Shown here piece after piece: positions 1 through 64,000 of a DNA stretch of 64,000 nt. Source of the DNA: Trebouxia sp. TZW2008 (taxonomy: Eukaryota > Chlorophyta > Trebouxiophyceae > Trebouxiales > Trebouxiaceae); NCBI GenBank assembly GCA_002118135.1, contig BDIU01000008.1:310001-374000 (forward strand), given 5' to 3'. Each line of letters begins with the position of its first letter. The first letter of the stretch is position 1. The translations under genes and the position numbers were made by a program. Under the pieces are notes generated by a model, which was not told the DNA's origin, did no database searches, and saw only the letters and a list, made by a program, of their open reading frames with translations.

Positions 1-867
1 TGACAGCATTGGCGACTGATGCTTTGCAGTGTAGCAAATCTGCCCATTGCAAATGCCATACCTCCGTCATGAATCACTCTGTAGTTTGCTGTTGCATGCT
101 GCTACAAACATCTTGTATCACCATTGGCTTTGGGCAGGCTCTGACTGCTGTATGCCATCTAGTAGTACACAGCAATGATGACATGCACGGCTATCGTTTT
201 GCAGTCTAATTGCAGTCTAATGTGATGAGCCTTACCTGTGCAGTGGAAGGAACTGTTGACGATGATGAAGCTGGTGGCAATGATGCAGCCTGCTGGCCAT
301 TGCTTTGTGCTTGCTGAGCTTCAGTGGAGCCACTTTCGCTGAGTTGGAATGCAAGGCTTGGCGCTGTCCTTACAGTGCCGTACAAGGTATGCAAGTCTGC
401 AAATTGGCACACACGATGAGATTTGCAATGCTTGGAACAGGGAAGCGCTTTGGACTTACTGCTGCAATGTCAAGCAGGCTGCTATCAGGTGCAGATGTTT
501 CGATGGGCACCTGAGTGTTGTGAGATAGACGTCTGTTGCAGGCCTGCTATGCCTGCTGAGGCATCAGGAAGGGAATAAGCTGAGGCTGCTGGCAGCAACA
601 GGAACTGAGCGCCTGCAAGGGCATGCACCACCGTCAGTAAGTGATCAAGTGACCGTTGTACAGTGTATAGTAATGCATGAGCGCACCTAATGTCGCTGCA
701 ACTGCTGCACGAGCAGACATGCCGCTGTGTTGGTTGCTGCAAGCCGACGGTCTAGGAGGCTCTACTTGGCTGACAGCGCGGCCAGGTGGATTGCGTGAAG
801 TGTGCAGGCGTCTGCTGACCGGATTGCAAGTGCAGCTTTTGTTGACGCCAGTGCTCGAGCACAGCAT
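1..867 (-). CDS. Unknown Ala/Gln/Ser-rich protein, 5' part only (runs off the left edge)
   Basis: This is a minus-strand model of three exons, 867-687, 612-511 and 396-236. Donors GTGCGC, GTGCCC and GTAAGG and TTGCAG-type acceptors join them in consistent phase (1, 1, then 0), giving about 148 codons before the gene leaves the window. The ATG at 867 opens a basic, Ser/Arg-rich N-terminus, then an Ala-rich hydrophobic stretch containing the motif AAVAATLGAQFLLLPAASAY, followed by a Gln/Ala/Ser-rich low-complexity region. The N-terminus would suit an organelle-targeting or membrane-anchoring signal, but I do not recognise the family. It lies divergent to the GNAT gene. The main support is phase continuity across three junctions and exonic composition; there is no homology evidence. 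It could be a non-coding transcript. Confidence 0.4.
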
Positions 868-1186
868 GGGATTAGCTGCTGTGCAATCAACGGTGCGTTC
901 TTGCGAACTTTGCCGTGGCCAATAGAGCTGCCTCTAAGTGACTATAAGCGCGCGATGACAAGAATGCCGGTCTGGACACAAGGCGAGAGCAAACCGCAAA
1001 TACGCTGCACTCGACATGCGCATCGATTGTGCACGATCAGGTGTCGCAGAATTCCTCCGAGAAAGGTCAAGTCTGAAGTCGAGTTGACTTTCACGTCAAG
1101 CAAAAGCCCGTGACGCGTTGTGGTCGCAACAGCGCACCTTGTTGCATTGTAGCGCCTGGTGTCGCACGGCGCAAGTGTCGTGTCGT
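868..1186. promoter_or_regulatory. Divergent intergenic region between the left-edge gene and the GNAT gene
   Basis: About 320 bp separate the two inferred ATGs, which point away from each other, so any promoters and both 5' UTRs must lie here. The sequence is CpG-richer than the introns on either side (several CGCG/GCGC words near 950-1140). I see no convincing TATA box. Confidence 0.35.
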
Positions 1187-3229
1187 ATGCTTTCGGTCAA
1201 GCCTTCACCTACAAGTGTATCTGCAGCAAAACCCAGCCAGGCGTTACTCAGAACTGTCGGCAGTAGCGCCCCAGCGCGGCATCACTTACGACTTTTTCAA
1301 GACCCTGCTCTGTCAGCAAACCCGCGATCACCCGCTGCGCCCCTTTTATGCAAGTGCGTCCGCAGAAGCCGAGAGCGAAGTGTATCTGACCTGCAAATAC
1401 CTCGAGGCGCACACGGTCTTGGGTATCAACGGCGCCTGCTCATTGCCTTGAAGACAGCTGAGAGTCAGCAAGCGTCGACGCAGCAGCTCGTTTTCAGAAG
1501 CGCCACTTCGCCTGAAGACCTGCACCAAGCATCTGCACTCAGGGCTGAGGCATATTATGAGGTATTGCCAATACATAGTCGGCATCCATAACAGCTTCTT
1601 ACATCTGCTTGTGACTTCATTGCACACTTGCAGCAACACTATCGCATATTGCCAGTGGTTGTCATAGTTGCTTTGTCTGTTTTTTGCAGTGTACTAGATA
1701 AGCAGTATCACGACTGAGCGCCTGTTTATACACTGCTAGCATTGCACACCACCAAGGCATGAATTTGTTGCCCATATGAGGCAATGCGGTGCCTCTGACT
1801 CAGGGATTGAGACCTGCATCAGACAGCCTGTCACTTGTGCCTCAAGCGCCTCAGGCAGACATTGCAACAGATTGCTACAACCTCATTCAAATGCATCTAC
1901 TGTGGCATTGGTGAACGCCTTTGGACACACTACTAAAATGCTGACATGCCGTTCAGCCATTATCCGCCTAGTAAGCACTACTGACTACAATGAACAAAGC
2001 AAAGCAAGTATAAGAAGCACTGGCAAGAAGATCAACATGTGAAAGTTCCTCAGAAAGCTGTGTGCATCATTGCAGGAACGGCCTCATGCAAGATATGTTG
2101 AAAGTTTCAAAAAGCAGTTCATAGAGCAGTCTGTGAGCATCCTCAGGCAGCAAACAGCCAGAGGCTTAAATGCACCTACACCAGAGTGTGCATGCCTGGT
2201 CGCCATTCTGCCTGAAACATCACAAGTCTTGGCAACTTGTGACATTCGCCCTCCTGAAGAGATTGCAAAACAGCATCCCAAAGGCGTTCCAAGCCATGAC
2301 AGACATGCAGCATACGTCACCAATGTTGCAGTTGACTCAAAGAGTAGGGGTCAAGGTCTTGGATTTCAGTTACTAGAAGCTGCAGCTGCTTTTGCTGCAG
2401 AGGAATGGCAGGCACAGACCTTGTATACAACTGTGGACTCTGCAAATCAGGTATGAGATTTGAAGCTCAATTGGGCATGAGAATGTCTGAGACGCAGCAG
2501 CACACCCAAGCTGATGCATTTTCCGCACAATTTTGCACAAAGCATTGTTGTCACAGTTGCTGTTGCTGCTGCGTCTTTGTTGAAATGTAGGTTGAGGTGA
2601 CGCTGTGCTCTGATGTGCAAACCTGGCATGTAAAATCTGCCTTGTGGGCATGTTAACGCAGCTCGTTTGCGCATTCCACTCCACCTTGCATCATGCTCTT
2701 CCCACTTGTGCAAATCTGTCACTGTACAAATGGTGTATGGCGCATGCTGATGACAAGCAACAGCAGTTGCTGATGACAGCAATAGTACAGAAACAACAAC
2801 GTCAACATACACAACAACAGTTCACAGCGGCAGCAGCATTTGAGAATCTGGTGTGATACAGGCTGCAACAAGCCTGTACGCCAAGTGTGGCTTTGAGGTC
2901 GAGCACCACAAGGACACTGATGGAGGAAAGTCAGAAAATGGTGAGTAAATATGAGCCAATGCATATGATGTGAGCCAATAAGTGCATGCACAGCTATGCT
3001 CAGCTTGGCATTTAGTCACTATTTGTCAGCACAGCTAAGCTTGGCAAGCGGGCTTAGTCATGTGTGCATGCTGAAGGGCTCTATGACTTTCCAAGGAAAG
3101 CTTGTGTTCTGCTGCAATCCAGTAGTGCTGATGCACCAACATATTTTACACGGTCTGAGGTGGTCTCTTTATTTTGCAGGCCGCCTGGCTTTGCTACGAG
3201 CTAGCTTGCCACTTAAGTGTGAAATTTAA
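1187..3229 (+). CDS. GNAT-family N-acetyltransferase, probably organelle-targeted
   Basis: Four exons: 1187-1561, 2076-2450, 2862-2940 and 3180-3229, with introns in phases 0, 0 and 1. Together they encode about 292 aa. The first ATG in frame is 1187. The first ~100 residues are Ser/Ala/Arg-rich, basic and poor in acids, as expected of a plastid or mitochondrial transit peptide. The GNAT fold begins near FRSATSPEDLHQASALRAEA and continues through the acetyl-CoA loop motif NVAVDSKSRGQGLGFQLLEA (R/Q-x-x-G-x-G/A type). It ends with the C-terminal strand LYAKCGFEV, characteristic of these enzymes. Family knowledge: GNATs move an acetyl group from acetyl-CoA to an amine; plastid GNATs acetylate protein N-termini or lysines. 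The substrate cannot be read from the sequence. The gene is convergent with the NIPA gene downstream. Confidence 0.82.
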
Positions 3230-3627
3230 ACATGAAATGGCGATGAGGGAATGGTCTATGACGTGTTCCACTTGATTGGTTTTGACGGATGACTAAACCG
3301 TATTTGAGCACTCCTGCCTATAACTACGACTAAATACCCAACGAAACCAACACTTAAATGTCCAAAATGATTGCAAATGTCCGAGCAGACAGCTGCAGGC
3401 TTATGACGTCCACATCCGCAAAATCTGCAGCTTGCGTCAACATCAGTCACACAGCTGCAGGCACAGCATCCCAGCAAGCATTCTGCAGCTTGCAATCTGT
3501 GCAGAGGTTACTAAGCTGACTTGAGTCCAACAACAACAACAAAAAGGGGCCTGTAACAGGCATCACAACTGGCTCGATTGTTTCTGATGCGTTCTTGTGA
3601 CAGCACTGACGCTGACATAGACGAGGC
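3230..3627. other. Convergent 3' spacer, no gene seen
   Basis: About 400 bp between the stop codons of the GNAT and NIPA genes, so it must hold both 3' UTRs. I see no conserved ORF, no clear TGTAA poly(A) word close to either stop, and no RNA gene. Confidence 0.5.
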
Positions 3628-6600
3628 CTACAACCGATTTTCTCGGTACTCAGCATATTTGCCTCTCAGCTTAGAGCCCCACGACTTTGTTGCCTGACTA
3701 AACCTCTGGACTGTTGGGTTCTGAAGCACATTACTCCATGCTGACTCACCCTCCAGCTCGCCAGCATGCTGAGTGAGAGGATCCCCAGATGAGTCATACG
3801 TGCTGTGCCTGCTGACGTTTGAACGCAGCAGACTTGCGTCTTCCCGATCGTTCCCGCTGGTGCCGAGCTCCAGGTCTTCAGCATCAAAAATATCCTCAAA
3901 CTCATTCATTGCTTCACCGCCTGCTGTTGTTCTTCTTGACTGCAACCCTCCCTGACCCCCACTGAGACTTGTGGGGTGCATGGTGCTAAAAGCTGACTTC
4001 ATGCTACTAGCAGAGTTGGCTGATCTTGGTGTATGTAATGGTGTGTCATCCATTGAGTCAAGCTCTGGAATCACTGGCGGAAGCTGTGAGCGTGCGTCTG
4101 TGCCTGGAGGGTTGGGGAGTAGCAGACCTAGCTTGGGGTTGACCAGGGGGCCCTGAAATGTTGCTACTGGCCCAAGACCACCTATGCTGTTTGCCTCATC
4201 AACTTTGTCCAACCTGCATTACGTCATTTCCTCATCTCACTAACATGGATGTGCTTGCTAGTGAGGTTCCAAAACCATGCTAGGTGCATACTGGAACAGT
4301 GAGCTGCTACATGAAAGACTGAAACAGTGAGCTGCTACATAAAAGACTGAACGATAACAAAAAAAGCACAGTACTGTCAACCTGTGGTTGGTCACAGGAA
4401 GTCCGATGAGCCTAGCAGGCTTCAGGTCTCGGACCCGCACTATGAACATAACTGATTGATTGAATGTGCACTGAGGGCAAAGGCACTGAGGAGTGTTCAC
4501 AAAGCCAGGGCATGAGCTGTTGAGGTGATGATGCCCACAGCAAGAAGGGGCATGAGCAGCGCAGAGTCTTCAGCACGAACCATCCAGGCTGAGCAGTATG
4601 ATGTTGCTCAACATGGCCAGGAAGTGTGGCTGCAAATCCCATGCTGCTGGCAGAACTGATAGGCGGGTCAACTTGGATTGCATTGCACCTTGCTGGGCAT
4701 GCAAAGATGCAACAGACAGCACTCTGTGGCAGCCATGATTAACATGGTAGAGTTCATCAGCCAAGCCATAAGTTGTGACAGTTGTGATGCAGCAATCAAG
4801 TTGCAGCAAAATCTCATCGCTGTTGCTTCTCAAGTGCTGTAAACAGTACTGCAGCAGCATTGAAGCTGAATCGATGCGTGATGCCTCTGTGTTGTCCGGT
4901 CAAAGGCAGCACCGATGCAAAACAAGTGCCACTAGTTCATTCTGTGCACATAGCCAAGCAGGTGGTGCCAGCTTCAGTTGACAGAGTGCATGCTATTGCA
5001 GTGATGCCATGGTACAAATCCATCAAGTGATAGAGTTGGAAAGGAGATCATACCTGCCAGAGTCTCCAGTGCGCATGCGCTGTTCAAGTGCAGCCATGTT
5101 GTGCTGCCAGTCAGACTGGGAGGTGGGGGCGGGTGCCGCCGACCCCCCATTGTGCAGGGGGAACATACCCCCCTGGCCCAAAGTGACAGGGGGGTGAAGG
5201 GGGTCATCCAGCACAATCACATGGGAGATCATGGCATGCTGCTCACTGATGAAGGCTGCACAGCCCATGAACAGTGCACCGCCTATAGCTAGTAGCATAC
5301 CCAGCAAAAGCCACACCAGGTTGTCTGACTCCATAGCCTGCAGTTCATTACCCCAACATGAGCCATTGTGCAGAGCGGGTGTCCCCCCACTCCCCCCAGA
5401 CTTGGAGGGGGGTGTGAAGGGGGCCATGCAACACTGTGAGATGGGAGTTGATGGCGTGGTGTTCTTTGAAGAAGGCTGCACAGCCCATGAAGAGAGCACC
5501 GCATGCTTTCAAGTAGTGGCATATTACATGTTTCACATTGGATATCCTACAAGTGTGATTTGCGGGAAGTTACCTTGAACTCATCAAAGTAGATGCCGCC
5601 CTCAACAATGGACTGGAAAGTCCAGCAGGCTTGCATGAGCGGGATGATCAAGGAAGACGAGAACAGGTGCAGCCCCTGATTGGTGGCCTTGATCCAGAAA
5701 GCAGCGCTGCCCACAAAAGCCAACACGCAGAACCAGCTGTACCAGTCCACAAACTGTGAAGGCCAGGCTGCTGTGATGATGTAGGTGATGGATTTTGAGA
5801 AGAGCACACTCCAGGCACCTGCATGAAGCAATGCAACGGTCTATAGACTAGACTAGACTATGAACTATGTGGCCGAACTCAAGACCAACGCACAGAAACA
5901 GCTGTACCAGTCCACAAAATGTGTGGGCCAGGCTGCTGTAAAGATGTAGGTGATGGACTTTGGGAACAACACAACCCAGGCACCTGCACGAAACCATGGG
6001 TTTGGCTGACTACAAGCCACCCCAGCAGATACGACTGGGCGTAGGAATGATGGAAGAGGTCTGTGACGCATACATCAGAGTGTGCGTACTGCTGCAGTAG
6101 TAGGACCTCAGTGAGCATTGATGCTGCTGGGGAGGATGTGCTATTTGCATTGTGCAAGACCTTTGCTTTTGCCTGACACAAACAACTTTATAGCATAGCT
6201 TCATAACGCGCATGGCAGACCAAGGCACAATTATCTTTGCTGCACCAAAGTGTAACAGTTAATTGCATGACACAGCTGGCCCTGCCTCAATTACAGGGCC
6301 TGAAATTGCACGCTGAAGAACATACAGAGCTCAACTGCAATGACGACTGCACTGATGCTGAAGCTATGGCTTGACTTTGGCGACTGCATGCACATTGGCG
6401 CGATCATGCTAGCTTCAACAGCAGAGAGGAGCAGTGCAGGACGGAAGATCAAACAAGCAAAATGTCATGCACAGAGGCGAGTGGATGACTTCCAGCAGCA
6501 CCACTCAGGCACTCACCACTCAGACAATGGCTGATGCTAGACTGGAACCAGTGACACCTTTGGTCTGTGCTTTTGAAGTGGTTCAGCTTGTGAACAGACG

Positions 6601-8927
6601 TGCTTGCTCAAAGACAGTCGCTTGGTGACTAAACGTACCTAGCAAGGCCGTTGAGCCCAACTAGCATGCGTTGTTATGTATGTGTCTGTACTCACCACTC
6701 ACCAATGAGGCCAGCGCATGCAGACAAGAGCAGTGCATGACAGCATGAGCAAACAATCGTATGCAGAGGCAAGTATGGTCCCGAAAGCACTTCTGCACTC
6801 ACCAATCAGGCCTGCATACGCAGAGAAGAGCAATGCATGGCAGAAGATCAGGTACTGCGGCTCCTTCTTGGATTTTGCCCTCCACCTGACGCGCACGCTG
6901 GCTGTTTGCGCCTCAGCTCGCAGCCTAGCTACGTACTGCTTGCCCCATGCTAGAGCACCCAGCAGGGCGCCCAGCACAATAATGAAAACAATCATGCTAG
7001 TTGTGGTCCATTGCAGCCTCAACTGTGCCAAAGTGAACTTGACTTCTGCTGGGCCATACACCACAATCAGGGCGTTGCCTGCATGCACAATAACACCGTA
7101 AATTTATGTGATGCCTGCAGTGCATGCTGACATTGTGCCAGAGTGAACATAACTTCTGCTGGGCTGTAGACCACAGTTAGGGCATTGCTTGCAGGATGCA
7201 GGATGCAGGGTGGACTTGTGCGCGTGATGCAGTGTACGACAAGGCAAGCAGCTGACGCTACAATGATGACCTGTACATGATTAGGGCAAAATGATGAATG
7301 GCTGCTTTTGATGGCAGAAGCTTGAATTTGACTATTACGCTTTGTGACTTTGTGCCAAATGACTGCACAGATGTGATCAAATCATGTAAGAGCCTGCGCT
7401 GAGCAGACTTCAGCCATCTGTTCAAACCTGCAATATGCAAAGCTAGCATTGCATTCTGCCTCGAAGGCTGTGTCTGCATTGCACTGTATGAATGAAAGTG
7501 TGTGACTCTCGGTGTGGTGCCTGGAATGAATGATGCTGACAAAGGCTTCCCATATGTGTTTGCGCTGCACTGTATGAACAACAAAACTTGTGACTTGAGG
7601 TGGTGCCTGTACCTCCCAATATGATCATGATGCTGACAAAAGCTTCCCAGGTGTACTTGTCGCCCAGCAGGAAGTTGGACACAATAGGAATCATGACAAA
7701 CTGCAAGGATCCCAGGCCGGACAGCACCATCTGAGCAGCAAATCTCATGGCTGCAAAGCGCAAGAGGTTGCCGAAGCCGAAGATGGACCACCCAACAGTC
7801 ATGCACATTCTGGACCCTAGACGCTGCTGTCGCCATTTGCCGTCTGTGCTTCGCCTGCCAGAAATTATTTGATTTTGATACAGTATTACCTCCTTAAAGT
7901 AACTTTTGACATAAGAACAGTCTCATTGCAAGGACAATACGATTGGGAAACAAACACAGCGTTCTGATTGCAAGTAATACTTTGGAGAATGGGCAGTTCA
8001 ACACAGTGACATCTGTCTGGTTGAGCAAAGCAGTGGTGATAAGGAGAAAATGCTGCAACAGCATGCATTTTGGCAGGGCTGTAACTGCACCCTTAGCAAG
8101 TATTAGCTCTGCTGTAAATGTCAGCTGCTCAAATTGGGGCACTCTCCAGAGCAAGCTCAGTAAGCTTTGCCAGGTGCATGTGCATATTTTGCATGCAGCA
8201 AGGCAATGCTAGTGCAATGCAACATTAAGGGAAACACTATTAGGCTGGGAAAAGGATGCTGCTTCAATGCAGTGCTGAACATCCTCAAAGTGCATTCATT
8301 GACGATAGGCTAATGTGAAACATAGATGTGGTGCTGACAGCAGACCGAGATTCGACAACTTCAGAAACAGCTTGGAAAAGGACACATGCCTTGCGTTACA
8401 TGAATGCAATCCTCGGGTGTGACAATGTAAACAGCAGGCGTTAACCCTCAGCTGGAACGACGTGAACAAGATGCTTCACAGTATCTGGTGCCACGCACCA
8501 TTGGTAAGGGTCGCTAGTGCCCACTCTGGGAGGTAGCTTCCAGCATCTGCCAGCTTCAGAGGTTTCCTCCATCAGCTGCGCCACCTGCAAAGCAGTTCAA
8601 GGCGCTTCTGAACTGCCTTGTTGAAAGAGCTTGTCAGGAAGAAGGCGGCAAAACATCAGTTTGCTTGCAAGACGTAAGCTTGAGTCAGTTTTGATAAACA
8701 GCTTGTTTCTTGCAGCAAGAATGCTGTACCTTGACAAGTGTTTGTCCCAGCACGATGAAAAGACTGCCTGCTATGTGCAAGCCAGCTCCCAAAGCTGCTG
8801 TGCCTTGCAAAGCACTGAGCATCCCCATGGCGTACTCCTCAGCAGCTTCGTAACTGAGTGGAGGTACAGGGATGTATTCAGCTGCAGGCGTCAACTCTGG
8901 AGCTGACAGCACTGCAGCATCTTGCAT
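3628..8927 (-). CDS. NIPA: NIPA-type magnesium transporter homologue with a long C-terminal tail
   Basis: Seven minus-strand exons: 8927-8730, 8584-8499, 7854-7613, 7078-6803, 5818-5574, 5337-5054 and 4213-3628. Phases match at all six junctions and the product is about 638 aa. The ATG at 8927 gives an acidic N-terminus, then the first membrane segment HIAGSLFIVLGQTLVK. Exon 3 carries the NIPA signature region (GWSIFGFGNLLRFAAMRFAA, then LGSLQFVMIPIVSNFLLGDK); exon 4 has NALIVVYGPAEVKFT and a further membrane segment; exon 5 has SVLFSKSITYIITAAW and TNQGLHLFSSSLIIPLMQA; exon 6 has the last segment, VWLLLGMLLAIGGALFMG. Known NIPA (DUF803) proteins have about nine membrane segments and move Mg2+. 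The last exon adds about 195 codons of soluble, Ser/Pro/acidic sequence with no fold I recognise, making this longer than usual family members (about 330-400 aa). Several introns carry decayed copies of neighbouring exons. Confidence 0.85.
5338..5520 (-). repeat. Decayed copy of NIPA exon 6 in the preceding intron
   Basis: This stretch repeats the middle of exon 6 (roughly 5125-5290), offset by about 220 bp. The words GAAGGCTGCACAGCCCATGA and the C-rich run after CCATTGTGCAG occur in both. On the minus strand it would read GALFMGCAAFFKEHHAINSH beside the exon's GALFMGCAAFISEQHAMISH. Frame is lost afterwards. Confidence 0.85.
5865..5998 (-). repeat. Decayed copy of the 5' half of NIPA exon 5
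   Basis: It matches the acceptor and first ~40 codons of exon 5, about 165 bp upstream of it in transcription. The minus strand reads GAWVVLFPKSITYIFTAAWP against the exon's GAWSVLFSKSITYIITAAWP, with an AG acceptor at the equivalent place (near 5984). The match stops after DWYSCFCALV, so an exon made from it would be truncated. Confidence 0.88.
6690..6760 (-). repeat. Decayed copy of the 3' end of NIPA exon 4 with its donor
   Basis: The segment repeats the last ~40 bp of exon 4 (6803-6845) and its GTGAGT donor, lying downstream in transcription. Shared features are CTCACCAAT followed by AGGCC and a run of GCAGA-AAGAGCA-TGCATG. Confidence 0.7.
7128..7205 (-). repeat. Decayed copy of the 5' end of NIPA exon 4 with its acceptor
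   Basis: It aligns with 7024-7083 (acceptor and first ~55 bp of exon 4), sharing ACTTCTGCTGGGC and the AGGGC-TTGC-TGCA acceptor region. The minus strand contains an in-frame stop where the exon has a Tyr codon, so it is not a usable alternative exon. Confidence 0.75.
7440..7640 (-). repeat. Tandem copies of the NIPA exon 3 donor region
   Basis: The block GCACTGTATGAA..TGTGAC..GGTGCCTG..ATGATGCTGACAAA.GCTTCCCA occurs twice, about 90 bp apart. The copy at 7570-7650 includes the real exon 3 end and its GTACAG donor; the other is intronic and decayed. Confidence 0.7.
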
Positions 8928-9155
8928 ACGCTTGCAAGCGCAGCAGGAGCCTCAGGACCAGCCCACGAATGCGACTATTCGCGCTGAGAGAAACAGGCGA
9001 GGATGCTGTCGTGTCGTCTCCCCCTCTTCGGACAGCAACGACCGTTTGAGCAAGGCTCTAAGCGGAGGATTCAAGCAGAGCAAGGCTGCGACTTGGGCCC
9101 TTCAGCGGCAGCGTCTGAGAGTGCCTGTTGCAGTATCAAGCGATGAAGAGTAGCG
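8928..9155. promoter_or_regulatory. Divergent spacer upstream of the NIPA gene
   Basis: This is a 228-bp gap between the NIPA ATG and a possible plus-strand gene at 9156. It is CpG-rich compared with nearby introns. No specific motif was identified. Confidence 0.3.
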
Positions 9156-10001
9156 ATGGCGACGGGCGACAATGACTTGTGGCAATCACTTGTTGCGAAC
9201 GCGCACCGCGACGCGTACGACCTCTTGACAGATGTAATCAAGCAAGGACCTAGCGTCGAGGCATCGACCCCGAGCGAACCCCTCGCCTGCCACCCTGCTC
9301 GACCCCTGGAAGAACCGCAAGTCATGGCATGTGATCATGATGCAGCGCCAGCTGTTGAACCTCCCTGCATGCTTGAAGTCATTGCTGCGTATACATTGCT
9401 TCGTCCTTGAGTAGTGCTCGGTGGCTGTTGCGGCAGATCTGCATATCTGTGATGGGTGCATGCTCCATACTGCGGCAGGTTCTTGATCTTGACAGGGTCG
9501 ATTGAGTGTTTGAATAGCCCGCAAGTGCCATCGCAACAGAGCAGACAATAACACATGATAGCTGGCTTTCGGCAGCAGAGCACAGCGCCTCTCAGCCTGT
9601 GGGGCTGATATAGTAAATTACTCGTCTGAAATTTTGAATTCAGCATGGCTGCTTTGAGCCACATGCTGACATCACAGGTTTCTATCGATCAATAGGCAGG
9701 TTCAGAGCAACGCTCCTTATGTGCAAAGAGTCTGCAGGTCCTGCCTGGTGCTGGGTTTCTCAGGGCGCTAAGACCTCCGACACCAACGTATGACAAGCAG
9801 CAACACATCCTGGCGAGCCACTACAGGACCTAGGTGGCCGCAAGCATGGGCGCTGCTGACAACAGCTCTTGTGACCATCTGAAGCCCTTGCGAATCTGCA
9901 TCAATGTGCCTGATAGCAAAGCTGAGCTATCACTGGTCTCTGCCGCAGCGATGCCGCTTGAGATTATAAGGAACAAGTTTGACCTGTTGCACACTGACTG
10001 A
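9156..10001 (+). CDS. Possible small two-exon protein of unknown function
   Basis: A two-exon model, 9156-9320 and 9834-10001, gives a 110-aa product. Exon 1 starts MATGDNDLWQSLV and has an alpha-helical, acidic composition. Exon 2, entered through a CTAG acceptor in phase 0, contains LKPLRICINVPDSKAELS and ends with HTD and a TGA stop, only 13 bp before the stop of the convergent gene. The donor (CAA|GTCATG) is weak. Support is phase agreement, higher CpG content over exon 1 and protein-like composition; no family is recognised. It may have other exons or may not be a gene. Confidence 0.33.
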
Positions 10002-10014
10002 GCTGGCAGATGCG

Positions 10015-11139
10015 TCAAGTCAGCCTCAATCTCTCAAACAAGTCGTCAAAACCCTGCTGCTTGAGAGCAGCCTGACCAGCTGCCAATTTCGCGCGCTGCT
10101 GCTTCTCTGGAGCTGTAAGGCATTCATCAAGAGTGATGCCTTGGGCTCTCAATTGCTTGGAGACTGCCAAAACGTCAAACCTGGTGGCGGGTACGGGGAA
10201 GCGCAATACAACAGGCCTAGGTTTGCCCCTGCCATCTGGTCTCCCTATGCGAGTAGCTGTGAGATCCCCAAGGCTCATGAGCGGTGATCTGGAGGTAGAA
10301 GCCTGGTTGGCTGCAACAGTGCATAGGATAGTCTGCATCTGGATGCTGAGCTGTGCTGGAGTCTTGTTGGCTGGGGTCTCCTTGACACCATGAGCAACCA
10401 GCATGAGGTAGTTGGACTCGTTGCTGACATGCTGAAGCTGCTGTTGAGCTTCGGCAAGCTTTTTGCGATTGGCTGCAAGCTCTTTTGCATGCATCTTGCC
10501 CTCCCGAGCGAGGTCACGAGCGTGATCAGATATTGCGCGCTTAAGCTGCCCTTGCAACAGCTGCATCTCCTGCTTGGTATCAGCCAAATCCTTCTTAGTA
10601 TGCACCCAGGTCGCAGCAAGTTTTTCCACCTCAGCCAGGCGGGCTGTGACAGACTCAAGCTCCGCCTTTGACGCTGCTGGCTCAGGCGGGGGCGTTACAC
10701 CGACTCTCTTGCCAGAACCCCTGACTGGTACAGTCGCTGCTGGAGCCGCAGCAGATCTTGTACGCCTGCCAGTATGTGCAGGCTGATCGTCGGCAAGGCG
10801 AGCTGAATTCCGAGGGGTGGCAACGACGAAAGAAAGATTGTTGGATGGCTCGAACTCTCTGCACAGGTTGGTTATCCCTCCGCCAGACTGTTTGCGCGCT
10901 TTATGGACATGATCTGTGCTGTCTGTGCTGTCAGTGTCACTCATTGCTGCGCTGTTGGCTGCCGCTGCCGTTGCCTGGGCTGAGTATTCTGCAAACTTCT
11001 CAATTAGCCAGCGTGCGACTAAGAAACCCGCTGTTCGGAGCCCACCTACTGGCCCGAGGCGAAATGCAGTACTCCCAGTGGTGAGCGCAACAAAACCGCT
11101 ACAGAACGTGCAAAGACCAGCTGTGCCGCTTGCACGCAT
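10015..11139 (-). CDS. Intronless coiled-coil protein resembling non-LTR retrotransposon ORF1p
   Basis: A single open frame of 374 codons from an ATG at 11139; an internal ATG opening MSDTDSTDSTDHVHKARK could also serve. After a basic, Ser/Pro/Thr-rich N-terminal third comes a strong coiled coil of about 90 residues (from near AELESVTARLAEVEKLAATW). It is followed by a compact C-terminal region with PRPVVLRFPVPATRFDVLAV and a helix rich in Lys/Gln/Ala. Coiled coil plus a 'RPRP-V-RF'-type RNA-binding segment plus a C-terminal helix is the layout of L1-type ORF1 proteins, which bind element RNA. It is the only long intronless ORF in the window, which fits a retroposed or domesticated element protein. 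No ORF2/reverse transcriptase lies beside it. The assignment rests on layout and motif resemblance only. Confidence 0.5.
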   Translation of the reverse strand: MRASGTAGLCTFCSGFVALTTGSTAFRLGPVGGLRTAGFLVARWLIEKFAEYSAQATAAAANSAAMSDTDSTDSTDHVHKARKQSGGGITNLCREFEPSNNLSFVVATPRNSARLADDQPAHTGRRTRSAAAPAATVPVRGSGKRVGVTPPPEPAASKAELESVTARLAEVEKLAATWVHTKKDLADTKQEMQLLQGQLKRAISDHARDLAREGKMHAKELAANRKKLAEAQQQLQHVSNESNYLMLVAHGVKETPANKTPAQLSIQMQTILCTVAANQASTSRSPLMSLGDLTATRIGRPDGRGKPRPVVLRFPVPATRFDVLAVSKQLRAQGITLDECLTAPEKQQRAKLAAGQAALKQQGFDDLFERLRLT

Positions 11140-11965
11140 ACGTACGCACTTGATGCATGCCTGTTCTGAGTGTTGCCATTGTTAAAGGAAGAGCAGGAGG
11201 AAGAGCTTCTTCTGTGCACGTCGCTTCGAAGCAGTCTACATGCGAGTGGTGTGATGACTCATTGGTTTCTCCTGCTCTCACATGGACCCGCGCTGCGCAT
11301 GAGAAGATTGTGGCGGGGACTGTTGAGCAAGCTTGCAAGGCATTGCCTGTGCAAATAGTTTCACGAAAGTCACGTCTATTTGCTAGGGGTAGTAATTTCG
11401 CAGCAAGACCTGACGGTGCACTTTCGGAAGGGACGAGGCACCGTCGGTGCTTGAAGCGACATGCTGTTGTGAGCAGAAAGCTGCAGCGTCCGCGTTCGGG
11501 CCTTGCTCGCCTTCAAGCTGCACCTCGTTCCGTGTTCGCAAGGCAAATATTAGCCGAGCTTTCAAGTCTCGTCTGGAGAAGTGCCACCGTTGCAAGACCG
11601 AACAGATCTAGTGACGTCTGCAGCTCGCAAGGTTAACCCGGCTTAAGGTGCGCTTGGCTACCTCGTAACCAGCTGTCTTTCACAGTTGGTCACTTCAAGT
11701 CTCTTGTCGTTGTTACTGTCGCAATCTCCTGACCGTCCCCCAGGCCTCTGCTTGCCAGTTTCAAGTTCATGGTGTCGCGTCACCACCTTGTTCTGACACT
11801 TGAGTGCTGCTTGGCTCGACGTTCGTGCCGCAATCTTCCACATGGGTCATTGATGCTTACTCTTGTACACCTCAGGGGTCTCCGAGGCAGCGTTCGAATC
11901 AACACCAAGGAATACATTCAAAGCAGAGACCCCTGTAACAGCGAAAAGCATAGCTCAAGCTGAAC
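11140..11965. other. Divergent intergenic region, about 830 bp, no gene accepted
   Basis: It lies between the ATG of the minus-strand ORF1p-like gene and the ATG of the plus-strand Q-rich gene. A plus-strand ORF at 11157-11636 is open for 159 codons but has Arg/Ser/Ala composition without protein-like pattern; I treat it as chance or 5' UTR. Elevated CpG around 11200-11600 fits a promoter region. Confidence 0.4.
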
Positions 11966-14900
11966 ATGAGTGCACCAAATCATGCTTTCACAGATCTGCC
12001 AACAACTGCCAGCGTCAAGCACATCACACTAGATGATGGTCAACAGGCCTCATTTGTCATACAAGGAGGACGAATCACCAAAATCTTGGCAGCCAATGGA
12101 CAAGTAGCAGAACTGAGCTGGAAGGATGATGCTGCCATGCGCATCAAATACCACAAGTCGCCAGCTTTAGAACAGTAAGCAAGCTGCTGATCTCTACAAT
12201 ACGCCCTTCAGCATCCTCAGGACTATTTGTAGCTTGCTTTTCTGGCTCATAAATCTCTCTGGACTACATCATTGTTTGAAATGCATTTGCTTGGGAACTT
12301 TGCATGCACTGCGGCAGACTTACAGCCTGGTTGACAGTGCTTGGTTTCAGGCCCATTGTAGCTAGCCGTCATTTTGAGCTGAGAAGTATTGACCTTGCTT
12401 GCCTTCACGTATGTTGTAGCTTAGACATCAGTTTGAGCTGAACATCATATCCACCACTTGCAGGTCCAAATGGCAGGACTTGACTGCTGATGGCAACCAA
12501 GGTTCAATAGGTGAGACTCACTTTTTGTGAAACAGCCTTTGCCTCTCTGATTTCGGGAAGGAGCACAAACCAAATATGTCTCTGAGCTGCTTTGCATGTC
12601 ATCACATTGAATCCCCCATGTGTACATAAGTTGTGGTCTGTTTGTAATGTATCACCCTGTTCTCCACACCTGTTTTTGCAGGCCATTCTAATTGCATGCA
12701 ATCAAGTTGCGCAAGTCAGCATAGCATGCGTCAGCACTTGCTTCCTGAATCAGTCCTCAAAGACTATCGATGGTTCTCTGAGCTTGTGTAACAGATTGTC
12801 ATTGCATGACATGATGCGCAGGTTCAGACAGTGACAAGATCATGGAGACCCCAACTCAGGAGGCCCTAACCCCCCACTCCTCCCTATATACCCCCCCACC
12901 CACATCACAGCCCCCTTTTGCATCAGAGGGGTCACAATTTAACCCCTCTGGGCCACCTCCCATGCACATGCGCCCTAACAGCCCTGAAATGCCCACAATC
13001 CTTGAGACCAATTCTCAGGCCTCTCCTGAACATCTGAACCACTACACTGCTCATGATCATCATCATGGGTCTCAGTCCACCTGGAATCCCACAAATTCAT
13101 GGATGCCAGCATCATCAGGGCCTGAGGGGGATAGCCCAACCCCTCCTGTGGGGTCCCTGACAGGTAATCATCCATGGTCTTGTTTGGCCTCTCTGCCTGC
13201 GACGCTGTCAGCTTCACTATTTGCTTGCATATCACATCCTGTGGAAATTGTTTCCTTGCATGTCTATGTAGCATGCTCGGTCCTGCCTATTGGTAAACCT
13301 CTAAGCGTATGCAATGTCTCCTTCTAGGGCACACATGTTGCTGTCAATAACCGCAAGCCAAGCAATTGCATGCCGGCCTGAGGAAATGCTTGTCTTGCGA
13401 CCAGCGCTGTGGTTGTCAGCAGCCGTATACCTTGCAGGTCACTATCCTGCTGACAAGGTCATTGGCAACCCCAGCATGTTGCATTCAGCTCCAAGTCCAG
13501 CAGGCAGGACACGCAGCCAGTCCATGCCCTACCAAAAGGGCGCAGCTGTCAGTCGCGCTAGCATTGATGGGCAGCAGCGCAGGAGCTACGGACACAACAT
13601 CACAGAGGAGGGTCCTGGGGCAGGCTTTGGTCCTGAGACCCCTGACCCCCAGGAGCCTAAGCCCAGACAGGCCTCACCCCCAGACAGCGGCAGCTCTCAG
13701 GTATGCATGACAGCATCAGCCAGTATAGTGTCACAAATGTATCAGCCAGTACTGCTTCATGAAAGAAACAGCAGGCTTTCACTCAAGACAGCATCAGCTC
13801 ACAGGTGTGCAATAACAAAGCGCAATGGTTTTTGGATCAGCATCGCTTGTGCTAAGCTCTCAAGTGATGCAAATATCAAGCCAAAGCACCACATCTAGAA
13901 CAGTTTTGCCACTCTCCTGCATTTGTGCAGCGTGGCAGACTCATGCACTGTTGACATGCCTGGCAACTCATGCTCCTGGTAGTATGTCCAATGTCAAATT
14001 GTCATGTAATTGGGGCTGCTGAGGGCATATGTCTGTTACTTACATCCACAGCTGGCAGCCAGAGACCCCAAGGCCAGCAATCTAGCTTGCAACATATATA
14101 CTTGGAATGTCATCTCGTATGATATGCTTTACAGGTTTCATGCTCTGACCTCCATGACTTTGACTTTGCAGGCAAGGGCTGATACAGCCAGCAGCGCCCC
14201 AACACCAGCCCCAAAGAAGCTCACAGTCTGGAAGAAGCTCAAGAAAGCTCTCTTCCACCCTGGCAAGTCTTCATCATCCGGCAAGCGCGAGGCGACAGCT
14301 CAGCAGCTGCTGCAGGGGGGGTCAGGTGGGGTAACCCCACAGAGGTACTCTGACAAGCATGGCGATCAGGCCACTGATGGTGCAGTCAACTACAGCCGTA
14401 AGACGAGTTTCCAGGAAGCCAGGGAGGGACCAGTGCACAGGTCAGACCCATCTGTGCTGACGTCATAAATTTAGCTTTGCTGCTGTCTTGCATCTACTCT
14501 GCTGCAAATCAGAGTGTTGGGCATGATTTGCCTGAAGTGCATGTAGTTGAAATGCTGTATTAGGCACCAGCTAAATTGCCTGGCTTTCACTCAAGTTCTG
14601 AGATTGTGAAAAGCTTTCTTTGGTCATTTATCAGCCTATACACTTTAAATCAGCCTACGACAGTAGCTTAGCAACTTGCCTTTTGCGGGATATATTTACA
14701 GACAACAGCACATTTGCCTGCTGTGGCATATTTACATAGACATGCCAGCATCAATTTTGTGCGTTGTCATTTGGCCACTTGACTTTTGGTTACTTATTGC
14801 ATTGCTCCGGTGTTCTGCACATTGTGTTGCTGGCATCAGCCATTTTTGTTGATAGCTTTTACTTTGCAGCTGTGTCTGCTCAGGGTTGTTCAAACGGTGG

Positions 14901-17900
14901 GGTTGATGTTTGCACAGGCATTCTGTGGATTCAGCAGGCTATGGTCATCAGCAGTACTACAGGCAACTCTCCATGGACTTGCCGTACCGTCCTCGGTATA
15001 GGCAGTCTCTGGACTCTTCGTACTATCCTGGGGGGTATTACCATCCCAGGTACAGGTAATACCACCACTTACGGCAACATCTCAATCCCTTGTCCACCAC
15101 CTCTTACTCAGCGTGATCCAAGACCCAACCTCCCAAGCCCCTCCCAATCCTTCTGGGGTCTCTCAGTCTTTGCACTGCCTTTCCAGCTGTTGACAGGCCT
15201 TGTGCCGTGTCTTGTCTCAGGACCAACACACGGTGTTGCTGCATTCACAGGCCTTCAGGGGAGTTTAACAGGGACTCGACAGTGCCTTCACCCTACAGGC
15301 AATCCACAGACTCAGGTCACTACGGTCAGCGCTCAGTCTACTCCCAGCCCATGGACTCAGCCAGCATCGGTCAGCATTACCCGCACCAGCACCGTAACAG
15401 CTACAGGCAGCAAATGGTGCAGGCATCCCCCCAGGAGCCCTCCTACGACCCCCCTGGGTACAGGGAGGCTGGCCCCTCAATGAATGGTGTTCCCCCAGGG
15501 CAGCTGCTATCCTACCCCCCCTTGCAACAGCAGCAGCAGCAACAACAGCAGCTGCAACAGCAGCAGCAGCCGGCAGACAGGTGATACGTCATGCTAGTCT
15601 GTGTTGCTCATGACTTGCCATGATACAACTGTACATTCCAAATGCTTGAATCAGAGATTGCCATTTGTTGCACATGCTTTTGATGTTGCTGTCTAGCTCA
15701 AGCACGTCAACTCTTTTTTTCTGATATCAGGCGGCGGTCTGGCAGCACTGTTGACTTTGGGCCCAGAAGGGCTTTTGCTGCCAACCTTGCTTTAGTGGAG
15801 CCCCATGGGAGCGGGGTGCAGCGCCCTACCTACACTCAAAGGTATGCTGGCAGTTGCTTTTCTTGAGACATGTGGTGTGGCAGGCTGCTTTACAAGAGAA
15901 TAAATGCTCAGAAAGCTGCAATACAGCTTGTTCCCAAGCCGTGATGATGCAGCCGTGATGGATGTCCTATGTCTTGTGCTGTATGTTGGCCAAATTATGA
16001 ATGCTCAACAGGTCTTAAGCTCTCACTGTGCTTGAAAAATAAGACAGAAGCACAAGCTTTGTCTTGCTTTGATAACAGTATGCTGCTGACTTGCCTCCTC
16101 TTGGCTTTCAGAAGTCACCAGGCTTTTCCGCTCAAAGTGCAGATAAGCATACCATGTACGCCCTGCGCTAACATCTTTGCGCTGCCTTGCTATTGCCTCT
16201 TCAGTATGTGCTGCTCAGTGGACTTTTGTGACTCGTCTTGTTTTCTGCTGTACAGTTACGCAGCACCAGATCGTGCCGGTCGCCGAGGCAGCATCTCAAC
16301 AGACTTCTCCTTTGGCGCCCCTGAGACCCCCCACAGTCGGCCCCACACCCAGGGTCTGCCTCCCCCTGCCCCGTCCCAAGAACGTCTCAGGCAGCAGCAG
16401 CTCATGCGGCAGCAATTCATCCAACAGCAGCAGGATGAGCGCACCCGCAGTGACTCTCAGGCCTTGTCTGACCAGAGCTGGGACCCCAGGCGGCTTGTGG
16501 AGGGGAACCCCATGAGGCGTGAGGGCAGCTCTGGCAGCATGACGCCTGATAGGTCTCAGTCGCTCCACAGTGCACCCCACAGGTTTGAGCGCTTTGTATC
16601 TAAAGAAATGTCCCACTCTGGTATTAAGTAAACGGTTTTGTGGTTTTTTTGGATGTCCTGTGGGGCGTGAGGGTAGCTGTGGCAGCATGACGCCCCGTAG
16701 GTCTCAATGGCTGCACAGGGCACCCCACAGGTGGGACAAGGTTTTTGTACAATCAGAGGGTTGTTTCAGTTTGATGTTGAGGGACGATTTTTGGCGGACC
16801 ATTGTTGGGGATCACAGACTGTCCTGTTTCTTCCCTGAGGTCATGTTTAGCGCAAAGGCTGACTGCATAGCCCAAGGTATTTATCAGCAAGCAATGGCAG
16901 CCTGATTGGTATCAGGCAAATCAGCAACATTCTTGTGTCTCAGGCAAGTAAGACAGATGTCACACTGGCCTTGATTGCTCTGTATTTGCACCAAGAGAGT
17001 GATTCTGCATTGCAGGCCTGCATTAGTGGACGAGGGCAGGACCTCAGGGGCAGAGGGCGAGGCGCGCCGGAACCTCTTTTTTCTTCACATTCATTTTCTA
17101 AGCTTGTTTTTTGTATTGAAAGATCATCAATGCATTGCAGGCCTGCATCAGTGGACGAGGGCAGGAGCTCAGGGGCAGAGGGTGAGGCACGCCGCAACCG
17201 CCGCATTAGGACCGCAGACTACAGCAAGCCCACCGGCGAAGCCCCCTTCTCTGTTCCTGCCATGTCTGGCATGGGTGGCAGGTCAGCCCCTTCTCAATTT
17301 TTTGCCTTCAGGGGCTTTGTTCTCCTTCTGCTTGTGAAAGTCTTGTTTTTGGGCTACTCTGCTCAGCGTCTGTTCCTGTTGCTGTCCCTGCCACGTCTGG
17401 CTTGGCTGGCAGGTCAGCCTCTTCTCGAGCTTCTGCTTCAAGGTTTTCTGCAGACATTCTCTTGCTTGAATCATAGCAGCCTCTACTTTTCAGAAGATCT
17501 TGTGCTTTGGCCACTCTGCTGAGCTTGTCTCAGTTGTTAACGAGCCACTGGCAATGGGCTGTCTGCAAGGCTTGTTAGGTCATGCAATCGATCTGGCATA
17601 AAGCATTACGCCTTGCTTCCTGCTTGCAGCTCTGCATCTCAACATTGCTTGCCTGTCCTGCTTGCTTCTTCCGCATCCCATCTTTGACGATGCAGCAATC
17701 ACTGGTGCAGGGGATGCTTGCAAGCATACTATCCACAATGTATGTGGTGCCTGTTGCAGCGTACATAAATCAAACTGTGCTGTGCAGATGCGCCAATCCA
17801 GGGTACTGATGGCCTGTTGCGGCATGCAAATGTTACATCAATTGTGCTGTGCTATGCAGATGGGTGAAGAATTTGAATCAGGGTACTGATGGCGCTGAAG

Positions 17901-19113
17901 TGGATGACTTGCTGCAGCTGTCCTACCTGCAGCGCCTTGCCCGCCAGAAGGTGGCAGAAATGGAGGTCAGCTGCCTTCCCCTGCTGACTGTCTATCCCTC
18001 CTTGTTTGAGTGTGTCTGCTGCTTACCAAATTTCCCCCAGGTCTGACTGTAAGGCTTCTGCCTGCTGACAAAGAATTTCAGCTGCACTAGCTGTTGCATT
18101 GCTGCAAATTACCACTGTGTGCTGATGTCAGTTGGTACCTTAAGCATTCTGTCAAGCCTCAATGCCTGGTATTGGAGGCTGATGTACTGACTACTGTCAG
18201 CAGCAAGTACAAGCTGCTGTATCCTACTTGCTTGTGCTCTTAGTGTTTTTGGGCTTGCACATTACACAAAGTGTTTGTAAGCTGCCACTTTGCTCGAGTC
18301 AAATTTGTACTCACCAAGTCAAACCTGTGACATGCAGATCATTGAGACTATGGAAACCTTTGAGATTGTGTGGAACATCCCTCTGAACAACGGTCACTCA
18401 AAGATCAAGAAGAGTGACCGATACCTAAAGAACAGTGAGGTGTGTGAGCTGCCGCGACGTGATGGGCGGCAGGGCGTGCTACGCAGCCAACTCAATTTTA
18501 CACCAGAAGGACATGTGCACATCAGGTGAGCATGCAATTTCCTGCTGAAAGATGTGTGCAATCAGGCAATCATGCAACTTCACTTCAGAGGGACATGTCC
18601 ATATCAGGACAGCATTCATCAATGGCGCAAACCTGGCTTCACTCTGTTAGATGTGCAGCTGCTTGCTTTGGGGTGCTGCAGCAGCCCTCTGGCTGCTGCT
18701 GCTTCTTGTGTACATGCGACAGACACTTGATGTTACCTAGCAGCTTATTTACGGCTCTGCATTTGATACATATTCCGATGTCATGGAGGTTATGCTACTG
18801 CAAATCTCATGTCATTTTGTAGGATAGCGCAAACGAGCTTCAAACTGTTGACAGCAAATGGCGTCAGTGTCTAAGTTGCACATTGTGTTGCAAATTCCAG
18901 TATGTGTCATGAGACAAGCAGTGTTGACTCATTACAATGGCTGTCTGTAGGGCTCTGCAGGGTGACCCCTTTGGTGCTGTCTTTCATGATCGCATCAAGA
19001 TGTCCACAGGAGGGCACAGGCTCAAGATTGAGCAGAAGTTCCAATTGCTAGCTCCTGGTGTCATGCCCATCAAACATCACTCCATATGGCAACGCATTGA
19101 GGATACAAATTGA
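11966..19113 (+). CDS. Large Q/P/S-rich protein of unknown function, 13 exons
   Basis: Exons: 11966-12174, 12464-12510, 12822-13163, 13438-13700, 14172-14440, 14918-15055, 15251-15580, 15731-15841, 16256-16582, 17141-17281, 17860-17965, 18338-18525 and 18951-19113. Phase agrees at all twelve junctions and the product is about 877 aa. An N-terminal small beta-rich region (SVKHITLDDGQQASFVIQGG, then a Trp-containing strand) is followed by a long disordered middle with Pro, Ser, His and Tyr repeats, poly-Gln and RxS sites (GRRGSIS, RREGSSGSM). A basic patch LTVWKKLKKALFHPGKSS lies in exon 5. The C-terminal ~150 residues look folded: a helix QLSYLQRLARQKVAEME, then ETMETFEIVWNIPLNNGHS and IKMSTGGHRLKIEQKFQL. 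I recognise no family. The many Ser-Arg contexts suggest a phosphorylated scaffold or adaptor, which is inference. Eight of twelve introns are phase 2. Confidence 0.7.
15525..15572 (+). repeat. CAG/CAA poly-glutamine tract (coding)
   Basis: Near the end of exon 7 of the Q-rich gene a mixed CAG/CAA run encodes an almost pure Gln stretch broken by one Leu. It lies in a disordered region and is a likely site of length variation between strains. Confidence 0.85.
16640..16735 (+). repeat. Decayed copy of the 3' end of exon 9 of the Q-rich gene
   Basis: About 140 bp downstream of the real exon end, the sequence again encodes REGSCGSMTPRRSQWLHRAP, beside the exon's REGSSGSMTPDRSQSLHSAP, including the CCCCACAGGT donor context. 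It lies in the intron. Confidence 0.88.
17005..17080 (+). repeat. Decayed copy of the 5' end of exon 10 of the Q-rich gene
   Basis: It repeats the acceptor and first ~60 bp of exon 10 (17133-17202) at 128 bp spacing, with only a few differences (GCATTGCAGGCCTGCAT, GTGGACGAGGGCAGGA, CTCAGGGGCAGAGGG). The frame is open at first but then runs into unrelated sequence. Confidence 0.9.
17335..17430 (+). repeat. Decayed copy of the 3' end of exon 10 of the Q-rich gene
   Basis: The block TCTGTTCCTG..TGCC..TGTCTGGC.TGG.TGGCAGGTCAGCC..TTCTC found at the exon 10 end and donor (17250-17300) recurs about 120 bp downstream. Part of the following intron (GGCTACTCTGCTCAGC, then GGCCACTCTGCTGAGC near 17510) is also repeated. 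Confidence 0.75.
17770..17820 (+). repeat. Decayed copy of the exon 11 acceptor region of the Q-rich gene
   Basis: TGTGCTGTGCAGATG..CCAGGGTACTGATGGC precedes the real acceptor and exon start (TGCTATGCAGATGGGTG..CAGGGTACTGATGGC, 17850-17895) by about 80 bp. Confidence 0.75.
18565..18608 (+). repeat. Decayed copy of the exon 12 end of the Q-rich gene
   Basis: CTTCAGAGGGACATGTCCATATCAGG lies about 78 bp downstream of the exon end's CACCAGAAGGACATGTGCACATCAGG, including the AG at the exon boundary. Confidence 0.7.
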
Positions 19114-19867
19114 CTTGACGCTCTGTCTGACACACAGTCTGTCATCACATACCTATGACCTAATAATGTTGCGCTGCACATGCTGCGCATATCCCTTGTG
19201 TTGTTTCAACCTGGCATTCCTTGCTTCATTGTAGCTCTTTATACTGACAGTGTGTTGGACTGACAGTGTGTGCGGGGGTTTTATGCTGAAGGCAAGTGCA
19301 ACTTTGGCAAACCCTGTTGTCGGTCAGGTCTATGTATTGAGTACTTTTGCCCCCTGATCTTCTTAGGTGTTTGTCTCAGCTTCTTCGAAATGCCACTTTA
19401 GGTATGCTTTGGTCAAGTCCTCTAATTGTATATACCAGTCGTGCACTGTTGTCACTTTAGCAGAAGTCGCCATGTTTTTCTTTCTTTTGTCAGCAATGGC
19501 TTTTGTCATGACTATGCTATCACTAGTATGACCTCCCCTTGTACATACCCTTAAGCTTTCAAGTGCTCTTGCTCTGCCGGCCCAGGAAACAGAAGCAGCC
19601 ACGGCTTGTCTATATTGGAAGCAAGCCATTCTGCCCTGTGGCATCCCAGTACATATATGCTAAGCGACTAATAGCTGGCAGCTCATGCGCAACTCAGCAC
19701 TGTACGGCTGACGTTTGCAGTTCACAGCAATTGTCGCAAGATACCCTGAGATATCTGAGTAATCTCGGCTGCAGCAGAGCACAGCACAGGATGCCCAGCC
19801 ATTGCACAATGCCAGATCAAACACAAGTTTACACACAACACAGCAGCACCAACTTTGTCTAAACTGT
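19114..19867. other. Convergent 3' spacer, no gene seen
   Basis: About 750 bp between the stops of the Q-rich gene and the membrane-protein gene. It holds both 3' UTRs. No ORF with exon-like composition or splice pairing was found, and no repeat stands out. Confidence 0.45.
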
Positions 19868-22800
19868 CTAGTCAGGCTTAGTGTGGGACTCAGATGGCAT
19901 CATGCCTGTCATGATTGGTCTGTCTGTAGCATCAGCGCGTACATGTGTAACAGTACCAGCATGTGCATGGTCAGTCGCATTACGACTGAGCGGCCTGCAA
20001 CTGGCAAGCCAGAAGTACGCAGCCATCGGCACAGAACAAATTGCTCGCAACAACCTCCAAAACCAGCGCTTACAGCGTCTCCATGTGCGACAAAACCTCC
20101 TGCCTAAAGAGTCCCTGCACATCAGCAGAACTGGCATCAGACAACCATAATCAAAAGACTTCGGCAAGCTCAGATGCTGCAGTTCAACATTCAGCATGCG
20201 ACGCTGCTCAACACTGCAGCCTTGCAAACACACAGGCAGCAGTGGTTATAACCAGCATAGCTGAAACAACGTTTCTGGGCAGCATAGCGTACCTATGCTT
20301 GAGCGTTTCTGAGGCAAACTGGGTGGCCAGCTTGGCCAGGGTCTGCACTGCACGGATGGTCTTGAGGGAGGAGATGCGCATGAGCTCCCACGCCTCCCAG
20401 GGCACTCGGGTCCACCAACCAACCTGCAATGGTACAACTCCTTTTGTCAGCAGGACAGCGAGTGCCATTATAATGCCTACCTGCTGTCAGACATCTCAGA
20501 AGCAGTGCGTCCCATGTGCCCCAGGTGTATAGAATACCGCATTGACTATTTACACCTGCATGACTTCAGCATGAATTAATGTCCCCAGACATTTCTTTGC
20601 CAGAGCTTTCGTCTCAGGCTGTGTCTGTTCACAGAAGGTCATATCACAACACCTGACAGCATCAGCTTCCATGCCTCCCAGGGCACTTGCTCCACCATGC
20701 CACCTGCATTGGCATCATAACACCTGACAGCATGAGCACCCATGCGTTCCCAGGCCCTGACATAACAGTTCATCGGGTTTCGGACGCTAGGGTTGGGGAA
20801 CACCCCAAAAAAAACTACAATTTTGATTTTGTGAGGGGAAATGATTAGGTTGTAGGGTTTAGGATTCGAAGATTTCTTGGCGCTTTCTATGGTGGGAATC
20901 AAAACCCCATGAGTCATGAGGCAGGGGTTCCAAGGCACTCCTGCCCACCACCCCACCTGCATGGGGAGTATTGCTCTAAAATTAGTAACGATTGCTACAG
21001 TAACCTCTCTTTGTAACGACTGCTTTCGGTACCAAGAAATTTGTCCTTACCTTGCATTGTCCTTACTCAGAAGGATGACTGCACCCAGGATGCAGTGATT
21101 GATTACCAATTGCGATGTCCTTACATCAAGATTGTCCTTATGTTGAGTGTCTCTACAAAGGGATTTTACTATACATGTGTCAGCATGTGTGCTAGGTTTG
21201 TGTGGCTCAAGTCCTGTCTGCCATGCCAGCTTGTATTGAGCAGCATGATAAAGACATGTGATGTTCAGTTGGTGCTCAGATGAGACCAGATTGGTCCAAG
21301 TCTTCGTGGACCACTTGAGTGTTTGGACCCCTGACTTTCCCGAATCATGTTCCCCTGTCTATGGGTAAATACCAGAAGATATGTGTGCTTGTACTCACAG
21401 AGAAACCAACTTTGATGCCCAATCGCAAAGCCCTTTCCTTTTTCTTCCCCTGATATGAGGCTGATGCAGACCATATAGTGCAACAAGCCCATGACCTGCA
21501 TATCACAGACTGTGAGCACTGCATGCGCCACATTACAGTTGCGTGAGACTTTTGTCTTGAACAGGGCGAAGATGACAGGAACATGTTTGCAGGGAGGATC
21601 CAGCAGATTGTAAGATTGCACCAGGCATGCTGAACGCATTAGACTGTAAGACTTGGCAGGGGCAAGCACACCTTGGACGACGGCTGGTCCTCTGCACCAT
21701 GCCAGCCAAAGAGATGCAGGTCAGTGCTCAACAGCTGAACACACCTTACCCTGGATGGTCCCACTGTAACATACTGTGACAGTTGCGCCATCCAGGATGA
21801 AATGTGCAGGGATACTATTGACCACAGCCTGAACAACACTTTGACGCAAATGCTTGCAAGCTCACAGTGCAAGTGTACCCTGATGGTATCTGCAGATTGC
21901 ACCTGTCAGAATACACAAACAGGTCTTGCCGAGTCTGTCCTTCTTACAAAATGGCAAGGGCACGATTACCCAGCTGAACACACAAGCTATTTGCCATCAA
22001 CTCTGTATCAGCTTTGTCTTGTGCTTCTGAAGGCATACAGCTGGCATTCACAGATAAGATAAACTCCAAACTGACGATGTATTGCAACACTGTGGCTACT
22101 AGCTTGAATATAATTGATGTTGACAGCTCTAGGCACGACTAGCACAGGGACGGAATAGTCCTGCCAAAAAGCAGCGCTAAGCCCTGCTGTAGCAGGTTTA
22201 AGGTTCCGCCTTGGGGTCCTAATGTGAGGGCTACTTACTTGTTGAGTCATGTCAGCCATGGAGGCGCCTGAGCTGGTAGCTGCCAGAGAAGTTGTGCGCA
22301 CCAGACCTGAAGCTGATTTGGCCACCTTGCCAATTGGCTTTAGTCCTTGCCACAGCGTGCTGCTTGCAGAGCGCACAGACTCAGCAGCGTTCCATGTCAA
22401 CGCAAGCGGCCCGGTCACAACCATCACTAACACCTGCAGCTCACTCAACAACTTTTTCATGCAGTCAACAACAAAGGCTGCTACATCGCAGCTCAAAATG
22501 CTTTCACCATATGCATGAACACCTGGAATCGCAATGCAGCAGACTCAGCCGACCCGCCACAGAAAAAGCATGCAGTGCACTGAACAGTTGCTGCATTACA
22601 GCTCAACAAACAAAGTCATGACAGTATACAGGTCTGGAAACTGTGTTCTATTTCAGCTGACCTGCCATACAGGCAGCATGAGTTGTCCCAGTGCCTGCAT
22701 GACTGCTAGCATGAACTGCAGGGGAGGACCCATGACTGCTTTGCCAGCCAGACTCAAAGCTGTGGCCAGGCTGCGGCCCAATTGCAGCATCTGAGTACCC

Positions 22801-25800
22801 CATTGCTCCAGGCCTGACCCCAAAACCACTAGATGGGGGCCCAGCATGTTGGCTATGGGCCGCCTGCATTACACAGAGCTATCAGTAATAGCAATAGCAG
22901 CATCTGCAGGAGAAGCTGATACAATAGCAGAAAGCCTGTTGAGTTGCTCAAAGCTACAGCAAAACATTACAGCTAGCATCTGCACATGTTACGACTGCCA
23001 CCTCACAGCTTCAAATGCGCCAGCACAGGAAAACTTGACATTTTGTGAGCACTGCTTCAACTGATCACGTAAGATCTCATTGTGACAGTCCAGTTTGCAG
23101 CATTGAATAATAGGCGTACCCGGCAACATTCCAGGCTCTATCAAGCCAGGTCAGAAGGTGCACAAACAGGATGGACTCCCCAAACAGATATGTCAGCAGG
23201 ATGGACAGCCGGATCTGGGCATGGTTCTCCAGCCAGTGAAAGATAGCAGTAGATGGCAGGAACACACTGCCAAGCACCTTGCGCAGCACCTGCATGCAAA
23301 AGACAAGGAGCGATTATGCCTGGCAGAATGAGAGCCTCTGGGAGAAGAAGCAGCACTTGCATGCAATCTGCAGAGCACCTTGAAGGGCAGCCTGTACTCA
23401 CAGCAAAGCTGGAGGCAGCTGAGTCTTGAGCCTACAGATTGTGGTGTGTTGGGCAACACATGACTGGGGTGGTGGGGTAAAAGTGTGGACCAGGTGGCCC
23501 AGTGGTGCTTATAGTTGCTTGCTTGTCAACATTGCAGAAGAAGCACAGAGGCATCAGCCCTACCAGTCTGTGAGGATAACATGCATCTGATGGGCTGCAG
23601 CACTCTGCAGCCTGGTCATGTTGCTTGCCTTGACTGCTGCAAATGGAAAAAGCAAACGCTTTGCTTAGATTGACACATGCCTTACTCAATGCTCAACCTG
23701 AGTTCCAAGAAGTCTGCAATCTTATTCAAGAATGTGCCGATTGGCGACTTGTGACATGTGGGTTGCAACCTGCATTGTCTGGCAGCTACACTGATGCTTC
23801 AGTCTTTCTAACGCGTCAAAGGAAAACTGATGCATCAGTGAAGCTGCCGGACATTAGAGCAGGTGACATAACACACACCATGACAACATGAGGCACATTC
23901 TTGCATGAGGCATAGAAGCCACACGCTATGAAGGAACAGGACACAGCATGACATGCATATCCTGTCAGTTTGAGGCACACCCCTTTACAGGTAATAGAAG
24001 CCATAAGCCATACAGGAGATGAATCCCACTGTTCTGAGAAGTGACAGCCAGCAGGGTGTTGGCAGAGCTGACGTCACCCACAGGCAGTGTCTACATGAGG
24101 CAACATCTTGTATAGGTCATATGCACCTACCATGTCCACATGAGGCATGGTCAGGTGCAGTTCATACACATATACCAAGTGAAAATGAGGCATAGTGTTA
24201 TACATAAGGTGGAGGCGGCAGGTTCACACAGCCGTTTTGGCAACATGAGGCACATTCTTGTACAGGTCATTGAAATTCCAAGCCTGGCAAATCATTGATA
24301 CACATACCATGTCAACATGTGGTACATTCTTGTACAGGTCATAAAAGCCGCAGGCCATGGAGAAGATGGACACAGCAATGAACAGGATCCATGTGACACG
24401 TCGCATCCAGGGCCGGTAGTACATGCCATAAGTAGGCAGGAAGATGGCCCACACTGGCAAGCCACTCTCATACAGCTTCAGCAGGCGCTCATTGTTCTGC
24501 AGAAAGCACAGTATGTCAATGCTAGCATGACCAATGCACAGCAAGCCCTGTCATTGCCAGCATAAATAATGCACAGCAGGTGATCTGCCGCATGAGCCAT
24601 GCACAGCATCAGCTTGGCGATGCACAATCTGTCCTGTTCATACCAGCATAGCCAATGCACAGCACAGATAGTATAAGCAATACATGGCATGAGCAATGTG
24701 AACAGTGTTGTACGCAGCATAAGCCATGAACGGCATCAGCCTTGCTATGCACAAAGTAAGCAATACACAGCATGAGCAATGAACAGCACGAGGAGCATAT
24801 GCTTTCTTAAGCACAGTATAAGCTATGCCTGCTATGTCATGGACACCGTAGATAGCTTGACTCAAGCAATGCACAGCATGAGCTAGCATGGGCAACAAGC
24901 AATGCATGAAGGCCAGGATAGGTCTGATAAGACCGCAGACTCTCATTCAATTGTGTTGACGCCGATCATCCCAAATGGGCTTGGTGGCAGCAGGGACTGC
25001 TCAGACCAAGTGCAAACAGGTGCATTGTTACTGTCTTGAAGTGTATACAAGGCAAACCTCAGGCTCAAGCTAACAAGCAGCAGCAAAACCTTTCAGAGTA
25101 TCTGTGGAACTGTTTCTGTAAAGACTGCAAAGTCATGTCACGTAGGCTTACATTGATAGCTGGCTGGAGCACTCCTGGCAGCGCTGGGTCCCTGAAGTTG
25201 AAGGTGACTGTGCGGTAGTTGTACACATGACAGGGCAGGGTCCAGGTGCAGACTTCAGGCCATTGGGCTGGCATGCCTTGCTCACTGCTGTCAGACAACC
25301 TCCTGGTCTGATCCTCAGGCAGCAGACTTACACCAGAGAAGGCAGACTTGACTGTGCTATCAATAGCAGGCTGTACTTCAGTGCTTTGCTGACTACCATG
25401 TGGGTGAAAGTCTTTCTGCGTGTTGTTTGCTGGCTTATCTGTACTCAACTTCAGTGCATCACTGCTGTGATGATGCTTTTCCAGGCTGTTGCCTGCTGGC
25501 CTGTCTGTACTCAGCCGCTGTGTAGCATGGTCAGCAGCTGGCTTGGTGCTGTCTGGAGAGTGTGTGTGTCGTGCCTGAGGCGGTGACAGGGTGCCAACTC
25601 CAGCATGCTTCAGGCATGAGTGGTGCTTGCCACGTGTGCCATCAAGCTGGTGCGCATGAGCTGCGGCAAGTGTTCCACTGAGGTGTGGCGCAGCCTCCTT
25701 TTCTAATGCTGCGGGCTCTTGTGAGGCTGCTGCTGCTTCTAGCATACTTGGCACGGCTTCAGCAGCTTCTGGCATGCTAGGCAACGCTGACTTCACTGCA

Positions 25801-26682
25801 GCTGTTTCTGGCATACTAGGCAGCGCTGACTCCAAGCTGCGCATTGCAGCAGGCTGGGCTGAGCAAGCAAATGATTGCTGGCTCTGATTTGCTTGCCAGT
25901 GGACATGCTGGTGAAGCGCCTCTTCTGTTTGATTTGTACTGGTGGCATGAGATTGCCGGGAAACTAGGGGAAGTGTCATGTTTGGCGAAGATGCATATGT
26001 CCTGAGTGCACGGCTTCTGACATGCTTGCTGAAAGCTGGGGAGCCTGCTTCTGGAGACGCTGCAAGCTTGAGATAAAACTTCCTGGCCTCCTTCACCTGC
26101 ACATCAAAGCAAATACAACATACAGGGGTGCTGCACAGAACATATAGCACATGAATTCGCACACAAAGCTTTCTTGCCACAATCACAGACGTCTTGAAGC
26201 TTGCAACTCACTGTGAGGAACTGGCGCTTTGTGAGCTTGGCTGCCTCAATGACTACCCGGCCATCCATGCACAGTGGATTGTGATAGTTGAAGCCACAGA
26301 CGTCCTCCCATCTGATCTCAAAGGCAACAACAGTGTATGGGCCAGCAGAGCAAGAGGAGGTCTTAAAGGGGCTCTTCGTGTTCAGCTGCTTCACGAGCTT
26401 GAACAATCTCTTGGACTGTGCCTGAAATGCATAATCCAAGATTTGAGCGGTGATCGCAACTTTGTGAGGGAGCAGCGAAACCGCAGTCGGCCGTGCCTGC
26501 TGGCCCCTCCATGGCTCTTCTGATAGCAGAACAAACTTCTCGCTGCTGTGCAGCACCAGAAACGACAGCGGTGCGGGCTTGTCGCTTCTGCGCCAAAACC
26601 CGACAGTCAGGTAAGTGATGTCAGCCTCCTCGTCACATGCCTGGAGCAAATTGCCGTCGGGGCCGGGACTGGAGGCTGACAT
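19868..26682 (-). CDS. Multi-segment membrane protein of unknown function, 8 exons
   Basis: Minus-strand exons: 26682-26212, 26096-25152, 24496-24308, 23289-23120, 22863-22662, 22433-22239, 20423-20293 and 20114-19868. All seven junctions agree in phase and the product is about 849 aa. The N-terminal ~170 residues form a soluble domain (YLTVGFWRRSDKPAPLSFLV; VVAFEIRWEDVCGFNYHNPL). A long Ser/His/Ala-rich linker follows, with an internal repeat of ALPSMPE/VPSMLE and then CTWTLPCHVYNYRTVTFNFR. Exons 3-6 carry hydrophobic segments (SGLPVWAIFLPTYGMYYRPW, RVTWILFIAVSIFSMACGFY, RLSILLTYLFGESILFVHLL, VLVMVVTGPLALTW). The C-terminal exons are amphipathic and basic, with KRWFWRLLRAI. The YYRP and GFYDLYKN motifs recall plant membrane proteins of unknown role, but I do not assign a function. 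The introns are rich in exon echoes and minisatellites. Confidence 0.72.
20650..20965 (-). repeat. Two to three decayed copies of exon 7 of the membrane-protein gene
   Basis: In the intron 5' of exon 7, the minus strand repeats the acceptor and exon start. One copy begins near 20956 (VGWWAGVPWN), one near 20703 (GTGCCCTGGGAGGCATGGAAGC matching the exon's GTGCCCTGGGAGGCGTGGGAGC), and a fragment lies at 20720-20760. Spacings are about 250-280 bp. Confidence 0.82.
21180..21250 (-). mobile_element. Short 3'-end remnant of a dispersed non-LTR retrotransposon
   Basis: The words GTGCTAGGT.TGTGTG..CAAGTC.TGTCT and GCCAGCTTG also occur near 29930 and 45260. At 45260 they abut a recognisable reverse-transcriptase C-terminus on the minus strand, so this copy is read as a truncated 3' end of the same family. 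Confidence 0.6.
23880..24300 (-). repeat. Several decayed copies of the exon 3 end of the membrane-protein gene
   Basis: The exon 3 end encodes GFYDLYKNVPHVDM (24308-24350). At least four intronic echoes follow in transcription: near 24242 (FNDLYKNVPHV), around 24138 and 24092 (shorter), and near 23885 (ACGFYASCKNVPHVVM). The diagnostic plus-strand word is AACATGAGGCACATTCTTG or close variants. Confidence 0.85.
24520..24905. repeat. Minisatellite of short CAATGCACAGCATGAGC-like units
   Basis: An intron of the membrane-protein gene holds about ten or more imperfect units of CAATGCACAGCATGAGC and close variants over ~380 bp, beginning beside the exon 3 acceptor. It has no coding potential in a consistent frame. 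Confidence 0.75.
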
Positions 26683-27484
26683 GCGAAGTCACCCAGCAGA
26701 GCTCCTGACCGAGGCCAACACGCTCAAGTGTGCTTTGCGATCATGCTAAAATCGACACTTCCGACCCGTGACACATGTGTTATTGGCTAGTGGATAAAGT
26801 GACAGAAATGAGCTGGCACTGTCCCTTGCAAGAGAAGCTGCAGCAGCCTGACACTCTGTTCTTGCTGCTTTGACAGCAGGCCTGACATTTCGCTTTGTCG
26901 TGCACAGCATCCCTCCTGCCTTGATGCAAGCTTAGCTGTTCATGCACACAGACACCATGCAACCTGAGCCCAAAGCAACATTCTGCATGTTTGAATTGTA
27001 CAAGCCAGTGCATGTGCAAATTCACAGCCAACACAATCGCGGAAGAAGCAGCTGCTGGGCCTGGAATCCAAGAGTGCAAGGCATGTCTCAGTATCACTCG
27101 ATACAGGCACCACTTGATTCAGGGCCCTAAATGCCGGGGGCTTCATGCGCATGCGTTCAAGGACAAGTACTAAAGTGCAGCTGTTTGGCGTCTCTACTCA
27201 GCTAATCTTGCTGACGGTCATGTTGGTTCATCATGGTTTGCGGCATGGCGTTGCAGGTGAAAAGCTTGGATTCTAAATGGTCAGGAATCTTGACCGGCTG
27301 ATTTTGCATCTCGGGTGGTCAACTTTTGAGTCAATCGCCGATGAACAAAGATTTGCTCTTGCCAACCGGGACGCACGCTTACAGGAAGCACAGCCGAGGT
27401 AAAATTTTGTCAGCGTCCGGTCAGAGAAAGATCTAGCCGCTCTGCTACCAATACAGTACTTGTTGGGTCTGAGCGCTGGACGGG
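26683..27484. promoter_or_regulatory. Divergent intergenic region, 802 bp, between the membrane-protein and glucose-transporter genes
   Basis: The two ATGs point away from each other, so both promoters and 5' UTRs lie here. Small ORFs near 26940-27170 lack splice support. No motif beyond general composition could be defended. Confidence 0.4.
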
Positions 27485-30400
27485 ATGCTTTCGCAGCACG
27501 CTGTAAAGGGTGGCCCTGCTATTCCTGCAGCGCGACATGCTGTCAAGCTTGGTCGCATTGCTGCGCCCAGGCGTCCTTTGGTCACCAGGCAGGTCGCTCG
27601 GTGTCAGGCATCAAGACCGATCTTGCCTCAGGAAGTCGGCAAGCTAGTCTCATCGCACAAGGCTGAAGCCAGAGCGCGAAGCAATGCGCATTGTCTTTCA
27701 AAGAGGGATGTCACAAGCAAGGCCACCAGCTCAGCGTCATATGGCTCATCTGACAGCTCAAAGGCCTCCCTTGCTCCAGTTCTGGTAGCAGTGGCCATCG
27801 CAAGTCTGGGAGCCTTGCTCTTTGGCCTGCATGTTGCGATCGTCAATGGCTTGCAAGACGCAGTGTCCTCAGAGCTGGGCTTCTCAGCCAACACAGGATT
27901 GCGAGGAGCGGTAAGACTGTTTTGTCTCTAACCAGCCTGACAGGCTGCTCACCCTTGCTTTCTGTATACCAACTTCAGCGCTTTTTCACAGATGGTGTCC
28001 ATGGTTTTGGCTGGCGCAACCATTGGTAGCACTTCAGGCAGTGGCCTAGCAGATGGACTGGGCAGGCGAAAGTCATTCCTGCTGTCTGCAATCCCTTTGG
28101 TGCTTGGTAGCATTCTGTGTGCCTCTGCTGGCTCGGCCTCAGCATTGTTGGCTGGGCGCTTCTTGTGTGGCACGGGCATTGGACTGACCTCAGCTGTCAC
28201 CCCTGTCTACATTTCTGAGGCGAGCTTGCTGACACAGCTGCTGACACAATTACAGCATTGCATGATGCTGAACATGCGCAGAAACGCCATATATTTTATT
28301 GAAATAGTCTTTACAATGCACAATGTGAATACGTATAGAAGCTTTCAAGTTCATTGACACGGTCTTAGCAGCACAAGGGGCTGACTACACATAGAAGCAC
28401 CTGAAACTACTGACACAGTCTCGACAGTGTACAATGCTCACTATGCATAGAAGTGCTGAAGGTGACCGACATGGTCCCGACAGTGCAAGATGCTGACTGC
28501 TCACAGAAGTGCTGGAATTTGCTTGTTGCAACTTCCAGCACTTTTATTTGAGTTATTGAAGCTTGCCCAGCAGGTTTGTCATCACCATGCTGTTCATGTG
28601 CAATGTCTGTGTAACTACCGGCATTAGCTTGGTGTGTGAATTTTCCAGCAATGTATACAAACAAGCCGGCCTAACAAGACAGGACACCTGCCTAGCACTT
28701 GTGCTAGAAGCGCTATATAATTGTCACTATGTATGCAGGTGGCACCAACACATCTTCGTGGCACTTTGGGAAGTGTGAACCAGCTGGTCATCTGTTTTGG
28801 CATATTGGGTGCCTTGGTATGCAACATCGTTCTGCCTGCAACCCAGTGGAGAACAATCTTCGCTTTGACCGCCATCCCACCTGTCCTGCTCTTCCTAGGC
28901 AAGTCCATTGTGGATCTGCAGCCAATACTGCAAGTCATGCTTTATGACTGTATTGCTGCATGTACATGGCATTGTCATGACAGTACAGCCAGCTGTGAGC
29001 AATGCTGCCAGACCAAATACAGCTCATGCAAGTCATCCATGCTTTGTGCTGTGGTAAGCAATGATTTGTGCCTCTGCACTTTGTGCATTCTGTTGCAAAC
29101 ACAACAGGCACAGGCCCTGAGTGTTTGTCTATTGACTGCCTTGCAAATATTGACCGCTGTGAACGCAATGCTGGCAAAGGCGTGTCTGGCTCTCCAGTTT
29201 GTGCATGTTTCAAGGTTGTAACAGGAATATCGCACCTGTGTACTTTCTTGCAATCATCAGCTTGCTCTACATTGCACGTTCCTCTACATCAGGCAGTCAC
29301 CTGAGCTGACTGAAGCCATCCTCTACAGTCAAGCTTGCATTGTCACACACGCGTTGACCTGAGCAATATACAGGTATGTTGGATCAGCCCGAGAGTCCCC
29401 GGTGGTTGATTCAAAAGGAAAGGAGGCAAAAGGCAGAGACCATGTCATGCTTGCACTGTTTATTGCAATTGCATGGATGGCATTTTGGGACACACATACC
29501 TAGCAGCTGTGTTAGCATGTGTAGCATATCATCATTCTTCTTACAATTGACCTGGGCGGCATGCAGGTATGTTGGGTCAGCCCGAGAGTCCTTGGTGGTT
29601 GATTCAGAAGGAAAGGAGACCATCTCATGCTTGCACTGTTTATTGCAATGGCATGGATGGCATTTGGGACATACATACCTTTCACCTGTGTTAGCATATC
29701 ATTATTCTTCTTACAATTGACCTGGGCGGCATGCAGGTATGTTGGGTCAGCCCGAGAGTCCTCGATGGTTGATTCAGAAGGAAAGGAGGCAGGAAGCAGA
29801 AGCCAGCGCACAGCGGCTGTGGGGCGCTGACGGAGGCTCACAGCTTGGAGAGTCCTCCTCACCAGGTATGCCATCTGAACTTCCCATTACCAATAATCAA
29901 TAAATGATTACACGTTCCAGCACATGTGCTAGGTGTATGTGTTCAAAGTCCTATTCTGCCAGGCCGGCTTGTTCTGGGCGTCAGGAATGCTTCGCATTCA
30001 TTGTACCACATCATGCCCCTGAAGTCGACAAGCGCTCCTCTAGGCCCTACAGGGTGAAGCTAATTCCAAATTGCAACATACTGTAGTAAAGCCAGTTCTT
30101 GCAAGATTTTGGCCCAGCCCTAGCATCAAAAGCGCACTGTAGTTGAGGGAAAGATGTCCAGCAAACAAAGCAGGTGATGTGGTTGTTAGCTTGATCTGAT
30201 GCTGATGGTTCAGAAGCAGTTTGGGAGCATGCTGCTTGCTTTGCCGGCTGCTGATGCATAGTTTATGTTTGTGTGGTGAGGCAGGATCGTCATGCAGCAT
30301 ACTGGCAATGTGCTTTCGTGCATGGGCGCATGATGGTGATTTGACTTAGCATTAGTCAGGGAAGACTTTTGGGGATGTTGTGTTGCAGTGGCATGTTCTG

Positions 30401-32288
30401 ATCAAGGCATTTATATTCATATCTCGCACCAGCAGTCCTACAAGGTGAGATTGACCACTGTTTGGCTTTGCCAAAGCCACACATTGCTGTGCCTGCCATG
30501 CCTGCCTTGTGCTTGCTGAGTATGCCAAACGGCTTGACTGCTGCTGAAGCATTGTATTGGTGCACAGGTCCCCAGTCAAGCAAAGCCAATCAGAGCACGG
30601 CACAGCTGCTGAGCATTAGGGGCGTCCAGATAGGCATTGCTCTGTTTGTGCTTCAGCAGTTTGCGGGCATCAATGCAGTCATGTACTTCTCAACCCAGGT
30701 CTTCAGTGAGGTAGGACATCTTTCCATGCAACTCTCTGAGTTTCAATGCACATTGACCTCAGTCATCAGTACACTGACCTTAGTCAGCAGACCATCACAT
30801 TTTGCGGGTTGTTGTGATCACTATGGGCTTGTGTGTCAGGGGCAAACGCTGATGTATCTATCACCAGATTTGGCTACATGTCACACGGGGCCGCTTCTAC
30901 AATGTTTCTGTGGTAGCATCGACAGTTTTGCATGTAAGTAGGCAGTTTGAATTGTTCAATACATACATAGGTAGTCTTTTTGTGATATTTGTACAGCGAC
31001 ACATTGACTGCTGTACATAGCATTCATGGCACTTTGGCACGCTATGCGCTCCTGTTGACAAGAGACGTTGCCAAAGCTGCTCCTCAGAGAGAGAGAGAGA
31101 GAGAGAGACTTCATGCATCCGATGCAGCATTGCTGTGTGAGCGCCTCTGGCCAACCTCTCTGTGGACAATCACACACCACTGGCATGGCACATTGAGCAT
31201 TGCCAAGGCAGACAGTCTCAAACACAAGCTGCTAAGACCATAAAATTGCCTGCAGGCTGGCATTCAGAATGCCGCAACAGCCAGCGCAGCCATCGGCGGT
31301 GTCAACGTCATTGGAACCCTCATTGCGGGCAGCCTGATAGAGAAGGCTGGCAGGGTGCAGCTGCTCACAGTCAGCTTCACAGGCATGTGCATCTCCATGT
31401 TTGCCATGGTGGCAGGCAGATCTTTGCCCCAGCTGGCCTCTAGTGCTGGCACCATTGCCTTTGCTGGCACTGTGGCCTACGTGCTGGCCTTTGCACTGGG
31501 GGCTGGTCCTGTGCCTGGGCTGCTTGTGCCAGAGATCAACACTGAGCAGATGAGAGGTGAGCCTGCAAAGCTGTTACTTGCAAACACTGAATAGATGGGA
31601 GCATGGCATGCATGATGCTGGCACTGTGGCCTGAGTGCTGATGCTTGCTCTGGGTGCGCGTCTTGTACCAGGGTTGCTTGTGCCAGAGATCAACACTGAG
31701 CAGATGAGAGGTAAGCACGCAGTGCAAGCAAGAAACATTGTGCAAGCCTACAGGGCACGTTGTTTGCACGCTGCATTCGTGCAGTTATTGAGAGCATGCT
31801 CCATCTCACAGCACCTAAAGATGAATGTGTGGTTTCTTATATAGCACTGCTACTGAAACTGTTTCGGCTGCTCTTGAACACAAGCCAAGTCAAATCAAGA
31901 TGTCATCATTGCGGAGGAGCTAGGTTGCATGCTATGGCATGCGTGCTGAGTACATGATGGGCCAGCAATGTTAATTTGCATGAGAATCAGCCTGACATGA
32001 ACAACTCTGCAGATGGTACCCCTTATTTGCAGTGCTTGTTGCAGCCCTGCTGATCCATATGGCTTGGCATTGCATGCAGGGAGGGCGATGTCACTTGCCA
32101 TGACCGCTCACTGGGTCTGCAATTTTGCTGTTGGGCAGTTCTTCGACTATGCTCGGGTCCAGTGGGGAGCAGCAGGCATTTTCGCCTTTTTTGGAGCCAT
32201 GTGTGCAGTTGCTGTTGTATTCATCAGAAGCAGTGTCCCTGAGACCAAGGGACGCTCCCTGGAAGAGGTCCAGGCATTGTTGGCGTAG
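27485..32288 (+). CDS. pGlcT: Plastid-type glucose transporter (MFS sugar porter)
   Basis: Seven exons: 27485-27910, 27992-28219, 28739-28898, 29737-29865, 30568-30710, 31256-31556 and 32080-32288. Phases agree and the product is about 531 aa. The first ~100 residues are basic and Ser/Ala-rich without membrane segments, fitting a plastid transit peptide. The MFS core follows with the family landmarks GRRKSF (166-171), PVYISE, PESPRWL (277-283), QQFAGINAVMYFS (from 344), GAGPVPGLLVPEI and the terminal PETKGRSLEE. The order and spacing match plant pGlcT, the inner-envelope carrier that exports glucose from starch breakdown; the export role is inferred by homology. Introns 2 and 3 begin with GC instead of GT. 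Exon 4 is preceded by two partial tandem copies, and exon 6 is followed by a decayed copy of its own end. Confidence 0.9.
28290..28525 (+). repeat. Minisatellite of about 55-bp units in glucose-transporter intron 2
   Basis: Four imperfect units share CATAGAAG..CTGA(A/G), GACA.GGTC.CGACAGTG and AATGCT/GATGCTGACT. The array sits between the GC donor at 28220 and exon 3. Confidence 0.7.
29374..29790 (+). repeat. Three tandem copies of the exon 4 acceptor and exon start (glucose transporter)
   Basis: Copies begin at 29374, 29567 and 29737 (periods 193 and 170 bp). Each has CAG followed by GTATGTTGG.TCAGCCCGAGAGTCC, encoding QPESPRWL-type sequence. The 29567 and 29737 units also share about 125 bp of intron upstream (CATGCTTGCACTGTTTATTG, TTACAATTGACCTGGGCGGC). 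Only the third copy continues through the full exon to a GTATGC donor. Confidence 0.95.
29885..29995 (-). mobile_element. 3'-end remnant of the dispersed non-LTR retrotransposon
   Basis: The sequence matches 45240-45310 (TTCCAGCA, GTGCTAGGTGT.TGTGT, AAAGTCCT, GGCTTGTTCTG.GCGTCA) in the same orientation. A short AATAATCAATAA stretch lies on the 3' side of the element, like the AAT/AAC tail at 45005-45245. It lies in intron 4 of the glucose-transporter gene, antisense to it. Confidence 0.68.
31085..31108. repeat. GA dinucleotide microsatellite
   Basis: A run of about eleven GA units in glucose-transporter intron 5. Confidence 0.95.
31610..31715 (+). repeat. Decayed copy of the glucose-transporter exon 6 end
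   Basis: Located 155 bp downstream of the real end, it repeats GCTGGCACTGTGGCCT, then the last 35 bp exactly (TTGTGCCAGAGATCAACACT, GAGCAGATGAGAG) and a GTAAGC donor. An in-frame TGA and several substitutions upstream mark it as a dead copy. Confidence 0.93.
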
Positions 32289-32789
32289 TTGCTTATGTGT
32301 ACAATATTAGCTGATGGTGTGTAGCAACACGAACACGTCGCCTTAAATTAAGTTCACGGAGTTGCCTTTGCCTGTCCGTTTGCTCTGACGCAAAACAGAA
32401 GCAGCGTGACTTGTGTGCATGCGATTAGTGGCATGGGTGTGCACGCCTCTACCTTTTGTTTCATGAATGATGCATCAAAATCTGAAAGAAAGCATGTACC
32501 TCACAGGCAAACCCAATGATTGGATCAGCCTCTAGTATAGTCCCTGACCACGAATTCAACGGTATTCGAACACAACAGTGCAGTATACTATTATTAACTT
32601 GCATGCTGCAGGTTAGGACAACAGTGTATCATGATGCGAACTTGTGACTGAGTTGGATGAAAAAATAGACCTGAATGGGGCCACTCTAACAGCTAAGGCT
32701 GATGCTGCAAGCAAAGTGTACTCCAATGCTTTGATGCAAGGTCTTGAGTCACTACAGCTGTGACCTTGCTTGCTACAGCTGTTGACCAC
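32289..32789. other. Convergent 3' spacer, no gene seen
   Basis: About 500 bp between the stops of the glucose transporter and TCTP. AT-richer, with no ORF or repeat that I can support. Confidence 0.5.
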
Positions 32790-33883
32790 TCAGCACTTGG
32801 TGGCCTTCAGGGCGTACTTTGGAAACAAGAATGTTGGTTGTGAAGCACCCTCCTTATAGTAGGCATATGCCAGTGTGCCATCAGGGTCCATTGACTCACC
32901 AGAGAAACTGCACAAAACGTTAACAGCCTCAATACATACCAATTTGCATTCCTGAGGGTGAGTGGTCTCGCAAACAACAGAACTTGGACAGGTGATCTCA
33001 TCAGATGCTGCGCATGGCCGGTTGTTGCGGAATGCAAACCACTTGTAACATGCATGTCAGAGTGACGGAGATTGCAGATGACAGGAGTGGCACAGGATGT
33101 GCCATATCTTGCCCATGACACGTCATATCTGGAAAGAAGGCAGAGAGTGCACTCACAATTGCAGGTCCTTGATCTTGGCAATCAAGTACTTGATGGCTGG
33201 CTGTGCCTTGCCCTTAAACTCTGCTTGTTGGTCTTCAGGTAGCTTCTCAATTACCTTTGACAACCAGGGCTGCAACACAGGACAAGCACTGATGCATGCA
33301 TCTCAAGCATCAAAGCCTAGATGACTTGAGACTTGCTCAGCAGAAAATAGTCATGCATAGCAATTGCTAAAGCTACCTTGATGTATCCCATGAAACTCTT
33401 CTTGTCATGTCCAGATTGCTCCTGCAGAGTGCATATGCCACTTTCTGTTATCATCAGCAGCTGCAGCACTTGCTATTTGCAATAGTAGAGCATTGCTTAC
33501 CACAAGTCTGAAGGAGTCCACAACATCAACAACTTTCCTGCTGCTGGATTCTGTACCCTCGTCTGCCTCCTCTGCTGAGGGGTTTGCACCAATGTCGACA
33601 TCAACATCGCCGACAGTGACCCACTGCAGCAAGACTCTACCGTATAGAGCAAGCTACTTGCCAATCAGCAGAGCATAAACACGCAGCAAATCGGTTTCTT
33701 ACGCTGCCCTCAACTTCAAAGAAGAAGTTGTCCTCAACCTCTTTCATTTCGTACGAGTCTGCAATCATCTCATCGCCTGCAGTGCATCGCGCATCGATCA
33801 TTCACCGATGCCACCTCAAGTAGCTGTGCACACTGTTGATGGCTTGTCTGCTTACCGGTCAGGAGGTCCGTGTAAATCAACAT
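32790..33883 (-). CDS. TCTP: Translationally controlled tumour protein (TCTP) homologue
   Basis: Six minus-strand exons: 33883-33856, 33776-33703, 33623-33501, 33421-33377, 33269-33157 and 32907-32790, giving 166 aa, close to the usual 168-172. The start [19 protein letters not shown] and the motif [17 protein letters not shown] are diagnostic of the family. The C-terminal half has [41 protein letters not shown] and the final [13 protein letters not shown] is an abundant cytosolic protein linked to translation, growth control and calcium binding in eukaryotes. The first exon is only 28 bp, typical of an ancient intron pattern. It is transcribed away from the coiled-coil/EF-hand gene. Confidence 0.97.
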
Positions 33884-34772
33884 TTTTGCTGAATTTCTAT
33901 CAGAGGCGCACGATCAGCTGGATGTGCTCAGCAGGTGCAGATAGCGTGACTTGACACTGTCGCGCAATTCAGAATGGTGAACGAGCATCAACCTGTGCAT
34001 TGCGGCTTCTGTTACAGTGAGCGACCCTAACATGACCAGAAACCCTGAAGGAAGCATTCACCTTGGCAGCATGATCTTGTTCCAATTAGCATGGCAAGGC
34101 ATTGCAGAACTCCGCAGGGATTGTTGCATGCTTATTTGTGGCATGCATATGCGCCATGGCCTTTGCATTTAACGGTACCATTAGTCGAATCTGATGGTGT
34201 CAATATGTCTTTCGGTTGATATAGATCTCTAGAGTAGCAAAGCGCTGCATAATCAAGGACCCGTCAGGACACACAAAGCACACAGTGCTCTGCATTGTCA
34301 TGAGGTGTGCATGCTGTTGGCGGTGCATCATGACTGCATGTTGTAGTCCTGGCAAGTAGTCATCATGACACATTGTCAAGGCCAGAATTCATGTTGGTCA
34401 GATTAGTTTTTGCCCTGAAGTTCGGGCCTTGAACAGCCTTTTATGCGCGGCCCCGGGCCTGTCACTCTGGTGTTTCACGACACAGTTTACGCACTGATCT
34501 CGCTCTTGCTTGTCGGGAATGTCGGACGCCGAAAGCCTTTTTTATGGCACCGGATACACCAGCTGAATCAACGGTGCAAGTTCGGGTTTCGCGGCCTGTT
34601 TGAGGCTTGAAATCCGTCAGCAAAAAAGCCTCGTAGCTTGAGCTTGCAATATGCCTGCCAATGGTGTGCGGTACATTCCGTCATCGCTTTGAGTCTATGC
34701 CTCTTTGATAAGGGACCAGACATCTGCTGTTGGCTCTTCTGAGTGTCTGCTGCGGCCTGTTGCAAACCAGCA
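33884..34772. promoter_or_regulatory. Divergent intergenic region, about 890 bp, between TCTP and the coiled-coil gene
   Basis: It holds both promoters and 5' UTRs. Composition becomes CpG-rich from about 34430 toward the plus-strand gene start. No ORF with splice support; no repeat noticed. Confidence 0.4.
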
Positions 34773-37281
34773 ATGGCCAATCATAAGTCGTACAACAATC
34801 AGAGCCTCTTCAACGGCGTGGCTCAGGAAGTCTCGGGCTACTCTACGGAGTCAAGCAGGAACAACACTATTGCAAATGAGAAAAGAGCGCGCAAAGCAGT
34901 CGAAGAGGATGCAACACGCCTCCAGAACAGGGTTCAGACCCTGCAAAAGGAGGAGCAGAAGGCTCTTAAAAGGCTTGAGGAGACCAGAAGCAAGGCTCGC
35001 GACATTCTGAGTCTGCGAGCACAGAACGAGCAGCGGCAGCTAGAGCGAGAGCAAAGGCAACAGCAAATGCAGGTGAAAAGCGACATCATCATGCATGCTG
35101 AGCTCAGTCCTAGCTTCTCAGACAATTGGAGCCTGCACTTGAGCGTCTCATTCCGGCTGTGCTGGTTGCCGCTTTTGAGGCAGTTGAAGCATGCTGCTTA
35201 GCTTCTCAAGCTAAAGCGAGGAATTTGAGCTGAATTGGGAAATTTGACGCAAATGCGCTGACACATTTCCTCTATCTTGGCAGGATGAGCTTGCAGCTCA
35301 GCGGCAGGACTTTGGTGCTGCAAAGGAGAGGAGCTTTAGGAACAAAGTCAAGATCGAGAAGCAGACATACTTGGCAAAGATGACTTCAGCGGAGCAGACA
35401 AAGGAAGAGCGGGTTGAGAATCAGCAGAGGCTGGCAGAGTACAAGATGACTCGCAGACTCAATGCGTTGGAGAAGAAAGACGCTGTCAAGAAGTCAATGC
35501 TACAGTCACAGCGCAAGCTAGACTCCCTCCGCATGCAGAAAATTCAAGCAGTGAGTTCCCATTATTTGCTTCAGCATTGGTTGCATTGTACTTCAGCAGC
35601 TCTGCAGTAGTGAATTCCCATACTCACTTGAGCTTTGCTTGCACAGGGCTTCAGCAGCCATATAGCACATGCTGTTGTTTGCTGGCTGCATTTGTCTGTT
35701 GTGAGCCAAATCCAGGCTGTATTGACACGCAAGTAACAACATCTGGACTTTACCCTGTGTTTTTCCGTGCCTGCAGGGGCATGCTGACTATGAGCACAGG
35801 CTTCAGCAGGAGATTCATGCCCGCGTCTTGAAAGAGCAAGAGCTGCAGCAGCTGGTAAGATAGCATACTTCACAGCCAGCAATATTGAGCATGGCAGCTT
35901 GTTGATCAGCAAGCTGTCACAACTTGTGGCTCTCATGCAAAAGCTACGGGTCTGCTTGCAGCATACGCATCAGCATGGCATGCTATACTGACTTAATTGC
36001 AGCACCTTTTGCATGTTGGTATGTACACAATACAGCCAAGAGCACAAATAATGCAAGTCAAGTGCCTGTTGATGGTCAGTTCTGCCATCACGAAAGGCGA
36101 TCATGATGAGTTTGACTTGCCTTGCCGAAGATGCAAGTCTGCATGGATCTGCAAGAGGACTTTCAAAAGACATATGCATGTGATAAGCAGTCAAGTTGAG
36201 CGCAATGATGGCAGCCAGATGCTTGCTGCAGACTGGGATAGAACTGGAGCTGATTGAGAGGCTGAAGAAGAAGCAGCTGGAGCAGCAGCAGGCCCTGAAA
36301 GAGCTGCAAGAGGCCATGAGCCTCACCAGCAGGTGTGCTTCAGCCCTTTATGCGTTGTCGAGCTTGTGTTTCTTAGGGTTGACAAGCTGCCTTTGCCGAA
36401 TGCATCCACCTATGCATTCAAACCAGCAAGATGATGAGTCAGATCTGGTTCAGTCTATCCTAGACTGTCGTTTCGCTTGATTGACTGATTGTTAGGCATC
36501 ATGATGAGAGGCTGTTGCGTAGAAGCAGCCCAAGATTCTGACACTGCAGAACGCTTTGCATCAGCTCCATTGTCTGTTGATTTATCTCCTGACTCGACTG
36601 CATGTTACAAGCAATTGCATTGTTGTAAAGATGCGAGCTGCGGGACATACTTCCCAGCCCTAGACCATGCCGCATGCAGCCTGTCTCTGCTGTGTGCTGT
36701 GGCCTAGGACTTGACACATGTGATTTTGTATTCAGAACAGCGACATAAGTCTAAGCTGTTAGATGTCAATGATCTGCCTCTGTAGCTCTGTAGCCTCTGT
36801 TAACAGGAGCACTACAAAATTCTTGCAGCAGCAAAAGTATGGGCCACACACACTTTGCACCTGTGTTGAAATGGTCAGTGCTATGTTGTTCTGACGGAGA
36901 CCTTCTCACTGATGCAGGCCAGTGTCAGTTTCAGGCATGCAGTTGCGCCCAGCCTTGTCTCAGCAGTCCTCATATGCCTCTCAGCGCTCTCCTAGCCGCA
37001 ATTCAGTGCCTCAAAGACAGCCTGCTGCAGCAGTTCAGCAACCCAAAATGCAGCCGGAAGCCGCCTCTAATGAACCCTCTGACGAGGAAGTAGCCTTTGC
37101 TTTTGCCAGATATGACCCAGACAGCACTACGTACATCCCAACAGCCAGAATTGGAGACTTGATGACTGACTTGGGAATGCCCTTGAACCCCAATCAACTT
37201 GCACAAGCCAATGCACAGCTGGACAGGAGCCAATGTGGGCAGGTGTCATTTGGCGAGTTCTTGCTCTGGTGGAAAGGCTAA
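34773..37281 (+). CDS. Coiled-coil protein with a C-terminal EF-hand-like domain
   Basis: Five exons: 34773-35072, 35284-35550, 35777-35854, 36232-36332 and 36918-37281. Phases agree and the product is 369 aa. Residues ~30-230 are almost entirely charged heptad sequence (RLQNRVQTLQKEEQKALKRL; ELIERLKKKQLEQQQALKEL), a long coiled coil. A Ser/Gln-rich linker follows, then a calmodulin-like fold: SDEEVAFAFARYDPDSTTYI forms a degenerate first hand. The second loop, DRSQCGQVSFGE, keeps acidic positions 1 and 12 and the central Gly, and ends in FLLWWKG. This resembles ciliary/basal-body or cytoskeletal coiled-coil proteins with an EF-hand tail, but no specific orthologue is claimed. The second loop could bind Ca2+; the first lacks proper ligands. 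Confidence 0.8.
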
Positions 37282-37645
37282 GCTTGAAGCCTTGCAGCAT
37301 TGATGCAGTCAGACGTCAGCTTTGCAGCAGTCAAGGCAGCTCATTGGCGTTTTTGGCAGACTTTGCAATGCTGCAAGCCAAATCATGGAATGTCTGAATC
37401 CGGAGTTAGGCACAGAATGCATTGCTTGCAGTCCTGTACTTGCTGTGACATCAGGCCACGTAACAACTGTTCTGTAGCAACTTTTCTCAAACAGGATGCA
37501 ATGGCCAAAACACGACCGGCTTTGTAGACACTGATTAAGGCCAAAACTTTTCAATCATGTTACAAGCTCTTTGATGCCCGTCATGAGAAGTTCAGGGCTC
37601 ATGTATTCTTGACATTCAAGCAGATTAGTGAGAGCATGCATGTGA
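37282..37645. other. Convergent 3' spacer, no gene seen
   Basis: 364 bp between the stops of the coiled-coil gene and the CLEC16A/TT9 homologue; no feature recognised. Confidence 0.5.
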
Positions 37646-40600
37646 TCATACAGATTTTGCAATTGATAAAGGTGCGAGCATGGGCAGCATGACCTCTCCG
37701 TGGAGAGTTCTGAGCTGTGCAGTATGCTGCTGAACCATTTCTTGTGCATATTGCGCTGACTGAGGGGTTGGAAATGATAACACCCAATGCCCATCAACTA
37801 GCTGGCGGCCAAGATGGCTCAAAATTGATCCATGGCTATTGCTCTGTAAAACACACCAGTGTTGGCTTGCGGCATCAGCGTTGCGTACTCTCAGCGGTCT
37901 GACACAGCAACAAGCACATGATTTGATGACTGCATAGCACCAAGGCAGCAAATCACACATGTGTGTGAAGTGAAGACAAAAGCTGCAATTGTGCTTGCAC
38001 TGCAGACTGTGATGCCTGCCAACCATGCATCTCTCAAACAAACAAGCAATGTCCCCACAAAGCAGCCAGAAGGTGTCATGTAAGCATTTGGCATCGCAAT
38101 GGTCGCGAAATTGGCACATAGAGCGCACGATCTACCTTCAGAAGCTTGAGCAAGCCTCGCACAGGTGGACGGACATGTATATGAAGCCAGCGGGGGTGAG
38201 ACCTATCTACTGCTGCATCAGCTCCCAACAGTGGAGCTATTGACAGCACCACACCAGTGTTTGGTTGTTGCCCAGGATCAGCCAAAATCACGTGTGCTGC
38301 GCCTGTCGCTGCAGCATTGGCTAATGCAGCTTGAGCTGCAGCTCCTTGTAAGGCTTTGTTTGCCTGCATTGTCAGGCAATCTTGCTTGCACAGCAAAGAC
38401 AGCCCCTGACAGTCAGAAACAATAGATGATGGACATAGCTTTGACAATTCTCCCAACATGCTACACATTGTGACTGCCACAACTGACTGCTTCGCGCAAG
38501 CCTGTCACACAAGCAAAAAGCACATCAAGCCATCTGGTAAGTTACTGCAATCATGCAGACATATTTCAGAGACATTCAAGTGTGGGTGAAGCGCTGATTA
38601 TGACGCTGACTTGACACCAGACACACAAACAAGAGCGCTTCAGCACCCGTGCGACGGATGCAGAGGCAACGTTGCAGGCTCAATCAACTTGATACAGCTT
38701 ACAAGTTGTACAGCATTGTGGGAGTTCAATCATGACACTGACCTGGGGGGTGCCTTGAACAGCAAAGCAAACTCTGCGCTCCTGCCCTCTGGCAAATGCA
38801 ACAGTGCATGTGACCTGCTGATCCATTGCAACTGTGGCGCCCTCGCGCAACTCTGCCTTCCTGAGAACAGCGTCTGAGACCTGTGGCACTGGTGCCTCCT
38901 CACTGATGCGTGCTGTACGCACCACTTGTTGGATTTGGGTGAGGGCTACAAAGGTCTGAACAGCCTGCCAGCCCTGTTGCGCCGCTTGAGCTGACAGACT
39001 GATCCCTGCGGTGCTGCCGTTCACCTCTTGTGCTTGCGCTAACCCTTCCACCTGAATTGCCTGTGCAAAGCATCCACAGATTATAACAACCATAAGCTGC
39101 AGCAAAGCACACACAGGAGCTGCCTGGTATAGATGCATGTCATTGTCACCATGGTGAGCCTGATGACCACAGAATGACTGTGATGCATGCACACAATGCA
39201 ACAGATTGCTTACAGCAGAGCACATGTATAGTATGTCTCTGCTTCATGTCATCTGCAGCAGTGACCAGCTTTGGCAGAACCATACATGAGGTTGGCCATT
39301 GATTGTATTGCGGATTTTTGTAAAATATACACAATTGGTCAAATCTACTGATTCCAACCTCATTGATGTTCCTGCCAGGACGGCAGACAGGCAGCTCAAA
39401 GTCCAAAGCGCATTTTGCAACAAAATGTCTTCAGGACAGATATGCAGTTGTTGATCAGAATGAATTTACATGTTCATCTAAAGCTTGGTCACATGCATCT
39501 TCAACCACAATCTCTGGTTCCAAAGCATATCCAGATGAGGTACATGATGTACCTGTAGCCAGGCTTGAACAGCAGCAGTGGTGGAGGCAGGGGAAGGATG
39601 AAGCATGGCCTGGCAGGCCTGACCCCACTCCCACCCCACCAGGGCCACCACTGCGTCGCACCACATGCCCTGCAGAGTCTCCACTAAGCCCGCTTGGCTG
39701 GCTTGCGCTGCCTGCCAGGCAACACAGGCTAAAGTGACAGCTGTCTGGGAGTGTCTTTGTCTACGTGTCTGTCTGTCTATCTGTCTGTCTGTTTTTCTGT
39801 CAATATGTCTGTCTGTCTTTCTGCATGTATGCTCAGAAGGTTGCAGATGACCTGCTGCTGTTCACAGCGCTGAGACGTTACACACAGCATGCAGGTTACA
39901 TGTATGGCTTGGGCTACAATCAAGTGGTGAGACGGCTTTGCGATGTGGCTTGTTCTTTAGCATACTGTCCAAGTACAGGGAAGAGTGCCGTAGACGTTCA
40001 ACCTTCTAATCATACCTGCTCAAGGTGTGCCTGCTGATGCATTGGTAGCTGGCTTTGCGCAGACTGGGCACGGGTCAACAGCTGGCTGAGCAGCCAGCCG
40101 ATCTGCCACAGACAGGTACTAGGCAGCAATGGCTTCAACAGGGCTTGAAACAGAGCATCTAAGCACTGCTGACCAGCTGCTGTGTCCTGATCCAGCTGGG
40201 CTTGCTGCTGCTGCTGCTGCTGTTGCTGCTGGGCAGGCTCAGAAGCACCTGAGGACTGCGAGTGGGGCTGCTGATGTTGTTGAGGGTAGCCATCAGTTCT
40301 GATCTGCTGCTGAGATGAGTTGGAGGGGTTGTGAAGGTGTGAGTGGGTGCCATTGAGGCTGGCATGAGAGCCTGAAGCTCTTGCTGTGCCTGCATGAGGT
40401 CAGCAAGCTTACACCGTTCGCGGCAGTTCTCGTGTGGTCACAGACCAATCTTCCCAACACGTTCGTCAGCTGGCTGGGCATGGGCGTTGCTTTGGCTTGC
40501 AAGAAAGCAGCAACTGCTTGTATGATCCATTGTTGTGGACGGAGCACTGCAGATGCAAATGCAACCCTGTTGTGCTGTCAAGCCTCAGGCATTTGATCAA

Positions 40601-43600
40601 AAGTGGCCACCTACTCAAGCAGCAAAGCCTGGAAAAGAGGCATGGAAGCTGACACATGCTTTGGCATGTGTGCAAACACAATATAGTTTTTATGCAAGGT
40701 ACGATGCTGAGCTACCACAGAGCAGCAAATGCAGATGATGCATTCGGAAAGGACAACATTCTCAATCTCCTGGAACTCAAGGTGTGTACGATGTCAATTG
40801 GCACAAGCCTAGATAAAGCCTAAACCCTAAACCCTCCATGTCCAATATACATGGTTTAGGTTAGCACATGATCGAACTGGTTGGAGACAGTTGATTGCTT
40901 CTGTACGTACCTAGATGGGCCTGCTGAGCCTGCCTAGCCCACGTTTACAATGATGAATGAAATGAATGAAGCCTAGGTAGCTAGCAAGGAGAGGATTTAG
41001 GTGCAATTTCTACAATACGAGATGGTGCTTGTACCTATGTCAGAAAAGGAATTTCTGGGTGAGCCAAAAAGGGAGGCAGGGTCTGATTTCTCGCTGCCTA
41101 TCAAGTCCTCCATTAGCTCTTGATGTCGACGCTGCCGAACAGGCAGCAATCCTGCAACACAGTCTTGGCTGAGCAAAATGAAGACCAGTCTGCAGAAGAA
41201 ACATATTGCTACATACCAGGTACACTGTGATAACCTTTCCTGACCCCAAAAGGCATCATGGTGTTTGAGTAAGACATGTTATATACATGATGCATGTGCT
41301 CAGCCACAAGATAGCGCTGACGTAACTCGATTTGTTGAGCTCTGAAAGCCGGCTCATGCATGCCTTCAAGCAAATTGCGTCAGAATTTAGGCAACTTACC
41401 AGCAGCTGACAACACGCCTGGACTGACAGCTTTGCTCTCGACCACTGCCACCATTGTACGCACCGCTGCACTGCATAGCTGGCTATCGCTGCCTTGCAAG
41501 GCAGCCAGCAAGCAGCCCCTGTATGCTAAGCTGTGTTCATGCAGGGTAAAGAGAGCTAGCCAGGGGGAGGGCTGCTGCACGTGCTGGCCCTGACTGGCAG
41601 CCCCATTAGCTTCCAAAGCAGCCTCTGCATTCTGACTACCAGCTTCTGCATGATGACTCTCGAAAATTGAGTGCTGAGCTGCGGAGGAGTTGTTTGGCTG
41701 AGATGTGGAGGCCTGGCTGCCTGACTGCAGTCTGTCTGAATGTTGGTCTGAGGATGAGATGCTGGTGTCAGGGCTGAGGTGTTGGCTGACTTCGGAATGA
41801 GGGCAAAGCAAGGAGGCTAGCAGGTCCACAAAGGGAGCGTAGCTCATGACATGAAGCAGCCGCTCCAGTACATGCAAGGAGCATACTGCATGAACCAAAC
41901 TACGCCCACCTGCATAAAGGCAGAAGCTGTGACAATATAGCTATGAAGATGAGCGGTCGCGTCTGGCCTACAGTAAGCTTTGGTGGCATGTTGCAGGCAG
42001 GAGCTACTATACTAAGCATCCTGCCTTATTGCTGGGCAATACTTCAGCCGACAATGACATGCAGTCGTGGTGACTGTGAGCACAACTTCTGAGCCAAAGG
42101 CGCTGCACTTGCTTATAGACTGGAAGCAACTGCTGTGGTGGGTAGAAAGACGCATGCAGGAGGACCCACCAGCGTCTTGCTCAGAAGGCTGAGCTTGCCT
42201 TGCTCCAAGAGCTGCAACAAGCGGGTTGACAATGACTGGCAGAGCAAAGGATTCCCAAAGGCACTGGAGCATCAAACTAGCAAGGCCATTAGCTCCTGCG
42301 TGCCATTGGCAATCAGCATTCAAAAACTGCTTTTGTGCTGTCACTGCCATCACAGCTCAAGCTCAGACAGCATGCACAGCATGGTCCAAGTTGGCACATA
42401 GCATTTGACGTCTGCTGTCGCTGCTGTCGCAACTCAAGCTTAGACAGCATGCACAGCATGATTCAAGATTGGCATTGAATGTTTGACATCTGCGTTCACT
42501 GCTATCACAGCTCAAGCTTGAGTGACACGCGTCGCACAGCCCAAGTCTGGTCGAAAACACAGCAATGAAGGAATTCAAGCTGGAATAGCATGCACAAAAT
42601 GAGTCAAGCTCTGCTTGAACTCAGGGATGAAATGGTCACATGAAGCTAGCCTGCAATGCATGCAGGCTGTATTGCTAACTACCTGTGCAAAGAATATCAT
42701 TGCAGTATGAAAGCAGATCTTCAACCTCTGCCAAGCAGGAATCCACATTGTACACAGCTGTTGAGGAAGAGCTCCCCAGCAGTGTCAGAAGATGATCCAA
42801 CTCCTGCAGTACGTGGCCAAAGACTTTTAGGCTTTGAGATCATTGAACTGACATGGTTGTAAACTGTTACCAACGGCGATGACTTGCGAAAAGGCCAATT
42901 TGAAGGCATACAATTGCTTGAACTGCATGTCACAGGACACAACCAAACAGCACACCAACCTGACATTGGTCCGCAATATAAGTAGCTAGACTGGAGAAGT
43001 ATTGACTGGCTGGCTGGCTGATCACAAAGCTCTGCACAGCTGGGTCTCTGATATGGTACACTTTAAGCGTGAGAGTCCTGACTGCTGCCCGAACCATCCC
43101 ATCACGATGGTTGATCAGCTTGACTGCTTCAGTGTATAGAGGAAAGGAGCCCTTGCTGAAGAAGAATTGCACTGTGCTGTTGTTCAGCTTGAGGCTGACG
43201 GACTTGAGCAGGGTTATATAGTGCCCGAGAACTTCCTCATCTTCAAAGTCAAAGTGCAACCCGACCACCTCATTGATATAGTTATTGCTGAACATGTAGA
43301 AGACAGCTGTTTTGCTCTGGATGTTCTGAGCAACCACAAAAGCTTTCATACAAATTTGCAAAGCTCAGCATTGGCTTGCAAAGCTGCGAGCAATTGTGTG
43401 CTGGTGCAGAGGCTACCTGTATCAGCATGCTAAGGGTCTGCAATACTTGGATTGCGACCTCTCCTCTCCTGTTTGCTCGCTGCTGCAGGATCTGGGTGAA
43501 ATGCTGCAGAAGGTTATTCTCAAGGAAGTAGTCCAAAAATCTGGGGTCATGCTGATCACCCCAGACCATAAGCTCAGCAATGCTGCGCAATGTCTCGACA

Positions 43601-43752
43601 ACGGCATCCCTGTTCGCATCTGTCACGACTGGGTTCCTGATCAGTACGTCCCGCAGATAGCGCAGGTTGTCCAGAGAAAAGCGGTCGGCATGCTCTTCCT
43701 CAGCACCCCCAAGCAGGAATCCTCCCAGCCACGACCCAGTCCTCCTGGACAT
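37646..43752 (-). CDS. CLEC16A: CLEC16A/TT9 (FPL-domain) endosomal trafficking protein
   Basis: Ten minus-strand exons: 43752-43417, 43316-42960, 42803-42683, 41909-41400, 40546-40415, 40389-40016, 39744-39553, 39060-38743, 38363-38136 and 37843-37646. Every junction agrees in phase and the product is about 921 aa. The first in-frame ATG is 43752 (MSRRTGSWLGG). The N-terminal FPL domain is very clear: LDNLRYLRDVLIRNPVVTDA, SIAELMVWGDQHDPRFLDYF, SVSLKLNNSTVQFFF and FPLYTEAVKLINH, with the name-giving Phe-Pro-Leu at ~170-172. The middle is low-complexity (Ser, Gln, His; poly-Gln near 40200). The C-terminus has RWLHIHVRPP and LVDGHWVLSF, as in the plant member TT9/GFS9. Known members act in endosome/vacuole traffic and autophagy (human CLEC16A, fly Ema). 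It shares a short divergent promoter with the GH127 gene. Confidence 0.93.
39764..39825. repeat. TGTC tetranucleotide microsatellite
   Basis: A degenerate (CTGT)n run inside a CLEC16A/TT9 intron, beginning about 20 bp outside the acceptor of the exon at 39744. Confidence 0.9.
40195..40240 (-). repeat. CAG poly-glutamine tract (coding, minus strand)
   Basis: CTG repeats on the plus strand give a run of about nine Gln codons in the CLEC16A/TT9 exon 40389-40016. It lies in a Gln/Ser-rich linker and may vary in length. Confidence 0.88.
40816..40865. repeat. Short interstitial telomere-like repeat with inverted partner
   Basis: Two and a half units of CCCTAAA, the plant/green-algal telomere repeat, lie at 40819-40835. 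They are followed 15-25 bp on by CATGGTTTAGG, which pairs with the CCTAAACC..CATG side to make a possible hairpin. It lies in an intron of the CLEC16A/TT9 homologue. Confidence 0.75.
42335..42545. repeat. Three-copy tandem repeat of about 75 bp
   Basis: Units share CTCAAGCT.AGACAGCATGCACAGCATG, CAAG.TTGGCA and TTTGAC.TCTGC, and lie in the intron between CLEC16A/TT9 exons 42803-42683 and 41909-41400. The third unit is the most diverged. Confidence 0.85.
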
Positions 43753-44013
43753 GCTCAGAGGGGCTGGGGTATTATGCAAGCGGTGGTGTCCTGCCTAGCG
43801 GCAAACTATACATGCTCGATCGTGCACTTCGGACTTGACTTGGAACCTGACTCGTTTGACTCATGATCATGCAGTGTCGGAATGTCCAGGTTAGAAGAGC
43901 TCTCGGAGCGACCAGCCGGCAACAAATGTCTTTGGTCAGCCTCAAAAAACAGTTACCGAGGACTTTCTGGGCTGCGCATCACCTTTGAAGCACCGCCTGT
44001 GCCGCTCGCCCTC
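43753..44013. promoter_or_regulatory. Compact bidirectional promoter region (CLEC16A/TT9 and GH127)
   Basis: Only 261 bp separate the two divergent start codons, so control elements must be shared or overlapping. The stretch is CpG-rich compared with introns. No TATA box could be assigned. Confidence 0.5.
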
Positions 44014-47000
44014 ATGAGAGGCGTGATCTATGCTGTGATCTTCGGATGTGTCAGCGCAAGCGCTGAGTCTTTCAATCTAGGCATCCAAGGGTTTAGTCCG
44101 GAAGATGTGCGGCTTGTTGAAAGCACCTTCGCAGCAAAAACGGGCGCATTGAACAGGCAGTACCTGCTTTCGCTTGAGGTCGACGATCTGCTCTGGACAT
44201 TTCGGAACAACGCTGGATTGCCTGCTCCTGGCAACCCCTTCATCAATAGCTGGGAAGATCCGGGATGCGAAGTGAGAGGCCAATTTTTGGGCCACTATCT
44301 CAGTGCGACTGCCAGGCTGACAGGTGATAGCAGCTGCATGCACTGGGGGAGCATAGTACTCACAAGCACTAAAGGACGAGTCTGAACACAGATGATGAAG
44401 AGGTTGCGCGGCGCAGCTTAGCAATTGTATATGGGCTTTTCAAAGTCCAGCTTCATCTACGCACTGGCTACTTGTCTGCATTCCCTACAGAGCACTTCGA
44501 CAGATTGCAAGACTTGAAGCCTGTATGGGCCCCATACTATGTGGTGCGTAACTCAACAGCAATCTATGCCATTTTCAGCAGCAGGATCATGCCAAACATG
44601 TCAGCTGTGTCTCTGAACACCAGCACTTGCGTGCATTGCTTACAAATCATTCTGCATGGCCTGCAGATCCACAAGATTATGGCAGGTCTCCTGGACCAGT
44701 ACACCTTTGCTAACAATGATTTTGCCCTGTCCATTGTGGTGGACATGGCTGCCTACTTCACTAAACGTGTTGACGAAACACTGAGAGTCAATGGCACAGA
44801 CCACTGGCATCAGATGCTCAACAATGAGTTTGGAGGCATGAGTGAGGTGCTCCACAACTTGTACGGGGTGACACAGGATAAGGAGCATCTCAGGTTCAGA
44901 CACCTGCTCAAGCAACGCTGCTTTGTTGCCTGTGCACATCTGCCCATGCTTCTGACCTTTGCATATGCAACATCTGTGGTTGCACAAGTCTTGTACGTTT
45001 TGATCATAGTAACAACAAGAATAATAATAATAACAGTACCGATAGCGATATTAAGAGTAATAGCAATAGCAATAGCAATAGCAATAGTAGTAGCATCAGT
45101 ATTGGTATTAGTGATAGTATAATGGTTAATAATAACAATAAAAATCTCAATAATAGTAGTAATAACAACACAATAACAATGACAATGACAATGACAATGA
45201 CAATGACAATAGCAACACCAATAACAATAACAATAATAGTAACACCTTCCAGCAAGAGTGCTAGGTGTGTGTGTCACAAGTCTTGTCTCGCCAGCTTGGC
45301 TTGTTCTGAGCGTCACGGAATGGATGTCTAATCTTCAACTCATGAGAGTCGGACAAAACAATGCTGTTCCAGATCTTCATAGGCCGACCTTGGGGGTCCT
45401 AAGCCTTTGACTTGACCAAACAGCGTGACCTTGGGCAGTCTACTGTCTATTAACCTGCAGACGTGACCGTACCACCTGAGCCTCTTGCTCCTCAATTGAA
45501 ACTCTACGCAACACATTCGGCAAAGTGCCAAAGTTTCTGTGCATTTGATCCTTCAAGGATATGTCACAAATGTGTCTCAAACAGCATGTATGTTTGTCGA
45601 CAAGATTGTGACAACAATGGCGACTATCTGCATCCGCATCTATGCAGTCAAGCAGCAAATTTGGCTTACTAGATAACCTTTTATTAGTGCAGACAAACAT
45701 GGTAATGCAAGTGGGCATCAAAGTTGGTGCTTTGGCGCTTGTTTAACCTGCAATCACAGGATTGCTCACTGCACATCCTGATCTGCTGACTGCATGTGTC
45801 TCAGCTATCGGCATGTGCTTTAGAGAGGCCTGCTGTGCCAGTCTTGGAGCAACTCAATCTAGAGTTGGCAACAAAGTCAATCAGCAAGTGGGATGACTGT
45901 GATGTCCTGGTGCAGATTGGCTGGTCTGTTTGTGAAGCCATCTTTCTATGAGCCCCTGGTTGCCCTGCAAGACCCCCTGGCAGGACTGCATGCAAACACG
46001 CACCTGGCACAGGTCAGCAAAGATGCAGCAAATCTGCCTGTAAGTTCTGTTCATCTGCTCATGCAACCAACAGGTCACAGCACTGCAAGTGTCAAGCTGC
46101 GTCAGGCAGACATGGCCAAATTTCTGATGCATTTCATTCGTTCGTTCATTGACTCGTTCAACACGCATGCTAGACAGGCTCAACAGGCTTAGCTAGGTAC
46201 ACACTGGAAAGTGATGCTGGCAAATTAATCTTGTGCCTATCAGAGATACTGTGAAGGACAGAGATATCTTCTACACAGTTGTCTGACACGGTTGCTGTGC
46301 GTGTCCTGCCCATCTTGTGGTGAAGCTTCAGTCTAAACCTGAGTCTCAGTCTATGTGGGATTTGCACATATTAATGCATGCAAGATGGCCTGACATACGT
46401 ATTTGGCCTGCAGGTGAATGGGTTTGCAGCTCAGTATGAGAAGACTGGCGACAAGGATGCTTTGACGGCCGTGCAGCACTTCTTTGACGTCATCGCTCAT
46501 CATCACAGCTATGCAACAGGAGGTCAGTACTAAGCTGAGCTGAGCTGCAAAGTATTGCGGTCATGTACTGTCTTTTCTGTGTGGCAAATGTCATTTCCCC
46601 TTCCTGTCATATTGGCTTGTTGCCAAGGGCTTTTTGGGGCTTGACTTAAACAGACATTTGCTGGCGGCCAGGCTTACCTCAAGCAAGACGCATGGTGCAT
46701 GTAGCATGCGAGCATTGTAAAGCACACATGTTCAGAGTGCAACGAATAAGCAAGAAGACAGGCAGCTCTATGGTGATCATGTTGGACAGGGCTGTACATA
46801 TCTATACACATGTCACTTGTGCACATCTTCGTATGCTGGCTTCATGTGTACTGGTGTGTGCAGGCAGCAACGATGGGGAGTTCTGGGGTCCAGCAGACCA
46901 AGTGGCAGATGCCATATCCCAGGTGTCTTGTGCACAACTGGCTTCATTGTACTGCTTTGCTGCTTCAATGGGTTGCTTAATTGCAAATGCCGCCTTCTTT

Positions 47001-50000
47001 GGTCACGCAGCCGAATCCTCGCCACCCTGGGCCAATCAGTGCAACTGTCTGCTTCTGCATGATATGCAGAGTCAGGCTGCACCTTTGCATTGGCTTTAAC
47101 TTGTTGAACTCAGCATGCAAGTGTTGCATTGTCAGACTTGCGCAGGATGTGCAGGATTGAGCGTTTGCTCTGTCTCTTATGTGCTGCTCAGAAGCACATA
47201 CTTGAGCATCAGTAGCTCATTCTAGTGGCGCATGCGATCAGCCTTGTTGGCTGGCTAAAGCATGTAAAGATACACTCTCTCAGTTCTTGTGCAACATGCG
47301 CAACTGCATGCCGCTGCTGCAGCACATAAGCAGCACAGCATCTGCTCAATCTTGTGCAAACTGAGCACATGAAATGCTCCTGATGCGCTGCAGCAGTAGC
47401 ATGCACTTGTGCGTGGTATGCAGAACTGAGCCACTGACATGCCTCCCGTGTGCTGCAGCAACAGCATGCAGTTGTGCCTGGTGTGGAAACTTGAGCTAGT
47501 TGTATGCTTCTGATGTATCGCAGCAACAGCATGCCCTTCTCCAATTTGCAAAAGTCGAGCTACTGATGTGCTTCTGATGTGCTTCAATACCAGCAGGCAC
47601 TTGCGCATGCGGCACAAAATTGAGCTATTGATCTACTTCAGGTGTGCTGCAGCAGCAGCATGCAATTGTGCTTGGTGCGGGCACTTGAGCTAACTGTATG
47701 CTTCTGATGTATCGCAGCAACAGCATGCCCTTGTCCGCATTGCGCAAATTGAAGCTTTTGTTTTGCTTCTGATGTTTTCCATAAGGAGCATGCAGTTGTG
47801 CATGGTATGCAAGATTGCGCTACTGTAGTGCTTCTGATGCGCTGCAGCAACAGCATGCACTTGTGCATGACACACAAAATTGAGCAAATAGCAGCATATC
47901 TAAGGCATGGGTGGCAAGGCAGTAGGGCATTGTTCGCCAGATTGAGCTGCTTGTTTGCTTCTGATATGCTGCAGCAACAGCACGCACTTGAGACTGAGGA
48001 GACCTGCACCCAATACAACATGCTCAAGATAGCCCGCTACCTCTTCACATGGACAGGCAATGTGACCTATGCCGACTACTATGAAAGAGCCATCACGAAC
48101 GGTCTGCTTGGCACACAGCGCATGCCATCAGAACAGACCACTCCACAACTCAGCCAAGAGCAACATCAGCAAGAACTTGAGTCCAGAGCAGACTCAGAAA
48201 GCAGCAGCAGCAGGTCCCCTGTGACTGCTGCGACACAGTCAGCATTGCAGTTGCCTGCTCATACAAACATGGAAGCTGTTTCAAGGTGTGCTCAGCACCT
48301 GTTTCCCATGTGCAACACCCTTTCATGTCTGTGCTGTATTGCATTCTGTCAACACGGGCAGACCCACCTTTCTGGAATGTTGTGTTGGATGCACTGTCAA
48401 ATCTCAGCCCAAGAACAGCAGCACCCTTAGCAGCAGCTTTCCTGCAACCGCCACAACACAGTCAGCATTGCAGTTGCCTGCTCACACAAGCATGGAAGCT
48501 GTGTCAAGGTGAGCTTGGAACCTGTGTAATCTAAAGTCTGCACTCGTACACGTTCAATTGTACTTGATCAGCGAGGCCTTGCAGTTATAGATGCTTGTGT
48601 ATGAGCATGCGCACCTGCTGTCATTCAGGCATGCAATCGTACAGGGCCAGTGAAGCTTTGCAGTTATGGTGCATATGTATGAGCATTATTACCTGCTGAC
48701 AGGCATGCAATTGCATAAGGTTAGTGAGGGCTTGCAGTCATGGTGCGTGTGTAAGAGCACAACCACGCCCTGTTCATTGTGCTGGGCACCTTGACAGCTA
48801 TCTTCTTCTTTGTGTCCATATTCTTGGACTGGTCACTGAATGACAATCAGACGTGCACTTGTACAGGCTCCAATTACCCTCATAGATAAATATGCTACTG
48901 TGCAATGTCAATGAGGTCTTGCAGTCATGGTGCTTGTGTTTCCAACATGCAACTCTACTGTTTGAGCATGCGTACCTGGTGATTGAACCCGATCTTGTGT
49001 ACAGGCGTCATTTGCAAGGGTCTATACCAGCTGACACAGCAACACCTTTGATCGCTTTAGACAGCTATTCTGGCAACTGGCGTCAGGCTGCATTTGCTCA
49101 ATTTAGCGGCGCCGCCAATCAACAGCTTCAAGACAAGCCAGAAGACGCTCCAGGGCCAGGTGTGCAATACACCACCGTGATGTTGATCATCTACCACTGA
49201 TAGTAATAGTGCCTCTGCATACCTGTGTGGCACAGTACTGTTTTTGCTAGGTTGACTTGTGGTGAGCATCACAATGGGATGGCAGCTTTCAAGAGCAGAA
49301 CAGCCAGGACTGGGTCAAAACCCCGCATAGCTTCTGGTGCTGCTACGGTTTCTTTCATAACGCCTGATGTCACAGACACTCCATGTTGCCTTGCGTTGGT
49401 AACCCTTACAGCTTGCAAGGCACATGAATGCTTGCTGCAGACATGACTTGCGTATGTCTGTTTGCTGGCAAGGCGTATGTTGTTGCTGCAGGGGTATTGC
49501 TGTACTTACTGCCCCTGGGGGCAGGGCAGAGCAAGGGGCAGAACAGCCATGGCTGGGGCACTCCCCTGCATAGCTTCTGGTGCTGTTATGGCTCCTCGGT
49601 GGAGTCCTTTGCCAAGCTCACTGACTCCATCTACTTCTACAAGTATGCTCTGATCTGTGCCTCAGCCATCACACGCTTTGTGTAACAGTGTAGCACATAA
49701 GCTGGTGAATCTAGCCTAGTGGCATGAACCGGTTGCGTGTCGTTTTGTAGCACTTTGTGTGATGTCAGCAAGCAAACCATGCTGCTAGCAAGAAACTTGG
49801 GCTGCCTGAATGTCAGCAAGAATCAGCATCATGCGTAGCATCCTTTGCCTAGCGTGGTCATGAGTGCTGTAGGCTGAATTGTATGTGCCAAGAAGGCTGC
49901 AGGGCCAAATTGTGATCACGAAAGCTACAGGATGAGGTGCAAACGTTCTGAATGCTGCAGGCCAAATCAGAAGAAAGAGCCTGGCGGTCCTGCCGCTGAC

Positions 50001-53000
50001 CTGTACGTCAACCAACTGGTGTCGTCAACTCTATCATGGCGGGAGCAAGGGGTCACTCTTCAGCAGACTGCTGACCTGCATGGCCCCAACAACACAGCCC
50101 TTACAAAGTTAGCCTTCACAGTTAGCTACGGCCCCTCAAACATGCTGGTTGTGAAGCTCAGAATACCCAGTTGGGTTGCTGAAGGAACTGCTGAGGTGAC
50201 TCCCTGACCCTGCATGCAATCCCCTGCCCTTCCCCTTGCATGGCCCCAACAACCTAGCCCCTACAAAGGTTGCCTGCATAGTCAGCTACGGCTGTTCAAA
50301 CATGCTGGTTGTGAAGCTCAGAATAACCAGCTGGATTGTGGAAGGCACTGCTGAGCTAATCCTCCACTGCATGCCCCCCACTTCCTGTCCCACCCCTCTC
50401 CCATCCCCACCTAACACCCCCCACCCCCCTCCCCCTCGAATCCCCCTTGGGTCCCCTCACCTAGCTAGTCAGCTTTTCTGCCAAGTGTCCAGAATGCTAG
50501 CATGTATTCAGCAGACAAACAGCGACTTAAGCACTGCCAAACCACTGAGATAGTGAGCTTGGTCAAGCAGAGTCAAGCACAGCTGCTAAACAGACACATT
50601 GTATGCGATTGGTCACAGCTGTGAGGCATCATGGTTCACGGGATCACTTGTGGTGCAGACAACCCTCAAGACTGAGACAATTGGTGCTTGAAGGTCTCAC
50701 AACTGGAAATGACACAACCTGGAAATGACTCAAACAAAGCCTTCTGCTGCAAGGTACGCTTGAACGGCCAGACTTGGCGGGAGTGTCACCATCACACGCT
50801 TTCAAGCTCACCTCAGTGTTTGGGGACAGCTTTGTCTGCTGGCAGCTACTGCAGCATCAAGGGCGCCTTCAAAACAGGTGAGCAATCTGAGCCGAGATTT
50901 GGACCTGTTCTCTTGCCTCCACGTCTGAGTGTTAGGGCTAGCAATGTCGGTAGGCGGAGCTGAAGCGTTAGTGTTTGGACTTGAGATGTCGCTGTGTGTC
51001 ACAGTGTCTCAGGCAATCCAAAAAGATAGCAGAGAGCTTGCCACAGTAGTCAGCAAGCCAAAATGCTTGTCTTGTCTTGCCTCAAGAATGGCAAGACAAG
51101 CAGCTTGGCTGGCTGATTTTTGGGTGGCAAGCTTTCTGCTACCCTTCAGGATGCATGCACGAATGTCTTGATCAGGTTTGGACACAGGTGCTTTCTAATG
51201 CCTCACCCCTTGACTGAGTTGCTTTGATTTATGAGAACAATCATACCATGCACTGATGCAGCACTGCAGGCTAACCAAGCAGTATTTGCTGAGTGCACCC
51301 GGTGATGTCACAAGCAAGGACTTAATGGAATATGATTATTGACAATCATACGAATTCCGTACAATGACTGTCATCAGTTGGGATTGCGCGGAGCTGTGTA
51401 GAACGGTTGTTGTTGATGTTGGCAATTGTATGAAGCTCTGTACAATAGTTGTCGCTGTTGACGTTTGTATGAAGCTTGGTTCAGTGATCCTCGCTGTCAT
51501 CATTTGCATAGTGGCCTGCACAATGGTTGTTGTTGTTGGCAAGTGTGTGAAGCTTTGCACAATTGCTGTCGTTGTTGGCAACTGTCTGAAGCTGTGTGAA
51601 TTTTGTAGGCGATGTGATCACAGCCAAGCTGCCCATGATAGTCAGGGCAGAAACAATACAAGACAGCCGCCCAGAGTTTCAGAATCTAAAGGTGTGCTCG
51701 TGCATTCAGTCTTGACCTACATCATTGTTGCTAACCACATGTATCACCGATATTGCAAAGACAGCCAAACAAGCCATTGCATTGCGTCTTGACACACATT
51801 TTTTGTTGCTGAGTAGGTGTATCACTGTTCCCGCCAAGGCAGCAAAACAAGCCACTGCATCACAGTGGCTCTGGTTCAACCTGCGTCATTGCTGCAAAGT
51901 GTATTCGTCACTGCTACAAACACATCCAAACAGCTATTGCATTCAAGTAGGTTTCAACTGCTTGAGAGACTGCTCTCTCGTCCATGACACAGGCAAGGTT
52001 GCAAACTAGGGTGTAATTCAGGACATCATCTTTGACCTTGTGTGCTTCCCATGCAATCCTGACGAGCCAAATTGTCTGTTCCATCTGCACAGTCCATCTT
52101 GACAGACTTCCTGTGTCATGCTCACAGTGAATGATCTGCCAAAATGGCACGCATACACTGTTAGGCGCCAGTTTGTTGTTGCAGCTGAGCTGCAGAAGTG
52201 CAGTGTTTACATTCAGGCTGTCATGATTGGACCAATGCTCATGGCTGGTCTCACAGACGGCTCACGTACGATTGATGCCAACGCCTCTGACCTGGCACCC
52301 CATGTGACCGAGCTGACTGATGACGACTTAGTCAGCCTCAAACTGCAAGGCAGCAACAACATTTACCTCCAACAGAAGGGCAAGCTGATTGTTGCAGATC
52401 AGCTGCGGCCAAGCAATGCTGCCGCTATGGCTGCAACATTCCGCATGGTCAACATCTCAACCAGGTCGGGTAGTGTTGCACTGCCTGTAGAGGGCAGGGT
52501 CCATACTTTCACTGCCCTGTTGAATTCTGGCTGAATGCTCCTTTGGTCTGGATGCAGTTTGCATCACTGCAATACATGCTGGTGCTTGAACCCTTTGCAA
52601 GCTTGTTGGTCTGCTTGATAGTATGCATGCATCTCTATTAAGCATGACCAAGCTCTCTGCTTTTTACAGAATGGATACAGATGGCACCTGCATTGGCTTT
52701 CTGTTGTCAAATGGTCGCCTAAGTACTTGCAGGTATGCTTGCAGGTCTGATGCTGGCCCAGGATCTGGAGAACCTAATCAGCAAGTTGTTCTGGAAAGCA
52801 TGCTGTATCCAGATCAGGTCCTGACCATGAACCCACAGGTGACTGCCTCTAGTGTTGCTTCTTGTGTACAGGCAGTGTCAAAGCAACTTTGTCAGCTGTC
52901 ATTGCATGTTGCATGCATTTCATCACAGGTGTATGGCATCTCGTGCAAAAGCACGATTCGTGCATGTTGTTTGCTGTCAGCAGCCTTTCTGTTGTGCCTG

Positions 53001-53400
53001 TTGGGAAGACTGAACTTGACGATGCATCTATGGGGTTGTGTAGGGCCAGATGGAGATGCAACCCAGGAGAGACATGCCACTAGAACACTTGCTGTCTGTC
53101 AGCATTGTGCGATATGTAGCTTCAGAGGAGGGCCTCAGCAACAGCACTTCATCAAGAACAGTGGTGCTCGACATGCATCATGATACTGCTAGCAGCCGTC
53201 ACATTACTTCTGCCGATTTGTCAAAGGCGCTTGTGTCGTCTCAGTCAGAACTTGAGCCTATCTGGCTTTTGGAATCTGCCAAGGGTCAATACCCCACAGG
53301 AAGCAAATTGCTCAAAGGAGGTAGCGAACGTTTTGTCATCTCACCGCTCAGCAGCATAGTTGATGAGAAGTACACTGCATATTTCGACTTTGAAACATAG
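44014..53400 (+). CDS. GH127 beta-L-arabinofuranosidase (plant-type DUF1680), secreted
   Basis: Fourteen exons: 44014-44323, 44392-44543, 44667-44893, 45916-46012, 46414-46522, 46864-46922, 47975-48285, 49005-49159, 49492-49642, 49961-50195, 50754-50877, 52128-52464, 52670-52838 and 53044-53400. Phases agree throughout and the product is about 930 aa. It starts with a signal peptide (MRGVIYAVIFGCVSASA). The (alpha/alpha)6 barrel shows GYLSAFPTEHFDRL, WAPYYVIHKIMAGLLDQYTF, HSYATGGSNDGEFWG, ETEETCTQYNMLK and SFWCCYGS. The catalytic/metal set known from bacterial GH127 (Glu, Cys three on, and a Cys-Cys pair) is present at Glu327, Cys329 and Cys504-Cys505. Beta-sandwich regions follow (LVVKLRIPSWV, VRLNGQTW, IQAVMIGPMLMAGLTDGSRT), then a plant-type C-terminal domain ending EKYTAYFDFET. 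Likely role: removing L-arabinose from extracellular glycans or Hyp-rich glycoproteins. Residues ~368-473 form an unusual Ser/Gln-rich insertion between the catalytic motifs. Confidence 0.92.
45005..45245. repeat. AAT/AAC-rich microsatellite tract, likely retrotransposon 3' tail
   Basis: About 240 bp of near-pure short repeats (AATAGC, AATAAC, AATGAC, AACAAT). It directly abuts the 3' side of the reverse-transcriptase remnant at 45246-45690, as expected of RTE-like elements that end in simple repeats rather than poly(A). Confidence 0.75.
45246..45690 (-). mobile_element. Degenerate non-LTR retrotransposon 3' end (reverse-transcriptase C-terminus)
   Basis: The minus strand encodes RHICDISLKDQMHRNFGTLP in one frame and then RLRWYGHVCRLIDSRLPKVT in another, followed by LFGQVKGLGPPRSAYEDL. 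This is the sequence typically found at the C-terminus of RTE/CR1-like reverse-transcriptase ORFs. A frameshift near 45500 separates the two parts, so it is dead. It lies inside GH127 intron 3, antisense to the host gene. Two shorter copies of the 3' end are at ~21180 and ~29885. Confidence 0.82.
47335..47990 (+). repeat. Tandem array of the GH127 exon 7 acceptor junction, ~63-bp units
   Basis: About nine units, mean period 60-65 bp, with consensus TGCTTCTGATGTGCTGCAGC followed by AACAGCATGCACTTGTGC and AAAATTGAGCTACTG. The last unit is the functional acceptor itself: CTTCTGATATGCTGCAG followed by the exon start CAACAGCACGCACTTGAG. The array therefore consists of amplified, decayed copies of an intron-exon boundary, many still with a CAG. 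Confidence 0.93.
48400..48515 (+). repeat. Decayed copy of the GH127 exon 7 end
   Basis: It repeats the last ~80 bp of exon 7 and its donor at 223 bp spacing, including an exact ACACAGTCAGCATTGCAGTT and ATGGAAGCTGTGTCAAG|GTGAGC against GTTTCAAG|GTGTGC in the exon. It begins after an in-frame stop, so it lies in the intron. Confidence 0.93.
49280..49365 (+). repeat. Decayed copy of the central part of GH127 exon 9
   Basis: It matches 49520-49610 at 243 bp spacing: AGAGCA..GCAGAACAGCCA, then TAGCTTCTGGTGCTG.TA.GG. The copied part includes the catalytic Cys-Cys codons but not in an open exon. Confidence 0.9.
50236..50365 (+). repeat. Decayed copy of the 3' half of GH127 exon 10
   Basis: At 160 bp spacing it repeats the block from CATGGCCCCAACAAC to GGCACTGCTGAG and still reads SNMLVVKLRITSWIVEGTAE beside the exon's SNMLVVKLRIPSWVAEGTAE. 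The donor is changed (GAG|CTAATC instead of GAG|GTGACT), so it can no longer define an exon end. Confidence 0.95.
50376..50462. other. Strongly C-rich tract with G-quadruplex potential on the minus strand
   Basis: This intronic stretch has at least six runs of four or more C within ~85 bp (CCCCCC, CCCACCCC, CACCCCCCACCCCCCTCCCC). The complementary strand could form stacked G-quadruplexes. Confidence 0.7.
51385..51605 (+). repeat. Minisatellite of about 40-52-bp units in a GH127 intron
   Basis: Five imperfect units share TG.ACAAT.GTTGT.GTTGTT and GGCAA.TGT.TGAAGCT.TG. The plus strand happens to stay open (repeating C-M-K-L-C-T-I-V-V), but it is intronic and has no splice continuity with the enzyme. 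Confidence 0.8.
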
Positions 53401-54273
53401 TGACATGGTGCTTCAGACCCATGCTGGCAAGACTGAAGCAATAGCTCTGCTGAGTGAAACGCTGATGCGAGTGTAGCATGTGGCGAGAGTGTGAAGTTGA
53501 TGAGAGCGCGGGATTGTTGAGGGGTTTCGTTTTTGCACAAGCTATTGGAACGGTGAACATGTTTGCCAGCTGTGATTGTGGGCTTAGCAAGATCGTGTAA
53601 TTTGCATGTCACACAGCTGCAATCGTGTCTGTAATCTTCCTCTCGCTGGTCTCATTCAGCAAGGCGAGAATGCACGGCGCTTGAATGTCTTGCTGGCATC
53701 GCTGTTTCAAACTTGCTGAAGTGGTCCTTCAAGGCTTGCAACTGGTCGCCCATGGCTCTCATCACAGACGACTCTGCTTTTGCTCCAGCATTCCAGGGCT
53801 GTGAGCATTTCCTCTAAACATTCTCAGCGTGTGGGTCCGCAGATACTCTCATGCTCAAGACACCTTTGAGTCTCAGACAGGCTCAGCATGGCACAACATG
53901 TTTTGCCAGGTTACGGCGACCCTGATACACAGGCTGGCTTCGGAGCGTGTCTCTTGACGTTGGCCCTTACGAGGACTCACCAGCCAGCGCTGCCGCTCAT
54001 ACCTTGTATACGGGAGTGTTTGACATCGATCTGCGCGCAACGCGACAGGTATGTACATGGAGTGAATGTGGAAGCTGGTGCTGCCGTTTTGCAAGCCTTC
54101 TGGCTTGACAGACGTGAACTTGGCGTTCAGAGCCGGTGTCAGCGCGTATACGACTGAGCTTGCAAGTAAGAGGTGTTGCACACTGTAGTTGAAGTCAGCC
54201 TGCTGCAGTCGGCGCCGCCAGTAGCGTCACATGCGGTGTATGTACAGGTCTGACCGCATCCAGTAGCAAAACC
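53401..54273. other. Intergenic region between GH127 and TWINKLE, about 870 bp
   Basis: It contains the GH127 3' UTR (a TGTAA word at about 53594 could be its polyadenylation signal) and the TWINKLE promoter and 5' UTR. A plus-strand ORF at 53888-54157 is open for 89 codons, but I see no protein-like pattern or splice support. Confidence 0.4.
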
Positions 54274-57200
54274 ATGAGGGCTTTCGGGCTGCGAGCGGGT
54301 GGTACATGCCCTGGGCATGCCTACATGCATGGATCTCGTTTGCGTGTTCCTCGCTGCCTTCCCGTCGGCCGGGAGGCAGGCCGAGCCTTTTCCTCACGCA
54401 CAGTCTTTGCCAAGCAAAAGCCTGAGCAAATACAGGAGCAAAAGCAGAAGCAAAAGCAAAACTCTCCAGATCGCCCTTCAACATCAACATCTGTTCCCTG
54501 GTTGATGCAATCGCCATCAAAACCGTCTTCTGGCTCAGCATCACAAAGGCCAAAAACAGGCAGCCCGTCAGCGCCTGTCACATCCCAGGCTGAGTCAAAA
54601 AGGCCTCCAACAGGTAGCTCAACAGCTCCAAGACCGCCAGCTCAAACCCAGCCACAGCAAGCTCAGGAGAAGGGGACAACATCTTCAAGATCGCCAGCTC
54701 AAACTCAACCACAGCAAGCTCAGGAGAAGGGGACAACAGCTTCAAGATCGCCAGCTCAAACTCAGCCACAGCAATCTCAGGAGAAGGGGACAACAGCTTC
54801 TGCAAGGCAGACGCAGCCCTCTGTTTCAGCTGATGCCTCAACAGCTCAGCAACCTGACAACCACACCACCTCCATGCCTGAAGTGTCAGGACAAATTGCT
54901 GAGCGCAGAGCTCGGTCTCTTGCAAATGATGCAAGCACATCAGCGTCTGTTCCTCACTCTGACAAGAGCACAGCTGTTATCAAGCGAGCAAATGATGCAA
55001 GCACATCAGCTGCATCCAGCCCTCAGGTTGACAAGAGCACAGCTGATGCCAGGAGAGCAAACGATGCAAGTACCTCAGCTGCGTCCAGTCCTCAGGTCGA
55101 CAGAAGCATGACTGATGTCAGGCGAGCAAGGCCGCAGACAGCAGGTGACGCCAAAAACGATGTGACTGCTTCGGCAAATTTGCAGCACAATGCACAGCAG
55201 CCGTCACAGTCACAGCACGCACAGCAGCCATCACAGTCACAGCATGCACAGCAGCCGTCAGCGTCACAGCATGCACAGCAGCCGCCACAGCCACAGCATG
55301 CACAGCAGCCGTCACAGTCACAGCATGCACAGCGGAGGGAATCTGCCAACATCAGCAATGGGGCGCCAGCTGCAACAAGCAGTGCAAGCCCTGTACAAAG
55401 TGCAAACGCAGCGCCACCGTCCAGCCAGTATGCTCAGAGGCAACCCAGGTTTGATGTTGCAGCTTCAAGACATCCAGGCAAGCTTGCCATCAGAGACCTC
55501 CTGGCTACAGAACGCATCATGATGCCTGAGTATTCACCAGGGCAGAAGCGCACAATGTGCCCTGTGTGTGAGGGAGGCAGTCAGCATGAAGCTAGCTTGT
55601 CAGTTCAAATTAAACCTGACAGCCAGTCAGCTGCTTGGAAGTGCTTCAGGGCCAAATGCGGCTGGGAAGGCGGCATTGGCCAGACTGCAGGTGACTTTAG
55701 CATTCCAGCATCAAGCACAACATAAAATGTGACATATGCTCCACCTGCACTGCATGTACTGGGTCTGTAATCAATGCTTGGTCTGCTGTACAAAGGGTCC
55801 AGTATGTACGTTCCGCGTACTATCATTTGGCGTGCATCTTGTGTACTCTGGGAAACGCTGGCTCACATGTTCACACTGTTGATCTCAGTTTCTCCTGTTT
55901 GTTGTAAAATGTATCAGCTTCTGTCGCATGCCCTGTCAAGTCAGTCATCATGGACACAATTGAGCAACAATCTGCCTGCATGCTACCTTGGTTCTGTGAC
56001 CAGCCTTTCTGTGACTGTACATGAGCCACCCATCAGCCTGGAGTGCAATGCTGTGGCTCTGCTCCCCCTCTCACAGCAGTTTGTTTGTCAATGCATCTGT
56101 TTGTGCTGTGGTCTGGTCAGTTCAATCATGCCCAAGGTCTGACTTTAACTGTACAGCAAGGTGGTCCTCTCATGGTTGTGGTCCTTTTTGCAGTCCTTCC
56201 CAAGCCCAAAAAAACTGTAGCTCCAAAAGTTGAGAAGCCTCAGACCAGCAACTTCCGGCCCCTCAGCCCTGACTTCATCAAACATTTTGCTGAGCGAGGC
56301 ATCAGCAAACAGACCCTGAAGCGCAACAAAGTGGCTCAGGAGCAGACCTGGATGCCTGGTGGGTCTAAAGGCCCAGCAATTGCTTTTCCCTATCAGCGAG
56401 ATGGAGAGGTGGTGAATGTCAAGTACCGCACTCTGGACAAGAGCTTCAGGCAGGTCAAGGGCGCAGAGAAGATTCTGTATGGGCTGGACGATGTTGTTGG
56501 TCAAGATACCATCATCATTGTTGAAGGTGTGTTGGTTTGTCTCCTTCTAGTTGATGTAGGCAAGATGCTGCATGGGCTTGGTCATGTTGTGGGTCAAATT
56601 GCTTTCATTAGCGTTGAAGGTAGGGACTTGTTTGTGTTCTTCCATTAGCTGTAGACAAATGGATGATGCTGTTGGACAAGGTACCATCATCATTGAAGGT
56701 ACTTGTCATGATCACCATGGCAGACAGCCCAAATCTACTGAAATGGTGCAGCAGCTTGTCTACCATCCAAGCATCTTTGCTGATACGTTGCCAACAACGG
56801 CAGGTCGCGCAAGTGAAAGGGCGTGCTCTTCTGCAGGAAATACAGCATGCACCAAGTTATTGATGCCCAGCTTGAACCGGTGCTGACACTCATTGCAGCA
56901 TTGCTTTCGTACAAATGACCACTTATCATTTGATGTGCAGGTGAGATGGACAAGCTAGCCTTGGAGGAGGCGGGCTTTCTGAATGTGGTCAGTGTGCCAG
57001 ACGGCGCTCCCGCCAAGGTGAAGGACTCGGCTGTGCCCGCCCCCGACGCCGACACCAAGTACTCTTACCTGTGGAACTGCCGAGCCGTGCTTGACCAGGC
57101 GACCCGCATCCTGATGGCCACCGACAACGATCCTCCCGGTCACGCCTTGGCGGAGGAGCTGGCCCGCCGCCTTGGTAGGTTTCGCCACACTCTGCTGGAC

Positions 57201-59403
57201 TGTGCTCTGCTGGACACTGGATGGCTGCCTTGTCATGTATGCCACATGTCAAATCTGAAAGGTCCTGTGCAATGCAGACAAGTTCAATGCCTTGCCAGCT
57301 TCGCTGCAAATTGCTAAGCTGTACTGTTGGAAGTTGCGGCCACCTTGATTGTCATAGCTTTCCTCTGTATTTGCAGATTAACTCCATTTGCATGCCAGCT
57401 CAATCTTCTTGCAAGGGCCCTCCTGCATGGCAGCTACCTTACTGCTTAGTGCGCACGCGCATCTTGTTATCAGCAATGTCTGGGATTGTCGCAGGTAGGG
57501 AAAGGTGTTATAGGGTGCAATGGGACGCTCCAGCACAGCCAGAGTCTGACTTGCCAACTGAGGCAGCTGAGCCAGCAGAGCAACGATCAGCAGAAGCCTC
57601 CTTCAGAAAGGATGCCAATGAAGTGTTGATGAAAGACGGCGCTGATGCCCTCAGGCTGTGCATAGACTTGGCAGAGCCCCTGCCCATCAGGGGCCTTTTC
57701 AGGTACTGCCTTGCCCTGTACTCCTGCAAACATGCAAATCTATCCAAAATCAACAGGGGCTCTGGAGGTTTGTGAGCGCAAGCAATGTTTCTGATGCTGC
57801 CCTGCTCTTGGTATTGCCCTGCCCTTGGTTCTGCTCTGCCCTTGGTTCTGCTCTGCCCTTGGTTCTGCCCTGCGCTTGGCAGTTTCCTGCCAAACAGAGG
57901 AGTCTTCTGGTAGTGCCCTGCCCTTTGTCTTGGCAAATTGCCTGGCTTGCTGGTCAGGCCTGATGCAGCCTTTGTGAGCCTGAAATGAAATGCGTCTGAT
58001 TGTTGGCGTATTGTTGTTCTGTCTGTTGACTCAATGCCTGAGGTCAAGGCGTCGCTCTCATGCAGGCTTGCAGATACTGAGCAGGAAGTTTGGCGTCTGT
58101 ACAGACTTCAGCAGGGGGATCAAATGAGCAACTCAATTGGCTGGTCATCTCTGCATACTGTCAACATTGTGAGTGTGCGCTCAATGCTTAGCTCCGGTCA
58201 AACAAATTTATGTTGAACGTCTTTGAGTCATGCAGGTTTGCCGACTCTGAGCACGAAGTTTGGAGTCTGTACAAGCTTCAGCTTGGAGATCAGATGGGCA
58301 AGTCAACTGGCTGGCCAGCTCTGCATACTGTGAGCGTGCTGTGTGAGCGCTCAGTGGTCAGCTCCATTGTAGCGAATTAGATTGAAACTTGAGGTGTCAT
58401 GCAGGTTTGCAGACTTCGAGCAGGAAGTTTGGAGTCTGTACAAGCTCCAGTTGGGGGATCAGATGGGCAAGTCAACGGGCTGGCCATCTCTGGATGAAGT
58501 CTATCGGGTATGCAGTGTTTTGCTATTTGTCAAGGCATGCTGTACTGTGGCCCTACCCCTCCAATCACAGTCATACTGTTCTGCTGTGCCCAACTATGTC
58601 ATGCTGTGGCTCTGTATTCAGACCACAGGCACATCAGCACTTCAGAAATCAGGGTGTCAATGCGTCTGTCAAAGGTTGTGCTGTGTTCCGCACCACTTCA
58701 ATGCGTTCACCAGGTAGAACCCGTGCCCTCGACGGGCAGTCTACGCAAGCTTGCTGCACATAACTTCATAGTCCCTTGTTTGTTACAGTGCATCATTGCA
58801 ACAAATCTCTTTGTTCTGTGCAATCAGTGAAGACATGCATTTTGACAAGGGTGCTGTAGCTGACAAAGTCAATTTAATGTTGCTTCACAATGTCAGCCAT
58901 GAACTGAGCATTGCTGCCGGTGCTTGTCACATCAGCTTTATTTGTCTTTGTTCATTGTAGTCAGTGTTGGTGAGTGGACAGATTACGACTGAGCAACGCG
59001 TCAGCGTTGCATGACCTGTGTGAGTAGCTTTGTTTCCCCTTGGAGGCAGGCCTTTGCATTTAATCTGCAAACACGCATGATTAGTAGTAGCTCAAACATG
59101 ATTTGATCAGTAGCTTGTGGGTTTGCAGGTGGTCCCTGGCGAGCTGACAATCATAACAGGCGTGCCCAACTCTGGCAAGTCTGAGTGGATAGACGCCCTC
59201 ATGGTCAACCTGGCTGAGAGGTTTGGCTGGAGGTTTGGTCTGTGCTCAATGGAGAAGAAGGTGTGACACCCTACTGCCCCTCCCCCGCCTGGTCTCTGTC
59301 CTGACTCCATCTGTCTGCCCTGTTAGGCTTGCTGTTACACCAAACTCAAAACAGCACGGCAACCTGAACAAGCTAGCAGTGGTGTCTGTCGTGCCTGCTG
59401 CAT

Positions 59404-59435
<32 letters not shown>

Positions 59436-62088
59436 GCAGAGTGTAGATGAATGGTCATGACACACATCCAGCACTCAGGATAGCAACTGACGTTCTGATT
59501 GTCTGTGAAAGTGCTCTGTGACAGTATTGGCTATAGCGTTGCTTTCTGTCGTGCAGGTGACAGACCATGCGAAGCAGCTGTTGGAGAAGCACATGAGAAA
59601 GCCATTGTTTGACGGCGGCTATGCTGGCAGCATCTCACGCATGACTTCAGCAGCATGTCCCTTTTGCGGCTGACCACCATCACCATAAAAACAGTTGCTG
59701 TTTTGTCACACAGGTGACAGACCATGCAAAGCAGCTGATGGAGAAGCACGTTAGAAAGTCCTTCTTTGATGGTGGCTATGCAGGCAACGTGCCCAGGATG
59801 ACCCCAGAAGATGTGTTGCAGAGCATGGCTGCTGTTTTCAACATCACAGCAATAACTACTTGTCTATTGTGTAGGTGGCAGACCATGCCAAGCAGCTGAT
59901 AGAGAAGCACCTGCAGAAACCCTTCTTTGACGGCGGCTATGCAGGCAGCGTTCCCCGCATGACTCTTGAAGATGTGCAGCAGGGCATTGACTGGGTGGAT
60001 GACAGCCCTCCCTATCCACTATGAACATTACGTTTCTGCTGCTGATCACCACAATCATGGCAATAAGCGCTTGTCTGGTTGCACAGGTGACAGACCACGC
60101 TAAGCAGCTGATGGAGAAGCACCTGAGGAAGCCTTTCTTTGATGGCGGCTATGCTGGCAGCGTCCCAAGGATGACTCCAGAAGATGTGCAGCAAGGCATC
60201 GACTGGGTTGACGACTGTTTCTTCCCCATTCGCTATGAGGATGAAGCCCTGCCTTCTGTTGACTGGGTCCTCAATCTTGCCAAAGCTGCTGTACTCAGGT
60301 ACCACAGAGACCACCATACTCAGCTTGCCTTGCTGCGCACTCATACTCAATTGCTGTGGCACTTCCATGAAGCTCCAATATACATTTCAATTTTGGGAAA
60401 ATTGTGTGGTTGAGAGTTCCACAAGTGCAGGCACCATCAACAGGTTGTTGAACAGGCTTGCTCTGTGTTACGTATGTGGCCCAAAGCTTCATGTTCGCTG
60501 CTGTCTTATGTCATACACTGTAAGCGGTCATCAGAGTCTGTCTGCCGTCATAAAACCTGCAGGGACGAGGTCGTGATCCTTGTCATACAGCACAGCTTGT
60601 GCAATAGCTTCTTCACTGTCACACAACATTGGTTCTCACTAGGTACAGCATCCGTCGGTTGCTCGTGGATCCTTGCAATGAGCTAGACCATCACAGGCCC
60701 TCCCACATGTCAGGGACAGAGTATGTCAGCCAGCACATGTAACTACATTCTCCCTTGACACTGTTACTTCTGTATTCCTGATCAAAGCTTGTGTGCTCAC
60801 CAGGTATGGCATCCGTGGATTGTTGGTGGACCCTTACAACGAGCTAGACCACCAGAGGCCTTCTCACATGTCAGAGACAGAGTACGTCAGCCAGATGTTG
60901 ACCAAGATTAAGCGCTTTGCACAGCATCATGATGTGCACGTTTGGTTTGTGGCGCATCCTAGACAGCTCAGGGACTGGAAAGGCCAGCCTCCAACAATGT
61001 ATGACATCTCTGGCAGTGCCCATTTCATCAACAAGGCAGACAATGGACTTGTCATACACAGAAATAGGGATCCTGAAGCTGGAGCTATGAATGAGGTGAG
61101 CTGTGGATCCATTGCAGTCACTCTTTGTTTTGTCTTGCTCATTGCCCACGAGAACTGTCCACTTTTGGAATATGCACTGTTATTGTCAGTTGAGCTGGTG
61201 GAGTATGGCGTCTCTTAGGCAATGTCACATAGCTCAGCATTGTTTGTGTGAAACACAGCTGAAACAAGTTTTGAACTCAGGAATGGGTTCCATTGTAATT
61301 CTTGAGCGGCTTGTTTTAGAAACGATGCAAAGTTGGGATGGTCTTCACAGCAGCTGAAAAGCTGGCAGGTGTACCTTTCAAGTCAACTGACAGATGGTAT
61401 GACACTGTGCTGATGCTGCAGGTTCAGATCTTTGTGAGGAAAGTGCGTAACAAGGCTGCAGGCACAATAGGTGAGCCAGCTGCATCGAATCACTTCTGCT
61501 CCCTGCTGATTTACTGCTTTGCTCCTGTTACTGCTTTGCTGATGTTGCTGTTTTGCTGTGTTGCGGTCTTGCCTGTGCTGCTGCTTTGCTTGGTTGCTGT
61601 TGAGCTCATGTCCCTGTCTTGTCACTTCTTTTGTGGTGCTGTCTGTCTACTTTTCCCATATTGCTGTTTGGCTGCTTGCTCTCATACAGTGCCAAGGCGT
61701 CAAGATGCATGAATGCTTGAGGTGTTTCCTGTGTTCAGGTGACTGCAAGCTGGAGTACGACCGCGTAACAGGCTGTTACCTGGACCACGCTTACATGGGT
61801 TTGAACGGCGGCTCTTCTCAGGTTTACGGCATCCCGTCAATCCCTGATCCGGCTCTCAGCTTGTCTTCATCATCTCAGACTTCCTATGATGGTATTTTCC
61901 AGAAATTTGGACAGAGTCAAACACCACAGAAAGCACCGAAGACAAATGACAATGCCAAGTCAACCGTTGGGGCTGTTGCACAGGATGAAAATCTGGTGCC
62001 AGTGTCACACCGCACAGTAATGAATGATTTCAATGACCCAATTTCTGCAGAGGCGGCATATGTTTACAATTCCCCAGATTCAAATTAG
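54274..62088 (+). CDS. TWINKLE: TWINKLE-type organelle DNA helicase-primase
   Basis: Ten exons: 54274-55690, 56194-56526, 56941-57174, 57495-57702, 58405-58507, 59129-59260, 60087-60298, 60804-61095, 61422-61470 and 61739-62088. Phases agree and the product is about 1109 aa. A basic transit-like N-terminus is followed by ~370 residues of low-complexity linker with three repeat families (19-aa PAQTQPQQAQEKGTT, 23-aa ANDASTSAASSPQVD, 9-aa QHAQQPSQS). The primase zinc ribbon has Cys429, Cys432, Cys457 and Cys462. The RNA-polymerase/TOPRIM domain shows VEGEMDKLALEEAG and LMATDNDPPGH. The SF4 helicase domain has Walker A GVPNSGKS (776-783), Walker B LLVDPYNELDHQR (Asp889) and the VWFVAHPRQL motif. 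This matches plant TWINKLE, which primes and unwinds plastid and mitochondrial DNA. The complete zinc ribbon and acidic TOPRIM residues suggest active primase, unlike animal TWINKLE. Confidence 0.95.
54630..54805 (+). repeat. In-frame 57-bp tandem repeat in the TWINKLE linker
   Basis: Three nearly identical units encode PAQTQPQQAQEKGTTASRS with 1-3 changes each. Near-identity at synonymous sites points to recent duplication. Two further in-frame repeat families follow at 54915-55130 (23 codons, three units) and 55190-55335 (9 codons, five units). Confidence 0.92.
56535..56705 (+). repeat. Two decayed copies of the TWINKLE exon 2 end
   Basis: The exon 2 end (GATGTTGTTGGTCAAGATAC, CATCATCATTGTTGAAG|GT) recurs near 56560-56625 and again near 56655-56702 as GATGCTGTTGGACAAGGTAC, CATCATCATTGAAG|GT. 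Both keep the donor-like GAAGGT. Confidence 0.9.
57785..57895 (+). repeat. Minisatellite of about 20-bp TGCCCTTGGTTCTGCTC units
   Basis: Four to five units in TWINKLE intron 4, just after exon 4. Confidence 0.9.
58064..58404 (+). repeat. Two extra tandem copies of TWINKLE exon 5 (about 170-bp period)
   Basis: Exon-like copies begin at 58066 and 58236; the functional exon begins at 58405 (periods 170 and 169). All start after GCAG and encode the block LYKLQLGDQMGKSTGW or variants (LYRLQQGDQMSNSIGW in the first). The extra copies diverge before the exon end and lack the donor after VYR. Confidence 0.96.
59399..59446. repeat. CAG microsatellite in a TWINKLE intron
   Basis: About nine uninterrupted CAG units followed by degenerate ones, in the intron after exon 6. 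Confidence 0.93.
59554..60086 (+). repeat. Three extra tandem copies of TWINKLE exon 7
   Basis: Copies begin at 59556, 59714 and 59875; the functional exon begins at 60087 (periods 158, 161 and 212). Each is preceded by an AG acceptor and reads V(T/A)DHAKQL.EKH..KP.FDGGYAG...RMT. The first ends in a stop after RMTS. The second diverges after EDVLQSM. The third continues to DWVDD and then stops. Only the fourth reaches the full exon and donor. Confidence 0.97.
60640..60745 (+). repeat. Decayed copy of the 5' part of TWINKLE exon 8
   Basis: It starts at an AG|GTA.AGCATCCGT junction 161 bp before the real exon. It keeps LLVDP.NELDH.RPSHMS and the YVSQ block, then ends. It contains a copy of the Walker B codons. 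Confidence 0.94.
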
Positions 62089-62721
62089 CCCAGCTCTGCT
62101 GCTTCTACAGCAAAAAGAGCCCAGTTCCGCACAAGATGTCAGCAGTGCTGCTTGATGTTAGCTGGTCTGGTCCATGGCACACTCTGTGACCTGCTTGTTG
62201 CCAGCACCCACTGCTGAGTGCTCAAGTGTATACAAATGATGCAATGTGTTTGTCTAAGCTTATGCTTTCATGTCAGTTAAGCTTTAGTACTTTGACAAAC
62301 TCAATGACTGCTTTGCTTTTCATCAAGTTGCGCTAAAGTCATTGGATGCATACCTGTATGCAGCATCTGTACTGAGCCCCACAATGAATGATACTGATAT
62401 GTACTTGCTAGCTCACTTGATGCCCTGTTGCGTGTTTTTACTTGAACGAGTTGTTGCCCCAGCTTATAACGTACTGTTGTTGGCACGTGATGCCATAGTG
62501 AGTTGCGTATAGTCAGCGCTGTTTGGCCTGTGAGATGTTTTCACCACAGACGCTTTCATTTATGATGTCGATCTTAAAGCAGATTGATTTTCAGTAGCAG
62601 TGTTCAGAAGACCTCTGCACCTCAACATATATTTGCAAAGGCCTGGCCAACTGGAGCGAATGCACGCTTTTGCTTTCAAAGCATGTACTTTACTAGCAGC
62701 CTGACACAATGTCTAAGATCA
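62089..62721. other. Convergent 3' spacer, about 630 bp, no gene seen
   Basis: Between the TWINKLE stop and the stop of the right-edge minus-strand gene. Only short chance ORFs. Confidence 0.5.
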
Positions 62722-64000
62722 TCAGCAAAGTTCAACATTTGCACACAACCATTTGTGATCAGAAGCAGAGTAGTCGTGATTCCCTATATCCTTCTCAAGA
62801 ACTTTCATCTTTCTTAACAGCAACCAATCCAGCTTCCCCTTCATGAGACTGTATCCAAAATATTTGTACGCTGGATTGTCAAGTGTGACTGTGGTCACTG
62901 GATCAAAAGGATCTTCAAAACCTGCAATTGCATCACCATAGGTACGGCCCACACTCATGTGGAATGAATCCTCAAAGTAGGACCAATCACAGACGCACAA
63001 GACAAAGGGCAGGCCCCTATAAGTCAAGCATATGCTGCTTGCTGCCTTGAAAGCAGCAGTCCTGGGCTGCCTCTGGAGACACAGGCTCCCTTTATGACGC
63101 CCACTGGCATAGCCTTTTCTTCTTCGTTTGAGTGGTTCTACTTTCCCCTATGCCACATACATTGCTCTGGACAGAGAACTGCACATTGCTCAGGCCAGCA
63201 GGACAAAGGTAGAAAGGCGGAAAAAGCACAGGCTAAAAGCCACAGCATAAGCAGCAGCACATGCCCATTCTAGGTCTCCTGGCAGGTCTTGATGCGTCTT
63301 GCAGCAGCAGCAAATGCCTTTCAAGGTGCATCCAGTTTTTGCCAGGAGACCCAGAAGCATGGTCAGCAGCAAACGCATCTGAACATGCATCAAGTCTCAA
63401 GATGCATGAAGATGTGCTAGGATACCCAGAAGTATGGGCAATAGCAAACGGCCCGCATGAAAATCCACCAAAGGACACCCAAGCTGTGCTCATGTAGAGA
63501 TGCAGCAGCAGCAGCAGCCACTCTAGACACCATGTGAAATGCAAAGTCTAATGGCGTTGAGCTTAGGCGTGAGCTGTGTCACGGATGCTCTCGCGCCCAG
63601 CAACCATTGAGTCTCACAAGATGTGATCATACAGTTTATCCTCTTTATATGGTCACTTGATGTCAGGATACTGTTCATGTCAAGGACAAGGCAGTTGGGA
63701 ACAGCCCTGCATTCTGCCCACAGTGGGCACTCTGAGCAAAGACAAATTGGTATAAGGACAATTTTGTTCACAGCCAACGCAGTTGTCATAAAGGGGAAAG
63801 ACTGTACCAGGGTTAGTGATGTCTTGGCAGACATGAGGTGGCAGCCCTAGCTTTTGCAGCTGGTCATTGACGGACACTCCAAGCAGACCAGGCGGAAAGT
63901 GACCAACTTCAGCATTAGCCTGACTGCTGTGCTGACTTGTCTCCAGCTGCTGCTCTGGCTGTGACTCACCACTGGGCATTCCTGCAGCACAGCAGTGTTT
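62722..64000 (-). CDS. Endonuclease/exonuclease/phosphatase-fold protein, 3' part (runs off the right edge)
   Basis: Two minus-strand exons are clear. The last, 63016-62722, is entered through a TATAG acceptor (phase 2) and encodes LPFVLCVCDWSYFEDSFHMS, GDAIAGFEDPFDP, YKYFGYSLMKGKLDWLLLRK and the terminal NHDYSASDHKWLCANVEL. The DWLLLR and SASDHKWL motifs are the C-terminal EEP motifs, with the catalytic Asp-His pair. An upstream exon starts at 63981 and contains LPPHVCQDITNPGTVFPLYD and the Cys pair NCVGCEQNC; its 3' end (63680-63760) and any exon in between could not be settled. EEP proteins are metal-dependent hydrolases of nucleic acids or phosphoesters; the substrate is unknown. Confidence 0.65.
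63280..63480. repeat. Imperfect direct repeats of about 80 bp near the right edge
   Basis: The block AG.A(G/T)ACCCAGAAG.ATGG.CA..AGCAAACG occurs twice (around 63345 and 63418). Partial copies of CTTGATGCGTCTTGCAGCAG-like sequence lie alongside, within the intron region of the EEP gene. Confidence 0.6.

Follow-up and report, generated by a model that had tools for sequence, protein, structure and literature searches.

Local tandem duplication across exon boundaries as a probable source of intron length in Trebouxia sp. TZW2008

Introduction

The 64,000-nucleotide stretch of Trebouxia sp. TZW2008 DNA analyzed here (the window) raises the question of whether introns grow by accumulating copies of the exon ends that border them. 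A first-pass annotation had reported partial, mutated exon copies, here termed echoes, in the introns of six genes and had read them as products of tandem duplication across intron-exon junctions. Intron growth where transposons are scarce is, to our knowledge, not well known.

Materials and Methods

The sample comprised 144 kb (the window, its left flank and stretches of six other contigs), in which 23 genes with 157 introns were modelled. From every exon end, 70 bp served as a query against 1 kb on either side, with all modelled exons masked and a match cut-off of SW score at least 100. Two of the 314 exon ends were shorter than 30 bp and were left out, leaving 312 for scanning. Matches on the wrong side of the exon end and matches in inverted orientation served as controls. 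Self-comparison of the 144 kb was counted as BLAST pieces, of which arrays yield several each.

Results

Distribution of Exon Echoes

In total, 69 echoes were found at 41 junctions. At 41 of 312 exon ends (about one in eight) a copy was positioned as expected, upstream for acceptors and downstream for donors, compared with two wrong-side and two inverted matches. The 156 acceptor ends gave 20 same-side and no wrong-side matches, with one inverted match on the wrong side and none on the same side; the 156 donor ends gave 21 same-side and two wrong-side matches, and again one inverted match on the wrong side and none on the same side. Both wrong-side matches came from exons short enough (103 and 138 bp) for the acceptor echo to extend to the far end. 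The arrangement described in the first-pass annotation, with copies of exon 5' parts upstream and of 3' parts downstream, was thus borne out. Similarity between exons and introns, seen on five contigs, greatly exceeded that in both the wrong-side and the inverted controls, and neither of the two outcomes named beforehand as grounds for rejecting the earlier reading appeared in this sample.

The window contained 28 copies at 19 junctions, in agreement with the "about twenty" examples previously proposed for the 64 kb. All six genes named earlier carried them, with four echo-bearing junctions in NIPA, four in the Q-rich gene, two in the membrane protein, two in the sugar transporter, three in GH127 and four in TWINKLE. 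The copies are given below; the last line is an inner-part copy that stops short of the junction and lies outside the 28.

5914..5983, minus strand, acceptor echo of NIPA exon 5574-5818 (d=165, 84% identical, CAG kept)
7119..7188, minus strand, acceptor echo of NIPA exon 6803-7078 (d=110, 80%)
6703..6750, minus strand, donor echo of NIPA exon 6803-7078 (d=100, 79%, GTGAGT kept)
6401..6448, minus strand, second donor echo of NIPA exon 6803-7078 (d=402, 79%, donor lost)
7526..7568, minus strand, donor echo of NIPA exon 7613-7854 (d=95, 88%, donor lost)
16661..16730, plus strand, donor echo of Q-rich exon 16256-16582 (d=148, 86%, GT kept)
17016..17076, plus strand, acceptor echo of Q-rich exon 17141-17281 (d=125, 90%, TGCAG kept)
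17382..17412, plus strand, donor echo of Q-rich exon 17141-17281 (d=131, 87%, GT kept)
18556..18607, plus strand, donor echo of Q-rich exon 18338-18525 (d=82, 75%, donor lost)
20658..20703, minus strand, acceptor echo of membrane-protein exon 20293-20423 (d=280, 82%, CAG kept)
23879..24302, minus strand, four donor echoes of membrane-protein exon 24308-24496 (24238-24302, 24088-24121, 23961-24023 and 23879-23948; 70-79%)
29374..29442, plus strand, acceptor echo of sugar-transporter exon 29737-29865 (d=363, 87%, CAG kept)
29567..29620, plus strand, second acceptor echo of sugar-transporter exon 29737-29865 (d=170, 94%; the 30 bp preceding the acceptor also identical)
31645..31710, plus strand, donor echo of sugar-transporter exon 31256-31556 (d=154, 88%, GTAAG kept)
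48441..48508, plus strand, donor echo of GH127 exon 47981-48285 (d=223, 87%, GTGAG kept)
49276..49316, plus strand, echo of the inner part of the first 70 bp of GH127 exon 49492-49642 (d=244, 80%; longer match 49295-49348/49538-49591)
50286..50355, plus strand, donor echo of GH127 exon 49971-50195 (d=160, 87%, donor lost, GT to CT; BLAST match 50237-50355)
56556..56695, plus strand, two donor echoes of TWINKLE exon 56194-56526 (56556-56619, d=93, 72%; 56660-56695, d=175, 89%)
58066..58305, plus strand, two acceptor echoes of TWINKLE exon 58405-58507 (58066-58135, d=339, 80%; 58236-58305, d=169, 89%; CAG kept in both)
59557..59944, plus strand, three acceptor echoes of TWINKLE exon 60087-60298 (59557-59626, 59714-59783 and 59875-59944; 86-89%, AG kept in all)
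60643..60712, plus strand, acceptor echo of TWINKLE exon 60804-61095 (d=161, 81%, TAG kept)
5409..5502, minus strand, inner-part copy from NIPA exon 5054-5337 (81% to 5189-5282)

Outside the window's contig (C8), 19 of 168 junctions bore echoes, on four of six contigs: on C1 and C100, which were chosen blind, and at the DEAD-box loci of C85 and C202. Echoes were not found at the scanned DEAD-box loci of C149 and C273. Overall, a direct copy at least 80% identical was present in unannotated DNA (own gene span plus 1 kb) for 6.75% of 37,706 coding bp, and an inverted copy for 0%. The earlier description of introns as "built from" echoes was too strong: 34 of 157 introns contained one, and recognisable local repeats made up 15% of intron bp.

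The copies were direct and local. Among BLAST pieces of at least 42 bits, 45 direct and no inverted pieces were spaced 100-200 bp apart, whereas only five direct and two inverted pieces in the whole sample were separated by more than 10 kb, remote repeats being rare. Per 1e8 base-pair comparisons, the direct rates were 315 at 100-200 bp and 0.24 beyond 10 kb. Regular spacing was seen, for example, among the three echoes of a single TWINKLE exon and in arrays of 157 bp and 213 bp on C1. A genome-wide search with one NIPA exon (window 5560-5820) returned only the exon itself and its echo among the matches listed. An introner or transposable element was rejected as the source, since that search listed no dispersed near-identical copies and remote repeats were rare in the sample. 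An Rfam scan of the window gave no matches at the gathering score.

Intron Length

Median intron length was 621 bp for echo-bearing introns and 337 bp for the others (p=1e-9), a difference that may be inflated because longer introns offer more room to detect echoes. After echo spacing was subtracted, the medians were 343 and 337 bp (p=0.50). The excess length of echo-bearing introns therefore equals the echo spacing, as expected of the intron lengthening proposed earlier.

Local Duplications Outside Exon Ends

Repeats of similar kind that are not exon echoes were also present in the window:

54620..55333, plus strand, in-frame tandem repeats in TWINKLE exon 1 (units 57, 69 and 27 bp, each divisible by 3)
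47355..47990, GH127 tandem array confined to intron sequence (unit about 65 bp)
42336..42519, intron-only tandem repeat in an FPL/CLEC16A-like gene (unit 77 bp)

Duplication is thus a general local process that also affects introns, intergenic DNA and, in frame, the inside of an exon, and echoes are its most visible class. Boundary-crossing duplication as a mode of intron growth was supported in this form, as part of a process that is not exon-specific.

By hand count of the BLAST list, 56 families comprised 42 junction-spanning, 12 noncoding-only (11 clusters by automatic count) and two wholly exonic ones; the observed ratios of junction-spanning to noncoding-only exceeded the 0.6-0.7:1 expected under uniform placement. 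In a tile scan of higher sensitivity, 32 noncoding clusters out of 52 reached a score of at least 120 (hand count) against 36 junctions at the same score, and the strong junction preference suggested by 42:12 is therefore not claimed. Among 2419 tiles outside exons and echo zones, 148 had a direct and 35 an inverted match at a score of at least 120, so some of the tile clusters may have arisen by chance. Direct-match tiles showed no clear difference between introns (99 of 1445) and intergenic DNA (49 of 974; p=0.07).

Decay of the Copies

Across 2964 sites of the best echo per junction, mismatches by codon position were.119/.107/.237 (approximately t, t, 2t), which fits a neutral copy next to a constrained exon. 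The best-echo alignments contained 25 small gaps. The splice dinucleotide (AG/GT/GC) was retained in 45 of 56 junction-reaching copies, where neutrality predicts about 0.79 at t=0.11. Purifying selection on the protein sequence of the echoes was unsupported by codon pattern, gaps or splice-site retention. The aligned intron sides of 28 copies diverged by 19.5%, compared with 15.3% for the exon parts.

Discussion

Proposed Mechanism

What the data show is where the echoes lie, how they are oriented, their statistics, their neutral decay and the balance of intron lengths. On the sequence evidence, it is probable that frequent local tandem duplication crossing exon boundaries lengthens introns in this genome. 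In the nuclear genome, short segments, typically about 150 bp and usually within about 100-200 bp, would often be duplicated in tandem locally, through slippage, unequal exchange or repair at the DNA level; the duplication event itself we infer. A segment spanning an acceptor would yield two successive blocks of intron part plus exon start, the second of which runs on into the remainder of the exon; a segment spanning a donor would yield the mirror image. Only the copy contiguous with the remainder of the exon would give the normal protein, and selection would retain splicing there. The other copy would become intronic and decay neutrally, the intron gaining one unit length with the protein unchanged. 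Intact echo splice sites would be ignored through exon definition, which needs a partner site across the exon. The upstream-of-acceptor and downstream-of-donor rule follows automatically from tandem duplication and is therefore no independent evidence of a special mechanism. The earlier interpretation, tandem duplication across the junction, is supported by the direct, local, same-side and neutrally decaying nature of the copies. At informative codons, TWINKLE echoes carried their own genome's residue at 11 of 13 (against C0005) and 15 of 17 (against C0004), and the relative's residue at none.

Alternative Explanations

Echoes could instead be alternative or mutually exclusive exons, arisen by tandem exon duplication and kept by selection. 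Splice-dinucleotide retention, the 25 of 30 acceptor echoes with a score no lower than the 10th percentile for real acceptors, and the greater divergence of third codon positions than of first and second would suit such exons. The third-position excess is, however, expected of a constrained exon compared with a neutral copy (N/S 0.42 overall, about 0.5 expected), although acceptor copies, at 0.36, fell under the neutral limit of 0.5. The copies were partial and one-sided, each found through one exon end; 20 of the 25 gaps were not multiples of 3, and use of an intact echo site would cause a frameshift or stop in 42 of 45 cases. Motifs of three echoed TWINKLE segments, among them that of exon 60087-60298, were each present once in the proteins of four relatives. 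Selected alternative exons, against which the first-pass annotation had set its reading, are very improbable. Scarcely credible is the Rogers model, in which introns are created by duplicating AGGT-containing exon segments and echoes are the source halves. Exons starting with GT were common (54 of 157 acceptors), yet among introns longer than 90 bp the intron start resembled the downstream exon start in 0 of 146, and the intron end the upstream exon end in 2 of 146, at the null's 99th percentile; echoes also sit within the intron, each carrying a splice site of its own. A GT start, which could permit recursive splicing, was not significantly associated with an echo (10 of 20 with, 44 of 137 without; p=0.13).

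Duplication might also not be uniform: a process favouring exon ends would place a direct copy of the edge and its splice site in the adjoining intron, and homology would break off close to that site. By hand count, homology of the nearest copy continued into the intron side at 21 of 41 junctions and was missing there (score below 63) at 20, though the exon parts were equally young; some copies with 90-97% identical exon parts lacked it, such as that of the L010 acceptor at 837. The codon pattern was similar whether intron homology was present (28 copies) or lacking (38 copies; three intermediates left out), and exon-containing families exceeded noncoding-only ones. Identity fell sharply past the donor, where 13 of 35 copies kept intron similarity (score at least 63, hand count) compared with 62-70% simulated, a faster loss. 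On the other side, simulated plain tandem duplication with neutral decay and moderate indels approached the acceptor-side profile; similar-sized intron-only, intergenic and in-frame exonic repeats exist; and noncoding pairs fade from detection faster because both copies drift. The simulated homology fraction was 0.80 without larger indels and 0.55-0.70 with them, at an assumed rate of 0.05-0.1 per substitution. The simple tandem model can accommodate the 20 of 41 junctions without intron-side similarity only if larger indels are frequent. Copying with such a preference is improbable. It is likewise doubtful that exon ends are preferred substrates of a process, linked to splice sites or transcribed borders, that copies edge and signal into the adjoining intron; were they so, introns would fill with strong, neutrally decaying decoy sites ignored via exon definition.

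Significance and Comparison With Known Systems

Under local tandem duplication, the exon end is a preserved template, from which recent intron growth can here be traced and dated without intermediate steps. Because real splice sites are accompanied by dozens of naturally occurring decoys that nearly match them, the echoes also offer a ready test of spliceosome choice. Echoes also mislead gene finders; our own mistook several for exons.

Trebouxia genomes are treated in PMC11523091, where neither "intron" nor "tandem" occurs; in PMC12712428, "intron" occurs once, within its references. Among open-licence PMC literature, a single boundary-crossing case was found, and no title or abstract addressed a general mode of intron growth. 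Single related cases are already published; here there are many, in ordinary genes. The potato RdRp gene, in the passages of Ma et al. (2016; PMC4974935) that describe it, underwent tandem duplication across an intron-exon boundary, with a unit that, as here, joins the 3' side of an intron to the 5' side of the next exon. It is a single case in which a new intron arose, whereas here the upstream copy is skipped and an existing intron lengthened, dozens of times. Local direct duplication within genes is also described as a source of new noncoding sequence by Hellsten (2011) and Gao and Lynch (2009), as cited in PMC3443670 and PMC4974935. In those systems introns are made via AGGT copies; here the AGGT signature was not seen and only lengthening occurs.

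Tandem exon duplication and mutually exclusive exons, in the accounts of PMC9013439 and PMC6071210, likewise place exon copies in adjoining introns. Exonic nucleotides with homologs at least 80% identical are given in PMC9013439 as about 2% in human, 0.08% in fly and 0.06% in worm; the 6.75% of coding bp found here concerns partial, one-sided, decaying copies and rests on BLAST pieces rather than exonerate, which makes the ratio indicative only. Introners, as outlined in PMC9860276, resemble the present case in changing intron content genome-wide. They copy themselves into many genes, whereas the copies described here are local to their own exon.

Sample and Gene Models

All counts refer to a 144-kb sample, 0.2% of the 68.5-Mb assembly (527 contigs). 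The window spans C8:310001–374000. Outside it this sample comprised 80 kb: the 10-kb left flank, 20 kb of contig C1 and 10 kb of contig C100 (both blind picks), and 10 kb surrounding DEAD-box exons on each of contigs C85, C149, C273, and C202. Assembly size and window GC lay inside or close to the range given for Trebouxia genomes in PMC11523091 (63–74 Mb, 49.6–51.1% GC). The TWINKLE protein was nearest that of the relative Trebouxia sp. C0005 (86%), followed by C0004 (85%).

Three genes were read by hand, with splice sites set by a frame-keeping search, and used to train a small gene finder that was applied to the whole sample. During curation seven splice sites were moved by one or two bases, and predicted exons repeating a neighboring exon were dropped as echoes (partial, mutated copies of an exon end in the adjoining intron), along with many very short ones. 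The curated set contained 23 genes, 180 exons, and 314 junctions (single exon ends, acceptor or donor); models beyond the three hand-read genes are mostly predictions, and a few exon ends are doubtful (e.g., PKG 6891 and DDX31 16317, both with GC donors). Pfam backed six window genes: the sugar transporter, GH127, NIPA, TCTP, FPL/CLEC16A, and Toprim-DnaB_C (TWINKLE). For a 179-residue segment of the membrane protein no Pfam family was found; genes lacking a Pfam match are named from our reading of the sequence. The sugar-transporter model, built without echoes, aligned with GlcP (PDB 4lds) over residues 104–527 of 531. GC donors occurred in 12 of 157 modelled introns, for example within 27992–28898 (donors after 28219 and 28898); two of the 12 (6892 in sampled locus L006 and 16318 on C1) are possibly wrong exon ends.

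Frequency and Orientation of Echoes

Self-comparison of the sample found 45 direct and no inverted pieces at spacings of 100–200 bp, and no direct pieces at 800–5000 bp (bits of at least 42 in each case). Almost all nearby repeats were direct and closely spaced. An unbiased scan then took 70 bp from every exon end and compared them with 1 kb on either side, with modelled exons masked and a Smith-Waterman score of at least 100 required; two of the 314 ends, shorter than 30 bp, were left out. Same-side matches were found at 41 of 312 ends, versus two wrong-side matches (both at the far ends of short exons, to which the exon's own acceptor echo extends) and two inverted matches, so the claim that introns hold decayed copies of adjacent exon ends is borne out. 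Repeating the search with each match masked in turn gave 69 copies at the 41 junctions, including 28 copies at 19 junctions in the window.

Echo rates were similar in the sampled stretch of contig C8, which holds the window (22/146 junctions), and on the other contigs (19/168). Beyond C8, echoes occurred on C1, C100, C85, and C202; the scanned stretches of C149 and C273 had none. Eleven of the 23 genes were echo-free, including eIF4A-, eIF4A3-, MCM-, and TCTP-like genes. Several genes with short introns (eIF4A-, DDX18-, RPC6-, eIF4A3-, and TCTP-like; sampled loci L008, L009, and L010, and window 32790–33883) carried no echoes, perhaps owing to selection against longer introns. For 6.75% of 37,706 coding bp, unannotated DNA within the same gene contained a direct copy at 80% identity or higher, and for 0% an inverted one. 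A different method put exonic duplication at approximately 2% for human, 0.08% for fly, and 0.06% for worm (PMC9013439), figures that serve for orientation only.

Decay and Splice Sites of the Copies

Exon–echo mismatch at codon positions 1, 2, and 3 was 0.119, 0.107, and 0.237 (2964 sites, best echo per junction). This divergence fits a neutral copy, for which t, t, and 2t are expected when the copy diverges by t and the exon is invariant at the first two positions but free at the third. N/S was 0.42 both for best echoes and over all copies (0.36 acceptor, 0.49 donor), slightly under the 0.5 limit, and 20 of 25 small gaps in the best echoes were not multiples of three. Among 56 copies reaching the junction, 45 kept AG or GT/GC (26/30 acceptors, 19/26 donors), a retention of about 0.89 squared. 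Many remained strong, scoring no lower than the 10th percentile of genuine sites (25/30 acceptor echoes, 16/26 donor echoes). Use of the 45 intact sites is predicted to cause a frameshift in 33 and a stop in 35, with neither in only three. From these sequence patterns, nothing points to selection for using echoes, and something must prevent their use; exon definition may do so, as acceptor echoes have no donor of their own and donor echoes no acceptor.

Echoes in TWINKLE

Motifs of three echoed TWINKLE segments were present once each in the proteins of four relatives. TWINKLE echoes carried this genome's residue at 11 of 13 codons differing from C0005 and 15 of 17 differing from C0004, and the relative's residue at none. 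Given this match, the echoes seem to be younger than the split from these relatives, or recopied since. Eight of the nine exons after the first (56194–62088) begin with GT, giving AG/GT acceptors; across all genes, an exon start of GT showed no significant link with echo presence.

Intron Length

Introns with echoes had a median of 621 bp (n = 33) versus 337 bp for the others (n = 123; p = 1e-9), considering introns under 1500 bp (one longer intron excluded). Subtracting the largest echo spacing reduced the former to 343 bp (p = 0.50); within echo-bearing genes alone the values were 343 and 376 bp (p = 0.43). The proposed intron growth thus gains strong support, short of proof because longer introns leave more room for finding echoes. 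Recognizable local direct repeats made up 14.8% of 70,833 intron bp.

Origin of the Echoes

Tandem duplication across the junction fits the direct, same-side, regularly spaced arrays. Nearest echoes lay at a median of 156 bp (interquartile range 124–174), and spacings pooled over all loci grouped near this value. The nucleosome repeat and the Okazaki fragment are of about this size, and the spacing is a possible clue to mechanism.

Where intron sides aligned (28 copies), divergence was 19.5% in the intron and 15.3% in exon parts, and when tandem duplication followed by neutral decay was simulated, the result came near the acceptor-side identity profile, given larger indels at an assumed 0.05–0.1 per substitution. 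Three observations fit less well: by hand count, 20 of 41 junctions had no intron-side similarity (among them an acceptor in L010 whose exon part is 97% identical), intron similarity on the donor side dropped faster than simulated, and families containing exon sequence outnumbered the expectation under uniform placement. These may reflect the indel rates assumed for the simulation and the fact that copies of a conserved template are easier to see, or a real preference of copying for exon ends, which we consider improbable.

Comparable repeats were also found wholly within introns and between genes. Under tandem duplication, a single process filtered by selection would be expected to leave repeats in introns, in intergenic DNA, and in frame in exons. 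Repeats in the window, of this and other kinds, included:

54620–55333, in-frame tandem repeats in TWINKLE exon 1 (units of 57, 69, and 27 bp; Q/S-rich linker)
47279–47624, 51016–51152, and 23776–23853, stretches matching their own reverse complement (self-comparison); the first forms part of a GH127 intron region with a 65-bp array
21172–21234, 29884–29989, and 45218–45322, a dispersed repeat of about 50–107 bp (77–79% identical)

Comparison With Known Systems

Searches of open-licence PMC papers found no account of duplication across junctions as a general way in which introns grow. Tandem duplication across an intron–exon boundary is described in potato, where it likewise crosses the boundary but concerns a single gene and created a new intron (PMC4974935); duplication of AGGT segments, called an established route of intron gain in a review (PMC3443670), differs in that its signature, tested for, was absent from the sampled introns; and tandem exon duplication involves whole exons, often used (PMC9013439). 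The echo pattern in this 144-kb sample is real and its single steps are ordinary; as a genome-wide pattern it is new to us.
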